Part shown: one piece after another, positions 1-64,000 of the stretch | Numbering within the stretch: position 1 is the stretch's first letter | Layout of the letters: each line of letters begins with the position of its first letter | Source: Sinorhizobium meliloti | GTDB taxonomy: Bacteria > Pseudomonadota > Alphaproteobacteria > Rhizobiales > Rhizobiaceae | DNA length: 64,000 nucleotides | Direction: 5' to 3' | Assembly (NCBI RefSeq): GCF_035610345.1 | Contig: NZ_CP141214.1 | Location: 342,230-406,229 of the forward strand | Made by a program: the position numbers and the translations under genes | Notes under the pieces: generated by a model | Database searches by the model: none | What the model saw: only the letters and a program-made list of their open reading frames with translations | Told to the model about the DNA's origin: nothing

Positions 1-80
1 AGCAGATGGGATTCACCACCGTGACCGATCCCGACGACCCCACGATCCTCCTCGTCCGGAAGGAACTTAGAGCCGCGTGA
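1..80 (+). CDS. C-terminal end of a GNAT-domain protein (partial)
   Basis: An open frame enters from the left edge and stops at TGA 78-80, giving about 25 residues that contain GFTTVTDPDDPTILLVRKEL. This resembles the last strand of GNAT acetyltransferase domains, where a Gly-Phe pair is followed by an acidic-Pro turn and a hydrophobic strand. The GNAT end of the acetyl-CoA synthetase fusion in this window (11663-14362) closes in a similar way. The rest of the gene is outside the window, so the family call rests on a short tail. Confidence 0.4.
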   Translation, partial: QMGFTTVTDPDDPTILLVRKELRAA

Positions 81-464
81 GACGCCGCCGCGCTTAAGCA
101 ATTTTGTTCGGCCGGAGCATGCTTTCCGGCCGGAGTGCTGACATCTCCGGTCTGGACCACGATACCGTGAATGACTGTGGCAAGTTCAACCGCAACCGCG
201 GAAGCTGGAGCTCGCTCCACTTCCAGACTTGCGAGGACGGCCAGCTTTCTCGGTTGTTCCAATTTCCGCCGTAGCTCGCCGCCATGAGTCAAGCCGGCTG
301 CGACGGCCACGAAACCGTAATTCCCAGCTATCCTTCCGTTCAGCAGAGGCCTACCGACAAGCCGATCGTGAGGGCAGCCGGTTAGTGGCCAGATAACTGA
401 TTTCGGTGGCTGCGCTTACACTGTGTTATCGGTGCGGGCGTTGATCCGCGACGATGGACGAGGA
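81..464. other. Non-coding stretch, no supported gene
   Basis: The short open frames here have no recognisable domain, no good ribosome binding site and no signal peptide. I see no TTGA-N6-TCAA site, strong hairpin or repeat. It separates the truncated GNAT gene from the convergent cytochrome c gene. Confidence 0.5.
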
Positions 465-782
465 CTATTTCGCCTTTATGTACGCAACGAGGTCGGCAAT
501 CTCAGTACGTGTCAAGGATAGGTTTGGCATGCGGGAGTGGTGCGGCGTAGCCAAGAACGCCGAAAGGCTTCTCTCGCCAAATCGTTCGGATCCACCAATC
601 TCAGCGAATGTCGGAACAGTGTCGGAGCCGCGAACCTGTCCAGGTGTAACGACGTGACACTCGCTGCACCAGCGTTGTGCGATGGCGCGGCCGCGGAATT
701 GATCGGCCGCGGTGCTCTCGCCAGTGACAATCAGAAGGAGGGCAACAGTGCCAGCACATTGCAGACCACATATTCGCTTCAT
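465..782 (-). CDS. Small periplasmic class I cytochrome c
   Basis: The 105-residue product starts with a Sec signal peptide of about 25 residues (basic MKR, hydrophobic core, cleavage near TAA). The mature part has one heme c motif, C39-S-E-C42-H43, and a likely axial Met85 in SRMPNLSL, the layout of small soluble class I cytochromes c. It ends in the amphipathic helix LVAYIKAK typical of the family. A role as periplasmic electron carrier follows from the family; the partner is unknown. No TTGA-N6-TCAA site was found upstream although the neighbouring genes have them. The start is the only ATG before the signal peptide; its ribosome binding site is weak. Confidence 0.8.
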   Translation of the reverse strand: MKRICGLQCAGTVALLLIVTGESTAADQFRGRAIAQRWCSECHVVTPGQVRGSDTVPTFAEIGGSERFGERSLSAFLATPHHSRMPNLSLTRTEIADLVAYIKAK

Positions 783-843
783 TGCAGCCGTGTCCTAATG
801 GTTGACCAGCAACTCGTACCAGCTTGGTTGCGATCGATAGATC

Positions 844-1134
844 TCAAGTCGCGTCAGGGTGATTAACTTTCCAAACAGACACATCAGTCGCGGTTACTGC
901 GACGCGCCCGTCGGGCGCGAGCTCCTTGCCATCGAATTTCTTTGACGCGATGTCGCTGAAGACGGTGACGTATTGCTGCAGTCGGCACTCGTTGCAGAGC
1001 GGCGGATCGGCGATATCGAGAAGGGCTTCCTTCGTAACAAGAACGATTTCGTCGCCTCCGACGTCTCTTTCCATGATCAGAAGCGCCTCGTCTCCCGATG
1101 CCTTCATCATTCCACTGAGCAGCTTCAAGGGCAT
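844..1134 (-). CDS. DUF1488-like small protein
   Basis: The product is about 96 residues. The start at 1134 is preferred over an upstream in-frame one because GGGAGGA lies about 8 nt before it. The order of features (a hydrophobic strand, VTKEAL followed by an acidic turn, a helix, then PDGRVAVTATDV) resembles DUF1488 proteins, common in proteobacteria and of unknown function. A CNEC pair in the middle is unusual for that family and could bind metal or form a disulfide. A TTGA-N6-TCAA site lies 85 nt upstream, suggesting FixK control. The family assignment is by resemblance only. Confidence 0.55.
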   Translation of the reverse strand: MPLKLLSGMMKASGDEALLIMERDVGGDEIVLVTKEALLDIADPPLCNECRLQQYVTVFSDIASKKFDGKELAPDGRVAVTATDVSVWKVNHPDAT

Positions 1135-1218
1135 TTTCGTCCTCCCGGCACGAGTGCGAGTCGAGCCAACCAAAAAGGCGTTCGCTCAAGCATTATGCTT
1201 CGCGCGCACGGAAACTCC

Positions 1219-1232
1219 TTGATCAAGCTCAA
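1219..1232. promoter_or_regulatory. FixK/FNR box upstream of the DUF1488-like gene
   Basis: TTGATCAAGCTCAA matches the TTGA-N6-TCAA consensus of FNR/FixK anaeroboxes exactly. It lies 85 nt before the start at 1134. Confidence 0.6.
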
Positions 1233-1268
1233 AGTCGGACCTCCAATCGCGATCCGTTCGAGGCTAAA

Positions 1269-1850
1269 TCAACCGCCCCGTGTGCCGTAATCGTGCATCT
1301 CGTCGAGCCAGCGCGCGCGCTTCTTCTCGTCGGCAAACGAGAGGCCGTAGAAGCTCTCGCGAATGGGTTTGATCCCGGCGAGGCCCAACATGCTGCGCTC
1401 GAAACCTCGAACGCCATACGCGCCGAAATACCACCGGTAAGGAAGCACCGGCATGCCCATGGTGACGATTATGCGGGCGGAGCGCCCGGCAAGCAGCCGT
1501 TTGAGAAAGCCGCGCTTCTTGTATTCCATCGCGAAGCCCGGCCTGAAAATGTGCTCGAGGAAGCCCTTGAGCAGGGCCGGCATCGTTGTATGCCAAAGAG
1601 GAAACAGAAAGACCCAGTGCTCTGCCCAGCGCATGTCCTCCCGCGATTGCTCCAGGCTGGTTGGCAATGTGCCGGTTTCGAAATCTTCCTGGGTCCGCAG
1701 CAGCGGGAACTCGAGCTTGGTCACTTCTATACGCCGCACCTCGTGTCCCGCGGCCGTGGCGGCCTCGGCGTAAGCGTCAGCCATGGCGTGCAGGAGGTGG
1801 TGCCTAGCCGGGTTCGGGTGGACCTGGACAATCGCTATGTGCCTGGTCAT
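1269..1850 (-). CDS. NAD(P)H dehydrogenase (quinone), flavodoxin-like fold
   Basis: The 193-residue product starts MTRHIAIVQVHPNP, the first strand and loop of the KefF/MdaB/NQO1 flavodoxin-like family. It carries the conserved FLFPLWHTTMPALLKGFLEHIF segment in two parts (flavin-facing WxxxMPA and the helix after it) and ends with the C-terminal helix region. The expected reaction is two-electron reduction of quinones with NAD(P)H using bound FMN or FAD. The gene lies 55 nt downstream of the alpha/beta hydrolase on the same strand, separated by a small hairpin, so the two probably share the promoter at about 3000. A longer frame runs upstream, but the family N-terminus fixes this start. Confidence 0.85.
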   Translation of the reverse strand: MTRHIAIVQVHPNPARHHLLHAMADAYAEAATAAGHEVRRIEVTKLEFPLLRTQEDFETGTLPTSLEQSREDMRWAEHWVFLFPLWHTTMPALLKGFLEHIFRPGFAMEYKKRGFLKRLLAGRSARIIVTMGMPVLPYRWYFGAYGVRGFERSMLGLAGIKPIRESFYGLSFADEKKRARWLDEMHDYGTRGG

Positions 1851-1872
1851 CTGCTGCGCTTCGTAAATACCT

Positions 1873-1893
1873 GAGGCACACCTTGCGTGCCTC
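1873..1893 (-). terminator. Intercistronic hairpin
   Basis: A perfect 7-bp inverted repeat, GAGGCAC / GTGCCTC with a 7-nt loop, lies between the hydrolase stop and the quinone reductase start. There is no strong U-run, so it could be an RNA-processing or attenuating hairpin rather than a full terminator. Confidence 0.4.
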
Positions 1894-1905
1894 TTAGCTG
1901 TTCCC

Positions 1906-2949
1906 TCATGACCGCGTCGACGATACCGCGGGTGCGGGCGAATTTGGCCGAACAGGCGTTCGGGCACCAGATCCCGAGGGCTCCATTGTGCCTGTCTGAC
2001 CAAGGAAATCGCTCACGGCCTTCTTGACCTTCTCCCCACGCCCAACGAGCAGATGGCCGCCGGTGTCGTAGACGACCAGCTTCGCGCCCGGAATGCTCCT
2101 GGCCGCGAATGTGGCTGCGGGGAGCGTGTTGAACAGATCATCTTGGGCCGACACGACGAGGGTTGGAGCGGCGATGTTGTCGAGCGGCAGGCGGTGGAGA
2201 TTGGGCGCACTGTCGATGTTTATGCCGGGGAAGCGCTGCGAAAGCGGTTCGACGCTGCGGATAATGGCCGTCACCCGATTTCGATCCGTCGCCGCGGCCG
2301 CTTCAACGACCTCGGGCGGTACGCCGAGGAAGCGCATGAGAACCGACGGAGCCATCTTTTCTGTGGCCCACCATGCGAAATCGGCGCCGGTATTGACCAG
2401 CCAGAAGGCAAATGCGCTGCCGCGACTGCCCTCGACCATCACTGGGCTCTCGGGCGCGTAAGTTCCAGGCACGATCAGAACAAGAGCTGACACCCTATCC
2501 GGATGGCGAAGCGCCAGTTCGATCGCCGAGCGTGCGCCTGCCGAAACGCCGACGACCACGGCTTTGTCGATCTGAAGCTGGGAGAGCAGCACCATATGGG
2601 CATCGGCCTGGGCAGCCGGCGAAGCATCGGCAGGAATCGGCGTTCCCAGATACCCGAAGCGAGACGGGGCGACCACCCGAAAGCCGCTTCCGACCAGATC
2701 GGCAACGTTGGTCAGGCCCTGATCCCATCCGCCACCTGCGCCGTGAATGGACAGGAGCGGAATGCCGTCACCTCTCTCGGCATATTCGATGGGGCCGGCG
2801 GCCGTATTGGCAATGCGCGCGCCATTGGCGACTGCGGAGCGCGCGCGATCGATGTCATTGCTGTAGGACAGGAAAACCATCCCAACTGCGACCGCGATTG
2901 CGATAAAGACCGCTGATAACGTCCATCCGATCCGACCCATGGCCGCCAT
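1906..2949 (-). CDS. Alpha/beta hydrolase with N-terminal membrane anchor
   Basis: About 347 residues. An N-terminal hydrophobic segment (residues 10-30) probably anchors the protein or exports it. The hydrolase domain shows the oxyanion-hole motif HGAGGGWDQG, the nucleophile elbow GVSAG (Ser), an acid residue in SAQDDLFN and a catalytic His in GGHLLVGRG. This is the full Ser-Asp-His set in family order. The substrate cannot be told from sequence. It is the first gene of a likely two-gene unit with the quinone reductase, behind a TTGA-N6-TCAA site about 50 nt upstream. The start could be 2949 or 2940; the longest frame begins with TTG. Confidence 0.8.
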   Translation of the reverse strand: MAAMGRIGWTLSAVFIAIAVAVGMVFLSYSNDIDRARSAVANGARIANTAAGPIEYAERGDGIPLLSIHGAGGGWDQGLTNVADLVGSGFRVVAPSRFGYLGTPIPADASPAAQADAHMVLLSQLQIDKAVVVGVSAGARSAIELALRHPDRVSALVLIVPGTYAPESPVMVEGSRGSAFAFWLVNTGADFAWWATEKMAPSVLMRFLGVPPEVVEAAAATDRNRVTAIIRSVEPLSQRFPGINIDSAPNLHRLPLDNIAAPTLVVSAQDDLFNTLPAATFAARSIPGAKLVVYDTGGHLLVGRGEKVKKAVSDFLGQTGTMEPSGSGARTPVRPNSPAPAVSSTRS

Positions 2950-3000
2950 CCCGGAACTCAATCTTGCAGGGCATCCTAGTTGGGTTGAGCCGCGAGGACT

Positions 3001-3014
3001 TTGATCTGCCTCAA
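3001..3014. promoter_or_regulatory. FixK/FNR box upstream of the hydrolase
   Basis: TTGATCTGCCTCAA is an exact TTGA-N6-TCAA site, 52 nt upstream of the start at 2949, between the Nia ATPase stop and the hydrolase. Confidence 0.65.
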
Positions 3015-3059
3015 ATGGGTCGATGAGATGCTCGGCATCGGGTCGTCTATTCGTTTGGA

Positions 3060-5462
3060 TTACTCGTCCTCGAGCGATCGATAGATTTCCAGCTCCTGCG
3101 CAAAGTGGAGGCGAGTGATAGCTTCGAGACCGTGCAGCAGGCGTTGGATCTCGTAGCGCTGTGCCTGGCTCGGTCCATGTTCGCTAAGCGCTTGTCGAAG
3201 CGAAGTGAAGCTGTGGACCTGACGCTGGATCTCCATGTGAGTTCTGCTCATGCCGGCAAGAGCATCCGGCGTGCCCGCCTGCCTGCGCAGCCTAGGATAG
3301 AGTTCCTCGTCATCCTGCCGTTCGTGCGGAAGAAGGCGTTGTCGCAGCAAGGCGTCCAAATGTGCAAGCTGATCGCGCACTTCCTCTTCCGGGAGCTGCT
3401 GGATGCGAGCGCTCGTATGGCGCATCTCGTCCACGACGTCCATCAGGGCACCATGCTCGGCTTCGAGCTTCAGGAGCTCCGCGTGCGCCAAACGTGTTGT
3501 TTTCCGCCAACCGCGGTTAGGGTTTCCAAGAGCGCGCAGCGCGTTCAAGATGGCGACGACGTCGATTGCTTCCTGCAACAGTGCGCCCTGAACCGGCGTC
3601 AGATAGCCGAAGGCGGCCGCGATCATGCCAGCGGCGGACAAGCCCATACCCATATAGACGCTCTGAAGGGCTATGCCGCGTGAGCGACGCGCGATGCGGA
3701 TGGCGCTGACGAGGCGATCGAGCCGGTCCACCAGGATCACCACGTCGGCCGCTTCGGAGGAGGCGGCAGCCCCGCGCGCGCCCATGGCTACCCCAACGTC
3801 GGCGGCTGCGAGCGCCGGTGCGTCGTTGACGCCATCGCCGACCATCATGACCGGTCCTGCCGATCTTTCCGCTTCGACAATTCGGGTTTTGTCCTCGGGC
3901 TTCAATTCGGCGGCAACACTGTCCAACCCTAGGAAGGCCTGGAGGCTCTCCGCCAGCTCGGTGCGATCCCCGGTCGCAAGCACGATCCGATCGACGCCGG
4001 CATCGCGCAATCGCCTGAGCACGCTGCCGGCCTCCGGCCTGACCTCGTCTGCCAGCAGAAGAGCGCCCGCCAGAATTCCGTCCTTCGCGGCGAGAACCGA
4101 GACGGTGCCATCCCTCCGGATCCACTCCCGGATCTCTCGCGAGAAGGCGGTCTCCTCAATCCTGGCGTTGACGAAATCCCAACCGCCCACTGCGATTTCG
4201 TGACCATCTATGTTGCCGGTCATGCCGGAACCTGCCACTTCAAGTGATCCCGACGGTGCGACAAGTTTCAGTTCCCGCTCGCGGGCGGCTGCGACCAGCG
4301 CGCGGGCGATCACATGGTGTGAGCCCTGATCTAGCGATGCCGCGAGACGCAGCACCTCCAGAGGATCGAGATCCACGCGGGACTTGACCTCGATAAGACG
4401 GGCCCGGCCGTCGGTGATCGTCCCGGTCTTGTCGAGGATCACCGTCTTCATCCGCGCGAGCATCTCGAGAGCGCCTCCGCCCTTTACGAGCACCCCCTTG
4501 CCGGCGCAGCGGGAGACGCCGGAGATGATCGCCACCGGGACCGCGAGAATGAGCGGGCACGGTGTCGCAATGACCAGCACGGCGAGCGCGCGGACCGGTT
4601 CCCCGCTCATGGCCCAGGCGCCGCCGGCGAGGAGCAGCGTGACCGCGAGGAACACCAGCGCGTAGCGGTCGGCAAAACGGACCATCGGCGCCTTCGCGGC
4701 CTTCGCCGCCTCCACCAGCCTGGCGATCGCCGCATAGGTGCTGTCGCTCGCGGAACTTGCGGCGAGCATGTCGAACGCATCGCCGGCGTTCGTCGTGCCG
4801 CTCGTCACGGGCTCGCCGGAGCGGCGGCGGACCGGCAGGGCTTCGCCCGTTAGGGCCGACTCGTCCAGCACGGCGGTTCCATCCAGCACGTTTCCGTCGA
4901 CGGGCACCACCTCGCCACGGCGTATCAGGATGCGGTTGCCAGGATTCAGTTCTTCGATGGAAACCTCCTGCAACTGCCCATCCGCGTAGCGAGCGGCGGT
5001 GCGCGGTACCCGACTGAGCAGCGCCGTCAGTTCCCGGCGTGCGCGCCTTTGAGCGAAATCCTCGAGCGCCTGTCCGCCCGTATACATCAGTGCGACGATG
5101 CTGCCGGTCAGGTATTCGCCGAGAAGAAGGGCACCGCCCATGGCGAGCGCCGCGATGAGGTCCAGCCCGAATTCCTTCCTTCCGAGACTGATCGCGACCT
5201 CGATAAGAAGGCTCGCCAGGATGATCGCGGTTCCGGCAGCCCAGGACGCGGCGCTGAGGTCAGGCCGGTCCGCCAGCCAGGCGGCTGTGCCGGCGAGCAA
5301 GGCTACAGCGATGAGGGCCAGGAGAAGGCGCTTGCCCAGCTCTCCTCCTTGCCAAAACGGCTCGACGACTCGGCTCTTGGTCAAGGTGCTCTCCGACAGA
5401 TCTCGTGAAGAATACTGGATAACAGGATCGTTGCCTTGATCCCGCGCAAAGGCCCAGCCCAT
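3060..5462 (-). CDS. nia: Nia-like P1B-5 metal-exporting ATPase with C-terminal hemerythrin domain
   Basis: The 800-residue product is a P1B ATPase without an N-terminal metal domain. The TM metal site reads TPCP (residues 300-303), the phosphorylation motif DKTGT has Asp344, the actuator TGEALP is at 205-210 and [10 protein letters not shown] is at 542-551. Residues about 660-798 form a hemerythrin-like HHE domain with candidate iron ligands His670, His713, His742, His786 and Glu790. TPCP plus a hemerythrin tail is the P1B-5 arrangement of S. meliloti Nia, reported as a nodule-expressed Fe/Ni exporter. Iron efflux at the inner membrane is therefore the best guess. There is no good ribosome binding site at the ATG; a TTG at residue 27 follows GGAG and may be the real start. 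A perfect inverted repeat lies upstream at 5608. Confidence 0.88.
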   Translation of the reverse strand: MGWAFARDQGNDPVIQYSSRDLSESTLTKSRVVEPFWQGGELGKRLLLALIAVALLAGTAAWLADRPDLSAASWAAGTAIILASLLIEVAISLGRKEFGLDLIAALAMGGALLLGEYLTGSIVALMYTGGQALEDFAQRRARRELTALLSRVPRTAARYADGQLQEVSIEELNPGNRILIRRGEVVPVDGNVLDGTAVLDESALTGEALPVRRRSGEPVTSGTTNAGDAFDMLAASSASDSTYAAIARLVEAAKAAKAPMVRFADRYALVFLAVTLLLAGGAWAMSGEPVRALAVLVIATPCPLILAVPVAIISGVSRCAGKGVLVKGGGALEMLARMKTVILDKTGTITDGRARLIEVKSRVDLDPLEVLRLAASLDQGSHHVIARALVAAARERELKLVAPSGSLEVAGSGMTGNIDGHEIAVGGWDFVNARIEETAFSREIREWIRRDGTVSVLAAKDGILAGALLLADEVRPEAGSVLRRLRDAGVDRIVLATGDRTELAESLQAFLGLDSVAAELKPEDKTRIVEAERSAGPVMMVGDGVNDAPALAAADVGVAMGARGAAASSEAADVVILVDRLDRLVSAIRIARRSRGIALQSVYMGMGLSAAGMIAAAFGYLTPVQGALLQEAIDVVAILNALRALGNPNRGWRKTTRLAHAELLKLEAEHGALMDVVDEMRHTSARIQQLPEEEVRDQLAHLDALLRQRLLPHERQDDEELYPRLRRQAGTPDALAGMSRTHMEIQRQVHSFTSLRQALSEHGPSQAQRYEIQRLLHGLEAITRLHFAQELEIYRSLEDE

Positions 5463-5607
5463 GCAAACGATACAGTGCTATGTGAATGGCGGCGCCGTTC
5501 TGCCACGATCGCGAGCTAGCGACACGGCGTTGCCGAAAGGACGGCAGGGCCTCCGATGCGGATCTGGATGTCCTTTCGCGGCAACTAACTTACGACCTCG
5601 GAGGTAT

Positions 5608-5634
5608 CGATTTGCACCGAATGGATGCAAATCG
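5608..5634. promoter_or_regulatory. Perfect inverted repeat upstream of nia (candidate operator)
   Basis: CGATTTGCA and TGCAAATCG form 9-bp perfect arms around a 9-nt spacer, 146 nt before the annotated nia start. The total of 27 bp and the lack of a U-run fit an operator for a dimeric regulator better than a terminator. Confidence 0.45.
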
Positions 5635-5697
5635 CCCCGCTAACGATATCGTTGCGGATATCCTGAAGCACAGCCGTGATCGACGACGGTGCTGAAT

Positions 5698-8385
5698 TCA
5701 CAGTGCGCAAAGGGCGACCGGCTTGCTGCGGACCCGCCATTTGTCGATTTCCACGACCAGGAGGGCAGAAGACGCGGTAACAAGCAGGAGCGCCCATTCG
5801 GAAAATGATATCGGAGAAACTTGTAGCGTTTCCCTGAGGATCGGAATGTACATGGCAGCGATATGAAGGCCCTGAGCCGCTGCGATGGAGAGTAGCAGCA
5901 GCGGGTTGGCGAGAAAGCCGAGCTGGAAGAGGGATTTGCGCTCGGAGCGGCTCGCCAGCGTCTGGAAGTTCTCGAAAAGCACGAACAACAGCAGCAGCAG
6001 ATTGCGGGCTTCGCTCTCGCCATAGCCCTGCGCGAGCAGAATATAGAACATCGCGAAGCCTCCGGCTCCCATGACGAGCGTGGACTGCCATATGCGCCGG
6101 ATCATGAGCTGGTCGAAGATCGGTTCGGACGGCCTGCGTGGCCCGCGGCTAAGCTCATCGCCTTCCGGACTTTCGCCGGCAAGGGCAATGTCCTGAATGC
6201 CATTGGTCACGAGGTTGAGCCAAAGCAACTGCACGGGAAGAAGAGGCATCGGCAAGCCGAGTGGGATTGCCAGTAGGAACAGCAGCAATTCTGCCGCCCC
6301 CGTCGACATCAGCATGAAGATGACCTTGCGGATATTCGCGTAGGCGACCCGGCCCTCGCGGATGCCGCTGACGATCGACGCGAAGTTGTCATCGATGATG
6401 ACGATGTCGGCGCTCTCCTTCGCCACTTCCGTGCCCTTGCGCCCCATCGCCACGCCGATATGCGCGTGCTTCAGCGCCGGCGCGTCATTGACGCCGTCAC
6501 CTGTGACGGCGACGAAGTGCCCGTTGCGGGCGAGCGACAGGACGATCGCCAACTTCTCTGACGGGGCAACGCGCGCATAGATGCGGCCATGGCGGGTTAA
6601 CGCGTCGAGACTTTCCTGCCCATTTTCCTCGGCCCTGCGCACGTCTTCGCCGATGACCACCTGACCTTCGGCGAAGATCAGCCCGGCATGGGAGGCAATT
6701 GCCGCCGCGGTTCGGGGATCGTCGCCGGTGACCATTGCCACGTCCACGCCTGCGGAGTGGCAATCGCGGATGGCTTGCGGCACCTCAGGGCGTACCGGAT
6801 CCTGCATTCCTGCAAGCCCCAGAAAGACGAGGTCGACCAGGAGATGCCGCCCAAAGCCGCCCTCTGTTTTGATTGCCGTCTCGCCCTCCGCAAAGGCAAG
6901 GACTCGTAGCCCGCGCGCGGCCATCTCTTCCTTCTGATGGAGGAGGATATCCCGATCGATCGGCACGGCTCGACCGGCCACGTCCATGCGATCGGCCATA
7001 TCGATCAGGGTTTCCGCAGCACCCTTAACGAAGATGCGAACGCTGTCGCCGTGGCGGTGAAACGAGGCCGCGTATTTGAGGTCCGGCTCGTAGGGGATTC
7101 GGGCGACAAGCGGATAGTCGTTCTCGATAGCCTCCCGCGGCAAGCCCGCCTTGCGGGCGGCCGCGAGCAATGCAATGTCGACCGTATCGCCGACGGCGCT
7201 CCAGCCATTCGCTTCCTTGACCAGCGATCCTTCGTTGGGCAGCGACGCGGCCTTGAACAAGGCAAGGGCACGTTCCCGTGCCTCCGCCGGAGGGGTTCCA
7301 TCGCCCCGAATCGTGCAGGCGTCCAGATCAGCGCCCGTATCGCAGACAATCTCGGTGCCGTCCGGCAGGCGGATATCCGTTACTGTCAGTTCGTTGAGCG
7401 TCAATGTGCCGGTTTTGTCGGTGGCGATCATCGTGCAGGAGCCGAGAGTTTCCACCGCGGGCATTCTGCGCACGATGACGTGCGCTTTCGCCATACGTCG
7501 CATGCTGACTGCCAGCGCGACCGAGATCGCAATCGGCAGGCCTTCAGGGATCGCGCTCACCGCGAGGCCAACGGACATCATAAAGAGCTCGCTCGGCGTC
7601 ATCGCGCGGGCAATCCCCACAACGACGAGAAGAGCGATCGCAACCGCGACGATCCAGGCAATGAATTTGGAGAAGCGTTCCAGCCTGATCATCAAGGGGG
7701 GCTTGGTGATGGACGCCTTGCCGATCTCGGTGGCAATCTTGCCGATCTCGGTTGCTGCTCCAGTCGCCGCGACCACACCCTGTCCGCGGCCGCGCGTGAC
7801 TAGCGTGCCCGCAAAGACCATGGAGCGCCCATCCTTTCCGGAGGCAGCCTCCACAATCGAGCTGGGCTTGTGAACCGGTGCTGATTCTCCCGTCAGGAGG
7901 GATTCGTCGCAAACGAGATCGGTCGCTGAGAGGAGCCGGATATCGGCCGGCACGCGTCCGCCCGCTTCGAGCGCGACCACGTCGCCCGGCACCAACAGTC
8001 GAGCGTCGATTTCCTGCAAGCGTCCGTCGCGGATGACACTCGCCTTCGGTTGTTCCAGTCTGCGCAACGCCAATGCGGCTTTGCCGGCCGTGTGCTCCTG
8101 CAAACACCCGATGATGCCGTTCGCGATAAGAACGATGCTGATGAATAGCGCATCTTTCAGATCGCTCAATAGGAGAGATACCAGTGCCGCGGCCAGCAGA
8201 ATGTAGATCAGCGGGCTGCGGAACTGGCGCAGGAAAGTCATCGCCAGCGAGGAGGCTTGCGGTTCCGGAAGGCTGTTCGAGCCAAAGCGCGTAAGCCGGA
8301 GACGAGCCTCCTCATGGCTAAGTCCCGCACCGCCGACCAGTGAGCCCCCGCGCGAGGCAAGGTCTGGGAGTGCCACGAAGGTCAT
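5698..8385 (-). CDS. P2-type cation-transporting ATPase (PacL/SERCA/MgtA-like)
   Basis: The 895-residue product has the full P2-type layout: an N-terminal cation ATPase domain (about 10-75), actuator TGES (165-168), the TM4 motif PEGLP (280-284), phosphorylation motif DKTGT with Asp323, the hinge [12 protein letters not shown] and about ten membrane helices with a long C-terminal bundle. TM4 PEGLP is typical of the Ca2+/Mg2+/Na+ groups, so the transported ion is not certain. The start lies 14 nt after the BON gene stop, so the two form an operon. They lie behind the shared FixK box at 9141. The stop is 235 nt before nia, on the same strand. Confidence 0.87.
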   Translation of the reverse strand: MTFVALPDLASRGGSLVGGAGLSHEEARLRLTRFGSNSLPEPQASSLAMTFLRQFRSPLIYILLAAALVSLLLSDLKDALFISIVLIANGIIGCLQEHTAGKAALALRRLEQPKASVIRDGRLQEIDARLLVPGDVVALEAGGRVPADIRLLSATDLVCDESLLTGESAPVHKPSSIVEAASGKDGRSMVFAGTLVTRGRGQGVVAATGAATEIGKIATEIGKASITKPPLMIRLERFSKFIAWIVAVAIALLVVVGIARAMTPSELFMMSVGLAVSAIPEGLPIAISVALAVSMRRMAKAHVIVRRMPAVETLGSCTMIATDKTGTLTLNELTVTDIRLPDGTEIVCDTGADLDACTIRGDGTPPAEARERALALFKAASLPNEGSLVKEANGWSAVGDTVDIALLAAARKAGLPREAIENDYPLVARIPYEPDLKYAASFHRHGDSVRIFVKGAAETLIDMADRMDVAGRAVPIDRDILLHQKEEMAARGLRVLAFAEGETAIKTEGGFGRHLLVDLVFLGLAGMQDPVRPEVPQAIRDCHSAGVDVAMVTGDDPRTAAAIASHAGLIFAEGQVVIGEDVRRAEENGQESLDALTRHGRIYARVAPSEKLAIVLSLARNGHFVAVTGDGVNDAPALKHAHIGVAMGRKGTEVAKESADIVIIDDNFASIVSGIREGRVAYANIRKVIFMLMSTGAAELLLFLLAIPLGLPMPLLPVQLLWLNLVTNGIQDIALAGESPEGDELSRGPRRPSEPIFDQLMIRRIWQSTLVMGAGGFAMFYILLAQGYGESEARNLLLLLFVLFENFQTLASRSERKSLFQLGFLANPLLLLSIAAAQGLHIAAMYIPILRETLQVSPISFSEWALLLVTASSALLVVEIDKWRVRSKPVALCAL

Positions 8386-8399
8386 TTGAAGCGCTCCAT

Positions 8400-9074
8400 T
8401 CAGGTATTGAGCCGGCGTCGGGGTTCTTCGATTTTCAAGTGATCCTCGACAGCCGTGACGCCTCGAGCCGACCAGGCCGCTCGCTCGGCCACTGCTCTCT
8501 CGCGCCGGCTTTGAACCTTCCCACGCAATGTGACATGACTGCCGGATACTTCTACGTCGATGTTTTCGGCCTCTATCTCAGCATTGCGTTTCAGCGCCTC
8601 TCTGATGCCATGCCTGAGGTCGAGCAAATCCATCATGGGACGAATCCTCAGTCGGTTGTCGACACCGGTGATGCCCGTCAAGCGACGCACCAAGCTCTCG
8701 GCCGCATTGCGCTGGAAATAGAAATCGACCGTTCCCTCCAGGGTCACGTAACCGTTTTCAACCTTGACCTGGATGTCCTTGAGCTCGGCAATTGCGGCTC
8801 CCCAGGTGAGAATTTTTACCACGCGGCTGGCGATTTCGTCATCGGCGGTCTTTTTGTTCTCCGGTAGCCGCACTTCGATTTCCTCGGCGATTGCGCGCAC
8901 GCGCTTCACCCGTTGCGCAACCCGTTCCGCAGTGTGTTTTTCCGCAAAGCTGTGAACATGGCCCGTTAAAGTGACAACGCCATCCTCGACCGTTACTCCG
9001 ATGTTCGCGGCGTCTATGCTGGGTTCATATTCGAGCTCATCCAGGATGTCCTGGCGCAGGCGAATGTCGCTCAT
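8400..9074 (-). CDS. Three-BON-domain protein
   Basis: The 224-residue product contains three consecutive BON domains (about 5-70, 77-145 and 150-218). Each has the helix - DGVVTLTGHV-like strand pair - helix - VDNRLRI-like strand pattern. There is no signal peptide, so it is probably cytosolic. BON domains are thought to bind membranes or other macromolecules; the real role is unknown. The start follows AAGGAGA at good spacing. A FixK box lies 67 nt upstream, shared with the divergent flavin-binding gene. The operon partner is the P2-type ATPase. Confidence 0.85.
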   Translation of the reverse strand: MSDIRLRQDILDELEYEPSIDAANIGVTVEDGVVTLTGHVHSFAEKHTAERVAQRVKRVRAIAEEIEVRLPENKKTADDEIASRVVKILTWGAAIAELKDIQVKVENGYVTLEGTVDFYFQRNAAESLVRRLTGITGVDNRLRIRPMMDLLDLRHGIREALKRNAEIEAENIDVEVSGSHVTLRGKVQSRRERAVAERAAWSARGVTAVEDHLKIEEPRRRLNT

Positions 9075-9140
9075 GATCGTCTCCTTCCTCAAAACCGGCA
9101 AACACTGGCTCAAGTATTGGCCATTTCCGGCTATCGTTCT

Positions 9141-9154
9141 TTGAGGGACATCAA
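9141..9154. promoter_or_regulatory. FixK/FNR box between divergent BON and flavin-binding genes
   Basis: TTGAGGGACATCAA fits TTGA-N6-TCAA. It lies 67 nt from the BON start and 65 nt from the flavin-binding start, almost central, so one dimer site could serve both directions. Confidence 0.65.
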
Positions 9155-9218
9155 GGCACAGACGTTCCCTGCAGATTTAACCTTAGTCGATAGATCACGC
9201 CCTAAGGGAGGGGAGATC

Positions 9219-9674
9219 ATGTTCATCAAGGAAATGTCCCGTCACGAATGCAGCAGCGTCATTCAGGCCGGTCGTCTGGCTCGTCTTGCTTGCTGTAACG
9301 AAGGCAGGCCGTATGTCGTGCCAATCACTTATGCATTTACGGGCAACTGCATTTACTGCTTTTCTATGCCCGGCCAGAAGATCGACTGGATGCGCGCCAA
9401 CCCGCATGTATGCCTTCAAGTCGATGAGTTTTCAGGCGAACGGCAGTGGAAAAGCGTCCTTGTATTCGGCCGCTATCAGGAGCTGCCGCCGGAAGGGCGA
9501 TGGCAGAGAGAGTGCGTGCATGCCTGGTCGCTTCTCGAGGCGCGACCAAATTGGTGGGAACCGGGCGGGCTGAAGCCCGCACCACAAGCGATCGCAGGCT
9601 CTTCGCCGCATGTCTTTTTCTGTGTCGATATCGAAGACATGACCGGCCGTGCTGCACACGAAGGTGAAGCATGA
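9219..9674 (+). CDS. Pyridoxamine 5'-phosphate oxidase-like flavin-binding protein
   Basis: The 151-residue product has the split-barrel FMN-binding fold: an N-terminal helix, the strand GRLARLACCNEGRPYVVP, then YCFSMPGQKIDWMRANPHVCLQVDE, the pattern of the pyridoxamine oxidase-related 'flavin-nucleotide-binding' group. The real start at 9219 follows AGGGAGGGGAG. Such proteins are often found beside universal stress and BON genes in low-oxygen regulons; the substrate is unknown. It is followed by a strong hairpin and the convergent stress-protein gene. Confidence 0.8.
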   Translation: MFIKEMSRHECSSVIQAGRLARLACCNEGRPYVVPITYAFTGNCIYCFSMPGQKIDWMRANPHVCLQVDEFSGERQWKSVLVFGRYQELPPEGRWQRECVHAWSLLEARPNWWEPGGLKPAPQAIAGSSPHVFFCVDIEDMTGRAAHEGEA

Positions 9675-9682
9675 CGGCAAAC

Positions 9683-9715
9683 AACAAAGGCGTCGCTTTA
9701 TGCGGCGCCCTTGTT
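9683..9715. terminator. Bidirectional terminator hairpin
   Basis: Arms 9683-9696 and 9702-9715 pair over 14 bp with one mismatch and one G-U wobble around a TTTAT loop. It lies between convergent stops (9674 and 9735). AACAA / TTGTT flanks give short A/T tracts on both sides. Confidence 0.7.
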
Positions 9716-9734
9716 TCGATGTAACAGGGAATGT

Positions 9735-10568
9735 TCAGCGCACCATCAGGACCGGTACCATAGGTGCTTCAATCATCGCCTTGGTAACGCCGCCGAATAT
9801 CCTTTCGCGAAGACGTGTATGCCCGTATGCGCCCATCACGATCAGATCGGCAGAGGTATCAATGGCATGCTGGTTGAGAACCTCGTCGACACGGCGACCG
9901 GCGCTCGGGAGGCGATCGACGGTCACTTCGATGCCATGGCGAGCGAGATAGGTGGCAACATCAGCACCCGGTTCTTCGCCGTTTTTGGCCGAAGCTGCGC
10001 TTGGATCAACCACCACGACATTCACCTCCTCGGCGCTCTCCATCAGTTCCAATGCTTCGCGGGCTGCTCTCGCGGATTCCATGCTCGAGTTCCATGCGAG
10101 GAGAATCTTTCTTGGACGCAGTGTAACGGATTGGCGATTGGTTGCGAGCAGAACGGGTCGCGCCGAATAGAAGAGTGCTCCGTCAATGGCTCGCGCTCGC
10201 AACGGAGAATCCGGCTTCAGGCTCGCCCCGATCAATGTAATGTCGGCATAGCGTGCGCGATTGCCCACATCGCTGTCGGCCCATGCGGTCTCGCAATAGA
10301 TGCCATTTGCCTCGAATGAGATCCCAAGGACCTTCAGCGTCGCCCTAGCCCTCTCCACCGCCCCGTCCAGGTGCTGTACATCGTCGGTCCGTTCGTCGAG
10401 CCAGGCGACCGACATGGCCGCATAATCTCCGATTGGTGGTGGTGCAGCGAGCTTGACCAGAAGAACTGATAAATGCGCATCGGCGGCCGCGCAGAGATCC
10501 GCTGCCGCTGTTAGATCATTTTCGTGCTCATTGGCGCCGATCACCAAAAGAATTGTCTTGTAGGTCAT
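9735..10568 (-). CDS. Universal stress protein, two USP domains
   Basis: The 277-residue product starts MTYKTILLVIGANE and contains two USP domains in tandem. The second ends with the nucleotide-binding pattern VMGAYGHTRLRERIFGGV. The start at 10568 follows GAGGAG. It is a paralogue of the next gene (10766-11587), sharing the same starting motif and the RHGI-VTVDRLPSA segment. A FixK box lies 66 nt upstream. Stress proteins of this type are induced on low oxygen or growth arrest in many bacteria; the molecular role here is unknown. Confidence 0.87.
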   Translation of the reverse strand: MTYKTILLVIGANEHENDLTAAADLCAAADAHLSVLLVKLAAPPPIGDYAAMSVAWLDERTDDVQHLDGAVERARATLKVLGISFEANGIYCETAWADSDVGNRARYADITLIGASLKPDSPLRARAIDGALFYSARPVLLATNRQSVTLRPRKILLAWNSSMESARAAREALELMESAEEVNVVVVDPSAASAKNGEEPGADVATYLARHGIEVTVDRLPSAGRRVDEVLNQHAIDTSADLIVMGAYGHTRLRERIFGGVTKAMIEAPMVPVLMVR

Positions 10569-10633
10569 TGCTTTCTCCTCGAACCTGATTGGCAGTTTCA
10601 CGAACCAATCTACTCCCGCCAGCGCCTGCTACA

Positions 10634-10647
10634 TTGATCGCCGTCAA
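10634..10647. promoter_or_regulatory. FixK/FNR box upstream of the first USP gene
   Basis: TTGATCGCCGTCAA is an exact TTGA-N6-TCAA site, 66 nt before the start at 10568. Confidence 0.7.
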
Positions 10648-10726
10648 GAAGCTCCTGGCGGTGCGAGTGTTGCCATTCCTTGTGCTTGATTTCGCCGAGT
10701 GCGGCGCGATCGCAGACCCGAACTGA

Positions 10727-10745
10727 GCGCCGCAGAAAGCGGCGC
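10727..10745 (-). terminator. Hairpin downstream of the second USP gene
   Basis: GCGCCGC / GCGGCGC 7-bp arms around AGAAA, 21 nt past the stop at 10766 in the direction of transcription. It lacks a U-run. Confidence 0.5.
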
Positions 10746-10765
10746 CATTGTAAGCCTGAGTGATG

Positions 10766-11587
10766 TCAGCGGACCAGCAACACTGGCACGATCGGGGCCG
10801 CGATCATGGCCTTCGTGACACCGCCGAAAATCATCTGGCGAAGACGTGTATGTCCATATGCGCCGATTACGATCAGGTCGGCGGTGGTATCAATTGCATG
10901 CTCGTTGAGGACCTCGTCGACCGGACGTTCGGCGCTGGGAAGCCGATCGACAGTCACCTTAATGCCGTGGCGGGCAAGATAAGTCGCAACATCTGCGCCA
11001 GGTTCATGGCCGTTCCAGCGAGAGGCCGCAGGGTCGACCAATACCACGTTTACGCCTTCGGCACTTTTCATCATGTCGAGCGCTTCGCGAGCGGCCCTCT
11101 TGGATTCGAGACTGGCGTTCCACGCCAGCAGAATCCTCCTCGGAAGCAAGGTTACCGATTGGCGACGGGGCGCAAGCAGGACCGGGCAGGGCGAATAGAA
11201 AAGGGCGCCTTCGATGGCGCGCGCCCGCAATGACGGGTCCATGCTGGTTCCGATCAATGCAACATCAGCGTAGCGTGCCCGCTCTCCGACCAGGTCGTCG
11301 GCCCGTGCAGGCTCGGTGTATTCGCCGGCGACGTCGAACGATAACCCCACTTCCTTGAGCGTCGCTCGTACCGCCTCGATGGCCTTTTCGAGCTGTTCGA
11401 ACTCGGCCGCCTGATTGTCGAGCCATGCGACCGAGAGGCCCGCATGGTCCCCGAACCGGGGTGGAGCCGCGACCTTCACCAGCAAGACCGAGAGATGAGC
11501 ATTGGCAGCGACGCAGAGATCTGCCGCCGCTGTGAGGTCCGCTTCATAGTTTGCATCGAGTACGAGAAGGACTGTCTTGTAGGTCAT
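10766..11587 (-). CDS. Universal stress protein, two USP domains (paralogue)
   Basis: The 273-residue product has tandem USP domains, begins MTYKTVLLVLDANY and ends with VIGAYGHTRLRQMIFGGV. It is clearly a duplicate of the neighbouring stress-protein gene in domain order and key motifs, though diverged. The start at 11587 is set by this conserved N-terminus; a longer frame upstream is proline-rich and not conserved. The FixK box at 11653 lies exactly as far upstream (66 nt) as in the paralogue, so promoter and gene were duplicated together. Confidence 0.87.
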   Translation of the reverse strand: MTYKTVLLVLDANYEADLTAAADLCVAANAHLSVLLVKVAAPPRFGDHAGLSVAWLDNQAAEFEQLEKAIEAVRATLKEVGLSFDVAGEYTEPARADDLVGERARYADVALIGTSMDPSLRARAIEGALFYSPCPVLLAPRRQSVTLLPRRILLAWNASLESKRAAREALDMMKSAEGVNVVLVDPAASRWNGHEPGADVATYLARHGIKVTVDRLPSAERPVDEVLNEHAIDTTADLIVIGAYGHTRLRQMIFGGVTKAMIAAPIVPVLLVR

Positions 11588-11652
11588 TGCTCCGGTCTCC
11601 CCAAGCGGTTTGCTTTCTGAAAGCCAATCTACGCCGGGTGGGGGTGGCTGCA

Positions 11653-11666
11653 TTGATGCCGGTCAA
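11653..11666. promoter_or_regulatory. FixK/FNR box upstream of the second USP gene
   Basis: TTGATGCCGGTCAA is an exact TTGA-N6-TCAA site, 66 nt before the start at 11587. It overlaps the last codons of the acetyl-CoA synthetase gene. Confidence 0.7.
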
Positions 11667-14362
11667 GAATCTCCCGCCTGAGGCTGCAGTGTAAGCGTCG
11701 CGATCCTGAGCGTTGAATCGGTCAAATTCGGCGAAATCGCAAATCCAAACTCTCTGCACATTTTCAGCATTTTCGAATTTTCACTCAGAACGAGGCCTTC
11801 TATGCGTTGCAGACCATCTGCCGCAGCATAGTCCCTCAGATGAGTAAGGAGAGCCCAGCCGAGACCATGCCCCTGCAGGTCGGTCCTCACCAGCAAGCCA
11901 TATTCGGCGGCCTCGTGATCAGGATCAGCGTAAAGCCTAGCAATTCCGGCAAGCTCGCCGCTTTCACTATCGAGAGCGACGAAGGCCATCTCGCGCTCGT
12001 AATCGATCTGCGTGAGCCTCACCAACATCTGATCCTGAAAGTGCTTGCGCGACGACAAGAAACGAAATTGGATGTCAGCCGAAGACGTCTTTGCCAAAAA
12101 ATCCGGATACAGTGCCGCGTCTGCGGGTCTGATCGGGCGCAGATGATAGATCCGCTCAGCAAGCGTGACCTGCTTTTGCCAATCGCTTGGATATGGGCGG
12201 ATCGCGAGGTCGCGATTGGGGCCCGGACACGCGACGGCCTGCGGGTCGATTTCGATGCGCACGTCGAGCGCAATCACGCCCTCTGGGCTGACGACCAGCG
12301 GGTTAATATCCACCGAAAGCACGCATGGGAAATCGACGATCATCTGGGAGAGAGCCGCGAGCGCTTTGCAGATCGCTGCTCTGTCTGCTGGCGGCTCGTT
12401 ACGGAAACCGGCGAGGAGCTTTCCTATCCGGGTCTGGTCGATGAGGTCGCCGGTAAGCGCAGCGTCGAGCGGCGGAAGCGCGACCGCAGTGTCTGCGACC
12501 ACTTCCACGGAAACACCGCCCGAGCCGAATAGAACGACCGGACCGAAGATCGGATCTCGGGTGAGGCCTAGGAGCAGTTCCCACGCATGTTTGCGTTCGA
12601 CCATCGGCTGCACGGTAAAACCGTCGACAACGGCAGTCGGGTCATGCGCCTTGACCCGCGCAGCGATCGCCTCGGCAGCTTCGCGAGCGGCGACGGGGGA
12701 CAGGATGTCGAGGACTACACCGCCCACATCGGATTTGTGCGTGATCGACTTCGAGATCAATTTGACCACTAGCTTCGGCGCGCCCGCAAGAAGCAAGCCG
12801 GCGATCGCTTCCGCCTCCTTCGGCGACGTTGCAGTCATCGTTTGAGGGACGGGGATGCCATAGGCTGCAATCACGGCCTTGGCTTCGGGTTCGTTCAGCA
12901 TTCGGCGACCTTCGGCCGCCACCCTCAGGAGAACGGATCGCGCCAGATCGCGGTTGCAATGCACTTCGTCGTCTCGGCCCTCTGGCACCCTGACCAACGC
13001 CTGCTGCGCTTTCGACCATTTGGCGAGGTAAGAAGCCGCTAATGCGACGTCAGACGGCGTATCGTAGCTCGCCAATCCGGCCTGCTGCAGCACCGTGCGA
13101 CCCTCACGAGCGGTTCGACCGCCCAGCCAGCATGTGAGAACGGGTTTGCCGGAAATTGTCCCGGACTGCGCAAGGGAAGCGATCGCATGAGCCGCATCAA
13201 CGGGGGACGCAAGGCCCGTTGGGCAATTCATGACGATCAGGATATCCACTCCCACATCCCCAGCGATGGTCTCAACGGCCGTCTCGTAACGATGGGGTGG
13301 TGCGTCACCGATAATATCAACGGGATTGGCGCGCGACCAATTGGTGGGAAGAATTCGATCGAGGGTGCCGACAGTCTCCGGAGAGAGATCCGCGAGCGCG
13401 CACCCGAAGTCGATCAGCCGATCCACGGCGAGAACGCCTGCACCGCCGCCATTGGTGACGATTGCGACACGGCTACGCTCAAGAGGGGGAAAGCGCGCGA
13501 TCGTTTCCGTCGCATCGAACAGTTCGCCGAGGCCTTCTATTCTCAAGATGCCGGCACGACGCAAAGCCGCGTCAACGACGCGATCGGCTCCTGAAAGCGC
13601 ACCTGTATGTGTGGCGGCCGCTTTGGCCGCCTCGGCGTGACGGCCCGCTTTAATGGCGACAACCGGCTTTACCCGAGCCGCGGCCCGTGCTGCCGACAGG
13701 AATTTCCGGGGATTGGAGATGGCCTCGAGATACATGACGATCGCACGCGTCTCGGGGTCTCCCGCCAAAAGGTCGAGAAAATCGCCGGCGTCTGCGTCGG
13801 CCATGTCGCCGAGCGAAACGATCTTGGAAAAACCGACATTGTTATCCGCCGCCCAGTCGATCAACGAAGTTGCGATAGCTCCGGATTGCGAAAGAAGTGC
13901 GATTCCGCCTGGCTTGGCCGGTAAATGCGCGAAGCTCGCATTCAGCTTCGCGGACGGGACGATGAGACCCACCGTGTTGGGGCCGATGATGCGAAGGAGA
14001 AATGGTTTCGCGGCATCGAGCATCGCTTGTCTCAAGCCTTGATCAGCGTTGAGACCCGCCGTGATAACCACGGCAGCGCGCGTTCCTTTCACGCCCAGCT
14101 CATGGATCAGGGCCGGCACGGTTTTCGGCGGCGTGACGATAACTGCGAGATCGGGAACACTTGGAACATCCGCTACTCGGCGATAGCAGTAAAGGCCCGC
14201 CACCTGCTCATATTTCGGATTTACCGGCCAGATTTCTCCCTCAAATCCGGCCGCGAGCACGTTTTCGATGATCACCCGGCCAAGTGATCCGGCGCGATTT
14301 GAGGCACCGACAATAACAACCGACCCCGGATCGATGGCGTGATGAAGGTTGCGAATGCTCAT
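11663..14362 (-). CDS. ADP-forming acetate-CoA ligase fused to a GNAT acetyltransferase
   Basis: The 899-residue product has an N-terminal CoA-binding Rossmann domain (VVIVGASNRAGSLGRV), succinyl-CoA-ligase-like domains with SQSGAIATSLIDWA, an ATP-grasp domain (about 490-700) and a C-terminal GNAT domain (about 730-890) with the acetyl-CoA loop QGHGLGWA. This architecture is shared by ADP-forming acyl-CoA synthetases and by Pat/YfiQ-type protein lysine acetyltransferases. In Pat proteins the ligase part is inactive, and I cannot decide which applies. Either role fits acetate or acetyl-CoA handling alongside the phosphoketolase at 28169. A FixK box lies 63 nt upstream. Confidence 0.85.
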   Translation of the reverse strand: MSIRNLHHAIDPGSVVIVGASNRAGSLGRVIIENVLAAGFEGEIWPVNPKYEQVAGLYCYRRVADVPSVPDLAVIVTPPKTVPALIHELGVKGTRAAVVITAGLNADQGLRQAMLDAAKPFLLRIIGPNTVGLIVPSAKLNASFAHLPAKPGGIALLSQSGAIATSLIDWAADNNVGFSKIVSLGDMADADAGDFLDLLAGDPETRAIVMYLEAISNPRKFLSAARAAARVKPVVAIKAGRHAEAAKAAATHTGALSGADRVVDAALRRAGILRIEGLGELFDATETIARFPPLERSRVAIVTNGGGAGVLAVDRLIDFGCALADLSPETVGTLDRILPTNWSRANPVDIIGDAPPHRYETAVETIAGDVGVDILIVMNCPTGLASPVDAAHAIASLAQSGTISGKPVLTCWLGGRTAREGRTVLQQAGLASYDTPSDVALAASYLAKWSKAQQALVRVPEGRDDEVHCNRDLARSVLLRVAAEGRRMLNEPEAKAVIAAYGIPVPQTMTATSPKEAEAIAGLLLAGAPKLVVKLISKSITHKSDVGGVVLDILSPVAAREAAEAIAARVKAHDPTAVVDGFTVQPMVERKHAWELLLGLTRDPIFGPVVLFGSGGVSVEVVADTAVALPPLDAALTGDLIDQTRIGKLLAGFRNEPPADRAAICKALAALSQMIVDFPCVLSVDINPLVVSPEGVIALDVRIEIDPQAVACPGPNRDLAIRPYPSDWQKQVTLAERIYHLRPIRPADAALYPDFLAKTSSADIQFRFLSSRKHFQDQMLVRLTQIDYEREMAFVALDSESGELAGIARLYADPDHEAAEYGLLVRTDLQGHGLGWALLTHLRDYAAADGLQRIEGLVLSENSKMLKMCREFGFAISPNLTDSTLRIATLTLQPQAGDS

Positions 14363-14424
14363 GACCTCGATTTCCGATCTCCAATCTTCGTTGATCGAAG
14401 ATATCGCCGCATTCCGGCCGCGCG

Positions 14425-14438
14425 TTGATCGCGCTCAA
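14425..14438. promoter_or_regulatory. FixK/FNR box upstream of the acetate-CoA ligase/GNAT gene
   Basis: TTGATCGCGCTCAA is an exact TTGA-N6-TCAA site, 63 nt before the start at 14362, between it and the end of the sensor kinase gene. Confidence 0.7.
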
Positions 14439-14502
14439 ACAAAAAGTCCCGTTCGGGCAAGGATCTATTCCGTGCAGCTATGTCGCCATGACACCTGGCA
14501 CA

Positions 14503-16071
14503 TCAATCCAGCAGGTCTCGGAGCCGCAATGCCAAGTCTCTGGCGGTGTAGGGTTTTTGCAGCCAGCTTCCTGCCGCCCGGCCGGCCGCACCCGGCTCGG
14601 CGTAGCCCGACGTGAACAGCATCTTTACGTCGGGTCTGAGTGCGCGAACATGCTCGGCCAATTCGCCGCCATCCATTCCGCCCGGCATTATCATGTCCGT
14701 GAAGACGAGGGAGATTTCTGGATGCTCCCCGAGAAGTTTAAGGGCCTGCGTACCGGCCTCTGCTTCGATGACGGAATATCCAGCGTCGCGGAGTCGCGAG
14801 ACCACGACGCGGCGCACCCGTGCGTCGTCCTCCACGACGAGAATTGTTTCATGACCTCTCGGCATAGGCTCAAGGGCTGCTTCATCTCCTGCGCCAGCTT
14901 GGGCAAGGCGGTTTTCTCCCTGTGCCGCTGGCAGGAATAGCCGCACGCTCGTTCCTCGATCGGGTTCACTATAAAGCTGAATATGTCCGCCGGATTGCTT
15001 TACAAAGCCGTAGACCATGCTGAGACCGAGGCCTGTCCCCGCACCAGTGCCCTTCGTGGTGTAAAACGGCTCAAAGGCATGACGCTTGACCTCTTCGGTC
15101 ATTCCGACGCCCGTGTCCGTGACGGCGACCAGAACGTAGTGCCCCATTCGGACTTCGGGGTACATCAGGGCGTAATCGCGGTCGAGAACCGTCGTGGAGA
15201 TCTCGATTGTCAGGTGGCCGCCGTTCGGCATTGCGTCGCGTGCGTTCAGCCCCAAGTTCAGGAGAGTGTTCTGAAGCTGAGAGATGTCGATCAAGGCGAG
15301 GTTCGCGCTGCCGTTTACGACGGTGGACAGTTCTATGGCCTCGCCCAGGGTTCTGGTGAGCAGCTTCGAAAAGTTCGTGACGAGTTCACCAAGGTCGACG
15401 AGCTTCGGGTTGAGCGGCTGCCGCCGCCCGAATGCCAGCAATTGGGCCGTTAGCTTTGCCCCATCGTCGGCTGCGGCCTGAGCTTCTTGTAAGAGAGGCC
15501 TTAACTTCGCGTCTTGCAGCCGGGCTTCGATCATTTCCAGATTCCCGGTAATCACAGTCAGCAGATTGTTGAAATCATGCGCCAACCCGCCGGTGAGTTG
15601 CCCGACCGCTTCCATCTTCTGCGCTTGCCTGAGCTCTTCCTCAACACGCTGGCGGCTGGTCAGATCCCGAATAAAGCCGGTGAATATCCGCCGACCGTCG
15701 GACGTCGCTTCTCCGACCGACAGCTCCATGGGAAATATTGTGCCGTCCTTTCGTTGGCCCGCAACGACCCGTCCAATTCCGATAATGCGCCGTTCGCCAG
15801 TGCGCAGATAGTGATCCAGGTACCGGTCATGCGCCTCGCGATGGGGAGAGGGCATCAAGATCTTGACGTTGGATCCAATGACCTCGCTTTCAGCATATCC
15901 GAACAGGCGTTCTGCGGCTGCGCTGAAAGAGGAAATCACGCCTCTTTCATCGATCACCACCATTGCTTCGGGAACCGTCTCGAGAATCGACCGAAGATGT
16001 GCCTCGCGCGCCGCCAATTCGGCCTTAGCGCGTCTAAGATTGCTGATGTCGCTGTCGGTCTGATCGACCAT
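14503..16071 (-). CDS. fixL: Hybrid FixL-type heme-PAS oxygen sensor kinase with receiver domain
   Basis: About 522 residues from the ATG at 16071, which follows GAGAGG; the longer frame begins with TTG. No membrane segment is present. The PAS domain (about 22-135) has the FixL heme pattern: His81 in EAHDRYL aligns with the proximal heme ligand, and Arg101 in RRIIGIGR aligns with the oxygen-sensing Arg220 of B. japonicum FixL. A HisKA domain with phospho-His165 (GLAHDFNN), a HATPase domain ([12 protein letters not shown]) and a C-terminal receiver with Asp in [12 protein letters not shown] follow. It matches the soluble hybrid FixL of Rhizobium that signals through FxkR. It lies 36 nt after fixK and is probably co-transcribed. 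Confidence 0.88.
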
Positions 16072-16106
16072 ATAGCGGTTCCTCTCTCCATTCGGCTCGG
16101 CGGGCT

Positions 16107-16856
16107 TCAAGCACTGCCGGCTGCATAGCGCGCGGGCGCTATACGCGAGGGCACCCAGTGCTCCCTTTCGTCACCGTCCGCGAGCGATCGAAGGGTCTCC
16201 ATCTTCAACACCGTGATCGAGCGCCGTTCCGGTGCCGCGATGACGCCGCTTGTCGCAAACTTTGTTATAGTGCGGGATACCGTCTCGATTGTCATGCCGA
16301 GATAATCGGCGATGTCGAGTCGCGTCATGGGCAGGTCGACCACCGAAGTGTGCTTGGAGTTCTCGCTCCGCCTCATCATCAGGAAGAAGTTCGCAAGCTT
16401 TTCCTCAGCGCTCCGGCGGGAAAGAAGGACGGCCTGATCTTGCGCGGCAGTCATTTCGTCACGTAACCTCGAGAAAAGTTGCTGCTGTAAGTGTGAATGC
16501 CGCGCCACTTCGTCTTCGAAACGGCGGCGAGGGAAGCGGCGAAGCTGCACTGGGGAGATCGCCTCGACCGTGTAGAGATAACGCTCCTTAAGCGACACGC
16601 CGAGGAGATCTCCGGGACGCAAGAAGCCTACGATAAACCGCCGGCCGTCGCCGAGCAGCCGCAATGCGCGCAGCATTCCATCCGCGACCTCGAAGACGTC
16701 AGCGGCCTCATCGCCCTCCCAGAATATGGCCCGACCGGGCTCAAACCTTTCGATTGGCTGCCGATGAAATAGGGAAGATAGGTCCGTTACTGGCACTATC
16801 AGCCCGCATATCGCTGCAGTGAGACGATCCTGCATTGCTACGACTTGAACGCTCAT
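16107..16856 (-). CDS. fixK: FixK-like Crp/Fnr transcription regulator
   Basis: The 249-residue product has a cyclic-nucleotide-binding-like barrel (about 35-130), a dimerisation helix and a Crp-type winged HTH with the recognition helix [12 protein letters not shown]. The E-xx-SR pattern is that of FNR/FixK proteins reading TTGA-N6-TCAA. It lacks the N-terminal cysteine cluster of FNR, so it would not sense oxygen itself, like FixK. The start follows GGAGGAGAG. A K-box-like repeat lies 91 nt upstream, and the divergent neighbour is FxkR-like. It is the most likely activator at the eleven boxes in this window. Confidence 0.85.
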
Positions 16857-16946
16857 GACCTCTCTCCTCCATCTTTCGTAACGGGAAGAGTCTGAAGGTC
16901 AAGCCGTAATCTCATGACGACACGCGTGCAAAAATCGGTGCGATAA

Positions 16947-16962
16947 TGTAACAAAGTGTGAC
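16947..16962 (-). promoter_or_regulatory. K-box-like direct repeat upstream of fixK
   Basis: On the minus strand the site reads GTCACA-CTTT-GTTACA, a 6-bp direct repeat with a 4-nt spacer. It closely matches the K-box (GTTACA-N4-GTTACA, recalled from the R. etli fixK promoter) bound by FxkR. It lies 91 nt before the fixK start, the usual place for an OmpR-type activator. Confidence 0.65.
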
Positions 16963-17000
16963 GGCGCATGGAGGGAAACGGCGCGGTTCGGAGTTGATGA

Positions 17001-17747
17001 ATGGCAAACGCACGAACCTTGCCCGAGCACATTCTCGTGGTCGATGACGACGCGAGAATCCGGCAGATGCTCGCGCGGTACTTCGAAGAGGAAGGATACC
17101 GCGTCAGTCTGGCCGGCGACGGACTCGAGATGCGCGAGTGCCTCGACAAAGAGTCAATCGACATCATTCTGCTCGACCTTGTACTGCCTGGCGAGGATGG
17201 ATTGGCACTTGCGCGCGGCATACGGGCGCGCTCGGATGTGCCTTTGATAATGTTGACTGGTCGCAATGACGTTGTCGACCGGGTGGTCGGGCTGGAGGTG
17301 GGTGCCGACGACTACATTGCGAAGCCCTTCCACCTGCGGGAGGTATTGGCGCGCGTCCGGGGCGTCCTTCGTCGCCGCCAGCCGCAGCAATCGCAGAGCG
17401 ATCGCGAAACGCCGTCAGCGGAAGTGTACTGTTTCGAAGGACTGCGCCTTGACATTGATCGCCGCCAATTGGTCGCGGACGATGACGGGAGGGAAGTCCC
17501 TCTGACGACCGGTGAGTTCGACATGCTATGCGTACTTGTGAAGCATGCGGGCCGCGTGCTGCAACGCGAATTGTTGATGGATTTGACGAGAGGTCGAAAC
17601 CTTGAGGCTTTCGATCGCACCATCGACGCGCAGATTGCTCGCCTAAGGCGCAAAATTGAACGTGATCCTACCCGCCCCGCTCTCATCAAGTCGGTTAGAG
17701 GTGTTGGATACGTCTTTAGCGCGAGGGCGACTCGCCATCGCTCCTAG
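17001..17747 (+). CDS. fxkR: FxkR-like OmpR-family response regulator
   Basis: The 248-residue product has a receiver domain (10-125) with acidic pocket Asp15-Asp17, phospho-acceptor Asp59, Thr86 and Lys108, and a C-terminal OmpR/PhoB winged helix (about 150-240). It is divergent from fixK with the K-box between. In Rhizobium FxkR links hybrid FixL to fixK transcription in place of FixJ, and the gene order here (hybrid fixL, fixK, divergent OmpR regulator) fits that pathway. No FixJ-type regulator is present in the window. The start at 17001 follows CGGAG. Confidence 0.8.
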   Translation: MANARTLPEHILVVDDDARIRQMLARYFEEEGYRVSLAGDGLEMRECLDKESIDIILLDLVLPGEDGLALARGIRARSDVPLIMLTGRNDVVDRVVGLEVGADDYIAKPFHLREVLARVRGVLRRRQPQQSQSDRETPSAEVYCFEGLRLDIDRRQLVADDDGREVPLTTGEFDMLCVLVKHAGRVLQRELLMDLTRGRNLEAFDRTIDAQIARLRRKIERDPTRPALIKSVRGVGYVFSARATRHRS

Positions 17748-17802
17748 CTCCCCCGGTTCGCAGTGGCATACGGACGAGCTCGGGTCTCAGCCTAAGTCAG
17801 GA

Positions 17803-18237
17803 CTATTGAACAGGTATGAGGATGCCGCGGCCCTCTCGGGGCGAGGTGGCGATGGAACTTGGCCAGTCTGTTGGGTCGAGTGCCGCGACGCGAATGAACC
17901 CGCAATTGGATTTGCGAGCGACCACTGTGAAATACGCGAGAAGCGCGTTGGCCACGCCACGCGTGTCCGCCGCGCTTGTAATGATGAAGACCGGTACGTC
18001 GAGCATTCTGCCGTATGTTTCGTTCTGCACTGGGCGCATGATGCAGATCCCGGCGATATAACCGAGCGGGTTCTCTGCGGTCACTATTCCTTCTGGTGAG
18101 CACACTCGGGTGACGGTGGCTGCGCAGAATTCGCGCCATCCCTGCAAGTCGAAGTGACAGCCGGCTGCGTCGACCAGCCGGTAAGCTTTGTCGAATTGAT
18201 GCCGTTTGATCGGACCCACGGCGTAGGCAACAGCCAT
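17803..18237 (-). CDS. GNAT-like protein of unknown function
   Basis: The product is 144 residues from the ATG that follows GGAGAG; an in-frame ATG 12 nt upstream lacks such a site. The pattern of an N-terminal helix pair, a strand GYIAGICIM, then VPVFIITSAADTRGVANALLAYF and a long helix resembles a GNAT fold, with the RGVANALL turn in place of the acetyl-CoA loop. I do not recognise a specific family. It is divergent from the carbamoyltransferase homologue, with a FixK box between, so the two are probably co-induced. Confidence 0.55.
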   Translation of the reverse strand: MAVAYAVGPIKRHQFDKAYRLVDAAGCHFDLQGWREFCAATVTRVCSPEGIVTAENPLGYIAGICIMRPVQNETYGRMLDVPVFIITSAADTRGVANALLAYFTVVARKSNCGFIRVAALDPTDWPSSIATSPREGRGILIPVQ

Positions 18238-18379
18238 GTTGCTCTCCATCGGAAATGCATCTCAGCGAAAAACCGTCGCCTCCACTGGAGGACAGGCCCC
18301 GCCGGCCACGCGTCAACTCTCGCAAACCTGCGATCCGTCGCATTGAGAGGCATTTTCCGGGAAACGAGCTGGGCCGTCA

Positions 18380-18393
18380 TTGATGCTCATCAA
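18380..18393. promoter_or_regulatory. Fully symmetric FixK/FNR box between GNAT-like and OTC-like genes
   Basis: TTGATGCTCATCAA fits the stricter TTGAT-N4-ATCAA form. It lies 91 nt before the carbamoyltransferase homologue and 143 nt before the GNAT-like start. Confidence 0.65.
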
Positions 18394-18483
18394 AGCCGGC
18401 GCGTCGTATTTGTCGTTCAATTCCTAACGCACTGCTGCGCAAAAGTCGCAGTTTCTGCGCAACTCAAAGTGACGGGGCATGCC

Positions 18484-19506
18484 ATGTCCACCAGTCTCCG
18501 GGGCCGCAGCGTCCTGACGCTCGACGAATTCACTTCAAGGGAGATCGGGTTCCTGTTGCAACTCGCCGCCGAGTTGAAGGCCGACAAGCGAAGTGGTAAT
18601 GAAATCCCACGGCTCAATGGCAAGAACATCGCGCTTGTCAGCGAGGACGATTCGATCGGAACTCTCCTCGGATCAGAAATTGCAGCCTATGATCAAGGCG
18701 CGCGCGTCGTCAGTCTCACGCTCCCCGCGAGCCATCCGGGGCGTTGCGGATCGATCAAGGACACGGCCCGCGTGATCGGCAGGATCTACGACGCTATCGA
18801 ATATTGCGGCCGCGCTCGGACCCTGAAGGAGCTGGCGGCACATGCCCACGTGCCTGTCTACAATGGCTTTACCGATGAATCCCTACCAATACAGGCATTG
18901 GCAGATTTGCTGACGATGCAGGAAGTGGCCGACAAGGCGCTGCCGGAAGTCACGACCGCATTTCTGGGCGACGGCCGCTGTGCTATTGCCGGGTCACTCG
19001 CCATCGGAGCGGCCAAGCTCGGCATGGACTTCCGCATTGTCTCGCCGCCGATCTTCTGGCCCGCTTCGTCCTTCATCGACGAAGTGGCGTCGGAAGCGCA
19101 CAAGAACGGCGGCAAGTTCACGGTCCTGGAACACGTCGGCGCCGGAGTGTTGGGCGCCGATTTCGTCTACACGGCTTCGTGGCTTGGAGAGCAGGAGGTG
19201 GGTTGGGCCGAGCGCATCAGGCTGCTGGCGCCTTACGGCGTCAGGGCCAATGTTATGGAAGCCACTGACAATCCAGATTGCAAGTTCATGCATTGCTTGC
19301 CTGCCTTCCACGATAACAGCTCGAAGGCCGGCGCCTGCATCGCGAAGCAGTTCGGGCCCGACTGCATGGAAGTCTCGGACGCGATCTTTGAATCGAAAGC
19401 TTCCGTTGTGTTCGACCAGGCGGAAAACCGGGTGCACACGATCAAAGCCATTTTCGCCGCGACCCTTGGGGACCGGAAGACCGATGCGCGAGACAGAGAC
19501 CCTTAA
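18484..19506 (+). CDS. Ornithine carbamoyltransferase homologue lacking the carbamoyl-phosphate site
   Basis: The 340-residue product aligns along its whole length with OTCases, without gaps in the key region. The ornithine side is kept: the DxxxSMG region is partly changed but HCLPAFHD is intact. The carbamoyl-phosphate side is gone. The STRTR motif reads SIGTL (57-61), the Arg of IEYRG is Cys108, and HPTQ reads LPIQ (134-137). With both arginines and the histidine lost, normal carbamoyl transfer is unlikely. The frame is intact and has a FixK box upstream, so the protein is probably made and may act as a pseudoenzyme, ligand binder or altered transferase. The start at 18484 is set by homology; a longer frame upstream is not conserved. 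Confidence 0.85.
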   Translation: MSTSLRGRSVLTLDEFTSREIGFLLQLAAELKADKRSGNEIPRLNGKNIALVSEDDSIGTLLGSEIAAYDQGARVVSLTLPASHPGRCGSIKDTARVIGRIYDAIEYCGRARTLKELAAHAHVPVYNGFTDESLPIQALADLLTMQEVADKALPEVTTAFLGDGRCAIAGSLAIGAAKLGMDFRIVSPPIFWPASSFIDEVASEAHKNGGKFTVLEHVGAGVLGADFVYTASWLGEQEVGWAERIRLLAPYGVRANVMEATDNPDCKFMHCLPAFHDNSSKAGACIAKQFGPDCMEVSDAIFESKASVVFDQAENRVHTIKAIFAATLGDRKTDARDRDP

Positions 19507-19509
19507 TGA

Positions 19510-20207
19510 CTAGCCGGGGCGACCACTTGGATTTGCGCTACGAGCGCGAGTTCGCTTTGACCATGCGGGCCCGATACCCGCGTGGAACCAGTTTGCCGCC
19601 CCGAAGGCGAGGACCGCGAGAAATGCGGCCAGCAGGCCGTAGTCCTGCGGCACGTTGAGCAGAAGGGCCGCGCTGCCGCCGATGATTTCCAAAGCACAGG
19701 GATCAAGAGGAGCCATCGCGCGACGTGCCAAGGCCCTAGCAGCAGGATTCCGATCGTGAAGATCGTGGTTGGGCAAGGTGCGATCCCGAACAGGGGCACC
19801 GCCGGGTAGACGTGGCCGAATAGCCAACCGATAACCTGATAGATCGAGATCGCGTAAGCGGCGAGTGCGAGACCGGCGACCGTGCGCACATCATCCGAAG
19901 GCGCCAATCTAAAGCCCGGTGAGACAAATGGAGCGGCAGCCAGGAGCAGCGCTTGGAGGACGAACACCGCGCCGAAGATTTGAGCAGCGGGATTGATGCT
20001 GGTGAAGAATGATCAATGGTAGCCCACGCCGTTAACGAGAAACATCAGCGCCAGGATCGCCATAACCAGTACGGTGGAGGTCCGAGACCGCTAGAATAGG
20101 AGACCGAACGCTGTAAGTCCGAGGACGTAAGCGACCGCGGGCAGCGGTGAGATCGCCGCATTATAGGCGGCGAATACTTGAAAAAACTGCTCCTCAGTGA
20201 ATGGCAT
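19510..20207 (-). pseudogene. Broken DUF6064-type membrane protein gene
   Basis: The minus strand starts MPFTEEQFFQVFAAYNAAIS at 20207, a typical start of DUF6064 membrane proteins, then reads into TAG after about 38 codons. The rest continues in other frames: IFGAVFVLQALLLAAAPFVSP, then ASPCPTTIFTIGILLL-like helices and finally AALLLNVPQDYGLLAAFLAV. At least two frame changes and two stops interrupt about 230 codons of recognisable membrane protein. It is convergent with the OTC homologue. Confidence 0.6.
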
Positions 20208-20504
20208 GGTATGCCTTCCGATGCTGCAACACCTCAGCATCGCCCACATTGCGGTCACCAATATTGAGCCAGATCATGTGAATGGAGAAGTTTTCCTGAA
20301 GCAGTCGCGTCACTCTCAGCGCAGATCGGAGGCGACTGTCCGCCAAACGCAGATCGGCGGCAAGAAGCTAAAACCCCGCATGACGTGGCTGGCTACTCGG
20401 TGCATGGCGAAATCGAACGTCAAAGGCCCGACGAAGCGACCAAGGGATTGTCCGACCGAGCCGAAAGGCGGTTGACCAACATTAGAAGTCGGGAGGTTCT
20501 GGCC
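20208..20504. other. Intergenic region without a supported gene
   Basis: About 300 bp upstream of the beta-CASP nuclease promoter. Short open frames on the plus strand show no domain, signal peptide or ribosome binding site. Nothing beyond the regulatory sites that follow it is recognisable. Confidence 0.4.
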
Positions 20505-20525
20505 GGATCAAAGCATCTTTGATCC
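20505..20525. promoter_or_regulatory. Perfect inverted repeat overlapping a FixK box
   Basis: GGATCAAAG / CTTTGATCC form 9-bp perfect arms around CAT. The right arm overlaps the first half of the FixK box at 20519, so a protein or hairpin here could compete with FixK binding. Confidence 0.45.
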
Positions 20526-20532
20526 GCATCAA
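20519..20532. promoter_or_regulatory. FixK/FNR box upstream of the beta-CASP nuclease
   Basis: TTGATCCGCATCAA fits TTGA-N6-TCAA (also TTGAT-N4-ATCAA), 64 nt before the start at 20596. Confidence 0.7.
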
Positions 20533-20595
20533 GTCGCCCGGCTGCCCAAGGGTGCATGCTTAGATCTGCCGTTCTTAAGATCAGGGCCTTGAACC

Positions 20596-22191
20596 ATGCC
20601 GATTGAACCGACCATCCGTTTTCATGGGGCAGCCGGGACCGTTACGGGATCCTGCCAACTCGTCGAATTCGGTGCCACGAAGATCCTGGTCGACTGCGGT
20701 ATGTTCCAGGGGTCGAAGACAGAGAAAGAGCTAAATTACCGCGACTTCCCCTTCAGCCCCAAGACGATCGACGCCGTCATCCTGACGCACGCGCACATCG
20801 ACCATTCCGGCCTGCTGCCGAAGCTCGCCAGGCTTGGCTACGATGGCCCGATCTTCGCGACGCCCGCGAGCACCGACCTATGCTCCGTCATGCTGGCGGA
20901 CTCCGCCCACATTCAGGAGAGCGAAGTCGATCAGCTTAACCGCCGCAATTTGCGCCGCGGCCGGGATCCCGTGACGCCGATTTACACCGCGCGCGACGCC
21001 GCTGCCGCGATCACGCTGTTTCGGCAGGTGCGTCTCGGCTCTTGGGAGAAGGCTGGCGAGGGAGTTCGCTTCCGTTTCTGGAATGCCGGCCACCTGCTCG
21101 GATCTGCCTCGGTCGAGATGGAGGTCGGTACCGGGCCGTCGCCGTTGCGCCTGCTGTTTTCCGGCGACGTCGGGCCGCGGCACAAGCTCCTGCAGTTTGA
21201 TGCGAAAGCACCTAGCGGTTGGGACTATGTCATCTGCGAGAGCACCTATGGCAATGTCGAGCGCGAGGAAGCGGACGATGCCGCTCGACGTCACATCCTG
21301 CGTTCCGAGGTGTTGACTGCAGTGCATTCGAATGGCGCTCTTCTCATCCCCTCTTTCGCCGTGGAACGGACGCAGGAACTGCTAACCGATCTCGTCTATC
21401 TAATGGAGACGGGTGCCGTCCCGAAATGCCCAATCATCATTGACTCTCCGCTCGCGACCCGTGCGAGCGAGATATTCCACAGACACGCCCGCGAGCTTGA
21501 GAACGGGGATGCTCTAATTCGGGGATTAGAGTCGAAGAACGTTCGCTTTACCGAAACGGTGGAGCAATCCAAGGCGGTCGACCTCATCAGGGGCTTCCAT
21601 ATTGTCATCGCTGCGAGCGGAATGTGCGAGGCCGGGCGCATTCGGCATCGGTTAAAAAATTGGCTCTGGAGAGATGAGGCGACAGTGCTGTTGGTCGGGT
21701 ACCAGGCGAATGGCACCCTGGGGCGCCTCCTTGAAGACGGTGCCTCGGTCGTGCGCATTCAGGGGGAAGATATCAGCGTTCGAGCTCGGATCAGGAAGCT
21801 CGACATCTATAGTGGCCATGCCGACGGCGCAGAGCTTGCCGACTGGGTAGGAGCGCGGCAGCCGATCAGCGCTGGTGTCTTTCTCGTCCACGGAGAAGAC
21901 GAGGCACTTGAAGGCCTCAGGGAACGTCTGTCCACCTTCCTACCAGAAGATCGCCTGATCCGGCCTAGATTGGACAGCGCATTCCGTCTTGGCTCGCAGG
22001 GTGCAGTTGAGGTTTCCGGAGCGGTCGCCCCGCCTCGCATCGATCCCGTACGGGCAGGAAGGACGGATTGGCACAACGATTTCCAGAAGCTCGTCCTCGA
22101 TGTTCAGGACGAACTGGCAAAGGCCGCGGACGATAAGGCACGTGGTGTTGTGATCCGACGGTTGCGCCGTGCCCTGCAGGAAGAAGCATGA
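20596..22191 (+). CDS. Beta-CASP metallo-beta-lactamase-fold RNase
   Basis: The 531-residue product has the MBL metal motif HAHIDH (His65-His70) and a beta-CASP insert with the later motifs GDVGPRHKLL, PSFAVERTQELL, AASGMCEAGRIRHRL and SGHADGAEL. This is the CPSF/YSH1-like group found in bacteria and archaea. The expected activity is metal-dependent RNA processing. The C-terminal extension (about 470-531) is charged and may mediate RNA or partner binding. It has its own FixK box, so RNA turnover may be adjusted under low oxygen. Confidence 0.85.
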   Translation: MPIEPTIRFHGAAGTVTGSCQLVEFGATKILVDCGMFQGSKTEKELNYRDFPFSPKTIDAVILTHAHIDHSGLLPKLARLGYDGPIFATPASTDLCSVMLADSAHIQESEVDQLNRRNLRRGRDPVTPIYTARDAAAAITLFRQVRLGSWEKAGEGVRFRFWNAGHLLGSASVEMEVGTGPSPLRLLFSGDVGPRHKLLQFDAKAPSGWDYVICESTYGNVEREEADDAARRHILRSEVLTAVHSNGALLIPSFAVERTQELLTDLVYLMETGAVPKCPIIIDSPLATRASEIFHRHARELENGDALIRGLESKNVRFTETVEQSKAVDLIRGFHIVIAASGMCEAGRIRHRLKNWLWRDEATVLLVGYQANGTLGRLLEDGASVVRIQGEDISVRARIRKLDIYSGHADGAELADWVGARQPISAGVFLVHGEDEALEGLRERLSTFLPEDRLIRPRLDSAFRLGSQGAVEVSGAVAPPRIDPVRAGRTDWHNDFQKLVLDVQDELAKAADDKARGVVIRRLRRALQEEA

Positions 22192-22223
22192 GATGCCGAG
22201 CCGGACTATAAGCCGAGAGCAGG

Positions 22224-22265
22224 GGAGCACACGGGTTTGCGTCATGCCGGCCTGACGAGTGCTCC
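22224..22265 (+). terminator. Nested hairpin after the beta-CASP nuclease gene
   Basis: An outer stem GGAGCAC / GTGCTCC encloses an inner stem CGTCA / TGACG. It starts 33 nt after the stop and may terminate or stabilise the transcript before the htrA promoter. Confidence 0.4.
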
Positions 22266-22316
22266 ACGATCCTGATCCGCGTCGATCGAATGACAGGCAG
22301 TCATGAATGCCACGAA

Positions 22317-22330
22317 TTGATGCGCGTCAA
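22317..22330. promoter_or_regulatory. FixK/FNR box upstream of the HtrA protease
   Basis: TTGATGCGCGTCAA is an exact TTGA-N6-TCAA site, 56 nt before the start at 22386. Confidence 0.7.
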
Positions 22331-22385
22331 TGTATCGGCGGGCAGATCCGGCTGAAGTTCCGCCATCAACCCATGGAGCGCGACG

Positions 22386-23714
22386 ATGCTCAAGATCTCG
22401 AGGCTGCTGGTTTTAGCTGCTCTTTTCGATGCCTTCGGGGGGACCGCCGAAGCGACTGGCATCGGCGCGGATGTGTCCGAGATATTAGAGCGGGTGCAAC
22501 CGGCGGTCGTCAGCATCCGAACCGTCAGCAGTGGGATCTTCAGAAGCGAGCTGCTCGAAGATCCGAATGTACGTAAGGTCCTCGGTCTTCCCGATGAGGT
22601 ATTCATCGTTCAAACGGGAGCGATCGCGACAGGGTCCGGCGTGATTATCGATCCGGAGGGCGGCTACATCGTTACCAGCCGCCACCTGGTTGCCGATGCC
22701 GACGATGTTTCCGTGACACTCTCGGATGGACGGATTTTCCAGGCCGATCGGGTAGGGGAGGATGCGCCGACCGACCTCGCCGTGGTTAAGATCGATGCCT
22801 CAAAACTCGCTGCGCTCAAGTGGGGAAATTCATCCGAACTAAAGGTCGGTGATTTTGTGGCCGCGGTAGGCAGTCCTTTCGGGCTGACGCAGACGGCGAC
22901 CTTCGGCATCGTTAGCGGCTTGGGCCGCTCGGGCCTGGGTGCCGATGAATATCAGGATTACATCCAGACCGACGCGGCCATCAATCCAGGGAATTCCGGC
23001 GGAGCGCTCGTCAATGTCTCTGGCGAGTTGATTGGCATCGCCCGCGGGATCGCCGCGCCAGATCAAGCGAGTACCGGCATTGGCTTTGCGATTCCGTCGA
23101 ATATTGGGGCGCAGATCGTCCGCGAATTGATCGCCCACGGAGAATACAAGCGTGGCTGGCTCGGCCTTTCGGTAACGGCCGCCAGGGATGCGCAAGACGG
23201 GAGTGCCACTCAGGCGGAAGCGCTTATCGTGAACGAGCTCGCCTGCAATTCGCCGTCGGAGCTCCAAGGCGTACGCCTTGGAGATGTGATCATGGCCCTG
23301 GACGGCCGCACCTTCCCGACGGAGGCAGCCTTCAGGAATGCGATCAGCCTGCTTCCAGCGAACGCCCGCATCACACTCGATATCCGTCGGGGAGAAGCGT
23401 CGCAGAAGCTGAACGTGACGCTCTCAGATTCGGCCGCTGCTCGCGACGCCTCTGACCAAGGCTCAGTCGTCGTTGCCTTTCCATCCGCGAGCGGCTCACT
23501 CGCATGCGCGCCGTCGGGCGCGGTCCTCATCGATGTTGCGCCGCGTAGCACCGCCTATTCTATCGGGCTGAGAACGGGCGACTACCTGACGGCCATCAAC
23601 GGCAAACCACCCGTCTCAGCAGACCAAATTGGAAGCGTCCTGGAGAGTGTGGAAGGCAGCGCTTCTATCGATATCCTGCGCGCAGGAACCGCATACCGCA
23701 TCGATGTTCAATAG
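22386..23714 (+). CDS. HtrA/DegP-like periplasmic serine protease with two PDZ domains
   Basis: The 442-residue product has a signal peptide (about 1-23) and a trypsin-like domain with a full triad, His100 (TSRHLV), Asp130 (PTDLAVVK) and Ser204 (NPGNSGGALVN). Two PDZ domains follow (about 250-345 and 365-442). This is the DegP/DegQ/DegS family; the role is periplasmic protein quality control. The histidine motif SRHLV differs from the usual TNNHV but keeps the catalytic residue. Placement behind a FixK box suggests envelope stress care in low oxygen. Confidence 0.87.
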   Translation: MLKISRLLVLAALFDAFGGTAEATGIGADVSEILERVQPAVVSIRTVSSGIFRSELLEDPNVRKVLGLPDEVFIVQTGAIATGSGVIIDPEGGYIVTSRHLVADADDVSVTLSDGRIFQADRVGEDAPTDLAVVKIDASKLAALKWGNSSELKVGDFVAAVGSPFGLTQTATFGIVSGLGRSGLGADEYQDYIQTDAAINPGNSGGALVNVSGELIGIARGIAAPDQASTGIGFAIPSNIGAQIVRELIAHGEYKRGWLGLSVTAARDAQDGSATQAEALIVNELACNSPSELQGVRLGDVIMALDGRTFPTEAAFRNAISLLPANARITLDIRRGEASQKLNVTLSDSAAARDASDQGSVVVAFPSASGSLACAPSGAVLIDVAPRSTAYSIGLRTGDYLTAINGKPPVSADQIGSVLESVEGSASIDILRAGTAYRIDVQ

Positions 23715-23867
23715 CGGCAAGCGGGCCCTTTACGTCCGGCTGGCGCTCGACGATAGCCACACCGTCCTTGATTCGATCACTCGGGTAGAGAATGACTCTG
23801 CGGCCGAGAACGTAGGGCTGCAGCATCAGTTCGGCGTGCACCTCAGGAGCATCGAATAGCCGTTACA

Positions 23868-23912
23868 GGCCTCCCGTCCGCAAAGGTGTTGAACAATTGC
23901 GGACGGGAGGCC
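23868..23912 (-). terminator. Strong terminator hairpin after the Hsp20 fragment
   Basis: Perfect 16-bp arms (23868-23883 and 23897-23912) with a 13-nt loop form a GC-rich stem starting 9 nt past the Hsp20 stop in the minus direction. It is the strongest hairpin I found in the window. Confidence 0.75.
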
Positions 23913-23920
23913 GGGGGTGG

Positions 23921-24124
23921 TCAAGCGGACTTGATCTGGATCTTGCGCTCGTTCTGCTGCGCTTCCTGGGTCTTCGGCAGGGTTACCGACAGAACGCCCT
24001 TCGAGAAATTTGCAGCAATCTTTTCTGCATCGCCTCCATCTGGCATCCGGAACGTGCGCTGGAACGAGCCGTAGCGGCGCTCAGAGAGGACAATCGGCCC
24101 GCCTGGCTCTTTCCCAATCAGCAC
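23921..24124 (-). pseudogene. Truncated Hsp20 small heat-shock protein gene
   Basis: Only the C-terminal half of an alpha-crystallin domain remains (about 70 residues): LIGKEPGG, RYGSFQRTF, the conserved FSKGVLSVTLPK and the C-terminal IQI (I-x-I) motif. Going upstream the frame meets TAG after nine more codons, and no N-terminal arm or first half of the domain is visible. The only possible start is GTG. It is probably the remnant of a full-length gene that kept its terminator. Confidence 0.65.
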
Positions 24125-24267
24125 AGCACTCGAATGCGGCCTGGCGCCCTATATGGACCGGTGATTTGCCTGCCTAATTCCTAAAACGTGATCGCAGGGT
24201 GCCGCCAAATCTTTATCGGCGGTCTGCTGACTGCCGGCCGCTCAACCAGACTGGAGCCGCGATCGTA

Positions 24268-24798
24268 TCAGGCATGTTCTGGCTCATGCGTCGTCGATCT
24301 ATGACCGCTCGCTGCCTTCAAACGCGTTCTTGGCATCATTGGCATCCGATTCACGCACCAGCGTGCGTAGATCGGACCAAACATCGGGCCGAGAAACTTT
24401 GCCGCGATCGTCGGCGGATAGTCATAGTCGATGAACACACGCAGACGCGAGGCTTGTCCCGAGGGGTTGATCTCGAATCCCATGCGGTAAGCAGCGATGA
24501 CGAGGAGGTTCGGGCGGCCTCGGGTCTGCCAAACCTTGCGTCGAGGTGGCTGCCGCTCGGTGATCACTTCTTCGACGGAAAGCACCAGACCAAGTAGGTT
24601 GCCACGCATCTTGATAACTGAACCGACAGTGCGGCCTTTGGCTTCGTCGAACTCGTACGACATCCGCCCGCCGAACATCATCACCGAAGGCTTCTGCATG
24701 TGCGAGCCAAGGCTCGCCTGGTCATCCAGATAGTCAAAGAGCACGTCTGCGGAGGTCGCGACATCGGCAATGGCTTGTGCCGCGTGAGCGTAGGTCAT
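24268..24798 (-). CDS. SRPBCC-family (START-like) protein
   Basis: The 176-residue product has the pattern of SRPBCC/polyketide-cyclase-like proteins: an N-terminal helix followed by strands with GSVIKMRGNLLGL and VWQTRGRPNLLVIAAYRMGF, and a long C-terminal helix (AAKFLGPMFGPIYARW). Such proteins form a hydrophobic cavity; the ligand is unknown. The start ATG overlaps the stop of the DUF2933 gene by 4 nt, so it is translated from the same mRNA as the upstream Cu-ATPase. No specific partner in metal transport is known to me. Confidence 0.7.
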   Translation of the reverse strand: MTYAHAAQAIADVATSADVLFDYLDDQASLGSHMQKPSVMMFGGRMSYEFDEAKGRTVGSVIKMRGNLLGLVLSVEEVITERQPPRRKVWQTRGRPNLLVIAAYRMGFEINPSGQASRLRVFIDYDYPPTIAAKFLGPMFGPIYARWCVNRMPMMPRTRLKAASGHRSTTHEPEHA

Positions 24799-24998
24799 GT
24801 GATATCGTCGGTTTTTGCGCGGTGGTCCCCGTGCCGATGACCGCCATGCCCATGGAAGAGGTGCATCATCGGGCACGCGAGCAGCAGCAGGTACGGAGCG
24901 AGCCCAAGTGCATGCCGCCAGTGCTCACGGAGAATGAAGAACGCGACGATCACCGTGAGCGAGGCGGCGAAGAGCGTCCACTTGCGGTCCCAAATCAT
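24795..24998 (-). CDS. DUF2933-like small membrane protein
   Basis: The 67-residue product has two hydrophobic segments (about 8-24 and 31-45) followed by a His-rich tail ([14 protein letters not shown]). This is the typical layout of DUF2933 proteins found next to heavy-metal ATPases. A role in binding or passing metal at the inner membrane is inferred only from the His tail and context. Both ends overlap neighbours by 4 nt (ATPase upstream, SRPBCC downstream), indicating translational coupling. Confidence 0.7.
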
Positions 24999-27196
24999 AT
25001 CCGTGTACTCCTCAACCTGAGCGAATTGCCGATCACGCTGACCGACGAGAGCGCCATGGCTGCCGCTGCGATGATCGGCGACAGCAAGAGTCCGAATGCG
25101 GGGTAGAGCACGCCAGCCGCAACCGGGACGCCAGCGGCGTTGTAGATGAAGGCGAAGAAAAGGTTTTGCCGAATGTTTCTCATCGTGGCGTGACTGAGCT
25201 GCCGTGCCCGCACGATGCCCTGAAGGTCGCCCTTGAGAAGGGTGACGCCGGCGCTCTCGATTGCCACATCCGTCCCTGTTCCCATGGCGATGCCGACGTC
25301 GGCGGCGGCGAGGGCCGGGGCATCGTTCACGCCGTCTCCCGCCATGGCGACGATGCGACCCTCGTTTCTCAGACGTCTGACGATTTCGCTCTTGTGCTCC
25401 GGCAGGATTTCCGCCTCAACCTCCGTGATGCTGAGCTTGCGAGCGACGGCAGTGGCCGTGGTCCTGTTGTCACCCGTAAGCATCACCACGCGAACGCCGT
25501 CCTTCATCAGTGCCGCGACGGCGGCGGGTGTCGTTGGCTTTATCGGATCGGAGATCGCGAACAAGCCACCGACTCTGCCGTCTATGGCGACGAAGATGAC
25601 GGTCGCTCCTTCTTCCCGCAGTGCTTCCGCCTTTTCGGTGAGCGGGGCTATGTCCACCTTCTCCTCGGACATGATTTGGTGGCTTCCGATAACAAGCCTG
25701 TGTCCCTTGACCGTACCCGTGACGCCTTTGCCCACCGGGCTGTCGAAGTTCTCTGCCGTTCCGAGACCCAGCCCGCGCTCATTGGCGGCCTCGACGATTG
25801 CCGCCGCGAGCGGATGCTCGCTCGCCCGCTCCAGCGTGGCAGCGACCTGCAGGAGTTCGTCCTCGGCTATCCCGTTCACAGCGACGACCGATGTGACTTT
25901 CGGTTTGCCCTCGGTCAGAGTCCCGGTCTTGTCGACCACAAGCGTGTTGACCTTTTCGAAGCGTTCGAGCGCCTCGGCGTTCTTGATCAGCACACCGACG
26001 CTTGCACCCTTGCCGACGCCGACCATGATCGACATCGGAGTGGCGAGGCCGAGCGCACAGGGGCAGGCGATGATCAGCACCGCCACTGCGGCGACAAGTC
26101 CATGGGTGAAGCGAGGTTCCGGCCCAACAGCCATCCACGTGGCGAACGCGACGATAGCGATCAGAATAACAGCGGGCACGAACCAACCGGAGACCTCATC
26201 GGCCAGCCGCTGGATCGGAGCGCGCGAGCGCTGGGCTTCCGCCACCATCTGCACTATCCGCGACAGCATGGTGTCGCGTCCCACCTTGCCGGCTTCCATG
26301 ACGAAACCGCCCGTCTTGTTCATCGTCCCGCCGATAAGGTTCTCACCGAGCGCCTTGGTGACGGGCATGGATTCTCCGGTGATCATCGATTCGTCGACCG
26401 AGCTGCGGCCTTCGACGAGCGTCCCGTCGACCGGGACCTTTTCGCCCGGCCGCACGCGCAGCCGATCGCCGACGGCAACGGCTTCGAGCGGCACGTCTTC
26501 GTCGGTCCCGTCGTTCCGGATACGGCGGGCCGTCTTCGGGGCGAGATCCAAAAGCGCGCGGATCGCTCCGCCCGTCTGCTCGCGAGCACGCAGTTCCAGA
26601 ACCTGCCCGACCAGGACGAGTACGGTGATGACCGCTGCGGCCTCGAAATAGATTGGGACCGCTCCGTCGACCGATCGGAACGTCGTCGGGAACAGTCCGG
26701 GCGCTAGCGTCGCGATCACGCTGTAAACCCAGGCCACGCCCGTGCCCATTGCGATCAGCGTGAACATGTTGAGATGCCTGGTGATGATCGACCGCCAAGC
26801 CCGTTTGAAGAACGGGGCGCCGGCCCACAGAACAACGGGGGTCGCGAAGACGAGCTGCAGCCAGTTTGATGTCTGGGGGTCGAGGAGCATATGCAGGTCG
26901 ACCAGGTGGCCGCCCATCTCCAATAACAAGACCGGTACCGTCAGAGCGAGTCCGATCCAGAACCTCCGCCGCATGTCAACGAGTTCGGGGCTTGGCCCGG
27001 TTCCGGCGGTCACTACTTCCGGCTCGAGCGACATACCGCAGATCGGGCAGTTGCCCGGACCGATCTGCCGCACCTGTGGATGCATCGGGCATGTGTAGAT
27101 CGCGCCTTCCACCAGCGTGACTCGCGAACTCTCCGCTTTTGCGGGCGGGGCGCCCACACTTGTTCGACTATGGTGATGGCTCGGATCGATTCCCAT
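24995..27196 (-). CDS. P1B-1-type Cu(I)-exporting ATPase with N-terminal YHS-like metal domain
   Basis: The 733-residue product starts with a His-rich stretch and a heavy-metal-binding domain, YTCPMHP (Cys36) plus CPICGM (Cys50, Cys53), instead of the usual HMA domain. The membrane site CPC in [12 protein letters not shown] marks Cu+ transport; TGES, DKTGT, HP ([10 protein letters not shown]) and [10 protein letters not shown] are all present. It is distinct from the CueR-controlled copA at 45248. It lies behind a FixK box with a close 34-nt spacing to the start and leads an operon with DUF2933 and SRPBCC genes. Such FixK-linked ATPases may supply copper for cytochrome oxidase maturation rather than detoxification, which is an inference. 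Confidence 0.88.
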
Positions 27197-27229
27197 CGCG
27201 GCATCTTATGCATCTCAGCAGTCAATTCT

Positions 27230-27243
27230 TTGACCAACATCAA
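27230..27243. promoter_or_regulatory. FixK/FNR box between divergent Cu-ATPase and CBS genes
   Basis: TTGACCAACATCAA fits TTGA-N6-TCAA. It lies 34 nt from the ATPase start and 55 nt from the CBS start. Confidence 0.6.
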
Positions 27244-27297
27244 TGTCCTGCTTAACGTTGCGGGGTATGCTGCGCGCTCTAATCGGAGGGCTGTAGG

Positions 27298-27954
27298 ATG
27301 CTTGCCAGAGACGTTATGAAGAAAGAGGTGCTGTCGATAAGTCCCGATCACAGCGTGAGTCATGCCGCGCGCACGATGCTTGAGAACCATATAAGCGGCC
27401 TGCCTGTATGCGACGACCGCGGCAGGCTCGTCGGCATATTATCGGAGGGCGACTTGATGCGGCGTGCGGAGCTGGGATCGGTTTCTTGGCGCGACATCGC
27501 AGGCGTCCGAACGAAACCGGAGTCGTTCATCAAGGGGCATAGCTGGCGCGTGGGCGACGTGATGACGCAGCCTGCTGTCACGGTTGATGAAGACATGCCC
27601 GTTGGCGCCGTCGCCGAACTCATGGCTGCCAAAGGTATCAAGCGCATTCCGGTCATGCGAGCGGAAGAGATGGTGGGCATCATCAGTCGCAGCGACATCC
27701 TTTGCGCGATTGCTGCCTCTGTGCCTGATATGGTTGCTAACGGTGATGAGGCAGTGCGGCGGGCCGTCTTGGCGCGGCTTTGTTCCGATCTCGGGGTTGA
27801 GAAAGGGGCCATCGAAGTGACTATTGAGAATGGAACCGTCAGCTTGTCAGGCCAGGTTGAAAGCGAGGCACTGCGGGAGGCGGCTCGCGTCGCCGCCGAG
27901 ACGATCAGCGGCGCCGGAGGCGTCAGAAACAAACTGCGTGTTGTTGCCACCTGA
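27298..27954 (+). CDS. CBS-pair protein with C-terminal BON domain
   Basis: The 218-residue product has two CBS domains (about 1-60 and 78-140) with typical MxxxVxxxxPDxSVxxAxxxM patterns and a BON domain (about 150-216: IEVTIENGTVSLSGQV). CBS pairs bind adenine nucleotides, so it may sense energy state. The start follows CGGAGGG. It is divergent from the Cu-ATPase operon and lies 214 nt upstream of phosphoketolase. No separate box was found for phosphoketolase, so read-through from this gene is possible. Confidence 0.85.
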   Translation: MLARDVMKKEVLSISPDHSVSHAARTMLENHISGLPVCDDRGRLVGILSEGDLMRRAELGSVSWRDIAGVRTKPESFIKGHSWRVGDVMTQPAVTVDEDMPVGAVAELMAAKGIKRIPVMRAEEMVGIISRSDILCAIAASVPDMVANGDEAVRRAVLARLCSDLGVEKGAIEVTIENGTVSLSGQVESEALREAARVAAETISGAGGVRNKLRVVAT

Positions 27955-28168
27955 GCCCCTGCTGATGGGGGGAATAAATGTTCTCGTTTCATCTTCGGCG
28001 TTTCCCCGGTGATCAGCAATTCTGCGATCGCAAGGGCCCGTGCGCACTGCGTTGGCCGACTCCATAATTCAGCCGCCGAAGTCGGCGCAGAGGTTCGCGT
28101 CATCGCGCCGACGGACAAGCCATCGTCGCAGAATAGTCAACGATCTCTCAATTGGAAGGGTCCTCCCG

Positions 28169-30538
28169 ATGACCGGTACGCTGTCGCCCGAACTTTTGGA
28201 GCGGATGGACGCCTATTGGCGAGCCGCCAACTACCTATCCGTGGGGCAAATCTATCTTCGCGACAATCCACTTGTGAAGGAAAAGCTTACTCTCGCACAT
28301 GTAAAGCCGCGCCTGCTTGGTCACTGGGGCACGACTCCGGGGCTGAACTTTCTCTATGTCCACCTCAATCGGCTGATCCGGGCACATGACCTGTACATGA
28401 TCTATGTCACCGGTCCGGGTCACGGCGGCCCCGGTCTTGTCGCGAATACGTATTTGGAAGGTACTTATTCAGAACTCTACCCCGAAGTCAGCCAGGACAA
28501 GGCCGGGATCAAGAGGCTTTTCAAGCAATTCTCCTATCCAGGCGGGATACCGAGCCACGTCGCGGCAGAGGTGCCGGGTTCGATAAACGAAGGCGGCGAG
28601 CTTGGCTATTGCCTGATGCATGCCTATGGCGCAGTCTTTGACAACCCCGGACTCATCGCGGCCTGCGTCGTGGGAGACGGGGAGGCCGAGACGGGCGCGC
28701 TCGCGACGAGTTGGCACTCCAACAAGTTTCTCAATCCGGCACGAGACGGAGCGGTCCTGCCAATCCTGCATCTCAACGGCTACAAGATCGCAAATCCGAC
28801 GGTGCTTGCTCGCATCAGCCACGACGAGCTGGAGGCGCTGTTCAGGGGTTACGGCTACGAGCCGCTTTTCGTCGAGGGCGCGGATCCGCGACAAATGCAC
28901 CAGCTTATGGCGTCAGCGCTCGACAAGGCCCACGGGAAGATTGCCGAAATCCAGCGGCAAGCGCGCAGTAAAGGATTTTCCGGCCGCCCTGCCTGGCCGA
29001 TGATCATCTTCCGCTCACCGAAAGGTTGGACGGGGCCGCGCGAGGTTGACGGCAAGAAAACGGAGGGCACCTGGCGCTCGCACCAAGTGCCGCTTGCGAA
29101 GCTTGCGGAAGTGCCGGAGCACCTCGGAATTCTCGAAGAGTGGCTCAAGAGTTATCGCCCTGCGGAGCTGTTCGATGAGAGTGGCAGCCTTCGACCTGAG
29201 CTTAGGGAGCTTGCGCCGAAGGGTGAACGCCGCATGGGAGCAAACCCGTATGCTAACGGCGGACTTCTCCTGAAAGACCTCAACCTGCCGGACTTCCGTC
29301 AATACGCGGTGAAGATCGGCACTCCGGGAACCGTGACGGTAGAATCGACCCGCGTCGCGGGTCTGTTTCTCCGCGATGTCATGAAATTCAATGCGGAAGA
29401 GCGCAACTTCCGGATCTTCGGACCGGATGAGACCGAATCAAACCGGCTGTCACCCGTCTTCGAAGAAACAGAACGCGTCTTCACCGGCGAGATTCTCGCT
29501 AGCGACACGCAGCTATCTCCCGACGGCCGGGTCATGGAAGTGCTCAGTGAGCAACTCTGCCAGGGCTGGCTCGAGGGTTACCTGCTGACAGGGCGACATG
29601 GCTTCTTCTCTTGCTATGAGGCCTTCATCCATATCGTCGATTCAATGTTCAACCAGCATGCAAAATGGTTGAAAGTCTGCCGGGAGATTCCTTGGCGCAA
29701 ATCCATCGCGTCTCTCACCTACCTACTGACCTCTCATGTATGGCGTCAGGACCACAACGGCTTCTCGCATCAGGATCCAGGCTTCATCGACCACGTGGCC
29801 AACAAGAAGGCCGACATCATCCGCGTTTACCTTCCACCGGATGCAAATACGCTTCTCTCGGTCGTCGATCATTGCGTGCGGAGCCGTGACTGCATTAACG
29901 TGATCGTCGCAGGCAAACAGCCGCAGTTGCAGTGGTTGGACATGGACGCGGCGGTTGCGCACTGCCGCGTCGGGCTCGGTGTCTGGGAGTGGGCATCCAA
30001 TGATGAAGGCGCTCCCGATGCGGTCGTCGCCTGCGCCGGCGATGTGCCGACCATGGAAGCACTGGCCGCCGTCATGATCCTGCGCGAGGCATTTCCAACG
30101 CTCAGGCTGCGCGTCGTCAACGTCGTCGATCTCATGGCGCTGCAGGCCCCCAGCCAGCATCCCCATGGCGTGGCGGATGACTTCTTCGACCGGATGTTCA
30201 CAACCGACAAGCCTGTCATCTTCGCCTATCACGGCTATCCTGCGCTCATTCACCGGCTGACCTACCGCCGCACCAACCACGCCAACTTTCATGTCCATGG
30301 CTATCAGGAGGAAGGGACGACCACGACGCCGTTCGATATGACCGTGCTCAATGGACTCGATCGGTTCCATCTTGCCAAGGCGGTGGTCGAGCGTGTCCCT
30401 TCGCTCGCCGCGGCGCGGGAAGAATTCGCCTGTGCCATCGAGGGCAAGCTCTCGGAGCACCACGTCCACATCCGCAAGAATGGTGAAGATTTGCCGGAGA
30501 TCAGGAACTGGCGATGGCGGACATCCGACGCGTCGTGA
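28169..30538 (+). CDS. xfp: Phosphoketolase (Xfp)
   Basis: The 789-residue product carries the Xfp signatures [14 protein letters not shown] and the thiamine diphosphate motif VGDGEAETG with the downstream N. It cleaves xylulose 5-phosphate and/or fructose 6-phosphate with phosphate into acetyl phosphate and a sugar phosphate. The start at 28169 follows GGAAGGG at slightly long spacing; a longer upstream frame is not conserved. No acetate kinase or phosphotransacetylase gene lies in the window, so acetyl phosphate must be used elsewhere or via the ligase at 11663. Confidence 0.92.
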
Positions 30539-30561
30539 CGACGGCAATCAAGCGGCCGAGT

Positions 30562-30575
30562 TTGATCTGCGTCAA
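30562..30575. promoter_or_regulatory. FixK/FNR box upstream of the Spy-like gene
   Basis: TTGATCTGCGTCAA is an exact TTGA-N6-TCAA site, 64 nt before the start at 30639. Confidence 0.7.
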
Positions 30576-30638
30576 GTTGGATTTTCCCGGCAGTCGTACA
30601 TTTAAGGTCATGGTTTAGCGAACGTGAGGAGAGGCGAA

Positions 30639-31271
30639 ATGGCGACACTGCGGACGTTCCTGCTGGCAGGCACACTGCTTATGCTCAGCACGCCGGGCTT
30701 TGCCGAAGAAGCGCATCATCCCGATCCCACAGCCGGACAGGCGAGTGAAGGAGCCGTCCAGCAGGCTCCTGCAGCGAGCCCGAGCGCCACCATGCAGAGC
30801 GGCATGATGTCCGGCGACATGATGGGCGGTATGATGCGGATGATGATGGGCGCACAAGATCCCATGGGGATGATGGCCTGTCAGGCACCGATGGGGCAGG
30901 CCGCCATGGGTGCGATCGCCCAGATGATGGCCCCCGAACACATCGAGGGGCGCATCGCGTTCCTGAAGACGGAGCTCAAGATAACCCCCGAGCAGGAGCC
31001 GTTGTGGAACGCCTTCGCCGAAACTCTGCGAGCCAACGCCCGCGGTCCACGGGATGGGATGATGCAGATGTCTGGTGGGATGGCCGGGGCGGGTGAGGCA
31101 GCCGCGACCCCGTTGCAGCGTCTGGACCTGAGAGAAAGCGCCCTGGCCGGACGGCTCGAGGGAATACGCAAGCTGAAAGCCGCCCTCGTTCCTCTCTATC
31201 AGTCACTCGAGGGCGCGCAGAAACAGATAGCTGACAGGCTGCTTGTGCCCCCAATGATGGGGATCATGTAA
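30639..31271 (+). CDS. Spy/CpxP-like periplasmic protein, Met-rich
   Basis: The 210-residue product starts at the ATG that follows GAGGAGAGG; a GTG 15 nt upstream is less likely. A signal peptide (about 1-22) leads to a Met-rich region (MMSGDMMGGMMRMMMG) and then a helical part with LKITPEQEPLWNAF, the LTxxQ-type motif of Spy/CpxP proteins. Met clusters often bind Cu(I), so a periplasmic chaperone or copper-buffering role is possible. It is the last gene of the FixK-box block. Confidence 0.75.
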   Translation: MATLRTFLLAGTLLMLSTPGFAEEAHHPDPTAGQASEGAVQQAPAASPSATMQSGMMSGDMMGGMMRMMMGAQDPMGMMACQAPMGQAAMGAIAQMMAPEHIEGRIAFLKTELKITPEQEPLWNAFAETLRANARGPRDGMMQMSGGMAGAGEAAATPLQRLDLRESALAGRLEGIRKLKAALVPLYQSLEGAQKQIADRLLVPPMMGIM

Positions 31272-31297
31272 CCCAAGCGGGCAGGGAGGTAATTCCA

Positions 31298-31450
31298 GTG
31301 AGCAGCGAAACGCAACCAAGTTTACATCACAACGCCAGTACCGGAGGGCCAGCAGGTTTCTGGCGCTCGAAAACCGCAATCGCGCTGAATCAAGACGTAA
31401 GTACATCGAGGAAATCGGCAAGTGCTGTCGCGGCGACGCTTTATTTCTGA
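31298..31450 (+). pseudogene. N-terminal remnant of a DUF2933-like gene
   Basis: From a GTG that follows GGGAGG, 50 codons read HHNASTGGPAGFWRSKTAIAL, the usual N-terminal segment of DUF2933 proteins just before their first membrane helix. The helices then do not appear and the frame closes at 31450. Assignment is tentative. The rest of 31272-31629 holds nothing else I can support. Confidence 0.3.
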
Positions 31451-31629
31451 GGCGCCGGCATCCCCGGTGACTATTAACGTGATACCGGAACCGGTTCGTG
31501 TCGCGCCTTGTGATTGACGAAGACCATTATGCCCACGGCGTGTACAAATTGGATGCCGGTTCACACTCTAGTCCAAAGCCCACGCATGCCTGCCTAGATC
31601 AGTGTCGCGGTAAAGCCGTGATAACCATT

Positions 31630-32095
31630 TCATCTGGACCGGTGGACACCATCGTCATGCGCCCCTCGTGTGATGCGTACTGCACCGAGCTGGTTGCCGC
31701 TCTGGGCTTCGAAATCACCTCTGAGCGCCTTCAACGCGTAGCGTTCCTGATTGATTTCGTCCGCTGTTCGGAAGCCCAGCCTGCGCAGGATCGGCAGAGG
31801 CGGATACCACCCCTGAAAAGCGTGCTGGAAGAGGAAACCCGTCACGATCGCCGGCAATGCCAGCCACCGTCGATCCTCCGTGGCCGCCAGCATTGTCCCG
31901 CGAATGCCAATGTGGAAGCGTTCGCCTCGAGGGCTCGCTCGATGTCCCACTCCCGGTCAAGAACTCCGCTAGCCTAGTGTCGATCTGGTCGGGACGAGTT
32001 TCGTAGCGGGCGAGCCTCTCCTCCATTTGCAGGCGCAGACGTCGGTTGATTTCGTCGGATGTCTGGGCGCTTACCCGGTTCGCTGTCGTGGCCAT
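31630..32095 (-). pseudogene. Frameshifted DUF2892-like small membrane protein gene
   Basis: From the ATG at 32095 (after GGAGAGGAG) the frame reads MATTANRVSAQTSDEINRRL and on to about codon 45. The homologous continuation (DREWDIERALEANASTLA) is then in a second frame, and RRWLALPAIVTGFLFQHAFQGW in a third. Two frameshifts therefore interrupt one gene of DUF2892/YgaP-neighbour type. It is divergent from the bigR operon and shares its AT-rich upstream region, so it may once have been part of the BigR regulon. Confidence 0.6.
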
Positions 32096-32173
32096 CGTTG
32101 TTTCTCCTCTCCCGCCGGGAACCCCAGGGAAAGCACAAAATTCCCGACCTGATCTTGAGTGCTTATTAAAATA

Positions 32174-32198
32174 CATTATATTATATTAAATATTAATG
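32174..32198. promoter_or_regulatory. AT-rich operator-like site of the bigR operon
   Basis: A 25-bp, almost purely A/T stretch bounded by CATTA and TAATG lies 19-43 nt before the blh start in an otherwise GC-rich region. BigR of Xylella and Agrobacterium is known to bind an AT-rich imperfect palindrome at the -10 region of the same operon. Confidence 0.6.
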
Positions 32199-32216
32199 TG
32201 GAACTCGGAGTGAGCC

Positions 32217-33515
32217 ATGCCTATCACTGCAATATCCGACAAACTTTCGGTATCGCCGCAGCTAAGTGTCGAGGACATCCCATCGCTGCGCGACAAGGGA
32301 TTCAAAACACTGATCAACAACCGGCCGGACAACGAAGACACCTTTCAGCCGAACACGCAGGCGGGAAGGCAGGAAGCGAAACACTGCAGCTTGGCTTACG
32401 CGTTCATCCCGGTCACGGCCGACACGATCACCGAGGCGGACGTGCGTGCTTTCCAGCGCGCGGTCGATGAGTCGAATGGGCCTGTTCTGGCGTATTGCCA
32501 GACCGGCAGGCGTTCCTTAGACCTCTACCTCATTGGTGAGGTTCTTGACGGCCGGATGTCTGCCGATGAGGCCGTCGTGTTCGGACGCAGCCGCGGCTTC
32601 GACACTTCTTCCGCTGCAGTTTGGCTGGAGAGACATGCCGCGCGCCGGCCGCAGGTGAAGGGTTTCTTCGACAAGCGCACGTGGAGCGTCCAGTACGTGG
32701 TGTCCGATCCCGCGACCCGCAAATGCGCCATCGTCGATCCCGTACTCGACTTCGACGAAAGGGCCGGTGCAACGGCAACCATCAACGCCGATGCGATCCT
32801 CGACTACGTCCGGGACAATGATCTGACCGTCGAATGGATCCTCGACACCCATCCGCATGCCGACCACTTTTCGGCGGCCCAGTATCTGAAGGAGAAAACC
32901 GGCGCGCAAACAGCTATCGGCGAGCGCGTCGTCGATGTCCAGAAATTGTGGCAGAAAATCTATAACTGGCCGGGGCTTGCTACCGACGGCTCCCAATGGG
33001 ACCGACTGTTTGCCGATGGTGAGGACTTTAAGGTCGGTTCCATCGAAGCGAAAGTGCTGTTCTCACCGGGACATACGCTTGCCTCGATCACGTACGTCAT
33101 CGGCGACGCGGCCTTCGTGCACGACACGCTCTTTTTGCCCGACAGCGGGACTGCGCGAGCCGATTTCCCCGGTGGTGATGCCCGCATTCTGTGGACGTCG
33201 ATCCAGGACATTCTCGCGCTCCCGGACGAGACGCGGATCTTCACCGGCCACGACTACCAGCCGGACGGTCGGGCGCCGCGCTGGGAAAGCACGGTGGCTG
33301 ATCAGAAGAAGTTCAACCCGCATCTGGCCGGCGTGACGGAAGAAGAATTCGTGGCTCTCAGGACGAAGCGCGACAAGACGCTGCCAGTGCCGAAGCTCAT
33401 CCTGCATGCCCTGCAGGTGAACATCCGCGGCGGGCGACTGCCGGAGCCGGAAGCCAATGGCAAGCGCTACCTCAAGCTTCCGCTCGATGCATTGCAGGGA
33501 GCTGCCTGGGAATGA
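32217..33515 (+). CDS. blh: Blh: bifunctional sulfurtransferase / ETHE1-type persulfide dioxygenase
   Basis: The 432-residue product joins an N-terminal DUF442/phosphatase-like sulfurtransferase domain (about 1-110, active Cys in AYCQTGRRS) to a metallo-beta-lactamase-fold dioxygenase (about 140-370, HPHADHF and GHTLASI motifs, GHDYQPDG). In the family it converts glutathione persulfide to sulfite. It starts the bigR operon; the stop overlaps the bigR start by 4 nt. It acts with the exporters downstream to remove the sulfite it makes, which matters under low oxygen when sulfide accumulates. Confidence 0.9.
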   Translation: MPITAISDKLSVSPQLSVEDIPSLRDKGFKTLINNRPDNEDTFQPNTQAGRQEAKHCSLAYAFIPVTADTITEADVRAFQRAVDESNGPVLAYCQTGRRSLDLYLIGEVLDGRMSADEAVVFGRSRGFDTSSAAVWLERHAARRPQVKGFFDKRTWSVQYVVSDPATRKCAIVDPVLDFDERAGATATINADAILDYVRDNDLTVEWILDTHPHADHFSAAQYLKEKTGAQTAIGERVVDVQKLWQKIYNWPGLATDGSQWDRLFADGEDFKVGSIEAKVLFSPGHTLASITYVIGDAAFVHDTLFLPDSGTARADFPGGDARILWTSIQDILALPDETRIFTGHDYQPDGRAPRWESTVADQKKFNPHLAGVTEEEFVALRTKRDKTLPVPKLILHALQVNIRGGRLPEPEANGKRYLKLPLDALQGAAWE

Positions 33516-33853
33516 CAACTGATCTGAAAGCAATGTTGAAGGCAGGATTGTCTTCGGCGGAGATGGCCAGCCGTGCCGGAGAGGTGGCAAGCCTCCTGAA
33601 GACGCTGTCGCATCCCGCACGCCTGATGATCGTCTGCACGCTTGCGGAAGGCCAGTATTCGGTGGGCGAGCTTGAAGAGAAGCTTGATGTCCACCAGCCG
33701 CATCTGTCGCAGCACCTGACGGTGCTGCGCGGCTCGGGAATCGTCGAGACGCGGCGGGACGGGAAGCAGATCTTCTATTCCCTGACGGAGGAGAAGGCGG
33801 CCCAACTGGTTGCTGCCCTCTATGACATCTTCTGCGTGAAGGAGGAGAAATGA
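33512..33853 (+). CDS. bigR: BigR, ArsR-family sulfide-responsive repressor
   Basis: The 113-residue product has an ArsR winged HTH (HQPHLSQHLTVLRGSGI). Cys42 and Cys108 are at exactly the positions of the BigR cysteines that form the sulfide-sensing disulfide in Xylella BigR. It is translationally coupled to both neighbours (4-nt overlaps). It should repress its own operon through the AT-rich site upstream of blh. Confidence 0.92.
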   Translation: MTTDLKAMLKAGLSSAEMASRAGEVASLLKTLSHPARLMIVCTLAEGQYSVGELEEKLDVHQPHLSQHLTVLRGSGIVETRRDGKQIFYSLTEEKAAQLVAALYDIFCVKEEK

Positions 33854-34245
33854 GCACCTATTTCGCCTCATTGGCTGGCGGCATACTGATAGGCGCATCT
33901 GCCGTCATGCTCTTGCTCCTTAACGGGCGGATCGCCGGGATCAGCGGTATCGTCGGGCGTCTCGCTCAGCGCGTTTGCCTGACGACCAATCTTGCCTTTG
34001 TGCTTGGCCTGCTGCTCGGGCCGCTCGCCTACCTACTGGTGTTCGGCGGCTGGCCGACGGTGGAGATCACGGCAGGCTGGCCGCTGATCATCCTCGCCGG
34101 ACTTCTCGTGGGCTTCGGCTCGCGCATGGGCTCGGGCTGCACCAGCGGGCACGGCGTGCTCGGGCTTGCTCGCCTCTCTCCGCGCTCCATGGTGGCGGTT
34201 GCCACCTTCCTGACGGCCGGCGCGGTCGCCGTGGCAGTTTTTTGA
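33850..34245 (+). CDS. YeeE/YedE-family membrane protein (first subunit)
   Basis: The 131-residue product is very hydrophobic with about four membrane helices and the family motif [15 protein letters not shown], whose Cys is thought to handle thiosulfate or other sulfur species. In bigR operons this half pairs with the next gene to make a full YeeE/YedE-type channel. The ATG overlaps the bigR stop. Confidence 0.85.
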
Positions 34246-34256
34246 GGTGTCGGACT

Positions 34257-34688
34257 ATGAACAGGAACATCTATCAGCTCGGAGCGGCTCTCGCCTCCGG
34301 TATCGTCTTCGGCTTTGGCCTGTCTCTATCGGGCATGCTGAACCCGGTCCGCGTCCAGGGCTTCCTCGATGTCTTCGGCACATGGGATCCAAGCCTTGCC
34401 TTCGTTCTCGGCGGCGCTGTCGTCGTTGCCTTTATCGGCGTGCAGGTGATGAAGCGGATGCGCCATCCGGCCTTCGACGACCATTTCCATGTGCCGACGA
34501 ATCAGAGGATCGACGCGCCGCTGATCATCGGCTCGGCCCTGTTCGGCCTGGGCTGGGGCATCGGCGGCTTCTGCCCCGGTCCGGCTCTCGCGTCCCTGTC
34601 GACAGGCATTCCCCAGACAGCATTGTTTGTAATTGCCATGCTGGTCGGCATGACCTTGTACGACAAAGTATGGAGCAAAGGGACGTGA
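34257..34688 (+). CDS. YeeE/YedE-family membrane protein (second subunit)
   Basis: The 143-residue product repeats the fold of the previous gene: [15 protein letters not shown], then [19 protein letters not shown] with the conserved Cys. About four membrane helices. It starts 11 nt after the first subunit. Probably both halves form one transporter for sulfur compounds. Confidence 0.85.
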
Positions 34689-35518
34689 GCACCTCGATCC
34701 TCGCGGCAGTTGGCTCCGGCGGGATCGTCGGCTTCATGCTCGGTCTGCTCGGCGGTGGCGGCTCAATCCTCGCCACGCCGCTGCTTCTCTACGTCGTCGG
34801 AGTGACGCAGCCGCACATTGCTATCGGAACGGGTGCGCTTGCGGTCTCGGTGAACGCCTTCGCGAACTTTGCCAGCCACGCGATCAAGGGGCACGTCTGG
34901 TGGCGGTGTGCCGCCGTCTTCTCCACGCTCGGCGTCGTCGGCGCGCTTGCCGGCTCCAGCCTCGGCAAGGCGATTGACGGCGACCGCCTGATCTTCCTGT
35001 TCGGCATCCTGATGCTCGTCGTTGGCGTCTTGATGCTGAAGCCCCGGAAGCCGGCGGCGGTCGAATGTCGTCCTGTCGACCTCAGAATGTGCCTCGCCAC
35101 CGCTGCCATGGCACTCGCCGCCGGCGCTGCATCCGGCTTCTTCGGTATTGGCGGGGGCTTCCTGATCGTTCCCGGCCTGATGCTGGCGACGGGCATGCCG
35201 ATGATCAACGCGATAGGCACCTCGCTCCTCTCCGTCGGTGCGTTCGGATTGGCGACCGCCCTGAACTATGCGAGTTCAGCCCTGGTGGACTGGTGGATTG
35301 CCGTCGAGTTCATCGGGGGTGGCCTCGTAGGCGGCTTGCTCGGGATGCTACTCGCCACACGGCTCAGCGCCCACAAGAACATCTTGGACCGCTTGTTCGC
35401 CGCGGTCATCTTCGTAGTCGCTGCCTACATCCTGTACCAGAGCGCACGGCAGGCCGGGGCGCACCAAAGCATCCTCGATCCTCAAGTGGTCTTCGGCGGT
35501 GCTCACGCCGGGAGCTGA
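34670..35518 (+). CDS. TauE/SafE-family sulfite exporter
   Basis: About 282 residues with around eight membrane helices and the repeated TauE/SafE motif LGLLGGGGSILATPLLLYV ... GFFGIGGGFLIVPGLML. It probably exports sulfite produced by Blh. It starts within the previous gene, either ATG 34670 or GTG 34685 (the latter overlaps the stop by 4 nt), so it is coupled. It is the last gene of the operon. Confidence 0.88.
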   Translation: MEQRDVSTSILAAVGSGGIVGFMLGLLGGGGSILATPLLLYVVGVTQPHIAIGTGALAVSVNAFANFASHAIKGHVWWRCAAVFSTLGVVGALAGSSLGKAIDGDRLIFLFGILMLVVGVLMLKPRKPAAVECRPVDLRMCLATAAMALAAGAASGFFGIGGGFLIVPGLMLATGMPMINAIGTSLLSVGAFGLATALNYASSALVDWWIAVEFIGGGLVGGLLGMLLATRLSAHKNILDRLFAAVIFVVAAYILYQSARQAGAHQSILDPQVVFGGAHAGS

Positions 35519-35722
35519 CCAGGCAGCCGTTCCGCCGCGACGCGTTCTCGCAGGCTCTGTAGCCGGCACCAGGATAACGGCACAGTCGCGCAGCGCCGAT
35601 GCGTTGGCATAGATCATGCGAAATTGAACGGTGAGCGCCAGTTCAAACGGTGGAATCGATGATCGCCGCCGAGGTCTTGACGTGATGCACTATAGTCAGC
35701 GCATGAAACCATGGGAGGTGGG

Positions 35723-36085
35723 ATGCGTGAACTTGTGTTCGCACTTGTCGCTTTGACGTTCGATATATCGGGCACCGCTGCCGAGGAAGCTCTTGTCTTC
35801 CATACGGCACAATTCCAAGACGCCAGCGTCAGCCTAGGACTCGTCAGCAACAGGATGGCTGAACGGCCCGGATTCGACTACGACGTCATCATCTCGCTTT
35901 CACAGACCAATGCAGTTAGCGGCAGGGTTTACAAAGATCCGGGAAAGCATCGGGCATTGGTTAAGTGCGGCAATCCGGCCAAAGTGTCGGTCAGAGGTGT
36001 CGATTACATGGTACCCATATCCGGTGCCGGAGGAGATTGGAAGGCGGACCTGTGGAGGGCTGTCTGCGAGACTCCTGTGTTGTAA
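35723..36085 (+). CDS. Small secreted protein of unknown function
   Basis: The 120-residue product has a signal peptide (about 1-20) and no recognisable domain. The start at 35723 is taken because GGAGG lies just before it; an ATG 12 nt upstream is possible. The mature part has two cysteines (VKCGN and RAVCET) that could form a disulfide. It lies alone between the bigR operon and the broken cyclase gene. Confidence 0.55.
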   Translation: MRELVFALVALTFDISGTAAEEALVFHTAQFQDASVSLGLVSNRMAERPGFDYDVIISLSQTNAVSGRVYKDPGKHRALVKCGNPAKVSVRGVDYMVPISGAGGDWKADLWRAVCETPVL

Positions 36086-36139
36086 CCCGATCGCATGTCC
36101 CCCTGCGAAATCGGTTCGCTCGCAGCAGATGCTAGACAT

Positions 36140-37346
36140 CTAATGGCAGCGTCGCCCGGCAGAGCGGCTGAGGTCAAAGACATCCACGGGGCGGGCGGAA
36201 GCGGACTCTGCAGCCGCCCTACAAGTGGATGAGATCACGAGGTAGGCGTCGAGCGACTTCGCAAGTGTTTCAAGGCGCTGCGCCACGTTTACCACATCGC
36301 CAATGACCGTGGACTCGCTGTGGCAGCCGCTGTCCTGCACGCCGCCGACCGTGCCGTAATGCAGTCCGATTGCAGCAACGAGGGCGGGATAGCCGTTCCA
36401 AAAGCCGTGACTTCTCCAGTCGCTAAGCGTGTCGACCAGATCGAGAGCGCATGCAAGTGCCCGGTCCGCATCGTCCTCTGTCGGCCGCGGCCGGGTCCGA
36501 ACACTGCCATTACCCCGTCGCCGATGAACGTGTGTACCGTCCCGCCATGGTCAAAGATGCTGCGCGACGAACTGACGGTACAGCAAGCACGAAGGCCAAC
36601 TCGCGGGAAGTGGCGGTTTCCGTAAAGCTTGTAAAATCGCGAAGATCTACGAACATTATCGCTGCATTGCGGCGCTGGAGCCGAGCGCCTGACCCCGTTC
36701 CTGCAGTTCCGAGACGATCAGCGGGGAGAAGAACCCGGAGAGATTTTGCCGCCGTCGATCCGCCTCGAGGGCTTCATTGCGCGTCCGGTCGTGATCCCTC
36801 GCAAGCAGGTAGATCGCAAAGGCGGGAAAGCCGAAGCTGACCGTCAGGCCGAGGTCATGGTTGAACAAGGAAGCGAATAGTGAAATGGCGTCGGCGGTGT
36901 GGTGCCTGGCTGCCGTGATCGCCAGCATGGCCACGCAGGCGATGAGGACGATGCCGGAAAACACCAGCACGAGACGGCGCTCGAGCTGGAGGCCGGTGTG
37001 ATTGAGCAGGATGAAGGCGACGACCAGGCTGGTGGGTGGCGAGGTTGTGGTTCTCGGTGACCGGGCCGGCAAGAATGTGCGCGTACAGGATTAAGGCGAC
37101 GAGAAGCGCGTCGAGTACGACGAAGAGCGTCTTGAGCCAGGAGCGCCCAGGAACATATCGGGCGGTCGCCACTGCAGCGATGCTGATGGCCAGATAGCCA
37201 ACGATGACGACCGAGTGGGTGCCTTCCGCCCCTGCATTGCCGCCCAGCAGGAAATTCGCGACCAGGATCGCGAATGCGACGAACCGCAAGATGATCGAGC
37301 GGAATTCCCTTGCGAAGTCCCATTGTGGGTGAAGCGAAAACGTCAT
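36140..37346 (-). pseudogene. Adenylate/guanylate cyclase gene with at least four frameshifts
   Basis: Read on the minus strand, a membrane-bound class III cyclase is recognisable in pieces. The N-terminal helices (from MTFSLHPQWDF) run to about 37050, and a second frame carries further helices to SPLIVSELQERG. A third frame carries the catalytic start AAIMFVDLRDFTSF. A fourth has HGGTVHTFIGDGVMAVFG and a last frame IGLHYGTVGG and STVIGDVVNVAQRLE. All main catalytic motifs are there, but at least four frame changes separate them. Either the gene is dead or the sequence has errors. Confidence 0.75.
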
Positions 37347-37403
37347 GTCCTACCGCAGGGAGGAGGGAGATGCTTCCCCGGTCTTCGGACGAAGCGAGGG
37401 GAA

Positions 37404-37433
37404 GGGACGCGGCCGAATGCTGGGCCGCGTCCC
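37404..37433 (-). terminator. Terminator hairpin of the copper operon
   Basis: Perfect 11-bp GC-rich arms (GGGACGCGGCC / GGCCGCGTCCC) around an 8-nt loop, 10 nt past the last gene of the operon. Confidence 0.7.
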
Positions 37434-37442
37434 GACGTTTGC

Positions 37443-37727
37443 TTACTTGACCTGCGTCACGGTCAGCTTGCCGTTTACGCGCTCGGCGACGAACTCGACG
37501 TTCGCGCCTTCCTTCAGCTTATCCAGCATCGCGTCGTCCTGGACGCGGAACACCATCGTCATCGCCGGCATTTCGAGGCTCTTCAGCTCCTCGTGGATGA
37601 GCGTGACCTTCTTGGCCTTCGCGTCGACTTTCTTGACGGTTGCCTTTGTGAACTCCTGCGCCAGCGCGCCGTAGGCTGTTCCGAGCGCGAGCGCAGAGGC
37701 GAGCGTGAGTTGGATGAGGCTTTTCAT
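37443..37727 (-). CDS. cusF: CusF-like periplasmic copper-binding protein
   Basis: The 94-residue product has a signal peptide (about 1-23) and a small OB-fold domain with KVTLIHEELKSLEMPAMTMVF. The His and the two Met residues in MPAMTM match the Cu(I) site of CusF-like proteins. It is the last gene of the copper operon. In Cus systems it delivers Cu(I) to the efflux complex; here no CusA/CusB genes are seen, so it may serve the oxidase or TolC-like partner. Confidence 0.85.
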   Translation of the reverse strand: MKSLIQLTLASALALGTAYGALAQEFTKATVKKVDAKAKKVTLIHEELKSLEMPAMTMVFRVQDDAMLDKLKEGANVEFVAERVNGKLTVTQVK

Positions 37728-37746
37728 GTTGGACTCCTTTCAATGA

Positions 37747-38226
37747 TCACTTCTTGGCAACGGTGACGTCGCCGTGCATGCCGGCGTCGTAGTGGCCGGG
37801 TACGAGGCAGGCGATCTTGAACGTGCCGTCGTTCGTGAACTTCCAGATGATCTCGCCGGATTCTCCGGCGGCGAGGCGGATGGCGTTCGGATCGTCGTGC
37901 TCCATCTCCGGGAACTTCTCCATCACCGCCTTGTGCTCCATGATGTTGTCTTCCTGATCGAGCACGAACTCGTGGTCGAGTTCGCCTGCGTTCTTGATCG
38001 CAAAGCGGACGGTTTGGCCCTTGCGGACATTGAAGGTCGATGGCGTGAAGATCATCTTGCCGTCGTCCGTCTCCTTCATCGTGACCTCAATCGTCCGGGT
38101 GGCGTTTGCTTTCCTGCCGGGCTCGCCTACAGCCAAGGCCTCTTCGTGCCCGCCTGCGTGATTGCCGCCGGCGAACGCCGGCGTGGCGAGCGCGGCGACG
38201 AGAAGTCCGAAGATTTGAGCTTTCAT
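37747..38226 (-). CDS. Cupredoxin-domain periplasmic copper protein
   Basis: The 159-residue product has a signal peptide (about 1-19) and a cupredoxin fold with GQTVRFAIKNAGELDHEFVLD and the copper loop FKIACLVPGHYDAGM (Cys, His, Met), plus the upstream His in LDHEF. It lies 19 nt upstream of cusF and 40 nt downstream of the oxidase gene. It probably stores or passes copper in the periplasm. Confidence 0.85.
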   Translation of the reverse strand: MKAQIFGLLVAALATPAFAGGNHAGGHEEALAVGEPGRKANATRTIEVTMKETDDGKMIFTPSTFNVRKGQTVRFAIKNAGELDHEFVLDQEDNIMEHKAVMEKFPEMEHDDPNAIRLAAGESGEIIWKFTNDGTFKIACLVPGHYDAGMHGDVTVAKK

Positions 38227-38265
38227 TGTGTGGTCCTTAGGTTGGTTGAACATCGGCATGCTGGA

Positions 38266-39615
38266 TCAGCCGTGGTTCTCATGTTTCGGCGTGATCTGGG
38301 TCTTGGAGTCCTTGGCTTTGGTCGCGTCAGGAACTTCGCCCGTCCACTCCCAGGCCTGGGTTCCGGGCGGGTTTTCGTACCAGCCGGGATCGGCGTAATC
38401 GCCCGCCGAGATGCCCTCGCGCACCTTGACGACCGAGAACATGCCGCCCATCTCGATAGGGCCATGCGGACCCCAGCCGGTCATCATCGGGATGGTGTTC
38501 TCGGGGATTTCCATTTCCATCTCGCCCATGTCGGCCATGCCTTTCGTGCCCATCGGCATGTACTCCGGGCGAATTTTCTTGATCTTCTCGGCGACCTTCG
38601 ATTTGTCGACGCCGATGAAGGTCGGGATGTCGTGTCCCATGGCGTTCATCGTGTGGTGCGACTTATGGCAGTGGATCGCCCAGTCGCCCGCGTATTTGGC
38701 GTCGAATTCGTAGGCGCGCATGGCGCCGACCGGAATGTCGATGCTGACCTCCGGCCAGCGCGCCTCCGGTCGGACCCAGCCGCCGTCGGTACATGTGACC
38801 TCGAAGTCGTAGCCGTGCATGTGGATCGGGTGGTTGGTCATGGTGAGATTGCCGACCCGCACGCGCACGCGGTCGTTCCTGGAAACGACCAGCGGGCTGA
38901 TGCCCGGGAAGATGCGGCTGTTCCAGCACCACATTTTGAAGTCGGTCATTTCCATGACACGCGGCACGTAGGAGCCCGGCTCGATGTCGTAGGCGTTGAG
39001 CAGGAACACGAAATCCCGGTCGACCGGCATGAATTTCGGGTCCTTGGGGTGGATCACGAAGAAGCCCATCATCCCCATCGCCATCTGCACCATCTCGTCG
39101 GAATGCGGGTGGTACATGAAGGTGCCCGACTTCACGAGATCGAACTCGTAGACGAAAGTCTTGCCGGGCGGGATGTGCGGCTGCGACAGCCCGCCGACGC
39201 CGTCCATGCCGGATGGCAGGATCATGCCGTGCCAGTGGATCGTCGTCGGCTCCGGCAGCTTGTTGGTGACGAAGATGCGGACCCGATCGCCTTCGACCGC
39301 CTCGATCGTCGGGCCCGGCGACTGGCCGTTATAGCCCCAGAGATAGGCGGTCATGCCCTCCGCCATCTCGCGCTCGACCGGCTCGGCGACGAGATGGAAC
39401 TCCTTGACGCCGCTGTTCATCCGGTGGGGTGCGGTCCAGCCGTTGATGGTCACCACCGGGTTGTAGTCGGGCCCGGAGGAAGGCCGGACGGGGGCTTGCG
39501 TATCCGCCGTCTCCCTGAATGCCGCCTCGGGCAGGCCCATATTCGACGTTTTCGCCCAGGCGGCGGTGGATACCAGTGCGGCGCTCGCGCCGAGTAACTG
39601 TCGTCTGTTGAACAT
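38266..39615 (-). CDS. Multicopper oxidase, Tat-exported
   Basis: The 449-residue product starts MFNRRQLLGASAALV, a twin-arginine signal. All four copper-binding segments are present: HWHGM, HPHSDEM, HPIHMHGY and HCHKSHHTMNAMGH. It probably oxidises Cu(I) to less toxic Cu(II) in the periplasm like CueO/CopA-type oxidases. The C-terminal region is Met-rich (EMEMEIPENTIPMM). The start at 39615 follows GAAAGG; an ATG 18 nt upstream overlaps the TolC stop and is possible. Confidence 0.9.
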   Translation of the reverse strand: MFNRRQLLGASAALVSTAAWAKTSNMGLPEAAFRETADTQAPVRPSSGPDYNPVVTINGWTAPHRMNSGVKEFHLVAEPVEREMAEGMTAYLWGYNGQSPGPTIEAVEGDRVRIFVTNKLPEPTTIHWHGMILPSGMDGVGGLSQPHIPPGKTFVYEFDLVKSGTFMYHPHSDEMVQMAMGMMGFFVIHPKDPKFMPVDRDFVFLLNAYDIEPGSYVPRVMEMTDFKMWCWNSRIFPGISPLVVSRNDRVRVRVGNLTMTNHPIHMHGYDFEVTCTDGGWVRPEARWPEVSIDIPVGAMRAYEFDAKYAGDWAIHCHKSHHTMNAMGHDIPTFIGVDKSKVAEKIKKIRPEYMPMGTKGMADMGEMEMEIPENTIPMMTGWGPHGPIEMGGMFSVVKVREGISAGDYADPGWYENPPGTQAWEWTGEVPDATKAKDSKTQITPKHENHG

Positions 39616-39629
39616 TTTGCGTGCCTTTC

Positions 39630-41078
39630 TCATTCGCCGCTTTCGGCGGCCGCCGCGACCGCGGTTTCGCGGGAGGCTGCGCCCCCGCCGTAGATCGCCG
39701 GAGCCAGATCCGCCTCGGCCAGCCAGAAGTCGCGCTTGGCATCGATCGCGAGCAGGATCGCATTGACCTTCTCGCGGCTGTCGGCGAGCAGTTCGAAGGT
39801 GCTGGTGATCATCCCGTTGTAGGTGAGGAGGGACTGCTCCTCGATTTCGGTGCGCAGCGGCACGACGCTGTTGCGGTAGTGCCGGGCAATATCGTAGGTG
39901 GCGCGGTACGCCTGATAGGCCGAGCGCGCTTCCGAGCGGACGTTGACCGCCTTTTCCGCGAGGAGGTTCGCCGCCCGCATATAGGCAAGTTCCGCCTTGC
40001 GCATGCGGGCTCTACCGCTGTCGAAGATCGGAATGACGAATTCGAGTTCCGCCTGTCCGGTCGTTTCGCTCTTGATGTCGCCGTCCTCGAGTTCCCGCTC
40101 CGCCTCGAAGCCCGTAAGGAGTTCGAGGTCCGTGACGTAGCGCGTGGCTTCCGTCATCTTGTAGGATTTCGCGGTCGCTTCGAGGTCGAGCTTCGCCATC
40201 TGCAGATCGACGCGGCGATGCAATGCCTCCGCCTCGATCAGGTCACGCTTCATTATTCCCCTCGGCAACTGCGGCAGACGGTTCGGAACCTGATAGTCGA
40301 TGCCCGAACCCCAGAGGCCCATCAGCCGGGTCAGTTCTTCCTTGGCGAGCCTCGCCTCGAGCCGCGCCTTTGCTGTCTGTCCCGCCAGTTCGGCATAGAA
40401 AACATGCTCGCGGGCCTGACCTTCTTTCGTGAGCGCGCCGCTCTTGCCAAGCTCCTGGGCAAGTTCGGAGGCGGCGTCTGCCGCCGCCTGCGCCTGGTTG
40501 AGTTGAGCCACCGTTTCCCAGGCAGCCACCGCATTGATCCAGGCGCGCCGTGTGTCCGAGGCAAGCTGCAGCGTGCGAAGGGCCGCATTCAACTGCGCCC
40601 TTCGGAATCCGGTATCGGCGATGGCAATGTTCCGGTCTCGGGTGGCAAGCGCGAGAATGTTATTGGCGATCATGCCTTCGACCGACTTGAATGCTTCGAG
40701 CCCCGGCGTGCCGATGCCCGTAAGCCCGACCGAGACCGTCGGATTGACGAGCATCGTCGATTGCCAGGCATCGGCGGCAGAATCCCCCAAGTCAGCATAG
40801 GCGGCCTGCAGCCCCTTGTTGTTCAGAAGCGCCACCTGAACCGCCGTCTCGACATCGATCGCTTTCTTCGCCATCAGCGTCTTCACCCGGTCGGAAACGA
40901 CACGTGCGTGCTGCTGGTTCTGTATCCAGACCGTCTGCTTTCCCACAGCCTCGGCCGTCTTGGCCTCGACCGAGGAAAAGCCAGCGTTCTTCGCTGCGTA
41001 TTCGCTCGCGGACACGCAGCCGCCGAGCACAAGCGGTAGGGCGAGGGCCGCAGCCAGTTTTACAATTGCCCTCATCAT
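39630..41078 (-). CDS. TolC/CusC-like outer membrane lipoprotein
   Basis: The 482-residue product has a lipoprotein signal (LVLGGC) and two repeats of long amphipathic helices typical of outer membrane efflux proteins (OEP family). It overlaps the small lipoprotein upstream by 4 nt and the longer form of the oxidase downstream. No RND pump or membrane fusion protein gene is in the window, so the partner is either elsewhere or the protein has another role in copper export. Confidence 0.85.
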   Translation of the reverse strand: MMRAIVKLAAALALPLVLGGCVSASEYAAKNAGFSSVEAKTAEAVGKQTVWIQNQQHARVVSDRVKTLMAKKAIDVETAVQVALLNNKGLQAAYADLGDSAADAWQSTMLVNPTVSVGLTGIGTPGLEAFKSVEGMIANNILALATRDRNIAIADTGFRRAQLNAALRTLQLASDTRRAWINAVAAWETVAQLNQAQAAADAASELAQELGKSGALTKEGQAREHVFYAELAGQTAKARLEARLAKEELTRLMGLWGSGIDYQVPNRLPQLPRGIMKRDLIEAEALHRRVDLQMAKLDLEATAKSYKMTEATRYVTDLELLTGFEAERELEDGDIKSETTGQAELEFVIPIFDSGRARMRKAELAYMRAANLLAEKAVNVRSEARSAYQAYRATYDIARHYRNSVVPLRTEIEEQSLLTYNGMITSTFELLADSREKVNAILLAIDAKRDFWLAEADLAPAIYGGGAASRETAVAAAAESGE

Positions 41079-41302
41079 GACGCGTCTTCTTCCGGAGTCT
41101 GAGCGTCGTTCTGGTTGCGCCACGGCTGGGGATCGACCGGGACGCGGTGGGTGTATCCCGAAACCGGGCTCGTATATCTGACGGGGCGGACCTGAGCCTG
41201 GGAGGCGGCGAGGTCGCCCGTCGCAATGACATCGGGAGGCAATGTGGAGGCGCATCCGCTCGCGAAAAGCAGCAGGGCGGCCACGAGGAACAATTGTTTC
41301 AT
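41075..41302 (-). CDS. Small lipoprotein in the copper operon
   Basis: The 75-residue product has a clear lipobox (LLFASGC, acylated Cys17) followed by a short polar chain without a known domain. Its stop overlaps the start of the TolC-like gene by 4 nt, so both are coupled. Function unknown. Confidence 0.65.
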   Translation of the reverse strand: MKQLFLVAALLLFASGCASTLPPDVIATGDLAASQAQVRPVRYTSPVSGYTHRVPVDPQPWRNQNDAQTPEEDAS

Positions 41303-41396
41303 GGTACTATCCGAATAGGAAATTGCAGCGGCGCACGAGGGCAAACCGGCTCGCGAACGCTCGTTAGACCCGTGAGAAGAACGAGTGCGGTCCTAT

Positions 41397-41777
41397 TCAG
41401 ATGTTCGGGGGTCGGTGCAGCAGCGGCAGCTCGCCCGTGGTCCGGGCGTCGTCAACGAACTCGCGGATGGAGGCGACGCGAAGTCCGCCGACGGGATTAG
41501 TTTCAGCGACAATCGCCATGCTGACGCAGAATCCCTTGCAGCAGTCGGTCTTCACAAGCTTCTGAGAGTCGTCCTGGGAGGATTTCTGATCGGCGTGCGT
41601 ATGTCCGCCGCCCACCACATCGTGATGATGGTCGTCGGACTGGGCAATTTCAGGACCGGACCAAGCGCCGTGCATGGCGGCGGAGGCGGTCGGCAATGAG
41701 TACACCGTCAGCGACATGACAATCGCCAAGCGGAGCAGAACCAACATCTTTTGCAATGTGATTCGAAACATACCCAT
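41397..41777 (-). CDS. Cys/His-rich periplasmic or membrane protein, first gene of the copper operon
   Basis: The 126-residue product has an N-terminal hydrophobic segment (about 10-33), a His cluster (DDHHHDVVGGGHTHAD) and a Cys motif (TDCCKGFC). This looks suited to binding copper. I do not recognise the family with certainty. It lies about 110 nt downstream of a CueR-type promoter on the same strand and opens the six-gene copper operon. Confidence 0.6.
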   Translation of the reverse strand: MGMFRITLQKMLVLLRLAIVMSLTVYSLPTASAAMHGAWSGPEIAQSDDHHHDVVGGGHTHADQKSSQDDSQKLVKTDCCKGFCVSMAIVAETNPVGGLRVASIREFVDDARTTGELPLLHRPPNI

Positions 41778-41887
41778 GCCCGAGGACTACCATCGGTCCC
41801 AAAGTTGTCAATTGTCAGCCCGTATGAACACGCGATTCGCGTCCATTATATGGCACAGGCCTTACCGTCGATCCGATGCTGGTTAAA

Positions 41888-41918
41888 GGTGTAATGGTTC
41901 TAACGATGGGAAGGTCAA
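41888..41918 (-). promoter_or_regulatory. CueR-type promoter of the copper operon
   Basis: On the minus strand: -35 TTGACC, a 19-nt spacer holding CCTTCCCATCGTTAGAACC, then -10 TACACC. The long 19-bp spacer and the central dyad are hallmarks of MerR-family metal promoters. It matches the copA and copZ promoters at most positions. Confidence 0.75.
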
Positions 41919-42086
41919 GCGAGAAAATGACCGAACGCGGAACGAGGCGTCCGACGGTCGCTATCTTGTCCTCCCCGCAGGGACGCTCGAACGCTGCCGG
42001 CAAGCGGAATCTGATCAACGTCTCGCAAGAGGGCTTTCAGCTGCAGCGAAGAGTTTTAGCGGGGACGCAACCGGAAGAGCCTGCAT

Positions 42087-42575
42087 TTAGCCGGAGCTAT
42101 TCAGTCTCGCTCTGATCGCGTTCATCTGCTCAATTTCCTGGCGCTGCCCTTCAGAGATTTGTTTGCACAGTTTGGTCAGTTCCTCGTCGGTGAGGTTCGC
42201 TTCCCGGCACATCAGAATTGCTCCTGAATGGTGCGGGATCATCGAAGCGATGAACTGGTTGTCATCGATTAGCGCCTGGGTGCGCGTTCCCGCAAACGCC
42301 ACAACAAAGAGGGCGGCCAGGCCTAGATGAATGGCCACGTTGAGCCCCCTGTTCTTATACATTCCACCCATCGTCGCCAGCATGATGATTCCCATCGGAG
42401 CAACCATCGTCAGTGCCATGTAGAACATGTTGAGGTTGTTACGAAAATCGGCCCAGCCATCGATCATCGAAAACATCACGAAGTACATGATGACCAGACT
42501 GAGCGCCATGTTGACGGCAAACATGAGGTAATGGTGAGTTGTCGTGTCCTGGTGTTGCATTGAGTGCTCTCGCAT
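42087..42575 (-). CDS. DUF305 membrane protein
   Basis: The 162-residue product has four hydrophobic segments and a C-terminal DUF305 motif (MIPHHSGAILMC), with paired His and a Cys/Met set suited to metal binding. DUF305 proteins are common in copper islands. The start at 42575 is the first ATG of the conserved part; 42560 is an alternative. Confidence 0.8.
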   Translation of the reverse strand: MREHSMQHQDTTTHHYLMFAVNMALSLVIMYFVMFSMIDGWADFRNNLNMFYMALTMVAPMGIIMLATMGGMYKNRGLNVAIHLGLAALFVVAFAGTRTQALIDDNQFIASMIPHHSGAILMCREANLTDEELTKLCKQISEGQRQEIEQMNAIRARLNSSG

Positions 42576-42851
42576 GGTGATGCTCCGTTCGTCGACTGTG
42601 CAGCGTATTAACTTGAGATTGCTGGAAAAACCGGAGATCCGGTCGTTCGTTCCATCAAAGGCGGTACTGATTTGCGCTTCTGCAACCGAACCCAGCCAAA
42701 GGTAGTCGCAAGCGGCGCGGGCACGCGCCGCCTCTCGAGTCTGGAGCCCGTTCCTGTCGATTGACATGCGGGGAATCGGTATCTGACGGATAAAGGGTGC
42801 GGGAACTTTCATCTTGGAGGCGGGTTTGAGGACGGAAAGAATTTGCGCCTC

Positions 42852-43175
42852 ATGCGTGCTTTCAGGGCAGTTTCCCGGGTGATTGGAATTGCGGTGCTAT
42901 GCTTCGTGGTTGTAAACCTGCATAGCGCTGCGGCGGCTGCCGTCTTCCATACTGATCGCGATTGCCCGTCTATTTCGGAGCCAAGCCAGGTTTCTCCCGA
43001 CAGCACCCATTCCCCGAGCTGCTGCACGACGGTGCAGTGCTGTCCAGTCTTGGTGGATTTGTCGATCGGGGTGCAAGTCGCCCCCTCGCATCTCCAGACC
43101 CCGCTTCTGGACGAAGTCAAACCGTATTTGCTCGTGCGGACCCTCTATCCGCCGCCAAAGGTCCGGCTCCCCTGA
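42852..43175 (+). CDS. Small exported Cys-rich protein
   Basis: The 107-residue product has an N-terminal signal-like helix (about 8-28) and a Cys cluster (SCCTTVQCCPVL) that may bind Cu(I). I do not recognise a family. It is divergent from the DUF305 membrane gene and followed by a second DUF305 gene on the same strand, 93 nt later. Confidence 0.5.
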   Translation: MRAFRAVSRVIGIAVLCFVVVNLHSAAAAAVFHTDRDCPSISEPSQVSPDSTHSPSCCTTVQCCPVLVDLSIGVQVAPSHLQTPLLDEVKPYLLVRTLYPPPKVRLP

Positions 43176-43267
43176 ACCAAACAGCCTTCCAACGAAATAG
43201 GAGAACTCAATGAACACCGTGCCGGACGCATGCAAATCCGAGGCCTCGGCGAGTGGAGACAATGTAA

Positions 43268-43558
43268 ATGTCCGGCAGCGGCATGCCTACAGGCCAGATG
43301 GCCGAACACCAGAAGGCTATGATGGAAGGCATGCGGGAAACAGAACCTGCCATGATGCAGGGCATGATGGCGAAGGACCCGGATGTCGCCTTCGTCTGTG
43401 GCATGATCGCCCACCACACGGCCGCTATCGACATGTCCGAGGTCGAGCTGAAATACGGCGACGATCAGCAGGCGAAGTCGATGGCCGAAAAGATCATCGA
43501 AGCGCAGAAGAAGGAAATCGAGGAGATGACCAACTGGGTCAAGGAGCACGCCAACTGA
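43268..43558 (+). CDS. Short DUF305 protein
   Basis: The 96-residue product is the DUF305 core: Met-rich start, MIAHHTAAIDMSEVEL and a C-terminal helix. Without a signal peptide it seems truncated; a TAA directly precedes the ATG. An ATG at 43210 (after GGAG-like sequence) opens another frame, so a lost signal peptide through a frameshift is possible. Confidence 0.65.
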   Translation: MSGSGMPTGQMAEHQKAMMEGMRETEPAMMQGMMAKDPDVAFVCGMIAHHTAAIDMSEVELKYGDDQQAKSMAEKIIEAQKKEIEEMTNWVKEHAN

Positions 43559-43911
43559 CGGAAACTTGCCGGACCTCTGCGCATTTCACCCGATTGCCGG
43601 CAACGCGTATGATGGATATTGACCTAGACCGACGACGGGTACTCGGGAGGAAAGGAAGCTGAGCCGCAAGAAACTTTCGAGACGAACCGTCGTGGTTCTG
43701 AACTCCCGACCTGGCAGGGGCCGGAAGAAAGTGCGCGTTCGGTGGCTCGCCGTGCGTCAATCCGGTTTGCTCCGGAAATGATAATGATGGCGAGCACCTT
43801 TGTCGCATTATTCCTGCTCTGGTACCTCCTACAATAAACCTCGACGAGATCGACAGAGTGACCATCTGCGCAGCGTAAAAACGGTGCCCAAACGGAATTT
43901 CGGCAGAAGGA
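43559..43911. other. Gene-free stretch before the cytochrome c' gene
   Basis: No domain-bearing frame was found in these 350 bp. A 19-codon hydrophobic frame at 43778-43837 has no good ribosome binding site. No operator or hairpin stands out. Confidence 0.4.
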
Positions 43912-44478
43912 ATGTTGATTAACGCCAGCGGACCAAAAGCGGCTTTGGTGCTACTCGCCGTAGGCGCTCTCACCACGGCGACTCCCGCTGTGGCACAGAC
44001 CGTCGCGACGGACAACGTCAGGCAGAGCCAGGATGGGACGAAGGCGATGGCGGCGGCAGCCAAGACCATCGACGGCATGTTCAAGGGATCGTCGGCTTAT
44101 GACGCAAATGCGTTCAAGGCCGCCGCTGAAACGATCGGGTCCCATTCCGGGGAAAGGCTGTCGTCTCTTTTCGAAAAGTCCATTGCAGCACCCGGTTCGA
44201 AGGCCAGCGTCAATATCGAAGCCGAGCGCCAAGCGTTCGACAAATTGGCGGCCGACCTTAGCGTCTATGCTTCCAGGCTCTCGGCGGCGGCAGACCGTAA
44301 CCCGGATGTTCTCAGTCCGCAGATGCAGATGCGAGGCGGCGATGTGATGACGGGCGGTCCGCTGGCCAGGAAGGCGGGGGTGCGGGATGTCTCGTCGATG
44401 TCCGCCGAGCACGCGTTTCACCTGATGCTCCAGACCTGCACGTCCTGCCACGCCAAGTTTCGCGTCCGGGCAGAGTAG
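43912..44478 (+). CDS. Cytochrome c'/c556-type class II cytochrome
   Basis: The 188-residue product has a signal peptide (about 1-29), a four-helix-like body and a C-terminal heme motif CTSCH followed by AKFRV. A heme at the C-terminus is the class II mark. It may carry electrons or bind gases. Its place among copper genes is notable but unexplained. Confidence 0.8.
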   Translation: MLINASGPKAALVLLAVGALTTATPAVAQTVATDNVRQSQDGTKAMAAAAKTIDGMFKGSSAYDANAFKAAAETIGSHSGERLSSLFEKSIAAPGSKASVNIEAERQAFDKLAADLSVYASRLSAAADRNPDVLSPQMQMRGGDVMTGGPLARKAGVRDVSSMSAEHAFHLMLQTCTSCHAKFRVRAE

Positions 44479-44481
44479 TGA

Positions 44482-44730
44482 CGCGTGGAGCATGTTCTGA
44501 GACGCTGGCCGCTTCCGGGTGCCGCGACCGTCGCCACCTTGTCCTAAAGCCTCTATCTCACTCACAAGTCGGTTTTCCACGTCGACAGGCTTGTCTTTGG
44601 AGAAGGGAACCTTCAGGGCGCTTTCGGCTTCGCGGTTTACGTGGCGACCAGTTTCGCGGCCGCGACCATGCTCTGGTTTTGTGTAGAAAGAACGTTCCTC
44701 CTACTCAGGGACCGTGTCCTCACTGCGTAA
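44482..44730 (+). pseudogene. C-terminal remnant of an acyltransferase-3 family gene
   Basis: The plus strand reads RRWPLPGAATVATLS, then TAA (44545-44547), then SLYLTHKSVFHVD and the last helices ending RTFLLLRDRVLTA. This is the end of an OafA-like membrane acyltransferase. The stop replaces what is normally Tyr in LSYSLYLTHK, so a single C-to-A change would explain it. The 5' part of the gene is absent. Confidence 0.6.
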
Positions 44731-44755
44731 GGACCCCTCGCGATGGGAGCGCGCG

Positions 44756-45196
44756 TCAGAGGGCGCTCAGACCGAAACGAGCATTGACTCTCGGGCTCTT
44801 GCCATCGGCGACCTTGGCGATCTCTTCGATGATCGGGCATTCCGGCCGATCGTCCCCATGGCAGTGGCTGGCGAGGTGCTTCAGCGTCTTCGTCATTTCC
44901 TCGATCGCCGCAACCTTGCTCTCCAGTTCGGCAATGTGTTCCAGCGCCACCGCCTTGACGTCCGCGCTGTTCCTGGACCGGTCGCCCCAAAGCGCAAGCA
45001 GTTCCTTGATCTGCTCGACCGAGAAGCCGAGATCGCGGGCGCGGCGCACGAACTGCAGTGTATGGACGTCTTTGTCGCTGTAAACCCGGTAGCTGGAAAC
45101 GGTCCGAAGAGCAGGGCGGGTCAGCCCGATCTGTTCGTAGTAGCGGATCATTTTCGACGAGACGCCGCTCGCCTTGGAAAGCTCTCCGATGTTCAT
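44756..45196 (-). CDS. cueR: CueR, MerR-family copper-responsive activator
   Basis: The 146-residue product has an N-terminal MerR HTH (MNIGELSKASGVSSKMIRYYE), a coiled-coil dimer helix and a metal loop with Cys112 and Cys120 (CHGDDRPEC), as in CueR. It lies 51 nt downstream of copA on the same strand. It should act at the three 19-bp-spacer promoters at 41888, 47758 and 49341. Confidence 0.9.
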   Translation of the reverse strand: MNIGELSKASGVSSKMIRYYEQIGLTRPALRTVSSYRVYSDKDVHTLQFVRRARDLGFSVEQIKELLALWGDRSRNSADVKAVALEHIAELESKVAAIEEMTKTLKHLASHCHGDDRPECPIIEEIAKVADGKSPRVNARFGLSAL

Positions 45197-45247
45197 GTGT
45201 TCATCCTTCCAATTCGGGCCTCCGGCGAAGCCGGACCTTTGAGACTC

Positions 45248-47728
45248 TCAGGCGGGGTCGACGGATCGAAGCCGTAGGGCGTTGCCAAGAACGAAAACGC
45301 TCGACATCGCCATCGCGGCGGCCGCTAGGATCGGCGAGAGCAGCGTGCCGTTCAGCGGGTAGAGAACGCCCGCGGCGACCGGAACCAAGCTGACGTTGTA
45401 GGCGAACGCCCAGAACAGGTTCTGCTTGATGTTGCGGATTGTCGCCTTGCTGAGCGCGATCGCCTTCGGCACAACGATCAAGTCGCCGGACATCAGCACG
45501 ACGTCGGCGCTCTCGATTGCGATATCGGTGCCAGTGCCGACGGCGATGCCGACGTCGGCTTCAGTCAACGCGGGCGCATCGTTGATCCCGTCGCCGATGA
45601 ATGCGACGTTGCGTCCGCCCTCGCGCAGCCTCTTCACCGCGTCGACCTTGCCATCCGGCAGGACTTCGGCAACGACTTCGTCGATGCGAAGTTGCTTGGC
45701 AATGGCCTCGGCTGTGCGGCGGTTGTCTCCGGTGATCATCGCGACCTTGAGGCCGAGGTCATGCAGAGCCTTGATGGCTTGCGGCGTCGTGTCCTTGATC
45801 GGATCGGAGACCGCGATGATCGCCGCGAGCCGCCCGTCGATGGCCGCATAGAGCGGTGACTTCCCGCTCTTGCCAAGGCGTTCGGCCTCCGTGGCAAACG
45901 GGCTCACATCAATCCCGATCCCGCTGAACGCACGATCCGCGCCAACCAGTACAGGCAGGCCGGATACGGTTCCGCGAACACCGAAACCGGGTGTTGCGTC
46001 GAACTCGGTCGCAGGAACCAACCCGATGCCCTTGGACTTTGCCGCCGACACGATTGCTTCCGCGATTGGATGCTCCGAAAGAGCTTCAAGGCTGGCGACG
46101 AAGGACAACACCTCGTCGGCTTTGAATCCATCGGCCGGAACGATGTCCGTTAGCTCGGGACGTCCTTTCGTCAGGGTTCCGGTCTTGTCGAGCGCGATCA
46201 CATCGGCTTCTTGCAGGCTCTGCAGCGCCTCGCCCTTGCGGAAGAGGATGCCGAGCTCGGCCGCGCGTCCCGTGCCGACCATGATCGAGGTCGGGGTCGC
46301 GAGACCCATGGCGCAGGGGCAGGCGATTATCAAAACGGCGACGGCGTTGACGAGCGCGAAAGTCAGCGCGGGCGAGGGACCGAAGACGTACCAGGCGGCG
46401 AAGGTCAGGATGGCGGCCAGCATGATGGCGGGGACGAACCAGCCGGTCACCTTGTCGACCAGCGCCTGGATTGGCAGCTTCGAACCCTGTGCCGCCTCGA
46501 CCATCTTGATGATCTGTGCGAGCAAGGTATCGCCGCCGACCTTGGTCGCCCTGAACGTGAACGAGCCGTTCTTGTTGATCGTGCCGCCGACGACCTCGCT
46601 TCCGGCAGCTTTCTGGACTGGCACAGGCTCGCCGGTGATCATGGATTCGTCGACATAGGAGCTGCCGTCGAGAACCGTGCCGTCGACCGGAATCTTCTCG
46701 CCGGGTCTGATCCTGATGACGTCGCCGACCACGACATCGCTGATCTGGGTTTCAACGAACTCGTCGCCATGCGCAACGAAAGCGGTCTTTGGCTGCAAAC
46801 CCAGAAGCCGCTTGATCGCCTCGCTGGTGCGGCCCCTGGCGCGGGCTTCCAGAAACCGGCCGAGCAGGATCAGCGTGACGATGAGCGCAGCGGCCTCGTA
46901 GTACACGTTTGCCGTCCCGGAGGGCAGTAGGCCGGATGCGAATGTCGCGACGACGGAGTAGCCCCAGGCGGCGGTGGTGCCAAGCACGACAAGGGAATTC
47001 ATGTCCGGCGTCCAGCGCAGCAGGTTCGGCACGCCCTTCCGGAAGAACCGCAGGCCGGGCCCGAACAGGACAGCGGTGGCGAGCACGAACTGGATATAGA
47101 GGTTATGGCGCATGCCGATATTCTCCATGATCCATTCGTGTACGCCCGGCAGGAAGTGGGAGCCCATTTCTACGAGGAAGAGCGGCAGGGTCAGCAACGC
47201 CGAGAAGATCACCAGGCGCTTCAGCCTGCGGGTTTCCAGTTCCCGGCGATCCTCCGGCTCAGCAGTTGCGCTGGAAGGCTTCGCCTTTCTGACGTCGTAT
47301 CCCGCATTTCTGACGGCGGCTTCGAGCGCGGAGACATCCATGCCCGAAACGAACCGGACGGTGGCCTTCTCGGTCGCCAGGTTGACGGAGGCGTCGGTGA
47401 CACCGGGTACTGTCCTCAGCGCCTTCTCTACCCGGGACACACAGGAGGCGCAGGTCATGCCTTCGATGCCGAACTCCTGAGTGACGACCTTGGTTTCGTA
47501 GCCTGCCTTCTCGATAGCAAGAAGAACACTGTTCGTGTCCGGCGCTCCGGTGAATTGCACGGTTGCCCGCTCGGTGGCGAGATTGACGGTCGCGGAGGCG
47601 ACGCCGGGCACTGCCGAGATGGCCTTCTCCACCCGGCGCACGCAGGAGGCGCAGGTCATTCCGTCGATGCCGAAGGCGGTCGAGGCCGAGACGGCAGTGG
47701 ACTTTTCGATCTGTGTGAATGCAGTCAT
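45248..47728 (-). CDS. copA: CopA, Cu(I)-exporting P1B-1 ATPase with two HMA domains
   Basis: The 826-residue product has two N-terminal HMA domains, both with GMTCASC (Cys26/29 and Cys93/96). It has the membrane site CPC ([12 protein letters not shown]), TGEP actuator, [15 protein letters not shown] and [10 protein letters not shown] motifs. It pumps Cu(I) out of the cytoplasm. I take the start at 47728; an ATG at 47743 is in frame but leaves almost no leader after the CueR promoter. It forms an operon with cueR. Confidence 0.93.
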
Positions 47729-47757
47729 CTGAGCGATTCCCATTACAACTGCACTAT

Positions 47758-47788
47758 CAGTTAATCCTTCCAACAATGGCAAGGTCAA
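47758..47788 (-). promoter_or_regulatory. CueR-type promoter of copA-cueR
   Basis: Minus strand: -35 TTGACC, a 19-nt spacer with the dyad CCTTGCC ... TTGGAAGG, and -10 TAACTG. The start of transcription would fall close to 47750. Confidence 0.8.
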
Positions 47789-47816
47789 GGGGCAATTGCG
47801 CCTTTGCTGCCGGGCT

Positions 47817-48379
47817 TCATCGCCGCCGACGATCCTCCTGCGGGACCAGGTGCCGACGGCCGGACAGTTCCCGATAGAGCGCTTCGGGAGATACGCCGAT
47901 TTCCTCTGCAAGCCTGCGCCATTCACCCTTGGACGGAAGCTGCCCGTCGTTCCACGTCAGCCACGCGTCGAGCCTGGCTCCCACGGTGCGCAACGATACG
48001 ATTTCGGCTCGTTTCCTGGCGCTCTGAAGCTCGTGCGATAGATGCCGCGTCCAAGCGCGGGCAAAGGCAGGTTCATCGTTGAGCAAGTCACGGATCACAC
48101 CTATAGGAACAGCAAGAATGTGCGTCTTGGCCGCGGCCATGGCATCGCAGTGATAGTGTTCCGAAAACACCGAGGCCTCCGCCAATATTGAGCGGGTCCC
48201 TGAACGGTGTAAGACGGCAGGGCTTCCGTCTACGTGATGGCGCAGGAGGTCACGCACCCCTCCATTACGAGAAACAGCGCATGAACGGGGTCGCCTCGAT
48301 GAAAGAGGTGCTCATTCTTTTCGAGCGACTTTTTCGCGACCGCTTTCGGCTGGAGATGGACAAGAATTTGATCCGACAT
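47817..48379 (-). pseudogene. Crp/Fnr regulator gene with one frameshift
   Basis: The start (MSDQILVHL at 48379) and the first half of the cyclic-nucleotide-binding domain (HLFHRGDPVHALFLVMEG) are in one frame. After a GGGG run at about 48250 the rest (RDLLRHHVDGSPAVLHRSG to the HTH with [15 protein letters not shown]) continues in another. The total would be about 190 codons. One base gained or lost in the G-run explains it. The HTH is not of FixK type. Confidence 0.7.
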
Positions 48380-48395
48380 GATAGCTATCATGTCG
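48374..48395. promoter_or_regulatory. Perfect 22-bp palindrome over the start codon of the Crp/Fnr gene
   Basis: CGACATGATAG and its exact mirror CTATCATGTCG abut without a spacer. The gene's ATG (48377-48379) lies inside. The length and symmetry fit a binding site for a dimer that could block both transcription and translation. Confidence 0.6.
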
Positions 48396-48447
48396 AGGAC
48401 GACCAGCGTTTGGCAAGCTCGAGGCCTCAACTTGTGAACGGTGACTC

Positions 48448-48964
48448 ATGAAAACGCTCATCCCCGTGCTCGCATTTTTGTTGTCTCCGGCTTTCGCCGA
48501 TGCGGAGGGCGAACACGTTCATTCTTCGCCCTATGCCGGACAGGAGCATCGCGACGTAAAAAGCCTGTCGGCGGACGACATTGCCGCTGGAGACTGGAGC
48601 AGGCTGGGGCTTGGCGAAGGCCGCCGAGCTGAACGGAATGCCCGGGCCTTCACATGTGTTGGCGATGAAGACCGAGCTTCATTTGACGGGCGAACAGGAG
48701 GATAGAACGCGGAGCATTTTCCAGAGAATGCGCACCGAAGCAGTTGCGGAGGGCAAGAGCTTGGTGGCCGGGGAACAGGCGCTCGAGATCGCTCTCCGCG
48801 AGCGCTCGATAGATCATGGCGGGCTGCGCGAACATCTCCGGCGCATTGAGGCGAGCCGCGCCAACCTCCGCTACATCCATCTGGCAGCACACCTGGAGAT
48901 GCTGAAGGTTCTGAGCGCGAGCCAGATCGACCGCTACAACGAGTTGCGCGGATATACTCGATAG
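48448..48964 (+). pseudogene. Frameshifted Spy/CpxP-like periplasmic protein gene
   Basis: The first frame (from 48448) gives a signal peptide and YAGQEHRDVKSLSADDIA. The family continuation GWGLAKAAELNGMPGPSHVL with LTGEQ-type repeats is in the next frame and runs to 48964. A frameshift near 48590 separates them. The whole would be about 170 residues. It may be a heavy-metal sensing or chaperone protein like the one at 30639. Confidence 0.65.
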
Positions 48965-49087
48965 GCTGTCAGAGCCGTCCCGTCTTCTCAGGGCAGCAGT
49001 CGTCTGTTCCAGTGTACTTGCTTTCGATCTTTGTTGACCAAGAATACGCGCCGGTGCGACGGCGCGTGTTGGCGATTGTCGCTGAAT

Positions 49088-49309
49088 TCAGGCGACGTGG
49101 CTGCAGCAGGACTTCGCGAATGAAGCCTTGTAGCCAGCGTCTTCAATTGCCGCGACGAATGCTTCCGAGGCGGCCTGGGAGTCGATTGAAGCGGTCTTCG
49201 CCTCGAGATTGACCGCCACCTCTGCGTTGGGATCGACGGATTTGACGGCTTTTTCCACCGTGCTAACGCAGTGTCCGCAGGTCATTTCGGGTATATTCAG
49301 ATGATGCAT
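49088..49309 (-). CDS. copZ: CopZ-like copper chaperone
   Basis: The 73-residue product is a single HMA domain with the metal motif MTCGHC (Cys11, Cys14) and the usual beta-alpha-beta pattern; the C-terminal CCSH may add ligands. It should carry Cu(I) to CopA. The start follows AGGAG. It has its own CueR-type promoter. Confidence 0.9.
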   Translation of the reverse strand: MHHLNIPEMTCGHCVSTVEKAVKSVDPNAEVAVNLEAKTASIDSQAASEAFVAAIEDAGYKASFAKSCCSHVA

Positions 49310-49340
49310 CGAGGTCTCCTCGTGGGGTTTGACACGATCC

Positions 49341-49371
49341 AATGTGGCGTTTCCAACGATGGTAAGGTCAA
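49341..49371 (-). promoter_or_regulatory. CueR-type promoter of copZ
   Basis: Minus strand: -35 TTGACC, 19-nt spacer with CCTTACCATCGTTGGAAA, then CACATT as -10. It shares ACCATCGTTGGAA-like core with the other two copper promoters. Confidence 0.75.
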
Positions 49372-49424
49372 TAGCCCGTTGCGAGAAAAGCACACGATCA
49401 TCCATCAATGTATGGAGAACAAAG

Positions 49425-49520
49425 ATGAGAAGAAGAGAGTTCCTGTTTTCCCTGGCCGCCGCAGGTTCGATCGGCCTGATCGGACCAGCCCGGGCGGCGA
49501 ATGAAAAGATGGTCGTCTAC
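49425..49520 (+). pseudogene. N-terminal fragment of a DUF411-like protein
   Basis: The frame starts MRRREFLFSLAAAGSIGLIG, a twin-arginine-type signal, and reads EKMVVY, the usual first strand of DUF411 metal-binding proteins (which continue with a CGCC motif). Here homology stops at about 49520, where an oppositely oriented nuclease fragment begins. The open frame continues to 49751, but only as antisense of that fragment. Confidence 0.45.
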
Positions 49521-49935
49521 CAACTTATGCGTTCCACTGCCGCTTCGGCCGTTGCGAGGTTCGACATTGCGGGGTCGCCGCCAGTGATGAGCATCATTGG
49601 CTCCTCGTACCAGAGCGTATTGAAGTCTCCTACGATCATAATTGACCGGTTCGCGTCAGATGGGCGCCTGCGAACGAATTCACGCACCGCCCGGGCTTGC
49701 TCGGTCCGCGCGGCGATCGTCGCGTCCTTTGGAGGCTGGTTCTTCCCATAAAGCGGTTCGCTTCCGCCTTTCGAGGAGAAATGGACGTTGATCACTATGA
49801 CCTGTTTTCCCGCGAAGACGAACGGGACGGCAAGGGGCAGGCGAGTGAACGACCATGTTCCCGGCTTCAGTTCAATTTCGAACCCACATTGCGCGGCGTG
49901 CTTTATGGCCGCATTGACGAACGTCGCGATTAGGG
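49517..49935 (-). pseudogene. Fragment of an endonuclease/exonuclease/phosphatase (EEP) family gene
   Basis: The minus strand carries FVNAAIKHAAQCGFEIEL, then VIVINVHFSSKGGSEPLYG and the active-site motif VGDFNTLWYEEPM, all typical of EEP-fold nucleases. There is no start upstream and the C-terminal end (AAVERISW) is short, so only the middle part remains. It abuts the DUF411 fragment head-on. Confidence 0.6.
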
Positions 49936-50313
49936 GCTGCAGAGATCACCGTCTGCAGCTCTCTTCATGTCAATCCATCTCTCGATCTTTAAGAGCGGCT
50001 TTCGTGCGACGGCAGCGCCCCGGGAGGATCTTGGGGCGCTGCCAGAATGTCGATCCAGTACATGCGGTAAACATGATCGACATGTCGGAGGAGTGCCGAC
50101 GACATTTAACTCGTCGTGATCTGGTTGGTTCCTGAAGAGTAGCCTTCACGGTCCTCAGACCAACAGAGCGTGCAGCAACTCGTGGGCGCGAGACTTCAGT
50201 CCTATTCCAGACCGGTTGTACGCGCCTATTTCACTGGAATGTCCAAGAGAGGCTCTATGGCTTTCTGGGGATTCAACAGCTGATCTAACTGCGTCTCAGT
50301 CCGGATTTGCTCC
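49936..50313. other. No recognisable gene
   Basis: These 380 bp hold only short frames without domains or good ribosome binding sites. No strong hairpin, operator or repeat was seen. It is probably decayed sequence next to the EEP fragment. Confidence 0.4.
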
Positions 50314-50397
50314 TCAGGCTGCAGCGAGCCAGGTCATGGCAAACATCGCAACGATAGCTAGGAGAATGATGATGCCGGCGACATCGATCGGAGCCAT
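50314..50397 (-). CDS. Putative 27-residue membrane peptide
   Basis: A short frame starting MAPIDVAG and continuing as one hydrophobic helix (IIILLAIVAMFAMTWLAAA) ends in TGA. AAAGG lies about 8 nt before the ATG. Length, single helix and ribosome binding site are as in small regulatory membrane proteins. No homologue is known to me. Confidence 0.35.
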   Translation of the reverse strand: MAPIDVAGIIILLAIVAMFAMTWLAAA

Positions 50398-50740
50398 TAG
50401 CGCTGCCTTTGTCTATCGCGCTCAACCCTGTTGGTCGCTGTATGTTCCGCGTGAAGTTGTCGAAAGCTAATTAGGTCCCAAGAAAAGCAGCGCTCCCGAC
50501 ATAGCAAAAGGAGCGCTGCAGTTGTCCAACATGTGCAATTGTCCGCAAGTCGAAATTCTATACGAGAACACCCTTCTGATCTAGGAACACCTATCAAACA
50601 GCCCATTGGCGGGAATGTTCCGGATCAGTGTTCCTTTTTAAGGTTGGCCATTTCAGGCCGGCTCCGGTAGCGGCTGCTGGGGAAGGGGACTGTCGCCTCC
50701 ACCGCCACCATCGTCATCTGGCCACCAGCCTTGCCAGTCG
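50398..50740. other. No recognisable gene
   Basis: About 340 bp with no supported frame. It includes the possible promoter of the short membrane peptide but I see no clear site. Confidence 0.35.
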
Positions 50741-50878
50741 TCACCGAGCCGCTTCCTTCGCCTGACTACCGTCGAGACGGGCGATGAGCATCTGCACGAG
50801 TTCGTGCTCCGAAATGCCGCTCTCGTCGGGAAGGTATGCGGCAATGTCTTTCTGACAGTCCCAGATCAGCTGTTTCAT
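50741..50878 (-). CDS. Small hypothetical protein
   Basis: A 45-residue product starting MKQLIWDCQKDIAAYL and ending in a charged helix (ELVQMLIARLDG). The pattern of two amphipathic helices resembles small rhizobial proteins of unknown function. The frame could start upstream with GTG at 50941. No ribosome binding site is clear. Confidence 0.4.
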   Translation of the reverse strand: MKQLIWDCQKDIAAYLPDESGISEHELVQMLIARLDGSQAKEAAR

Positions 50879-51006
50879 TTCAGTGCGTCGGCCATGGTCG
50901 TCTTCTCGGAAGGTCAACGTCTCAAAGTAAAATCCATGCACAGGCGGAATATCGCTGACCCTGAGTGTGTCCTATGCACAGAGGCAACAACAGTGGAGTT
51001 TTCGCT

Positions 51007-51285
51007 ATGAAGACACATCTTTTGATGACCTCCGCGGCAGTCCTGCTAATTTTCTCCGGCAGCGTTGCCCAAGCGGATGATCACCTCTTCCAGGCGCAGC
51101 AGAACGGACTGAAATCAGGCAGTACGGCGTCTTTAAACACGCACGCTTTCACGGCCAATGGCGCCGGCCATAGCGGTGCCCTTGCACCAGGCCAGGGAAG
51201 TCCGTTCACGGGAGAAGAAACTAAAACGCCGGCCACTGAAACAGGTCCGGCCAACCAGTACGCCAATGTAGCGAGCCGAATTTAG
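51007..51285 (+). CDS. Small secreted hypothetical protein
   Basis: The 92-residue product has a signal peptide (about 1-23, cleavage after AQA) and a low-complexity mature part rich in Gly, Ala, Thr and Asn. No domain is seen. The start follows TGGAG; a longer frame is not conserved in character. A terminator follows 27 nt after the stop, so it is a complete unit. Confidence 0.6.
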   Translation: MKTHLLMTSAAVLLIFSGSVAQADDHLFQAQQNGLKSGSTASLNTHAFTANGAGHSGALAPGQGSPFTGEETKTPATETGPANQYANVASRI

Positions 51286-51311
51286 AACATTTGGTACCCG
51301 CGCTTATGCGG

Positions 51312-51340
51312 GTGCCCGCGCCAGGTGCGGTCGCGGGCAC
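51312..51340 (+). terminator. Terminator hairpin
   Basis: GTGCCCGCG / CGCGGGCAC, 9-bp perfect arms with an 11-nt loop, followed by TTCCT. A second overlapping stem (ACCCGC / GCGGGT) lies just before. Confidence 0.65.
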
Positions 51341-51599
51341 TTCCTAACAGGTGGGGGACCTGAATGCCGGTAAGCGGTGTTTTCCTCCCATATTGACTAA
51401 GCGCGAGAGATCGTTCCGATTACTATCGCTGCTTGATTGATGGCATGAATGCACCGACCGGGACGAGCCTTTACGCGTTGATGAAGGACCTGTTTCGACC
51501 CCATCCCGGTCGTAAAGCTGCAAGCAAGCGGGGCCTGCAAGCAACCGATTCATAAGCACAGTGGTGCCGTCGTGGCTAAGCAACAGCGCCAGCGCGTTT

Positions 51600-52055
51600 T
51601 CAGGGCTGCGCCTTCACCGGAAGTCGGAATGGCGCGCCTAGACGGTTGAAGGCGTTCATAGCTGCAATCGTGATTGTAAGATCTACCAAATCTTTAGGCT
51701 CGAAAACTGCCGAGACAGCAGCATAGGCTCGGTCAGAAGCATGTGTCTCGCTGACAAGCGTCACCTCCTCGGCCCAGGCCAGCGCTGCGCGGTACTGTTC
51801 GGAGAAAAGATACGGCACCTCTTCCCATACCGGGACCAGAGCGACCTTGTCGGCTGCCATGGTCTTCAGCAGATCGCGGGTGTGCAGGTCGATACAATGT
51901 GCGCAGCCGTTGATCTGCGATACGCGCAGGAACACGAGATGGATAAGTTCCTCAGGCAAATTCGTGTTGTGTGTGACGTAGTGATGGACGCCGAACAGGG
52001 CCTTGGCTCCAGCGGGTGCTACCTCGTACCAGTTGAGGCGCGTCGTCTCATTCAT
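51600..52055 (-). CDS. AhpD-like carboxymuconolactone decarboxylase family protein
   Basis: The 151-residue product has the AhpD-type active site CAHC (Cys51, Cys54) with His58 in CIDLHTRD. Such proteins act as alkylhydroperoxidases or related redox enzymes. It is divergent from the ECF41 sigma gene, and pairs of this kind (ECF41 with a CMD, oxidoreductase or epimerase gene) are common. A matching ECF41 promoter lies 45 nt upstream. Confidence 0.85.
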   Translation of the reverse strand: MNETTRLNWYEVAPAGAKALFGVHHYVTHNTNLPEELIHLVFLRVSQINGCAHCIDLHTRDLLKTMAADKVALVPVWEEVPYLFSEQYRAALAWAEEVTLVSETHASDRAYAAVSAVFEPKDLVDLTITIAAMNAFNRLGAPFRLPVKAQP

Positions 52056-52099
52056 GATGGTCTCCTTTGAGTTGCGCCAACAGCCGGCGCTGCTCGAGT

Positions 52100-52126
52100 G
52101 ACGACGCGGCGATGGAAGGCGTGACA
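52100..52126 (-). promoter_or_regulatory. ECF41-type promoter of the AhpD-like gene
   Basis: Minus strand: TGTCACG, 16-nt spacer, CGTC. The known ECF41 consensus is TGTCACA-N16-CGTC; one base differs. Confidence 0.65.
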
Positions 52127-52157
52127 TCTCTGCCTGATTTTATTTTGGCATGTGCCA

Positions 52158-52184
52158 TGTCACACTTGCACGAACTCGCTCGTC
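52158..52184 (+). promoter_or_regulatory. ECF41-type promoter of the sigma factor gene
   Basis: Plus strand: TGTCACA, 16-nt spacer, CGTC, an exact match to the ECF41 consensus. It lies 92 nt before the sigma start and points to autoregulation. Confidence 0.7.
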
Positions 52185-52276
52185 CACGAGTCAGGCGATC
52201 GAGTGCGAGGAAAAGTGGCATGTGGCACAACGGCAGGAACGCAACGGACCGGTCTCATAACATCCGCGAGGGGGCG

Positions 52277-53164
52277 ATGGCCAATGAAGCGAGCGCTGAT
52301 GTGCCGCTTAGCGACCAGAGAACCGTAGAATTCGAACTGGATCGCAAACGCTTGCTGCGTCTGAGCTACCGGATGCTAGGGTCGATCACGGAGGCGGAAG
52401 ATGTCGTGCAGGATGCGTGGTTGCGTTGGGTACGCGTTGAAAACGAAGTCCGTACTCCGACCGCCTATCTCACTCGCATCGTCACCCGACTATGCCTTGA
52501 TCGGATGAAGTCGGCGCGAGCGCGCCGCGAGATCTATGTCGGCCCATGGCTACCAGAGCCTTTGGTCGAGCCTCTTGATGCGCAAGAAGCCATTGCTGAC
52601 GATGTCACTGTGACGCTGATGTTAGCGTTGGAGCGACTTTCGCCGCTAGAACGAGCGGCCTTCCTGCTCCACGAAGTGTTCGACGTGGCGCTGACCGAGG
52701 TCGCGGTCGTGCTTCATCGTGAACCTGCCGCCGTTCGGCAACTTGCTTCTCGCGCACGCAAGAATGTTCAGAATGCACGACCACGATACAGCGTCGGGGC
52801 GGCAGAGGCTGATGGAATTGCGCGCGCTTTTTTTGCTGCTTCGCGTGACGGCGATGTCACCGCGCTTTCGGCGTTGCTCGCGCGCGATGTCGAGATACAT
52901 AGCGACGGCGGCGGCAAGGTGCTGGCGTTCCGAGAAGTCATCCGCGGCTTGGAACGTGCACTGCGTCTCTTCGTTTCCGCTCAGCGAAAGGCCGCGACTC
53001 CGCCCACCTTGCTGCGAACCGCAACTATTGACGGCCTGCCCGGGTATGTAAGCCTTGATCCAAATGGTGTGCTCCAAACAACAGCTCTCGGCATTCGCGA
53101 CGGTAAGATCTTCGCGATCTATATCGTCAAAAACCCGGATAAGCTGACGCATATTGACGTTTAA
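52277..53164 (+). CDS. ECF41-family sigma factor with SnoaL-like C-terminal domain
   Basis: The 295-residue product has sigma-2 (about 15-85: YRMLGSITEAEDVVQDAWLRW) and sigma-4 (about 115-165) domains. The linker has the ECF41 motif WLPEPL, and a SnoaL-like domain (about 180-290) has DGDVTAL and the C-terminal NPDKL. In ECF41 the fused domain replaces an anti-sigma factor. The start at 52277 follows GAGGGGG; the longer upstream frame runs through the promoter. Confidence 0.9.
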   Translation: MANEASADVPLSDQRTVEFELDRKRLLRLSYRMLGSITEAEDVVQDAWLRWVRVENEVRTPTAYLTRIVTRLCLDRMKSARARREIYVGPWLPEPLVEPLDAQEAIADDVTVTLMLALERLSPLERAAFLLHEVFDVALTEVAVVLHREPAAVRQLASRARKNVQNARPRYSVGAAEADGIARAFFAASRDGDVTALSALLARDVEIHSDGGGKVLAFREVIRGLERALRLFVSAQRKAATPPTLLRTATIDGLPGYVSLDPNGVLQTTALGIRDGKIFAIYIVKNPDKLTHIDV

Positions 53165-53173
53165 GATCGCCGC

Positions 53174-53198
53174 TGCGGCCTTCGAGCGCCCGGCCGCA
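53174..53198 (+). terminator. Hairpin after the sigma factor gene
   Basis: TGCGGCC / GGCCGCA, 7-bp arms and an 11-nt loop, 9 nt past the stop. No U-run. Confidence 0.45.
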
Positions 53199-53221
53199 CA
53201 GCATTCATCTAAGCGGTGTTC

Positions 53222-53910
53222 TCAGGCCACGGGCTTGGTTTCTGGCTTGTCGGCGTAGGCCCAAGGCAACAGGCTTTCGACCGGAAGAAGTGTCATGCGT
53301 TCGGCTGGATATGGCCTTTGTAGCATTCTGGCGTCCTTCCAATCGGCCGTGAGCCATAGCTCGATTTCCTCCGGCTCGGTCAGGATGACAGGCATCGCCT
53401 TCGGATGGATCGGTTTGACGACTGAGTTTGCCTCGCAGGTGAGAAAGGCGAACAGCTCGTGCTCGCCGACGCGCGGGTTCTTCATCGAGCCGCGGGCGCC
53501 CTTCCACGGCGTCCAGATGCCGGCGAAGAAGGCGAGGGGCTGCTTGTCATCGATCGCGAACCAGCGGGCCGTCTTCTTCGGCTTCGCGTCCTCATATTCG
53601 CAGAACGCGGTCCAGGGTACGAGGCAACGGTTCTTGACGCCTGTCCAGCCGCGCCAATGGGGGGAATCCCGGTTGCGAATGTTGGTGACGCCGTAATCCG
53701 GCTTGCCATTGGTGACCGTCGGCGGGGCGGCATGCCCCAGGTCAGGTTGATCAGTTCGCGCTCGCCCTCGGCGTTGTTGCGGATCACCGGCCCTGGCTTG
53801 TCGGGAAACACCTCCGTCGTCGGGTTCGCTCGGTTCGTCATGTCGCTCTGCGGCCGCGCCGTGTGCCAGAGTTCATCAAACTCGACTTCAATGCGGTACC
53901 GATTGCACAT
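53222..53910 (-). pseudogene. SRAP (YedK/HMCES-type) gene with one frameshift
   Basis: The product starts MCNRY; Cys2 is the residue that crosslinks to abasic sites in this family. The first frame runs to NLTWGMPP at about 53725. The homologous continuation (PDYGVTNIRNRDSPHWRG, then CLVPWTAFCEYED and KPIHPKAMPVIL) is in another frame to 53222. An extra base in a CCGCCCCG run would explain it. It is the last gene of the small-protein operon divergent from ligD. Confidence 0.75.
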
Positions 53911-53919
53911 ACTTCCCTC

Positions 53920-54201
53920 TCATCCATCGCGGTGTGCCCTGCCGATCCGGAAGCCGTTGCCCTCGGTGTTCCCGCACCTGGTGCATTTGAGGATCGGCCG
54001 CAGCTGGTCGAGCGTGATTTCGTGGCCATACTTGCCAGCGAGGCCCCAGCGGTCAACCCACTGGTTATGATCGCACTTGGAGCAGCGCGCGCCGAGCAGT
54101 TGATCATCCGCGAGATCTGCCAGGCGCAGATGACCAATGCCGAGATCCGGATCGATGACGCCCTTCTCAGGGATCAAGTCTATCCCGCGTCGGTGGCGCA
54201 T
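53920..54201 (-). CDS. Small zinc-ribbon protein
   Basis: The 93-residue product has two CxxC pairs, ARCSKCDHN and LKCTRCGN, about 34 residues apart, a zinc-ribbon layout. The second pair is followed by TEGNGFRI, like the ENRDGNAIL tail of the neighbouring fragment. It lies 9 nt before the SRAP gene on the same strand, within a chain of small zinc-binding genes. Confidence 0.65.
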   Translation of the reverse strand: MRHRRGIDLIPEKGVIDPDLGIGHLRLADLADDQLLGARCSKCDHNQWVDRWGLAGKYGHEITLDQLRPILKCTRCGNTEGNGFRIGRAHRDG

Positions 54202-54211
54202 GCCTCACCTC

Positions 54212-54490
54212 CTAGCGCCGAGGCTCCCTTATCAAGATGGCGTTTCCGTCACGATTTTCGCACTTCCCGCAACGCATTTTCGGTGCGAGCCGAAGAACGC
54301 TCTGCCTCTTGCCAAAGCGTACTGTTAGCGACCGCCGGTCAACCCTGGCAACGTGGCCGCAGCGCCGGCACTTGCAAAGAACGTCGCACCATTCGGGAAG
54401 ATTCGCGAAAGTGATCTCTTCAGGAACGCCGGCTGGGGCCGCATCACCAGCCGGTGCCTTCGAGAGACGGGTGGATCTCCCGATGGCATG
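54212..54490 (-). pseudogene. Zinc-ribbon coding segment without a start codon
   Basis: An open frame of about 92 codons encodes VLCKCRRCGHVARVDRRSL and MRCGKCENRDGNAIL, two clear CxxC pairs. There is no ATG, GTG or TTG before the first pair, and TGA closes the frame at 54491. It overlaps the next gene in another frame, so a frameshift may have cut it off its start. Confidence 0.5.
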
Positions 54491-54708
54491 TCATATGTGA
54501 GCCTGCAGCGATCACGTTGGATGTTGCCGCTCTTGGGGCAACCCAGCGCCTTTGAGAATTCGGAGAGCAGCCCCGGCATGCTCCGATCGCCGATCCGATC
54601 GAAAAGCTGTCCCGCGTCGTATTGCTTCTTTACCCCGCACTCGCATTTGATGCGGATCTTCGTCCAGGCCAGAAACTCCGAAAGCCACCAGGCTCCGCCT
54701 CTAGGCAT
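54325..54708 (-). CDS. Small zinc-binding protein (CxC type)
   Basis: The 127-residue product has IRIKCECGVKKQYD and ALGCPKSGNIQRDRCRLTYD, cysteines spaced as in small rhizobial zinc-ribbon proteins. The last 55 residues have no such character and overlap the zinc-ribbon frame on the same strand; the conserved part ends near 54480. The start overlaps the previous gene by 8 nt. Either the C-terminus is frameshifted or the gene has gained a tail. Confidence 0.55.
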   Translation of the reverse strand: MPRGGAWWLSEFLAWTKIRIKCECGVKKQYDAGQLFDRIGDRSMPGLLSEFSKALGCPKSGNIQRDRCRLTYDMPSGDPPVSRRHRLVMRPQPAFLKRSLSRIFPNGATFFASAGAAATLPGLTGGR

Positions 54709-54871
54709 GCTTCAACTTCCACTCGGGCTGATGCTCGGCGCAGAACCACTGAGGCTCCTCTTTTCCGAAAGAAAAGCCGAAGCTGCCCCACTTCTTGCAG
54801 CCGGGATGCTCGCAGTAGTGCACGTAGACGCTGAAATCCTTTTGGCGAACTGCCCCTTGCTCATCGCTCAT
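54701..54871 (-). CDS. Small Cys/His zinc-finger-like protein
   Basis: The 56-residue product has YCEHPGCKKWGSFGF and WFCAEHQPEW, a C-x4-C ... C-x2-H set likely to bind zinc. The ATG overlaps the stop of the previous gene by 4 nt and its own stop overlaps the next gene, so translation is coupled. Function unknown; context is DNA repair. Confidence 0.6.
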   Translation of the reverse strand: MSDEQGAVRQKDFSVYVHYCEHPGCKKWGSFGFSFGKEEPQWFCAEHQPEWKLKHA

Positions 54872-55101
54872 GGTTGCTCTGCCTCGCTTCCTCCGATGCA
54901 AGCGGGTCTCCAGCCCCGTGTGTAGCCGATACTCATGGCGATCTCCGCAAGCGCGAGCTGTTCGCGTAGGTGTTTGCAGTCGGCCAGCAGGGTGCGGATG
55001 GTCGCCTCAGCGTCACCGTCGTGCCATGCCAAGGCTGCGGCAACGTCGTCGATTTCCTGATCGGTTTGATTAATTTCGCATGCGTTCTTCGCGGCGAGCA
55101 T
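54868..55101 (-). CDS. Small helical hypothetical protein, first gene of the zinc-protein chain
   Basis: The 77-residue product starts at 55101 after AAGGAGG. It is mainly helical (EIDDVAAALAWHDGDAEATI, then LLADCKHLREQLALAEIAM) with a tail resembling SIGYTRGWRP. I do not recognise it. It leads a coupled chain of small zinc-binding genes and is divergent from ligD. Confidence 0.6.
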   Translation of the reverse strand: MLAAKNACEINQTDQEIDDVAAALAWHDGDAEATIRTLLADCKHLREQLALAEIAMSIGYTRGWRPACIGGSEAEQP

Positions 55102-55242
55102 AGTTCCTCCTTCCCGGGCAAGCACGGGCATCTGCCTCAGCATTTTCAAGATGGCGGCCGCATCGCCGATGAATGTTCTTATTATGTTCTGTACGCCGAA
55201 AGAGTCAATTCGGCTTTTTGCAGGCCTGTGCGTTAATGGCTT

Positions 55243-56217
55243 ATGGCCAGAGCATCCTCAAAGAAGCCTCGCGATCTCCCTCCGGCAGATCCTATGCCAG
55301 CGCGTGTTGATCCTTGTCTTGCAACGCTCGTCGACAGGCCACCGAAGGGGCCGGACTGGGCCTACGAGGTGAAATGGGACGGTTACAGGCTGGCCGTTCA
55401 TATCGAACCCGGTCGGGTGAGGGTGCTCACGCGCGGCGGCTATGACTGGACAGAGCGCTTCCCCTCGATCGTCGATGACGCTCGGCGACTCGCCGTGCAA
55501 ACCGCCATCCTCGATGGCGAGGCGGTCGTTCTCGATGAGCATGGCCGATCCGATTTCGGCATGCTGCAGCGGGCCCTGGGTCGGTTGCCATCCGCAATCG
55601 AGGCCGGCGCGATCGTATTCCTCTCCTTCGATCTTCTCTATCTCGACGGCCGCGATCTTCGCCGGCTGCCGTTGCGGGAGCGCCGGCGATTGCTCGAGCC
55701 CCTTGTCGCCGGCAGGGAAGGGGCGATCCGGCTATCCGAGGAGGTCCAGGCGGACGGCGACGAGTTCTTTCACGCCGCCTGCGCGCACGGCCTTGAAGGC
55801 ATCATCGCCAAGCACGTTGAGAAGCCCTACCGCAGCGGCCGCAGCGAATGGTGGCAGAAGATCACCTGCAAGCGGCGCGACAGCTTCGTGATCGTTGGCT
55901 ACGAGCCGTCCACCGTGCCGGGCCATCTCGGTCGGCTGCTGTTGGCGGCGCGCAAAGATGACGAGCTCGTCTATGTCGGCGGCTGCGGTACCGGTTGGTC
56001 AAACCAGCTTTCACGAGAGCTGCGGAAGTTGCTCGAGGGGATGGCGACAAAAGCGCCGGCCGTGACCTTGAGAAGGAAAGGCGCCGTCTTTGTCGAGCCT
56101 GTTCTCGTTGCCGAGGTCGAATATCGCGCCTGGACGGATGACGGGAAGCTACGGCACGCCTCGTTCAAGGGGATCAGGGAGAAGGCGGATGATGCAGGGG
56201 TGTTTCTAATAACGTGA
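55243..56217 (+). CDS. ligD: LigD-type ATP-dependent DNA ligase (ligase domain only)
   Basis: The 324-residue product has the nucleotidyltransferase domain with the adenylated lysine in EVKWDGYR, motifs DGEAVVLD and FDLLYLDG, GIIAKHVEKPYRSGR and the OB-fold end (AEVEYRAWTDDGKLRHASFKG). Polymerase and phosphoesterase domains of full LigD are absent. It seals DNA ends in non-homologous end joining, normally with Ku; no ku gene is in the window. The ribosome binding site is weak. Confidence 0.9.
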   Translation: MARASSKKPRDLPPADPMPARVDPCLATLVDRPPKGPDWAYEVKWDGYRLAVHIEPGRVRVLTRGGYDWTERFPSIVDDARRLAVQTAILDGEAVVLDEHGRSDFGMLQRALGRLPSAIEAGAIVFLSFDLLYLDGRDLRRLPLRERRRLLEPLVAGREGAIRLSEEVQADGDEFFHAACAHGLEGIIAKHVEKPYRSGRSEWWQKITCKRRDSFVIVGYEPSTVPGHLGRLLLAARKDDELVYVGGCGTGWSNQLSRELRKLLEGMATKAPAVTLRRKGAVFVEPVLVAEVEYRAWTDDGKLRHASFKGIREKADDAGVFLIT

Positions 56218-56227
56218 CGCGAATGGC

Positions 56228-56410
56228 CTAGTGCCCGTGGGGCAACGCATTCCCCCTCGTCTCGCTGCCCTCGTCCAACTCTCGGAACGGCAGAAAACCA
56301 TACTGCTCCAGCCATTCGCGCATGATCAGGCGGATCATCTCTTGTCGCGTCATCTCAAGCTCTTCGCAGGCGGTAGCGAGCGCCAGCTCAACGTCATTGT
56401 CAAAGGTCAT
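56228..56410 (-). CDS. Small ribbon-helix-helix-like protein
   Basis: The 60-residue product starts after GGGAGG and has LALATACEELEMTRQEMIRLIMREWLEQ in two helices preceded by a short strand, a ribbon-helix-helix pattern as in CopG/antitoxin proteins. No toxin gene adjoins, so it may act alone. A longer frame upstream is unlikely. Confidence 0.55.
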   Translation of the reverse strand: MTFDNDVELALATACEELEMTRQEMIRLIMREWLEQYGFLPFRELDEGSETRGNALPHGH

Positions 56411-56651
56411 CTTCGACCTCCCTAACGCAGTACAACCAAGAGGATTTAGGGTCTCACAACGCGGGTTGCAGTCAAGGATTAGAGGTGCCGCCCAAAGGGG
56501 GTACTGCTCTAGCGCAATGCGATATTTGCGCTCCAATAGCAAATTGGCCGCTGCGGTTCTCCGCTCTCCTATAGAGAACTATATATATCCAGCGGCACCC
56601 TGTAGTGGCAAACTTTACGCGTCTCATCGATAAGTAGGGGGAGAGGCGTTC

Positions 56652-56960
56652 ATGCCCGAAATGCCAAACGAAGTGCCGTCGAAGAGCGACGATGATCGGC
56701 GGGAATTTCTAAAAAATTGCGGTCGTTTCGCTATTGTGACACCTCCGACCGTAACGATGCTGCTTTCAACCAGCCTGACGTCAAATGCAATCGCCAAGTC
56801 TGGCGGCGGGGGCGGCGGCGGGAAAGTTAAAGGCAACAACGGCTGGGGCAACGGCCCAGATCCAACGAACCCGGGCAGCTCCCATGGCGGTGGCGTTTCA
56901 CAGGGCGGTCCCGGCGCGGGCAATTCGCAAAGCGGCACCAAGACCGGCGGAGCTCGTTAG
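56652..56960 (+). CDS. Small Gly-rich exported protein with RRxFL leader
   Basis: The 102-residue product has a leader with RREFLKNCGRFAIVTPP and a hydrophobic segment (TVTMLLSTSL), then a Gly-rich part containing NNGWGNGPDPTNPG. The RRxFLxxCGxFAxVTPP and NNGxGNGxDPxxPG patterns recur, to my memory, in small alphaproteobacterial proteins of unknown role. The start follows GGAGAGG. Export (possibly Tat) is inferred. Confidence 0.6.
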   Translation: MPEMPNEVPSKSDDDRREFLKNCGRFAIVTPPTVTMLLSTSLTSNAIAKSGGGGGGGKVKGNNGWGNGPDPTNPGSSHGGGVSQGGPGAGNSQSGTKTGGAR

Positions 56961-56970
56961 TCCAGTCAGC

Positions 56971-57243
56971 CTAGCTGATCGAAGAAGAACGTTGCTGCTC
57001 AAGCTCGCGCTTCGCCATCAACGCTACGCCCTCGATCAGCATCCGTGATGTTGCGGAGCGCTCAGTATCTGCACGGCGTTTCTGCAGTTCCTCGACCTTC
57101 TTCATTTCTGAGGTGAGGTCATCACGGAAGGCGTCGATCCAAGCAGAACCTTCATCTCCTTTCGCTGCGGCGACTTCGACTATCAAGCGCTGGAGCATCA
57201 TGAAGGTGGCTTGGACGGTGGCGCGCATTTCCGAGTCTGTCAT
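56971..57243 (-). CDS. Small helical hypothetical protein
   Basis: The 90-residue product starts after AGGAG and is almost all helical with heptad-like repeats (EMKKVEELQKRRADTERSA), so a coiled coil is likely. No family recognised. It is convergent with the Gly-rich exported protein gene, 10 nt apart. Confidence 0.55.
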   Translation of the reverse strand: MTDSEMRATVQATFMMLQRLIVEVAAAKGDEGSAWIDAFRDDLTSEMKKVEELQKRRADTERSATSRMLIEGVALMAKRELEQQRSSSIS

Positions 57244-57499
57244 TCCGGTCTCCTGTTGTGGGATTGCTCTCAAGCAAAAATACAACCTGAAGTCCAGTAA
57301 AAATGCTGTCATGACCGTGTGCGGTGGCCGAGAACGGCAAATGCAAAACCGAGTCACCCAGTCCCGAAATAACTCCCGAACTGATCTTCTGGACATGCCG
57401 CAAAGCGTTGTCTATCAGGGCTTGCAGCAAATTTTCCCTCTCTCCTGGGGGGCAAAAGCTCGTGTTTAGAACACGTCGCTCTGACCAATTCCGGGCGGC

Positions 57500-57572
57500 A
57501 AGGTTCGGCACACTTCGTTTAAGGGGGTTAGGGAACGGGAGGACAATGCGACGGTGTCCGAGCTGTCGTCGC
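57500..57572 (+). pseudogene. Relic of a ligD 3' end
   Basis: About 24 codons read KVRHTSFKGVRERED, matching the end of LigD (KLRHASFKGIREKAD at 56150-56196 in this window and the typical LRHxSFKGLRE motif). Nothing upstream belongs to a ligase. It is probably the leftover of a second ligD copy. Confidence 0.5.
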
Positions 57573-57601
57573 TCAATTCCTAAACCGACCCCTAGCTGGC
57601 G

Positions 57602-58535
57602 ATGTCGCAGGGAGCGCTAGGCGAGATCGTCGGCGCTGTGGTTGTCGCCCGCGACGGTCGCGTCGTGGTCTACATGGGAGACGACGAGCGCGGCGAATTC
57701 CTTTACAAGTATGTCTCGAACGGCATCTATGTTCCGGGCGGCGACACTCCAGGCTGCTCGATGAAGGCACACTCCACGTCGCTAAGTTCTCCGACGACGG
57801 TACTGGCGAGTGGCTGGCGCTGACGCCGGAAACGACCGGTATGAAGATAGACGAGATTTGCGTCTTCACCCGCAAGGCCGCCTCCAAGGTTGGCGCGACC
57901 ACCATGGACCGCCCAGAATGGGTTGCCATCAATCCGGTCGCTATCGAAGCCTATTGCGCGCTGACGAATAACAGCCGCCGTGGGGAAGTGAAGGACGGCA
58001 AGCTGCAGACCAATGCCGGTGGCGACGAGATGAGCGTGAACGCCACCAACCCACGCGAGAAGAACGAGTACGGCCAGATCGTTCGCTGGTATCCCGAAAA
58101 CGAGGATCACGCAAACGGCAAGTTCAAATGGGACCTCTTCTGCATGGCCGGCAACCCCGACGTGCATAAGGATACCTACGCCGGCTCATCCATCATCAAC
58201 TCCGGCAACATGTTCAATTCTCCCGACGGCATGATTTTCGACTCAACGGGGCTTCTCTGGATCCAGACCGACGGTGAGGATACCAACGAAGGTGATTTCG
58301 CGGGCCAGGGCAACAACCAGATGCTGGCCGGTGATCCGGCAACCGGCCGCATTGAACGTTTTCTCACTGGCCCGAAGGGCGCGGAAGTCACCGGGCTGAC
58401 CTAGTCAGCCGACAAACGCACCATGTTCGTCGGCATCCAACATCCAGACGCTCCCTTCCCGGACGGAGCAGGCAAGCTCCCCCACGCTCGACCGTCGTTG
58501 CCATCAAGCGCGAAGGCAACGCGGTTATCGGCTAA
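57602..58535 (+). pseudogene. Degraded PhoX-type (DUF839) alkaline phosphatase gene
   Basis: The sequence encodes the C-terminal half of a PhoX-like protein: YMGDDERGEFLYKYVS, DRPEWVAINP, ALTNNSRR, FNSPDGMIFDSTGLLWIQTDG and MFVGIQHP. The parts are in more than one frame. A frameshift near 57770, a TAG at 58402-58404 (normally Trp) and a second frameshift near 58480 break it; the true end VAIKREGNAVIG reaches TAA at 58535. The N-terminal half is missing. Confidence 0.75.
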
Positions 58536-58740
58536 CCGGATGAGACGACTAATCGGTTGAGGCGCCTCTTGATGAACGCGGATGCCATAGCATTCGACCA
58601 TTATGAGCAGAAGAACCAGAGTGCGCGGCGTTTGCGACGCGTGGGGGGCGGGGGACGCCACGTTCGACCACATGATTGTGAAAGCAGAAGACGGGGGCTA
58701 ACGCCTGCGCCGTCATACTCCTATTGGAAGCTGCCGCTAT

Positions 58741-58780
58741 AGCCGATATCGAAGTTCATTATCGGCTTTCGTTTTCGATA
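58741..58780. promoter_or_regulatory. Nested inverted repeats upstream of padR
   Basis: AGCCGAT (58741) pairs with ATCGGCT (58761), and TATCGAA (58747) pairs with TTCGATA (58774), each with 7-bp perfect arms. They end 12 nt before the padR start, fitting an autoregulatory operator. Confidence 0.55.
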
Positions 58781-58791
58781 GGCAAAAAGCG

Positions 58792-59097
58792 ATGGAACAC
58801 CGCGATCTGCTCTCGGGACTGGTGAGGCTGCATGTGCTCCACCATGCGTCCGAGCAGGAAATCTATGGGCAGTGGATGATCGAAGAGCTGGCCCATCACC
58901 GCTATCGGTTTTCGCCGGGCACGCTCTATCCCATGCTACACAAGATGCAGCGCGACGGCTATCTGACCTGCCGCGAGGAGCGACACGGGCGATCCGTGCG
59001 CAAGCTCTACCGCATCACCGATCTGGGACGTGAGGGACTGGTGTTGGCGAAGAAACGGGTTCGGGAATTTACGGGCGAGGCAATGATCCATGAATGA
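58792..59097 (+). CDS. PadR-family transcription regulator
   Basis: The 101-residue product is a PadR winged HTH: YGQWMIEELAHHRYRFSPGTLYPMLHKMQRDGYL, then RKLYRITDLGREGL. It is the small, C-terminally short type (PadR-s2). It overlaps chrA by 8 nt, so it probably controls the chromate exporter and itself. Confidence 0.85.
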   Translation: MEHRDLLSGLVRLHVLHHASEQEIYGQWMIEELAHHRYRFSPGTLYPMLHKMQRDGYLTCREERHGRSVRKLYRITDLGREGLVLAKKRVREFTGEAMIHE

Positions 59098-60316
59098 AAC
59101 AACGCTCGACGCGGCTGCACGCAAATATGATTCAAGGGGAAATGCGGGTGAAGTCTTTGCGGCCTTTCTGAAACTCGGGCTAACCTCATTTGGTGGTCCG
59201 ATCGCGCATCTCGGCTATTTTCGCAATGAGCTGGTCGTGCGCCGGCGCTGGCTCGATGATAAAGGCTATGCAGACCTCGTAGCACTGTGTCAGTTCCTCC
59301 CCGGCCCGGCATCGAGCCAGGTCGGCTTTGCCCTTGGGCTGCTCCGTGGTGGCCCGCTAGGGGCCGCGGCCGCATGGACCGCATTCACGCTTCCTTCGGC
59401 GCTCTTGCTGGTACTGTTTGCGCTGGGGGCGGCCGCCTTCGGCGGGCCGATCGGCTCCGGCATCATCCATGGGCTGAAGGTGGTCGCCGTCGCCATCGTC
59501 GCGCAGGCCGTCTTGGGTATGGCCAAAAACCTCTGCCCTGATAAGGAACGCGCCAGTATTGCGCTCGCAGCGGTTCTGATTGTGATCCTCGCTTCCGGCT
59601 CGATCGGTCAGGTCGCAGCTATCGTCTTTGGGGGGCTTGCCGGATTGTGGCTTTGCCGGTCCAAGAGCGATGCAATCACGGGTCATGTCAGCTTTCCCGT
59701 GTCACGTGTTGGGGGTGCAATCGCCCTCACGCTATTCTTTGTTCTGCTTTTGGTTCTGCCCATCATCGTGGCAGCAACTTCGTTGCAGGGCTTGGCGGTT
59801 TTCGATTCCTTCTTCCGCGCCGGATCGCTCGTCTTCGGCGGCGGCCACGTTGTGCTGCCACTGCTGGAAGCCGAGGTCATCCAGCCCGGTTGGGTGACCG
59901 CCGATCAGTTCTTGGCGGGTTACGGCGCTGCGCAGGCCGTGCCCGGCCCACTCTTCACCTTCGCCGCCTATCTCGGCGCAGTGCTTGCCCCCGAACCCAA
60001 TGGGCTTTTCGGCGCAACCATTGCCCTGATCGCCGTCTTTCTGCCAGGCTTTCTGTTGCTGATCGGCGTCCTTCCGTTTTGGGACGCGTTTCGCGCGCGG
60101 CCGACCGCGCAGGCGCTGATGCGCGGCGCAAATGCAGCCGTCGTTGGGATCCTTGGTGCCGCTCTTTACCAGCCGGTCTGGACGAGCGCGATCGTCGGCC
60201 CGTACGAATTTGCGCTGGCGCTGACCTGCTTCGTTCTCCTCATAGTCTGGAAATGCCTGCCGTGGATCGTCGTTCTTGTTTCCGCGATGGGCGGTGTGCT
60301 CATCGGGCTCGCCTAA
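59090..60316 (+). CDS. chrA: ChrA chromate efflux transporter
   Basis: The 408-residue product has two homologous CHR domains with FGGPIAHLGYFRNE (about 33-46) and FGGGHVVLPLLEAEV in the second half, and about ten membrane helices. This is the long-chain ChrA type that exports chromate. The ATG overlaps the padR gene, so translation is coupled. Confidence 0.9.
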   Translation: MNETTLDAAARKYDSRGNAGEVFAAFLKLGLTSFGGPIAHLGYFRNELVVRRRWLDDKGYADLVALCQFLPGPASSQVGFALGLLRGGPLGAAAAWTAFTLPSALLLVLFALGAAAFGGPIGSGIIHGLKVVAVAIVAQAVLGMAKNLCPDKERASIALAAVLIVILASGSIGQVAAIVFGGLAGLWLCRSKSDAITGHVSFPVSRVGGAIALTLFFVLLLVLPIIVAATSLQGLAVFDSFFRAGSLVFGGGHVVLPLLEAEVIQPGWVTADQFLAGYGAAQAVPGPLFTFAAYLGAVLAPEPNGLFGATIALIAVFLPGFLLLIGVLPFWDAFRARPTAQALMRGANAAVVGILGAALYQPVWTSAIVGPYEFALALTCFVLLIVWKCLPWIVVLVSAMGGVLIGLA

Positions 60317-60568
60317 CTGGTGATGATCCGGCATGCTGGATTCCTGCCGCAGCTGGCTTTTTCGCCGGCGCATAGGCCGTTACCCCTGTGGCTGCAGTCG
60401 CCACGCTCATCGCCGGCGACGGACGAGCATTTATATTCTTCCGGGATACCGAGCGGCGGGTGTTTGGATACCTGCAGACATGCAACGAGATCCTGAACTC
60501 GCTAAGTACGCACAGGGGCATTAATAAGGGATTTACGTGCAAAAAATGCTTAAGTTCCATAATATGCA

Positions 60569-60790
60569 TTATCTGATTTTACAATTTGTAGTTGTATGTT
60601 CTATTTTCAAGCGATGAAAACAATGGCTTGCCTCGCGGTTCTGCCGACGGCACCAGCCCCAGTTCCGGCTGGACTGTTCGCAACCGACATATCCTCTTTC
60701 GATAAGGGCCACCGACAGGCCGCGCCGCGCCGGCTCTACCAAGACTCGAGCAGGTATCACAACGCGATCCTGCACACCGCCCTTCGCCAT
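60569..60790 (-). pseudogene. Fragment of an FAD-dependent oxidoreductase
   Basis: On the minus strand LSVALIERGYVGCEQSSRNWGWCRRQNR is split here as LSVALIERG and CEQSSRNWGWCRRQ, the FAD-contact region of DAO-family oxidoreductases. Neither the GxGxxG start nor the rest of the domain is present. The downstream part is unrelated AT-rich sequence. Confidence 0.5.
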
Positions 60791-60796
60791 GAACGA

Positions 60797-61369
60797 CTAG
60801 CTGCGGAGGCGAGCCACATGAGGACCCACGATTGACGAGAAAATTCGAGGCTGCCCGGCGGCGCGGGCCGATAGCAGGGCTCCATGCACAATGGCCATCA
60901 TGATTTGGGCCTCCTGCTCCGGCGAAGCGTCTAGTCGAAACGAGCCTTGCTTTTCCCCATCGCTTAGAACCGATGCCAGCCACTCCATCAGGTTCTGAAA
61001 GTGACGCCGAACCAGCCCGGCAACCTCGTCCGGGAGCATCTGCATCTCGCTCGCCAACATTGCGCAGACACAGAAGGGCTGCGAGGCGTCGAGGACGCAC
61101 TTCTGCCAGTAATCGAGATAGGCTTCGAGTTGGTTGGCGGGGTCCGCGACATTGTTTCGAAGCGAGTTCAGCCCGTCTTTGGCACGACCTACATAGCGTT
61201 CGACTAGGACGGCGACGAGCGCCGCCTTGGTTGGGAAATGGTGGTGGATGCTGGCCTTCCGAATCCCGATCGCGTCGGAAATGTCCGCATAGCTGAATCC
61301 GTTGTATCCCCCGACGACGACAAGAGACTGCGCGACATCGAGGATTTTTTCCGAGGTACTGAGCTCCAT
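60797..61369 (-). CDS. TetR-family transcription regulator
   Basis: The 190-residue product has an N-terminal TetR HTH (YNGFSYADISDAIGIRKASIHHHFPTKAAL) and a helical ligand domain. It is divergent from a DUF308-like membrane gene. Two inverted repeats of the same sequence type lie between, likely its operators. Confidence 0.85.
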   Translation of the reverse strand: MELSTSEKILDVAQSLVVVGGYNGFSYADISDAIGIRKASIHHHFPTKAALVAVLVERYVGRAKDGLNSLRNNVADPANQLEAYLDYWQKCVLDASQPFCVCAMLASEMQMLPDEVAGLVRRHFQNLMEWLASVLSDGEKQGSFRLDASPEQEAQIMMAIVHGALLSARAAGQPRIFSSIVGPHVARLRS

Positions 61370-61377
61370 GTTCGGTA

Positions 61378-61393
61378 TCTACCTTCTGGTAGG
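61378..61393. promoter_or_regulatory. TetR operator 1
   Basis: TCTACC-TTCT-GGTAGG, 5-bp perfect core arms (CTACC / GGTAG). It lies 9 nt before the tetR start, so binding should repress tetR. Confidence 0.6.
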
Positions 61394-61439
61394 ATGATCG
61401 TCAAATACATCGCGACTTCGTGAATTGACCGTGCACGGG

Positions 61440-61455
61440 CCTACCAAGTAGTAGG
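61440..61455. promoter_or_regulatory. TetR operator 2
   Basis: CCTACC-AAGT-AGTAGG, the same half-site family and spacing as operator 1. It lies 29 nt before the DUF308-like gene start. Confidence 0.6.
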
Positions 61456-61483
61456 TAGATCGTTCGATCTCAAGGAGCATCCA

Positions 61484-62047
61484 ATGCATCACCAAACTAA
61501 ACCGCAGTCGACGTGGCTGCGCTCCTACTACTATGCCCGTGCTGGCTTCTCGATCTTCTGGGTGATCGCGGCCACTTCGGCAGCAAGCTTGTCCCCTGTC
61601 GCCTCCTTGCTTCTCGTCATCTACCCCGCATGGGATGCGCTCGCGAACCTCGTCGACGCCAGAGCCCACGGCGGCCTCGCCGCCAACAGGTCACAGATGC
61701 TCAACGTCTTTGCCAGTTCAGTCATGGCGATCATCGTTCTCTTTGCCGTGATGAAAGACACGTACGCTGTTCTGGCAGCCTTCGGCATCTGGGCGATCCT
61801 GTCCGGACTTCTTCAGCTCTACACCGGCATCCGGCGCTGGCGGTCAGTTGGAGCGCAGTGGGCGATGATCCTGAGCGGCGCGCAGTCAATGCTGGCAGGC
61901 GGCTTCATGATCAAGCAGTCGCTCGGTTCCATGCCGCCGACCATTCTTGACGTCGCTCCTTATGCCGCTTTCGGCGCCTTCTACTTCCTGGTCTCGGCAA
62001 TAGCGCTGACTGTTGCGGCCTATCGTGGGCGGAGGAACCCAGCCTGA
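61484..62047 (+). CDS. DUF308-like integral membrane protein
   Basis: The 187-residue product has about six membrane helices in two repeats and motifs like IYPAWDALANLVDAR and SGLLQLYTGIRRW, as in DUF308/HdeD-like proteins. Function unknown; induced presumably by the ligand of the TetR neighbour. The start follows AAGGAG. Confidence 0.75.
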   Translation: MHHQTKPQSTWLRSYYYARAGFSIFWVIAATSAASLSPVASLLLVIYPAWDALANLVDARAHGGLAANRSQMLNVFASSVMAIIVLFAVMKDTYAVLAAFGIWAILSGLLQLYTGIRRWRSVGAQWAMILSGAQSMLAGGFMIKQSLGSMPPTILDVAPYAAFGAFYFLVSAIALTVAAYRGRRNPA

Positions 62048-62163
62048 GAAGGTGATGAGGCTGCGGAGGAACGGCGTCCCTCCCCGCCTCGCCCGTGTAG
62101 TCGGCGGCGCATAGATCATCAGTTTCGTCGTAATGTTGTTCCCGTGTCTTGAGGATCCACCGA

Positions 62164-62507
62164 TTACTCGGGATCAGCGTCGATGCATGCGATGAGGCCG
62201 TCGGGGCCGGTGGGACATTGAGCCGACCGATCTCGGGGCGGAAATCTCCGGTGAAATCGACGCGGGCACGGATCCCGGCCGCCTTCAATTCTTCAAGCGA
62301 AAGAAGCTTAGTGGCGGTGCGGGACCCGACGAAGAACCGGTCCATGTAGTCACGAACGCCTGCGTGGCCCTCGAACCGCTCCCGGGTCGACGGATCGTCG
62401 ATGACGGCGTCGTGAGCGAACAGGTGCAGTGCCGCCTGGGCGTCGAAAGAATTGGTAGCGCGGATTAGCGGCTCGACCACATGTCTATAAGGCTGGTTGG
62501 TGGTCAT
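62164..62507 (-). pseudogene. SnoaL-like (nuclear transport factor 2 fold) gene with frameshift
   Basis: From MTTNQPYRHVVEPLIRATNS the frame reads a SnoaL-like domain to FRPEIGRLNV at about 62220. The family ending (TGPDGLIACIDADPE, stop at 62164) is then in another frame. One base gained or lost near 62218 explains this. The start overlaps the stop of the glyoxalase gene by 3-4 nt. Confidence 0.6.
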
Positions 62508-62935
62508 GCCTTACCTCCGTGCTGCCAGCTCCTGTAGACGAACTCAAGCGTGTATCCGTCGGGGTCGGTGACCGGGGCCGCGTAGTAGCGAGGATCTGGA
62601 GCTGAGAGCCCGGAGGGTGAAGCTCATGCACTCCCGCTGCCATCGCAGCAGAATGGGCGGCGCCCTGCAGCTCGACAAACAGGGTGAGACGTGATCTCAT
62701 CCAGATTATCGCTTTATAGCGCCACCATCGCCTCGAAATTGGCAACGAATCCTACCTGCACGGCGCGGGCGACGCGGCGCCGTCTTGAAGCCACAAGAAC
62801 ATCCAGCCGTCCGCGCCGAAGCCGTTGAGGTCGGGGTGCCCTGGCGTCCGTCCCTGCCGTCGCAGTCGAGGCGCTGGCTCGTGAAGAACAGCTCCCTTGA
62901 GTCCTTGCAGGCATCCGGCCATCAGTGACCGGAAT
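62504..62935 (-). pseudogene. VOC/glyoxalase family gene broken by several frameshifts
   Basis: Pieces of one glyoxalase-like protein follow each other on the minus strand in different frames: EPAPRLRRQGR, then PDLNGFGADGWMFLWLQDG, then HSAAMAAGVHELHPPG and finally APVTDPDGYTLEFVYRSW before the stop at 62504. The final segment has the metal-site Glu region (LEFV). At least three frame changes are needed. Confidence 0.65.
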
Positions 62936-63063
62936 GTCCCGTGGGCGTTGAAAACGGACGTAAAAAGCACTTGCACAGATTGAACGAAGGACAGGTAACC
63001 TGCAACGCTTGTGAATACGCAGGCGCGCAGGTGCGCTCCAAGGTGATCGGGAGGTGCTGCCCA

Positions 63064-63270
63064 TCACATACGTTCCGCCGCCGCGGTCAAGCCTGCAGCG
63101 TCGCGTATTCCGGACTGATAGGCACCGATCAGCCTCGCTGCGAGTATTGCAGCCTCCTCGGAATTCAGTGGCAATGCCCGCAATTGCAGTTCGCGACGGA
63201 AAATGCCCTCGATCAACTTGAGCTCGTCAGGCCCTAGTGGATCAAGGGTGCATACTCGTTGGTGTCTCAT
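63064..63270 (-). CDS. Small rhizobial hypothetical protein
   Basis: The 68-residue product starts MRHQRVCTLDPLGPDELKLI after GGGAGGAG. It is helical and ends with LIGAYQSGIRDAAGL. I believe similar proteins occur in rhizobia, function unknown. The longer upstream frame is antisense to the Crp/Fnr gene and is rejected. Confidence 0.55.
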   Translation of the reverse strand: MRHQRVCTLDPLGPDELKLIEGIFRRELQLRALPLNSEEAAILAARLIGAYQSGIRDAAGLTAAAERM

Positions 63271-63545
63271 TAGCTCTCCTCCCGGGCCTCGCGATCGCCT
63301 CGGTGCCGGGGGAAAGTCTACGCGTCTTGGTGTACATGGCGAGTCAATACTGCGCCTCAAGGACAAAGGGTCTGGAACCGTACAATCACCGCGGAATTGG
63401 AGAAGACTGTCCTTCCGAACCATGCTGGCTTGCACATAGTCGATGGGCAGCCGGCATGCTAGAGTCATGTAACACCGATCCGCAATCCTTGGCAGAAAGC
63501 GGCCGACAGAGCCGCGGTGCTCCGGCTCCCAATGAGGGGAAGGCA

Positions 63546-64000
63546 ATGGCGATTCCACCCCAAGCTTCGGTTAACAACCAGTTGCTGGACCTGCTTCCGG
63601 AGGTTGACTATAACCAGGTTGCGCCTGACCTCGACTATGTCAAAGTGGCTAGAGGCGCTCTGATCGCTACAGCCGGCGCCCCCATAGACCATGTTTATTA
63701 TCTCACGTCCGGGATTGGCTCCCTGGTCGCCTCGACGCCTGAGGGTAACAAAGCGGAGGCGGGTATCTTCGGAAGTGAAGGTTACATTCCGACTTCTGCT
63801 GCGATGGGTGTAGAGCTCAGCGTCCACGACATCATCATGCAGATCGAAGGAGACGGCTACCGGATGGAGTTCAGCGCATTCCGGAAGTGGATGGATCTTA
63901 ACCGGAATTTCGCCCGAGTGATGATCCGATGCATTGAGGCCTTCTCGATTCAGCTTACCTACACTGCGGTTTCGAACGCGTTGCACGGGGTGGACGAGAG
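63546..64000 (+). CDS. Crp/Fnr-type regulator (partial, runs off the right end)
   Basis: The frame from ATG 63546 (after AGGGGAAGG) gives 151 residues to the edge. It shows a cyclic-nucleotide-binding-like barrel: VARGALIATAGAPIDHVYYLTSGIGSLV and GSEGYIPTSAAMG. The HTH would be beyond the edge. It is close to the group of rhizobial regulators with a conserved E-G-Y-I/L-P segment. Confidence 0.75.
   Translation, partial: MAIPPQASVNNQLLDLLPEVDYNQVAPDLDYVKVARGALIATAGAPIDHVYYLTSGIGSLVASTPEGNKAEAGIFGSEGYIPTSAAMGVELSVHDIIMQIEGDGYRMEFSAFRKWMDLNRNFARVMIRCIEAFSIQLTYTAVSNALHGVDE

Follow-up and report, generated by a model that had tools for sequence, protein, structure and literature searches.

We consider it likely that 1-31 kb of the window (the whole 64,000-nucleotide stretch of Sinorhizobium meliloti DNA analysed here) is a micro-oxic and stress island with eleven FixK/FNR-type operators and its own hFixL-FxkR-FixK relay, a second FixK sharing the boxes. 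The island is part of a 997-kb Sinorhizobium plasmid, and its features are collected in Table 1.

Results

Exact FixK/FNR-type boxes in the window

The original prediction listed eleven TTGA-N6-TCAA sites and held that they exceed chance. On rescanning the window every coordinate proved exact, and the excess was borne out by dinucleotide shuffles and by half-site and spacer controls. The eleven exact matches compare with a mean of 0.82 in 100 dinucleotide shuffles (sd 1.05, maximum 5), none of which reached 11. When all 256 tetramers were searched as t-N6-revcomp(t) in 1-31 kb, TTGA ranked first with 11 matches and the runner-up gave 6, while the other 63 tetramers with one G/C reached a mean of 0.13 and a maximum of 1 in the same test. 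Varying the spacer from 2 to 12 gave 11 sites at N6, one each at N3 and N5 and 0 at the remaining spacers. The remainder of the genome holds 82 sites in 6.56 Mb, from which 0.37 would be expected in 1219-30575 (Poisson P ~3e-13); 31-64 kb of the window, where equally many sites had been named as counter-evidence, contained no exact TTGA-N6-TCAA site. All eleven boxes carry T at position 5 or A at position 10, plus G/C at positions 6 and 9. A matrix trained on the eleven sites is circular and was not used as sole proof; controls and conservation were used instead.

Table 1. Boxes, the candidate FxkR site and selected genes of the island (window coordinates; fractions count orthologous loci with the exact box)
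Feature	Position	Strand	Context	Conservation
FixK/FNR-type box	1219..1232		before unknown gene 844-1134(-), cytochrome c gene 465-782(-) behind	6/6 loci having the gene
FixK/FNR-type box	3001..3014		before alpha/beta hydrolase gene 1906-2949(-)	5/5
P-type ATPase, C-terminal hemerythrin domain	3060..5462	-	in island, without exact box of its own	
Cation P-type ATPase	5698..8385	-	behind BON gene	
FixK/FNR-type box	9141..9154		between divergent BON-domain gene 8400-9074(-) and pyridoxamine-phosphate-oxidase-like gene 9219-9674(+)	BON side 7/7
FixK/FNR-type box	10634..10647		before universal stress protein (USP) gene 9735-10568(-)	4/7, least conserved of the set
FixK/FNR-type box	11653..11666		before second USP gene 10766-11587(-)	7/7; in L029 and L032 the same lone USP gene also counts for site 10634
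FixK/FNR-type box	14425..14438		before acyl-CoA-ligase/GNAT fusion gene 11663-14362(-)	6/7
hFixL-type hybrid histidine kinase	14503..16110	-	FixL-like heme PAS, HisKA, HATPase, receiver	
FixK (CRP/FNR family)	16107..16856	-	recognition helix ETVSR; one Cys only (at 17); 4-nt overlap with kinase gene	
K-box-like FxkR site (candidate), GTCACACTTTGTTACA	16947..16962	-	before fixK; 1 mismatch to consensus	
FxkR-type response regulator	17001..17747	+	receiver and OmpR-type Trans_reg_C; divergent from fixK	
FixK/FNR-type box	18380..18393		before ornithine-carbamoyltransferase-like gene (+), start ~18484	4/4, N6 varied
FixK/FNR-type box	20519..20532		before MBL/beta-CASP RNase-like gene 20596-22191(+)	6/7
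FixK/FNR-type box	22317..22330		before DegP-like protease gene 22386-23714(+)	7/7
FixK/FNR-type box	27230..27243		between divergent copper-type P-ATPase gene 24995-27196(-) and CBS-BON gene 27298-27954(+)	CBS side 4/4
Phosphoketolase	28040..30538	+	behind CBS-BON gene	
FixK/FNR-type box	30562..30575		before LTXXQ/Spy-like gene 30639-31271(+)	3/3

Promoter geometry, conservation and genes served

From box end to likely ATG the distance is 66, 64, 65, 65, 62, 63 and 63 nt at seven of the 13 gene ends, so that the predicted cluster of seven stands, at 62-66 nt instead of the 63-67 nt first given. The remaining six distances are 55, 54, 84, 51 and ~90 nt (75 with a GTG start) and, for the copper-type ATPase, whose start is unsettled, 33 nt with the longest ORF. 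Across the 13 gene ends a -10-like hexamer peaks 22 nt downstream of the box, a height matched by 10 of 20000 random rolls, and in relatives the peak lies at offset 22-23 (n = 228 box sides). With start sites predicted from this peak, the boxes would be centred ~41 nt before transcription start, consistent with class II activation, in which the operator lies at ~-41.5 from the start site.

Conservation was tallied in 7 of 34 matching plasmid records; in 7 more, relay genes and boxes only were considered. In the seven Sinorhizobium loci the exact box is kept in 59 of the 64 promoters with an orthologous counterpart, or in 57 of 62 once two double counts are removed. A pair entered the 64 if the orthologue matched at 60% identity around the start of the gene, and each was scanned for the box over 180 nt of upstream sequence and the first 30 nt of the gene. 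For S. meliloti 1021 the stretch used (L028) stops short of the genes behind 1219 and 3001 and was scored there as having no orthologue. Identity between orthologous boxes is 95% at the fixed positions, against 77% in the N6 and 62% in the flanks, and the missing boxes are those of the first USP gene in 3/7 loci and of the acyl-CoA-ligase and MBL genes in 1/7 each.

Site 1219 serves the short unknown gene (ATG at 1134) and perhaps also the cytochrome c gene; a flavodoxin gene was rejected as its target in favour of that short gene. The cation P-type ATPase may share the transcript from site 9141, and phosphoketolase perhaps that from site 27230. Several other box-less island genes could be reached only as downstream operon members, and in the loci examined no box lay within 400 nt of the sensor-regulator genes. 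The proposal that almost the whole left half forms one regulon is thus sound as to the regulon, but some left-half genes, the sensor-regulator genes included, are box-less.

A candidate hFixL-FxkR-FixK relay inside the island

The fixK-like gene at 16107, placed mid-series by the original prediction, does encode a FixK with the right E-x-x-S-R recognition helix, but the surrounding relay (hFixL, FxkR and the K-box-like site) had gone unremarked. An FNR proper (an Fe-S oxygen sensor) was rejected, as the protein does not have the N-terminal cysteine cluster. The neighbouring kinase is a hybrid with a FixL heme PAS and a C-terminal receiver; aligned to a FixL structure, its PAS keeps both heme-pocket residues, a His and an Arg, which from B. 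japonicum FixL we take to be the proximal His and distal Arg, and heme binding is predicted from these residues. The regulator gene, located through S. meliloti annotation, encodes an OmpR-type protein orthologous to FxkR. A FixL-FixJ relay was rejected for the window, where the regulator beside the kinase has Trans_reg_C and is not of FixJ type (LuxR/GerE); a GerE-type regulator adjoins a fixL-like gene elsewhere on the replicon. No NCBIfam FixL or FixK model reaches its curated cut-off for the window proteins (275.7 of 850 bits and 144.2 of 300, respectively), and the names therefore rest on domains, alignment and orthology.

By sequence comparison, this relay is of a type already known in Rhizobium etli CFN42, on plasmid p42f, whose function there we take as given. 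The kinase is 65% identical over 97%, FxkR 69% over 94% and FixK 42%, and on p42f too a K-box, exact there, stands before fixK. The two differ in arrangement: on p42f fixK-hfixL lies beside fixNOQP-GHIS with fxkR ~20 kb off, whereas in the window the three relay genes are contiguous within a stress/energy island and a separate fixL-fixJ pair is found on the same replicon. The best PDB sequence match to the window FixK is FixK2 of Bradyrhizobium japonicum (4i2o, E 2.4e-26), with the recognition helix kept. Chain position 183, the redox-sensitive Cys in native FixK2, aligns with Thr in the window FixK, so that the redox brake is probably absent.

The K-box consensus used here is what we take to be that of the R. 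etli system. By count the candidate site is not significant: the genome holds 4 places within one mismatch, against 3 for a reversed-pattern control, and at up to 3 mismatches the window holds 13 against 12.2 expected, which is chance level. That the site is the only one in the genome was rejected, since the pattern had allowed the window's variant and admitting any one mismatch gives 4. The site is supported by its place before fixK and by conservation before fixK in relatives: in ten family loci the K-box is exact in 8 and one mismatch away in 2, always upstream of the hFixL-adjoining fixK. The closest K-box in S. fredii CCBAU 45436, and likewise in S. meliloti GR4, differs from the consensus at 2 positions.

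Boxes and FixK proteins elsewhere on the replicon

The series of boxes from 1219 to 30562 consists of real sites, but it does not start at 1219: it extends leftward beyond the window at C3:301658, 303666, 307906, 311568, 316160 and 340591 (C3 being the replicon). Boxes on the same replicon stand beside fixL/J/K, fixN, fixG and nos genes, and those before fixN and fixG, with the others leftward, make the regulon larger than the window stretch. The site at C3:303666 lies within the reading frame of the fixL-like gene, so that chance accounts for some of the matches elsewhere. Among the fix genes considered here, this genome also holds fixL, fixJ, fixK, fixN, fixG and fixI. Two further FixK-type proteins with the ETVSR helix are encoded on the replicon, one beside fixL-fixJ, ~50 kb left, with a recognition helix near-identical to that of the window FixK, and the other at C3:843746; the window fixK therefore need not be the sole reader. 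Altogether, enrichment, promoter geometry and conservation in Sinorhizobium indicate a real FixK/FNR-type regulon, to which the FixK helix adds support, but 'one compact oxygen-limitation regulon' is too narrow, since it exceeds the stretch and further FixK proteins are present.

The relay in relatives

An hFixL search gave 23 matches in 21 of 297 family genomes, and surroundings were taken for 10 hand-chosen matches in 10 genomes, the other 13 including the window's own. The relay comes with 0-1 boxes per 40 kb in 4/10 of these loci (G047, G259, G224, G084) and with 2 boxes, beside fix genes, in a further one (G178), so that the relay can also occur apart from a box-rich island. In four S. 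medicae megaplasmids (three pSymA, one pEmT2b) the island stretch is without hFixL and retains FixK residues 37-80 only. Loss of the two genes in this species was considered and withdrawn, as they are displaced: a DNA search found hFixL elsewhere in the record in 4/4, and in strains ml42 and T2 it is accompanied by a near-full FixK with an exact K-box. Because hFixL and fixK sit there 36 kb from the island, the relay genes are, as judged by position, movable. The 2-mismatch K-box of the S. medicae island was likewise rejected as a sign of decay, since S. meliloti GR4, with full-length fixK, has the identical variant. S. meliloti 1021 pSymA, whose FixLJ-FixK regulon we take to be the known system, has the same boxes and island genes as the window but a frameshifted fxkR, so that the second relay there is probably not working.

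Discussion

As oxygen falls, the heme PAS of hFixL would lose oxygen and phosphate would be passed to FxkR, which would bind the K-box and turn on the fixK-hfixL transcript. The window FixK, which lacks an Fe-S cysteine motif, would then bind the boxes and switch island genes on via the eleven operators. Given its near-identical recognition helix, the FixK beside fixL-fixJ should read the same boxes, which would give this genome two oxygen inputs. We tentatively propose, with considerable reservation, that in wild Sinorhizobium FixL-FixJ and hFixL-FxkR sense oxygen independently and converge on the boxes via two FixK proteins. Strains 1021 and 2011 would then be natural second-relay mutants, and in the model organism this input would have been overlooked or given too little weight.

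Alternatively, the FixK of FixL-FixJ could be the main or sole reader of the boxes, the hFixL-FxkR-FixK relay being a passenger or fading duplicate in Sinorhizobium. Both FixK helices are nearly identical, fix genes with the same boxes adjoin fixL and fixJ, and of 22 Sinorhizobium plasmid records three, those of S. meliloti 1021, 2011 and USDA1106, carry an fxkR shortened by one base (a frameshift), all in keeping with such a duplicate. We nevertheless find it unlikely, as all three relay genes are open in this genome, the best kinase matches in same-genus genomes with a match are 79-91% identical (G202 in part only), and the displaced hFixL is retained in all four S. medicae megaplasmids, the two that were examined further also having fixK and an exact K-box beside it. 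A more improbable alternative is that the boxes serve a different CRP/FNR regulator, for instance one responsive to nitric oxide or nitrogen oxides and tied to the neighbouring nos genes: nosZ, a nosR-like gene and the box at C3:340591 lie directly left of the window, and the protein at C3:843746 is a third with the ETVSR helix, but the island genes are of energy and stress type and not of denitrification, a FixK is located inside the island, and the internal box bases are uniform. Chance or base composition, for which the site inside the fixL-like gene could speak, has practically no standing for the island, being refuted by the shuffles, the half-site and spacer controls, the -10 geometry and conservation.

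On the reading of a FixK/FNR-type island with its own relay, the analysis yields eleven promoter regions whose operators are for the most part conserved; they would belong to a programme of micro-oxic survival that symbiotic and accessory plasmids carry. The second oxygen relay is intact in some Sinorhizobium strains, for instance in S. meliloti RCAM1750, which also has an exact K-box, and its regulator gene is shortened in the reference strains 1021 and 2011. This raises the question of whether the relay widens the oxygen range, or serves free-living low-oxygen life as against FixL-FixJ in the nodule.

An exact operator pattern in the left part of the window

The window corresponds to positions 342230-406229 of contig C3 in a genome that comprises 6.63 Mb in four contigs and belongs to the Sinorhizobium group (same genus as family genome G138). 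An exact search for TTGA-N6-TCAA recovered all eleven predicted sites (1219, 3001, 9141, 10634, 11653, 14425, 18380, 20519, 22317, 27230 and 30562) and no further one in the 64 kb; the genome holds 93 (29, 20, 39 and 5 on C1 to C4). TTGA at N6 stood out in controls varying half-site and spacer. Beyond the eight searched bases, all eleven sites carry T at position 5 or A at position 10, as do 46 of the 82 exact sites outside the window, and all have G or C at positions 6 and 9. The original prediction of one regulon would have been weakened by equally good sites being as numerous in 31-64 kb or within genes; on this point it is not refuted, since 31-64 kb contains no exact site and fewer one-mismatch sites (16 left vs 9 right; 7 vs 1 with the internal pattern kept). 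Genes there are chiefly for handling metals, copper included, and for transporting sulfur, with a chromate transporter and a DNA ligase besides. A remnant-like PhoX phosphatase fragment in this part matches profile positions 320-499 of 515 only.

Promoter anatomy

The 11 boxes face 13 gene ends. Seven distances from a box to a start codon had been given as 63-67 nt; the number stands, and the distance from box to likely ATG is 62-66 nt. TATAAT matches peak 22 nt past the box (mean 2.69 of 6 vs 1.37 overall), a peak equalled in 10 of 20000 random rolls, and the best match 21-24 nt past the box averages 3.92, a value above all 40 control bins (highest 3.23). Across boxes of nine related loci, both sides counted (n=228), the peak falls at 22-23 nt. 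With this spacing the boxes would be centred near -41, where class II activators bind. At sites 9141 and 27230 the -10-like spacing is seen in both directions, so that they look like divergent promoters.

A predicted oxygen relay in the centre of the island

The predicted fixK-like gene in the middle of the series was found at its position, together with a hybrid kinase (hFixL) and an FxkR-type regulator that had gone unnamed. The kinase PAS domain aligns to the B. japonicum FixL structure and keeps the His and Arg that bind heme and gate oxygen in FixL. Both the FixL and FixK NCBIfam models score the window proteins below cut-off. All three relay proteins have orthologues on Rhizobium etli CFN42 p42f. 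Within 400 nt upstream of any relay gene, no FixK box was found in the Sinorhizobium loci compared.

Between fixK and the regulator gene lies GTCACACTTTGTTACA, one mismatch from the K-box (putative FxkR site) consensus of the R. etli relay; p42f itself has an exact K-box before fixK. Four places genome-wide are within one mismatch, vs three for the reversed control, so the match by itself proves little. Of ten stretches around hFixL from the family, eight have an exact K-box and two a K-box with one mismatch, always before fixK.

Features of the island, its surroundings and its relatives
Feature	Sequence	Coordinates	Strand	Remark
P-type ATPase	window	3060-5462		C-terminal hemerythrin domain
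Hybrid kinase (hFixL)	window	14503-16110	-	PAS-HisKA-HATPase-receiver
FixK	window	16107-16856	-	helix ETVSR, one cysteine
FxkR-type regulator	window	17001-17747	+	receiver, OmpR-type DNA-binding
Ornithine-carbamoyltransferase-like	window	18484-19506		behind FixK box
PhoX fragment	window	57841-58404		
nosZ, nosR-like genes	C3	330220-341512		
Loose box group	C3	820455-847380		near third FixK-like regulator
Third FixK-like protein	C3	843746-844351		
Frameshifted fxkR	S. meliloti 1021 pSymA (L028)	18797-19536 of reverse complement		stop at codon 85
Frameshifted fxkR	USDA1106 (L080)	7818-8557		stop at codon 85
fixK remnant	S. medicae ml42 pSymA island (L032)	23483-23614		
Displaced hFixL-fixK region	ml42 pSymA (L086)	6879-17039		T2 counterpart, L087
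DegP-like protease	S. meliloti RU11/001 plasmid c (L083)	26523-28082		annotated in three pieces

Conservation and natural variants

Across seven loci (S. meliloti RCAM1750, 1021 and GR4; S. medicae T10 accessory plasmid and ml42 pSymA; S. fredii GR64 and CCBAU 45436), the exact box is kept in 59 of 64 orthologous promoters (57/62 minus two double counts). Identity to the window is 95% at the eight fixed positions, 77% at the six inner ones and 62% in 40-nt flanks. The box of USP1 (universal stress protein gene) is missing in three of the seven, and those of the acyl-CoA ligase and MBL (RNase-like) genes in GR64. The ornithine-carbamoyltransferase-like gene, which may be catabolic, occupies the same place in four of seven relatives. 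The hemerythrin-domain ATPase is presumably related to Nia, an S. meliloti ATPase expressed in nodules. Accessory plasmids also carry the island. Boxes near the relay number 9-15 per 40 kb in G138, G071, G287, G270 and G128, and 0-2 in G178, G047, G259, G224 and G084.

In S. meliloti 1021 and USDA1106, fxkR has 740 bases instead of 741 and is frameshifted; the strain 2011 gene has the same length. The shortened form occurs in 3 of 22 plasmid records holding the gene at high similarity; other strains carry in-frame copies. On four S. medicae megaplasmids, the island retains fxkR and boxes (ml42, 15 in 48 kb; the other three, 9 in 18 kb), but fixK as a remnant only, and hFixL sits elsewhere on each of the four. 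In ml42 and T2, hFixL lies with fixK and an exact upstream K-box 36 kb from the island; close by are a kinase fragment and a second FixK-like gene, which likewise has an exact K-box. Relay genes can thus separate and still persist, as in R. etli.

Probable sharing of operators with FixL-FixJ

Leftward on the same replicon lie a fixL-like kinase, a GerE-type FixJ-like regulator, another FixK, two copies of ccoN/fixN, fixG, fixI, nosZ and a nosR-like gene scoring under its curated cut-off. Among the genes there that have an exact box before them are fixG and the first fixN copy; one box (340591) separates the nosR-like gene from a rubrerythrin-like one. Given their recognition helices (15 residues, not shown, in the window FixK; DIADYLGLTIETVSR in the FixK beside fixLJ), common boxes are expected, and the two proteins should read the same sites. 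The third FixK-like protein has the same helix.

Altogether, the island is of an ordinary kind, a FixK regulon carried by a plasmid of symbiotic type, and its anatomy is unusually clear. The original prediction is usefully corrected as follows: judging from its genes, the island has an oxygen relay of its own; the FixL-FixJ relay can probably read its operators too; and the island relay appears to be broken in the reference laboratory strains.
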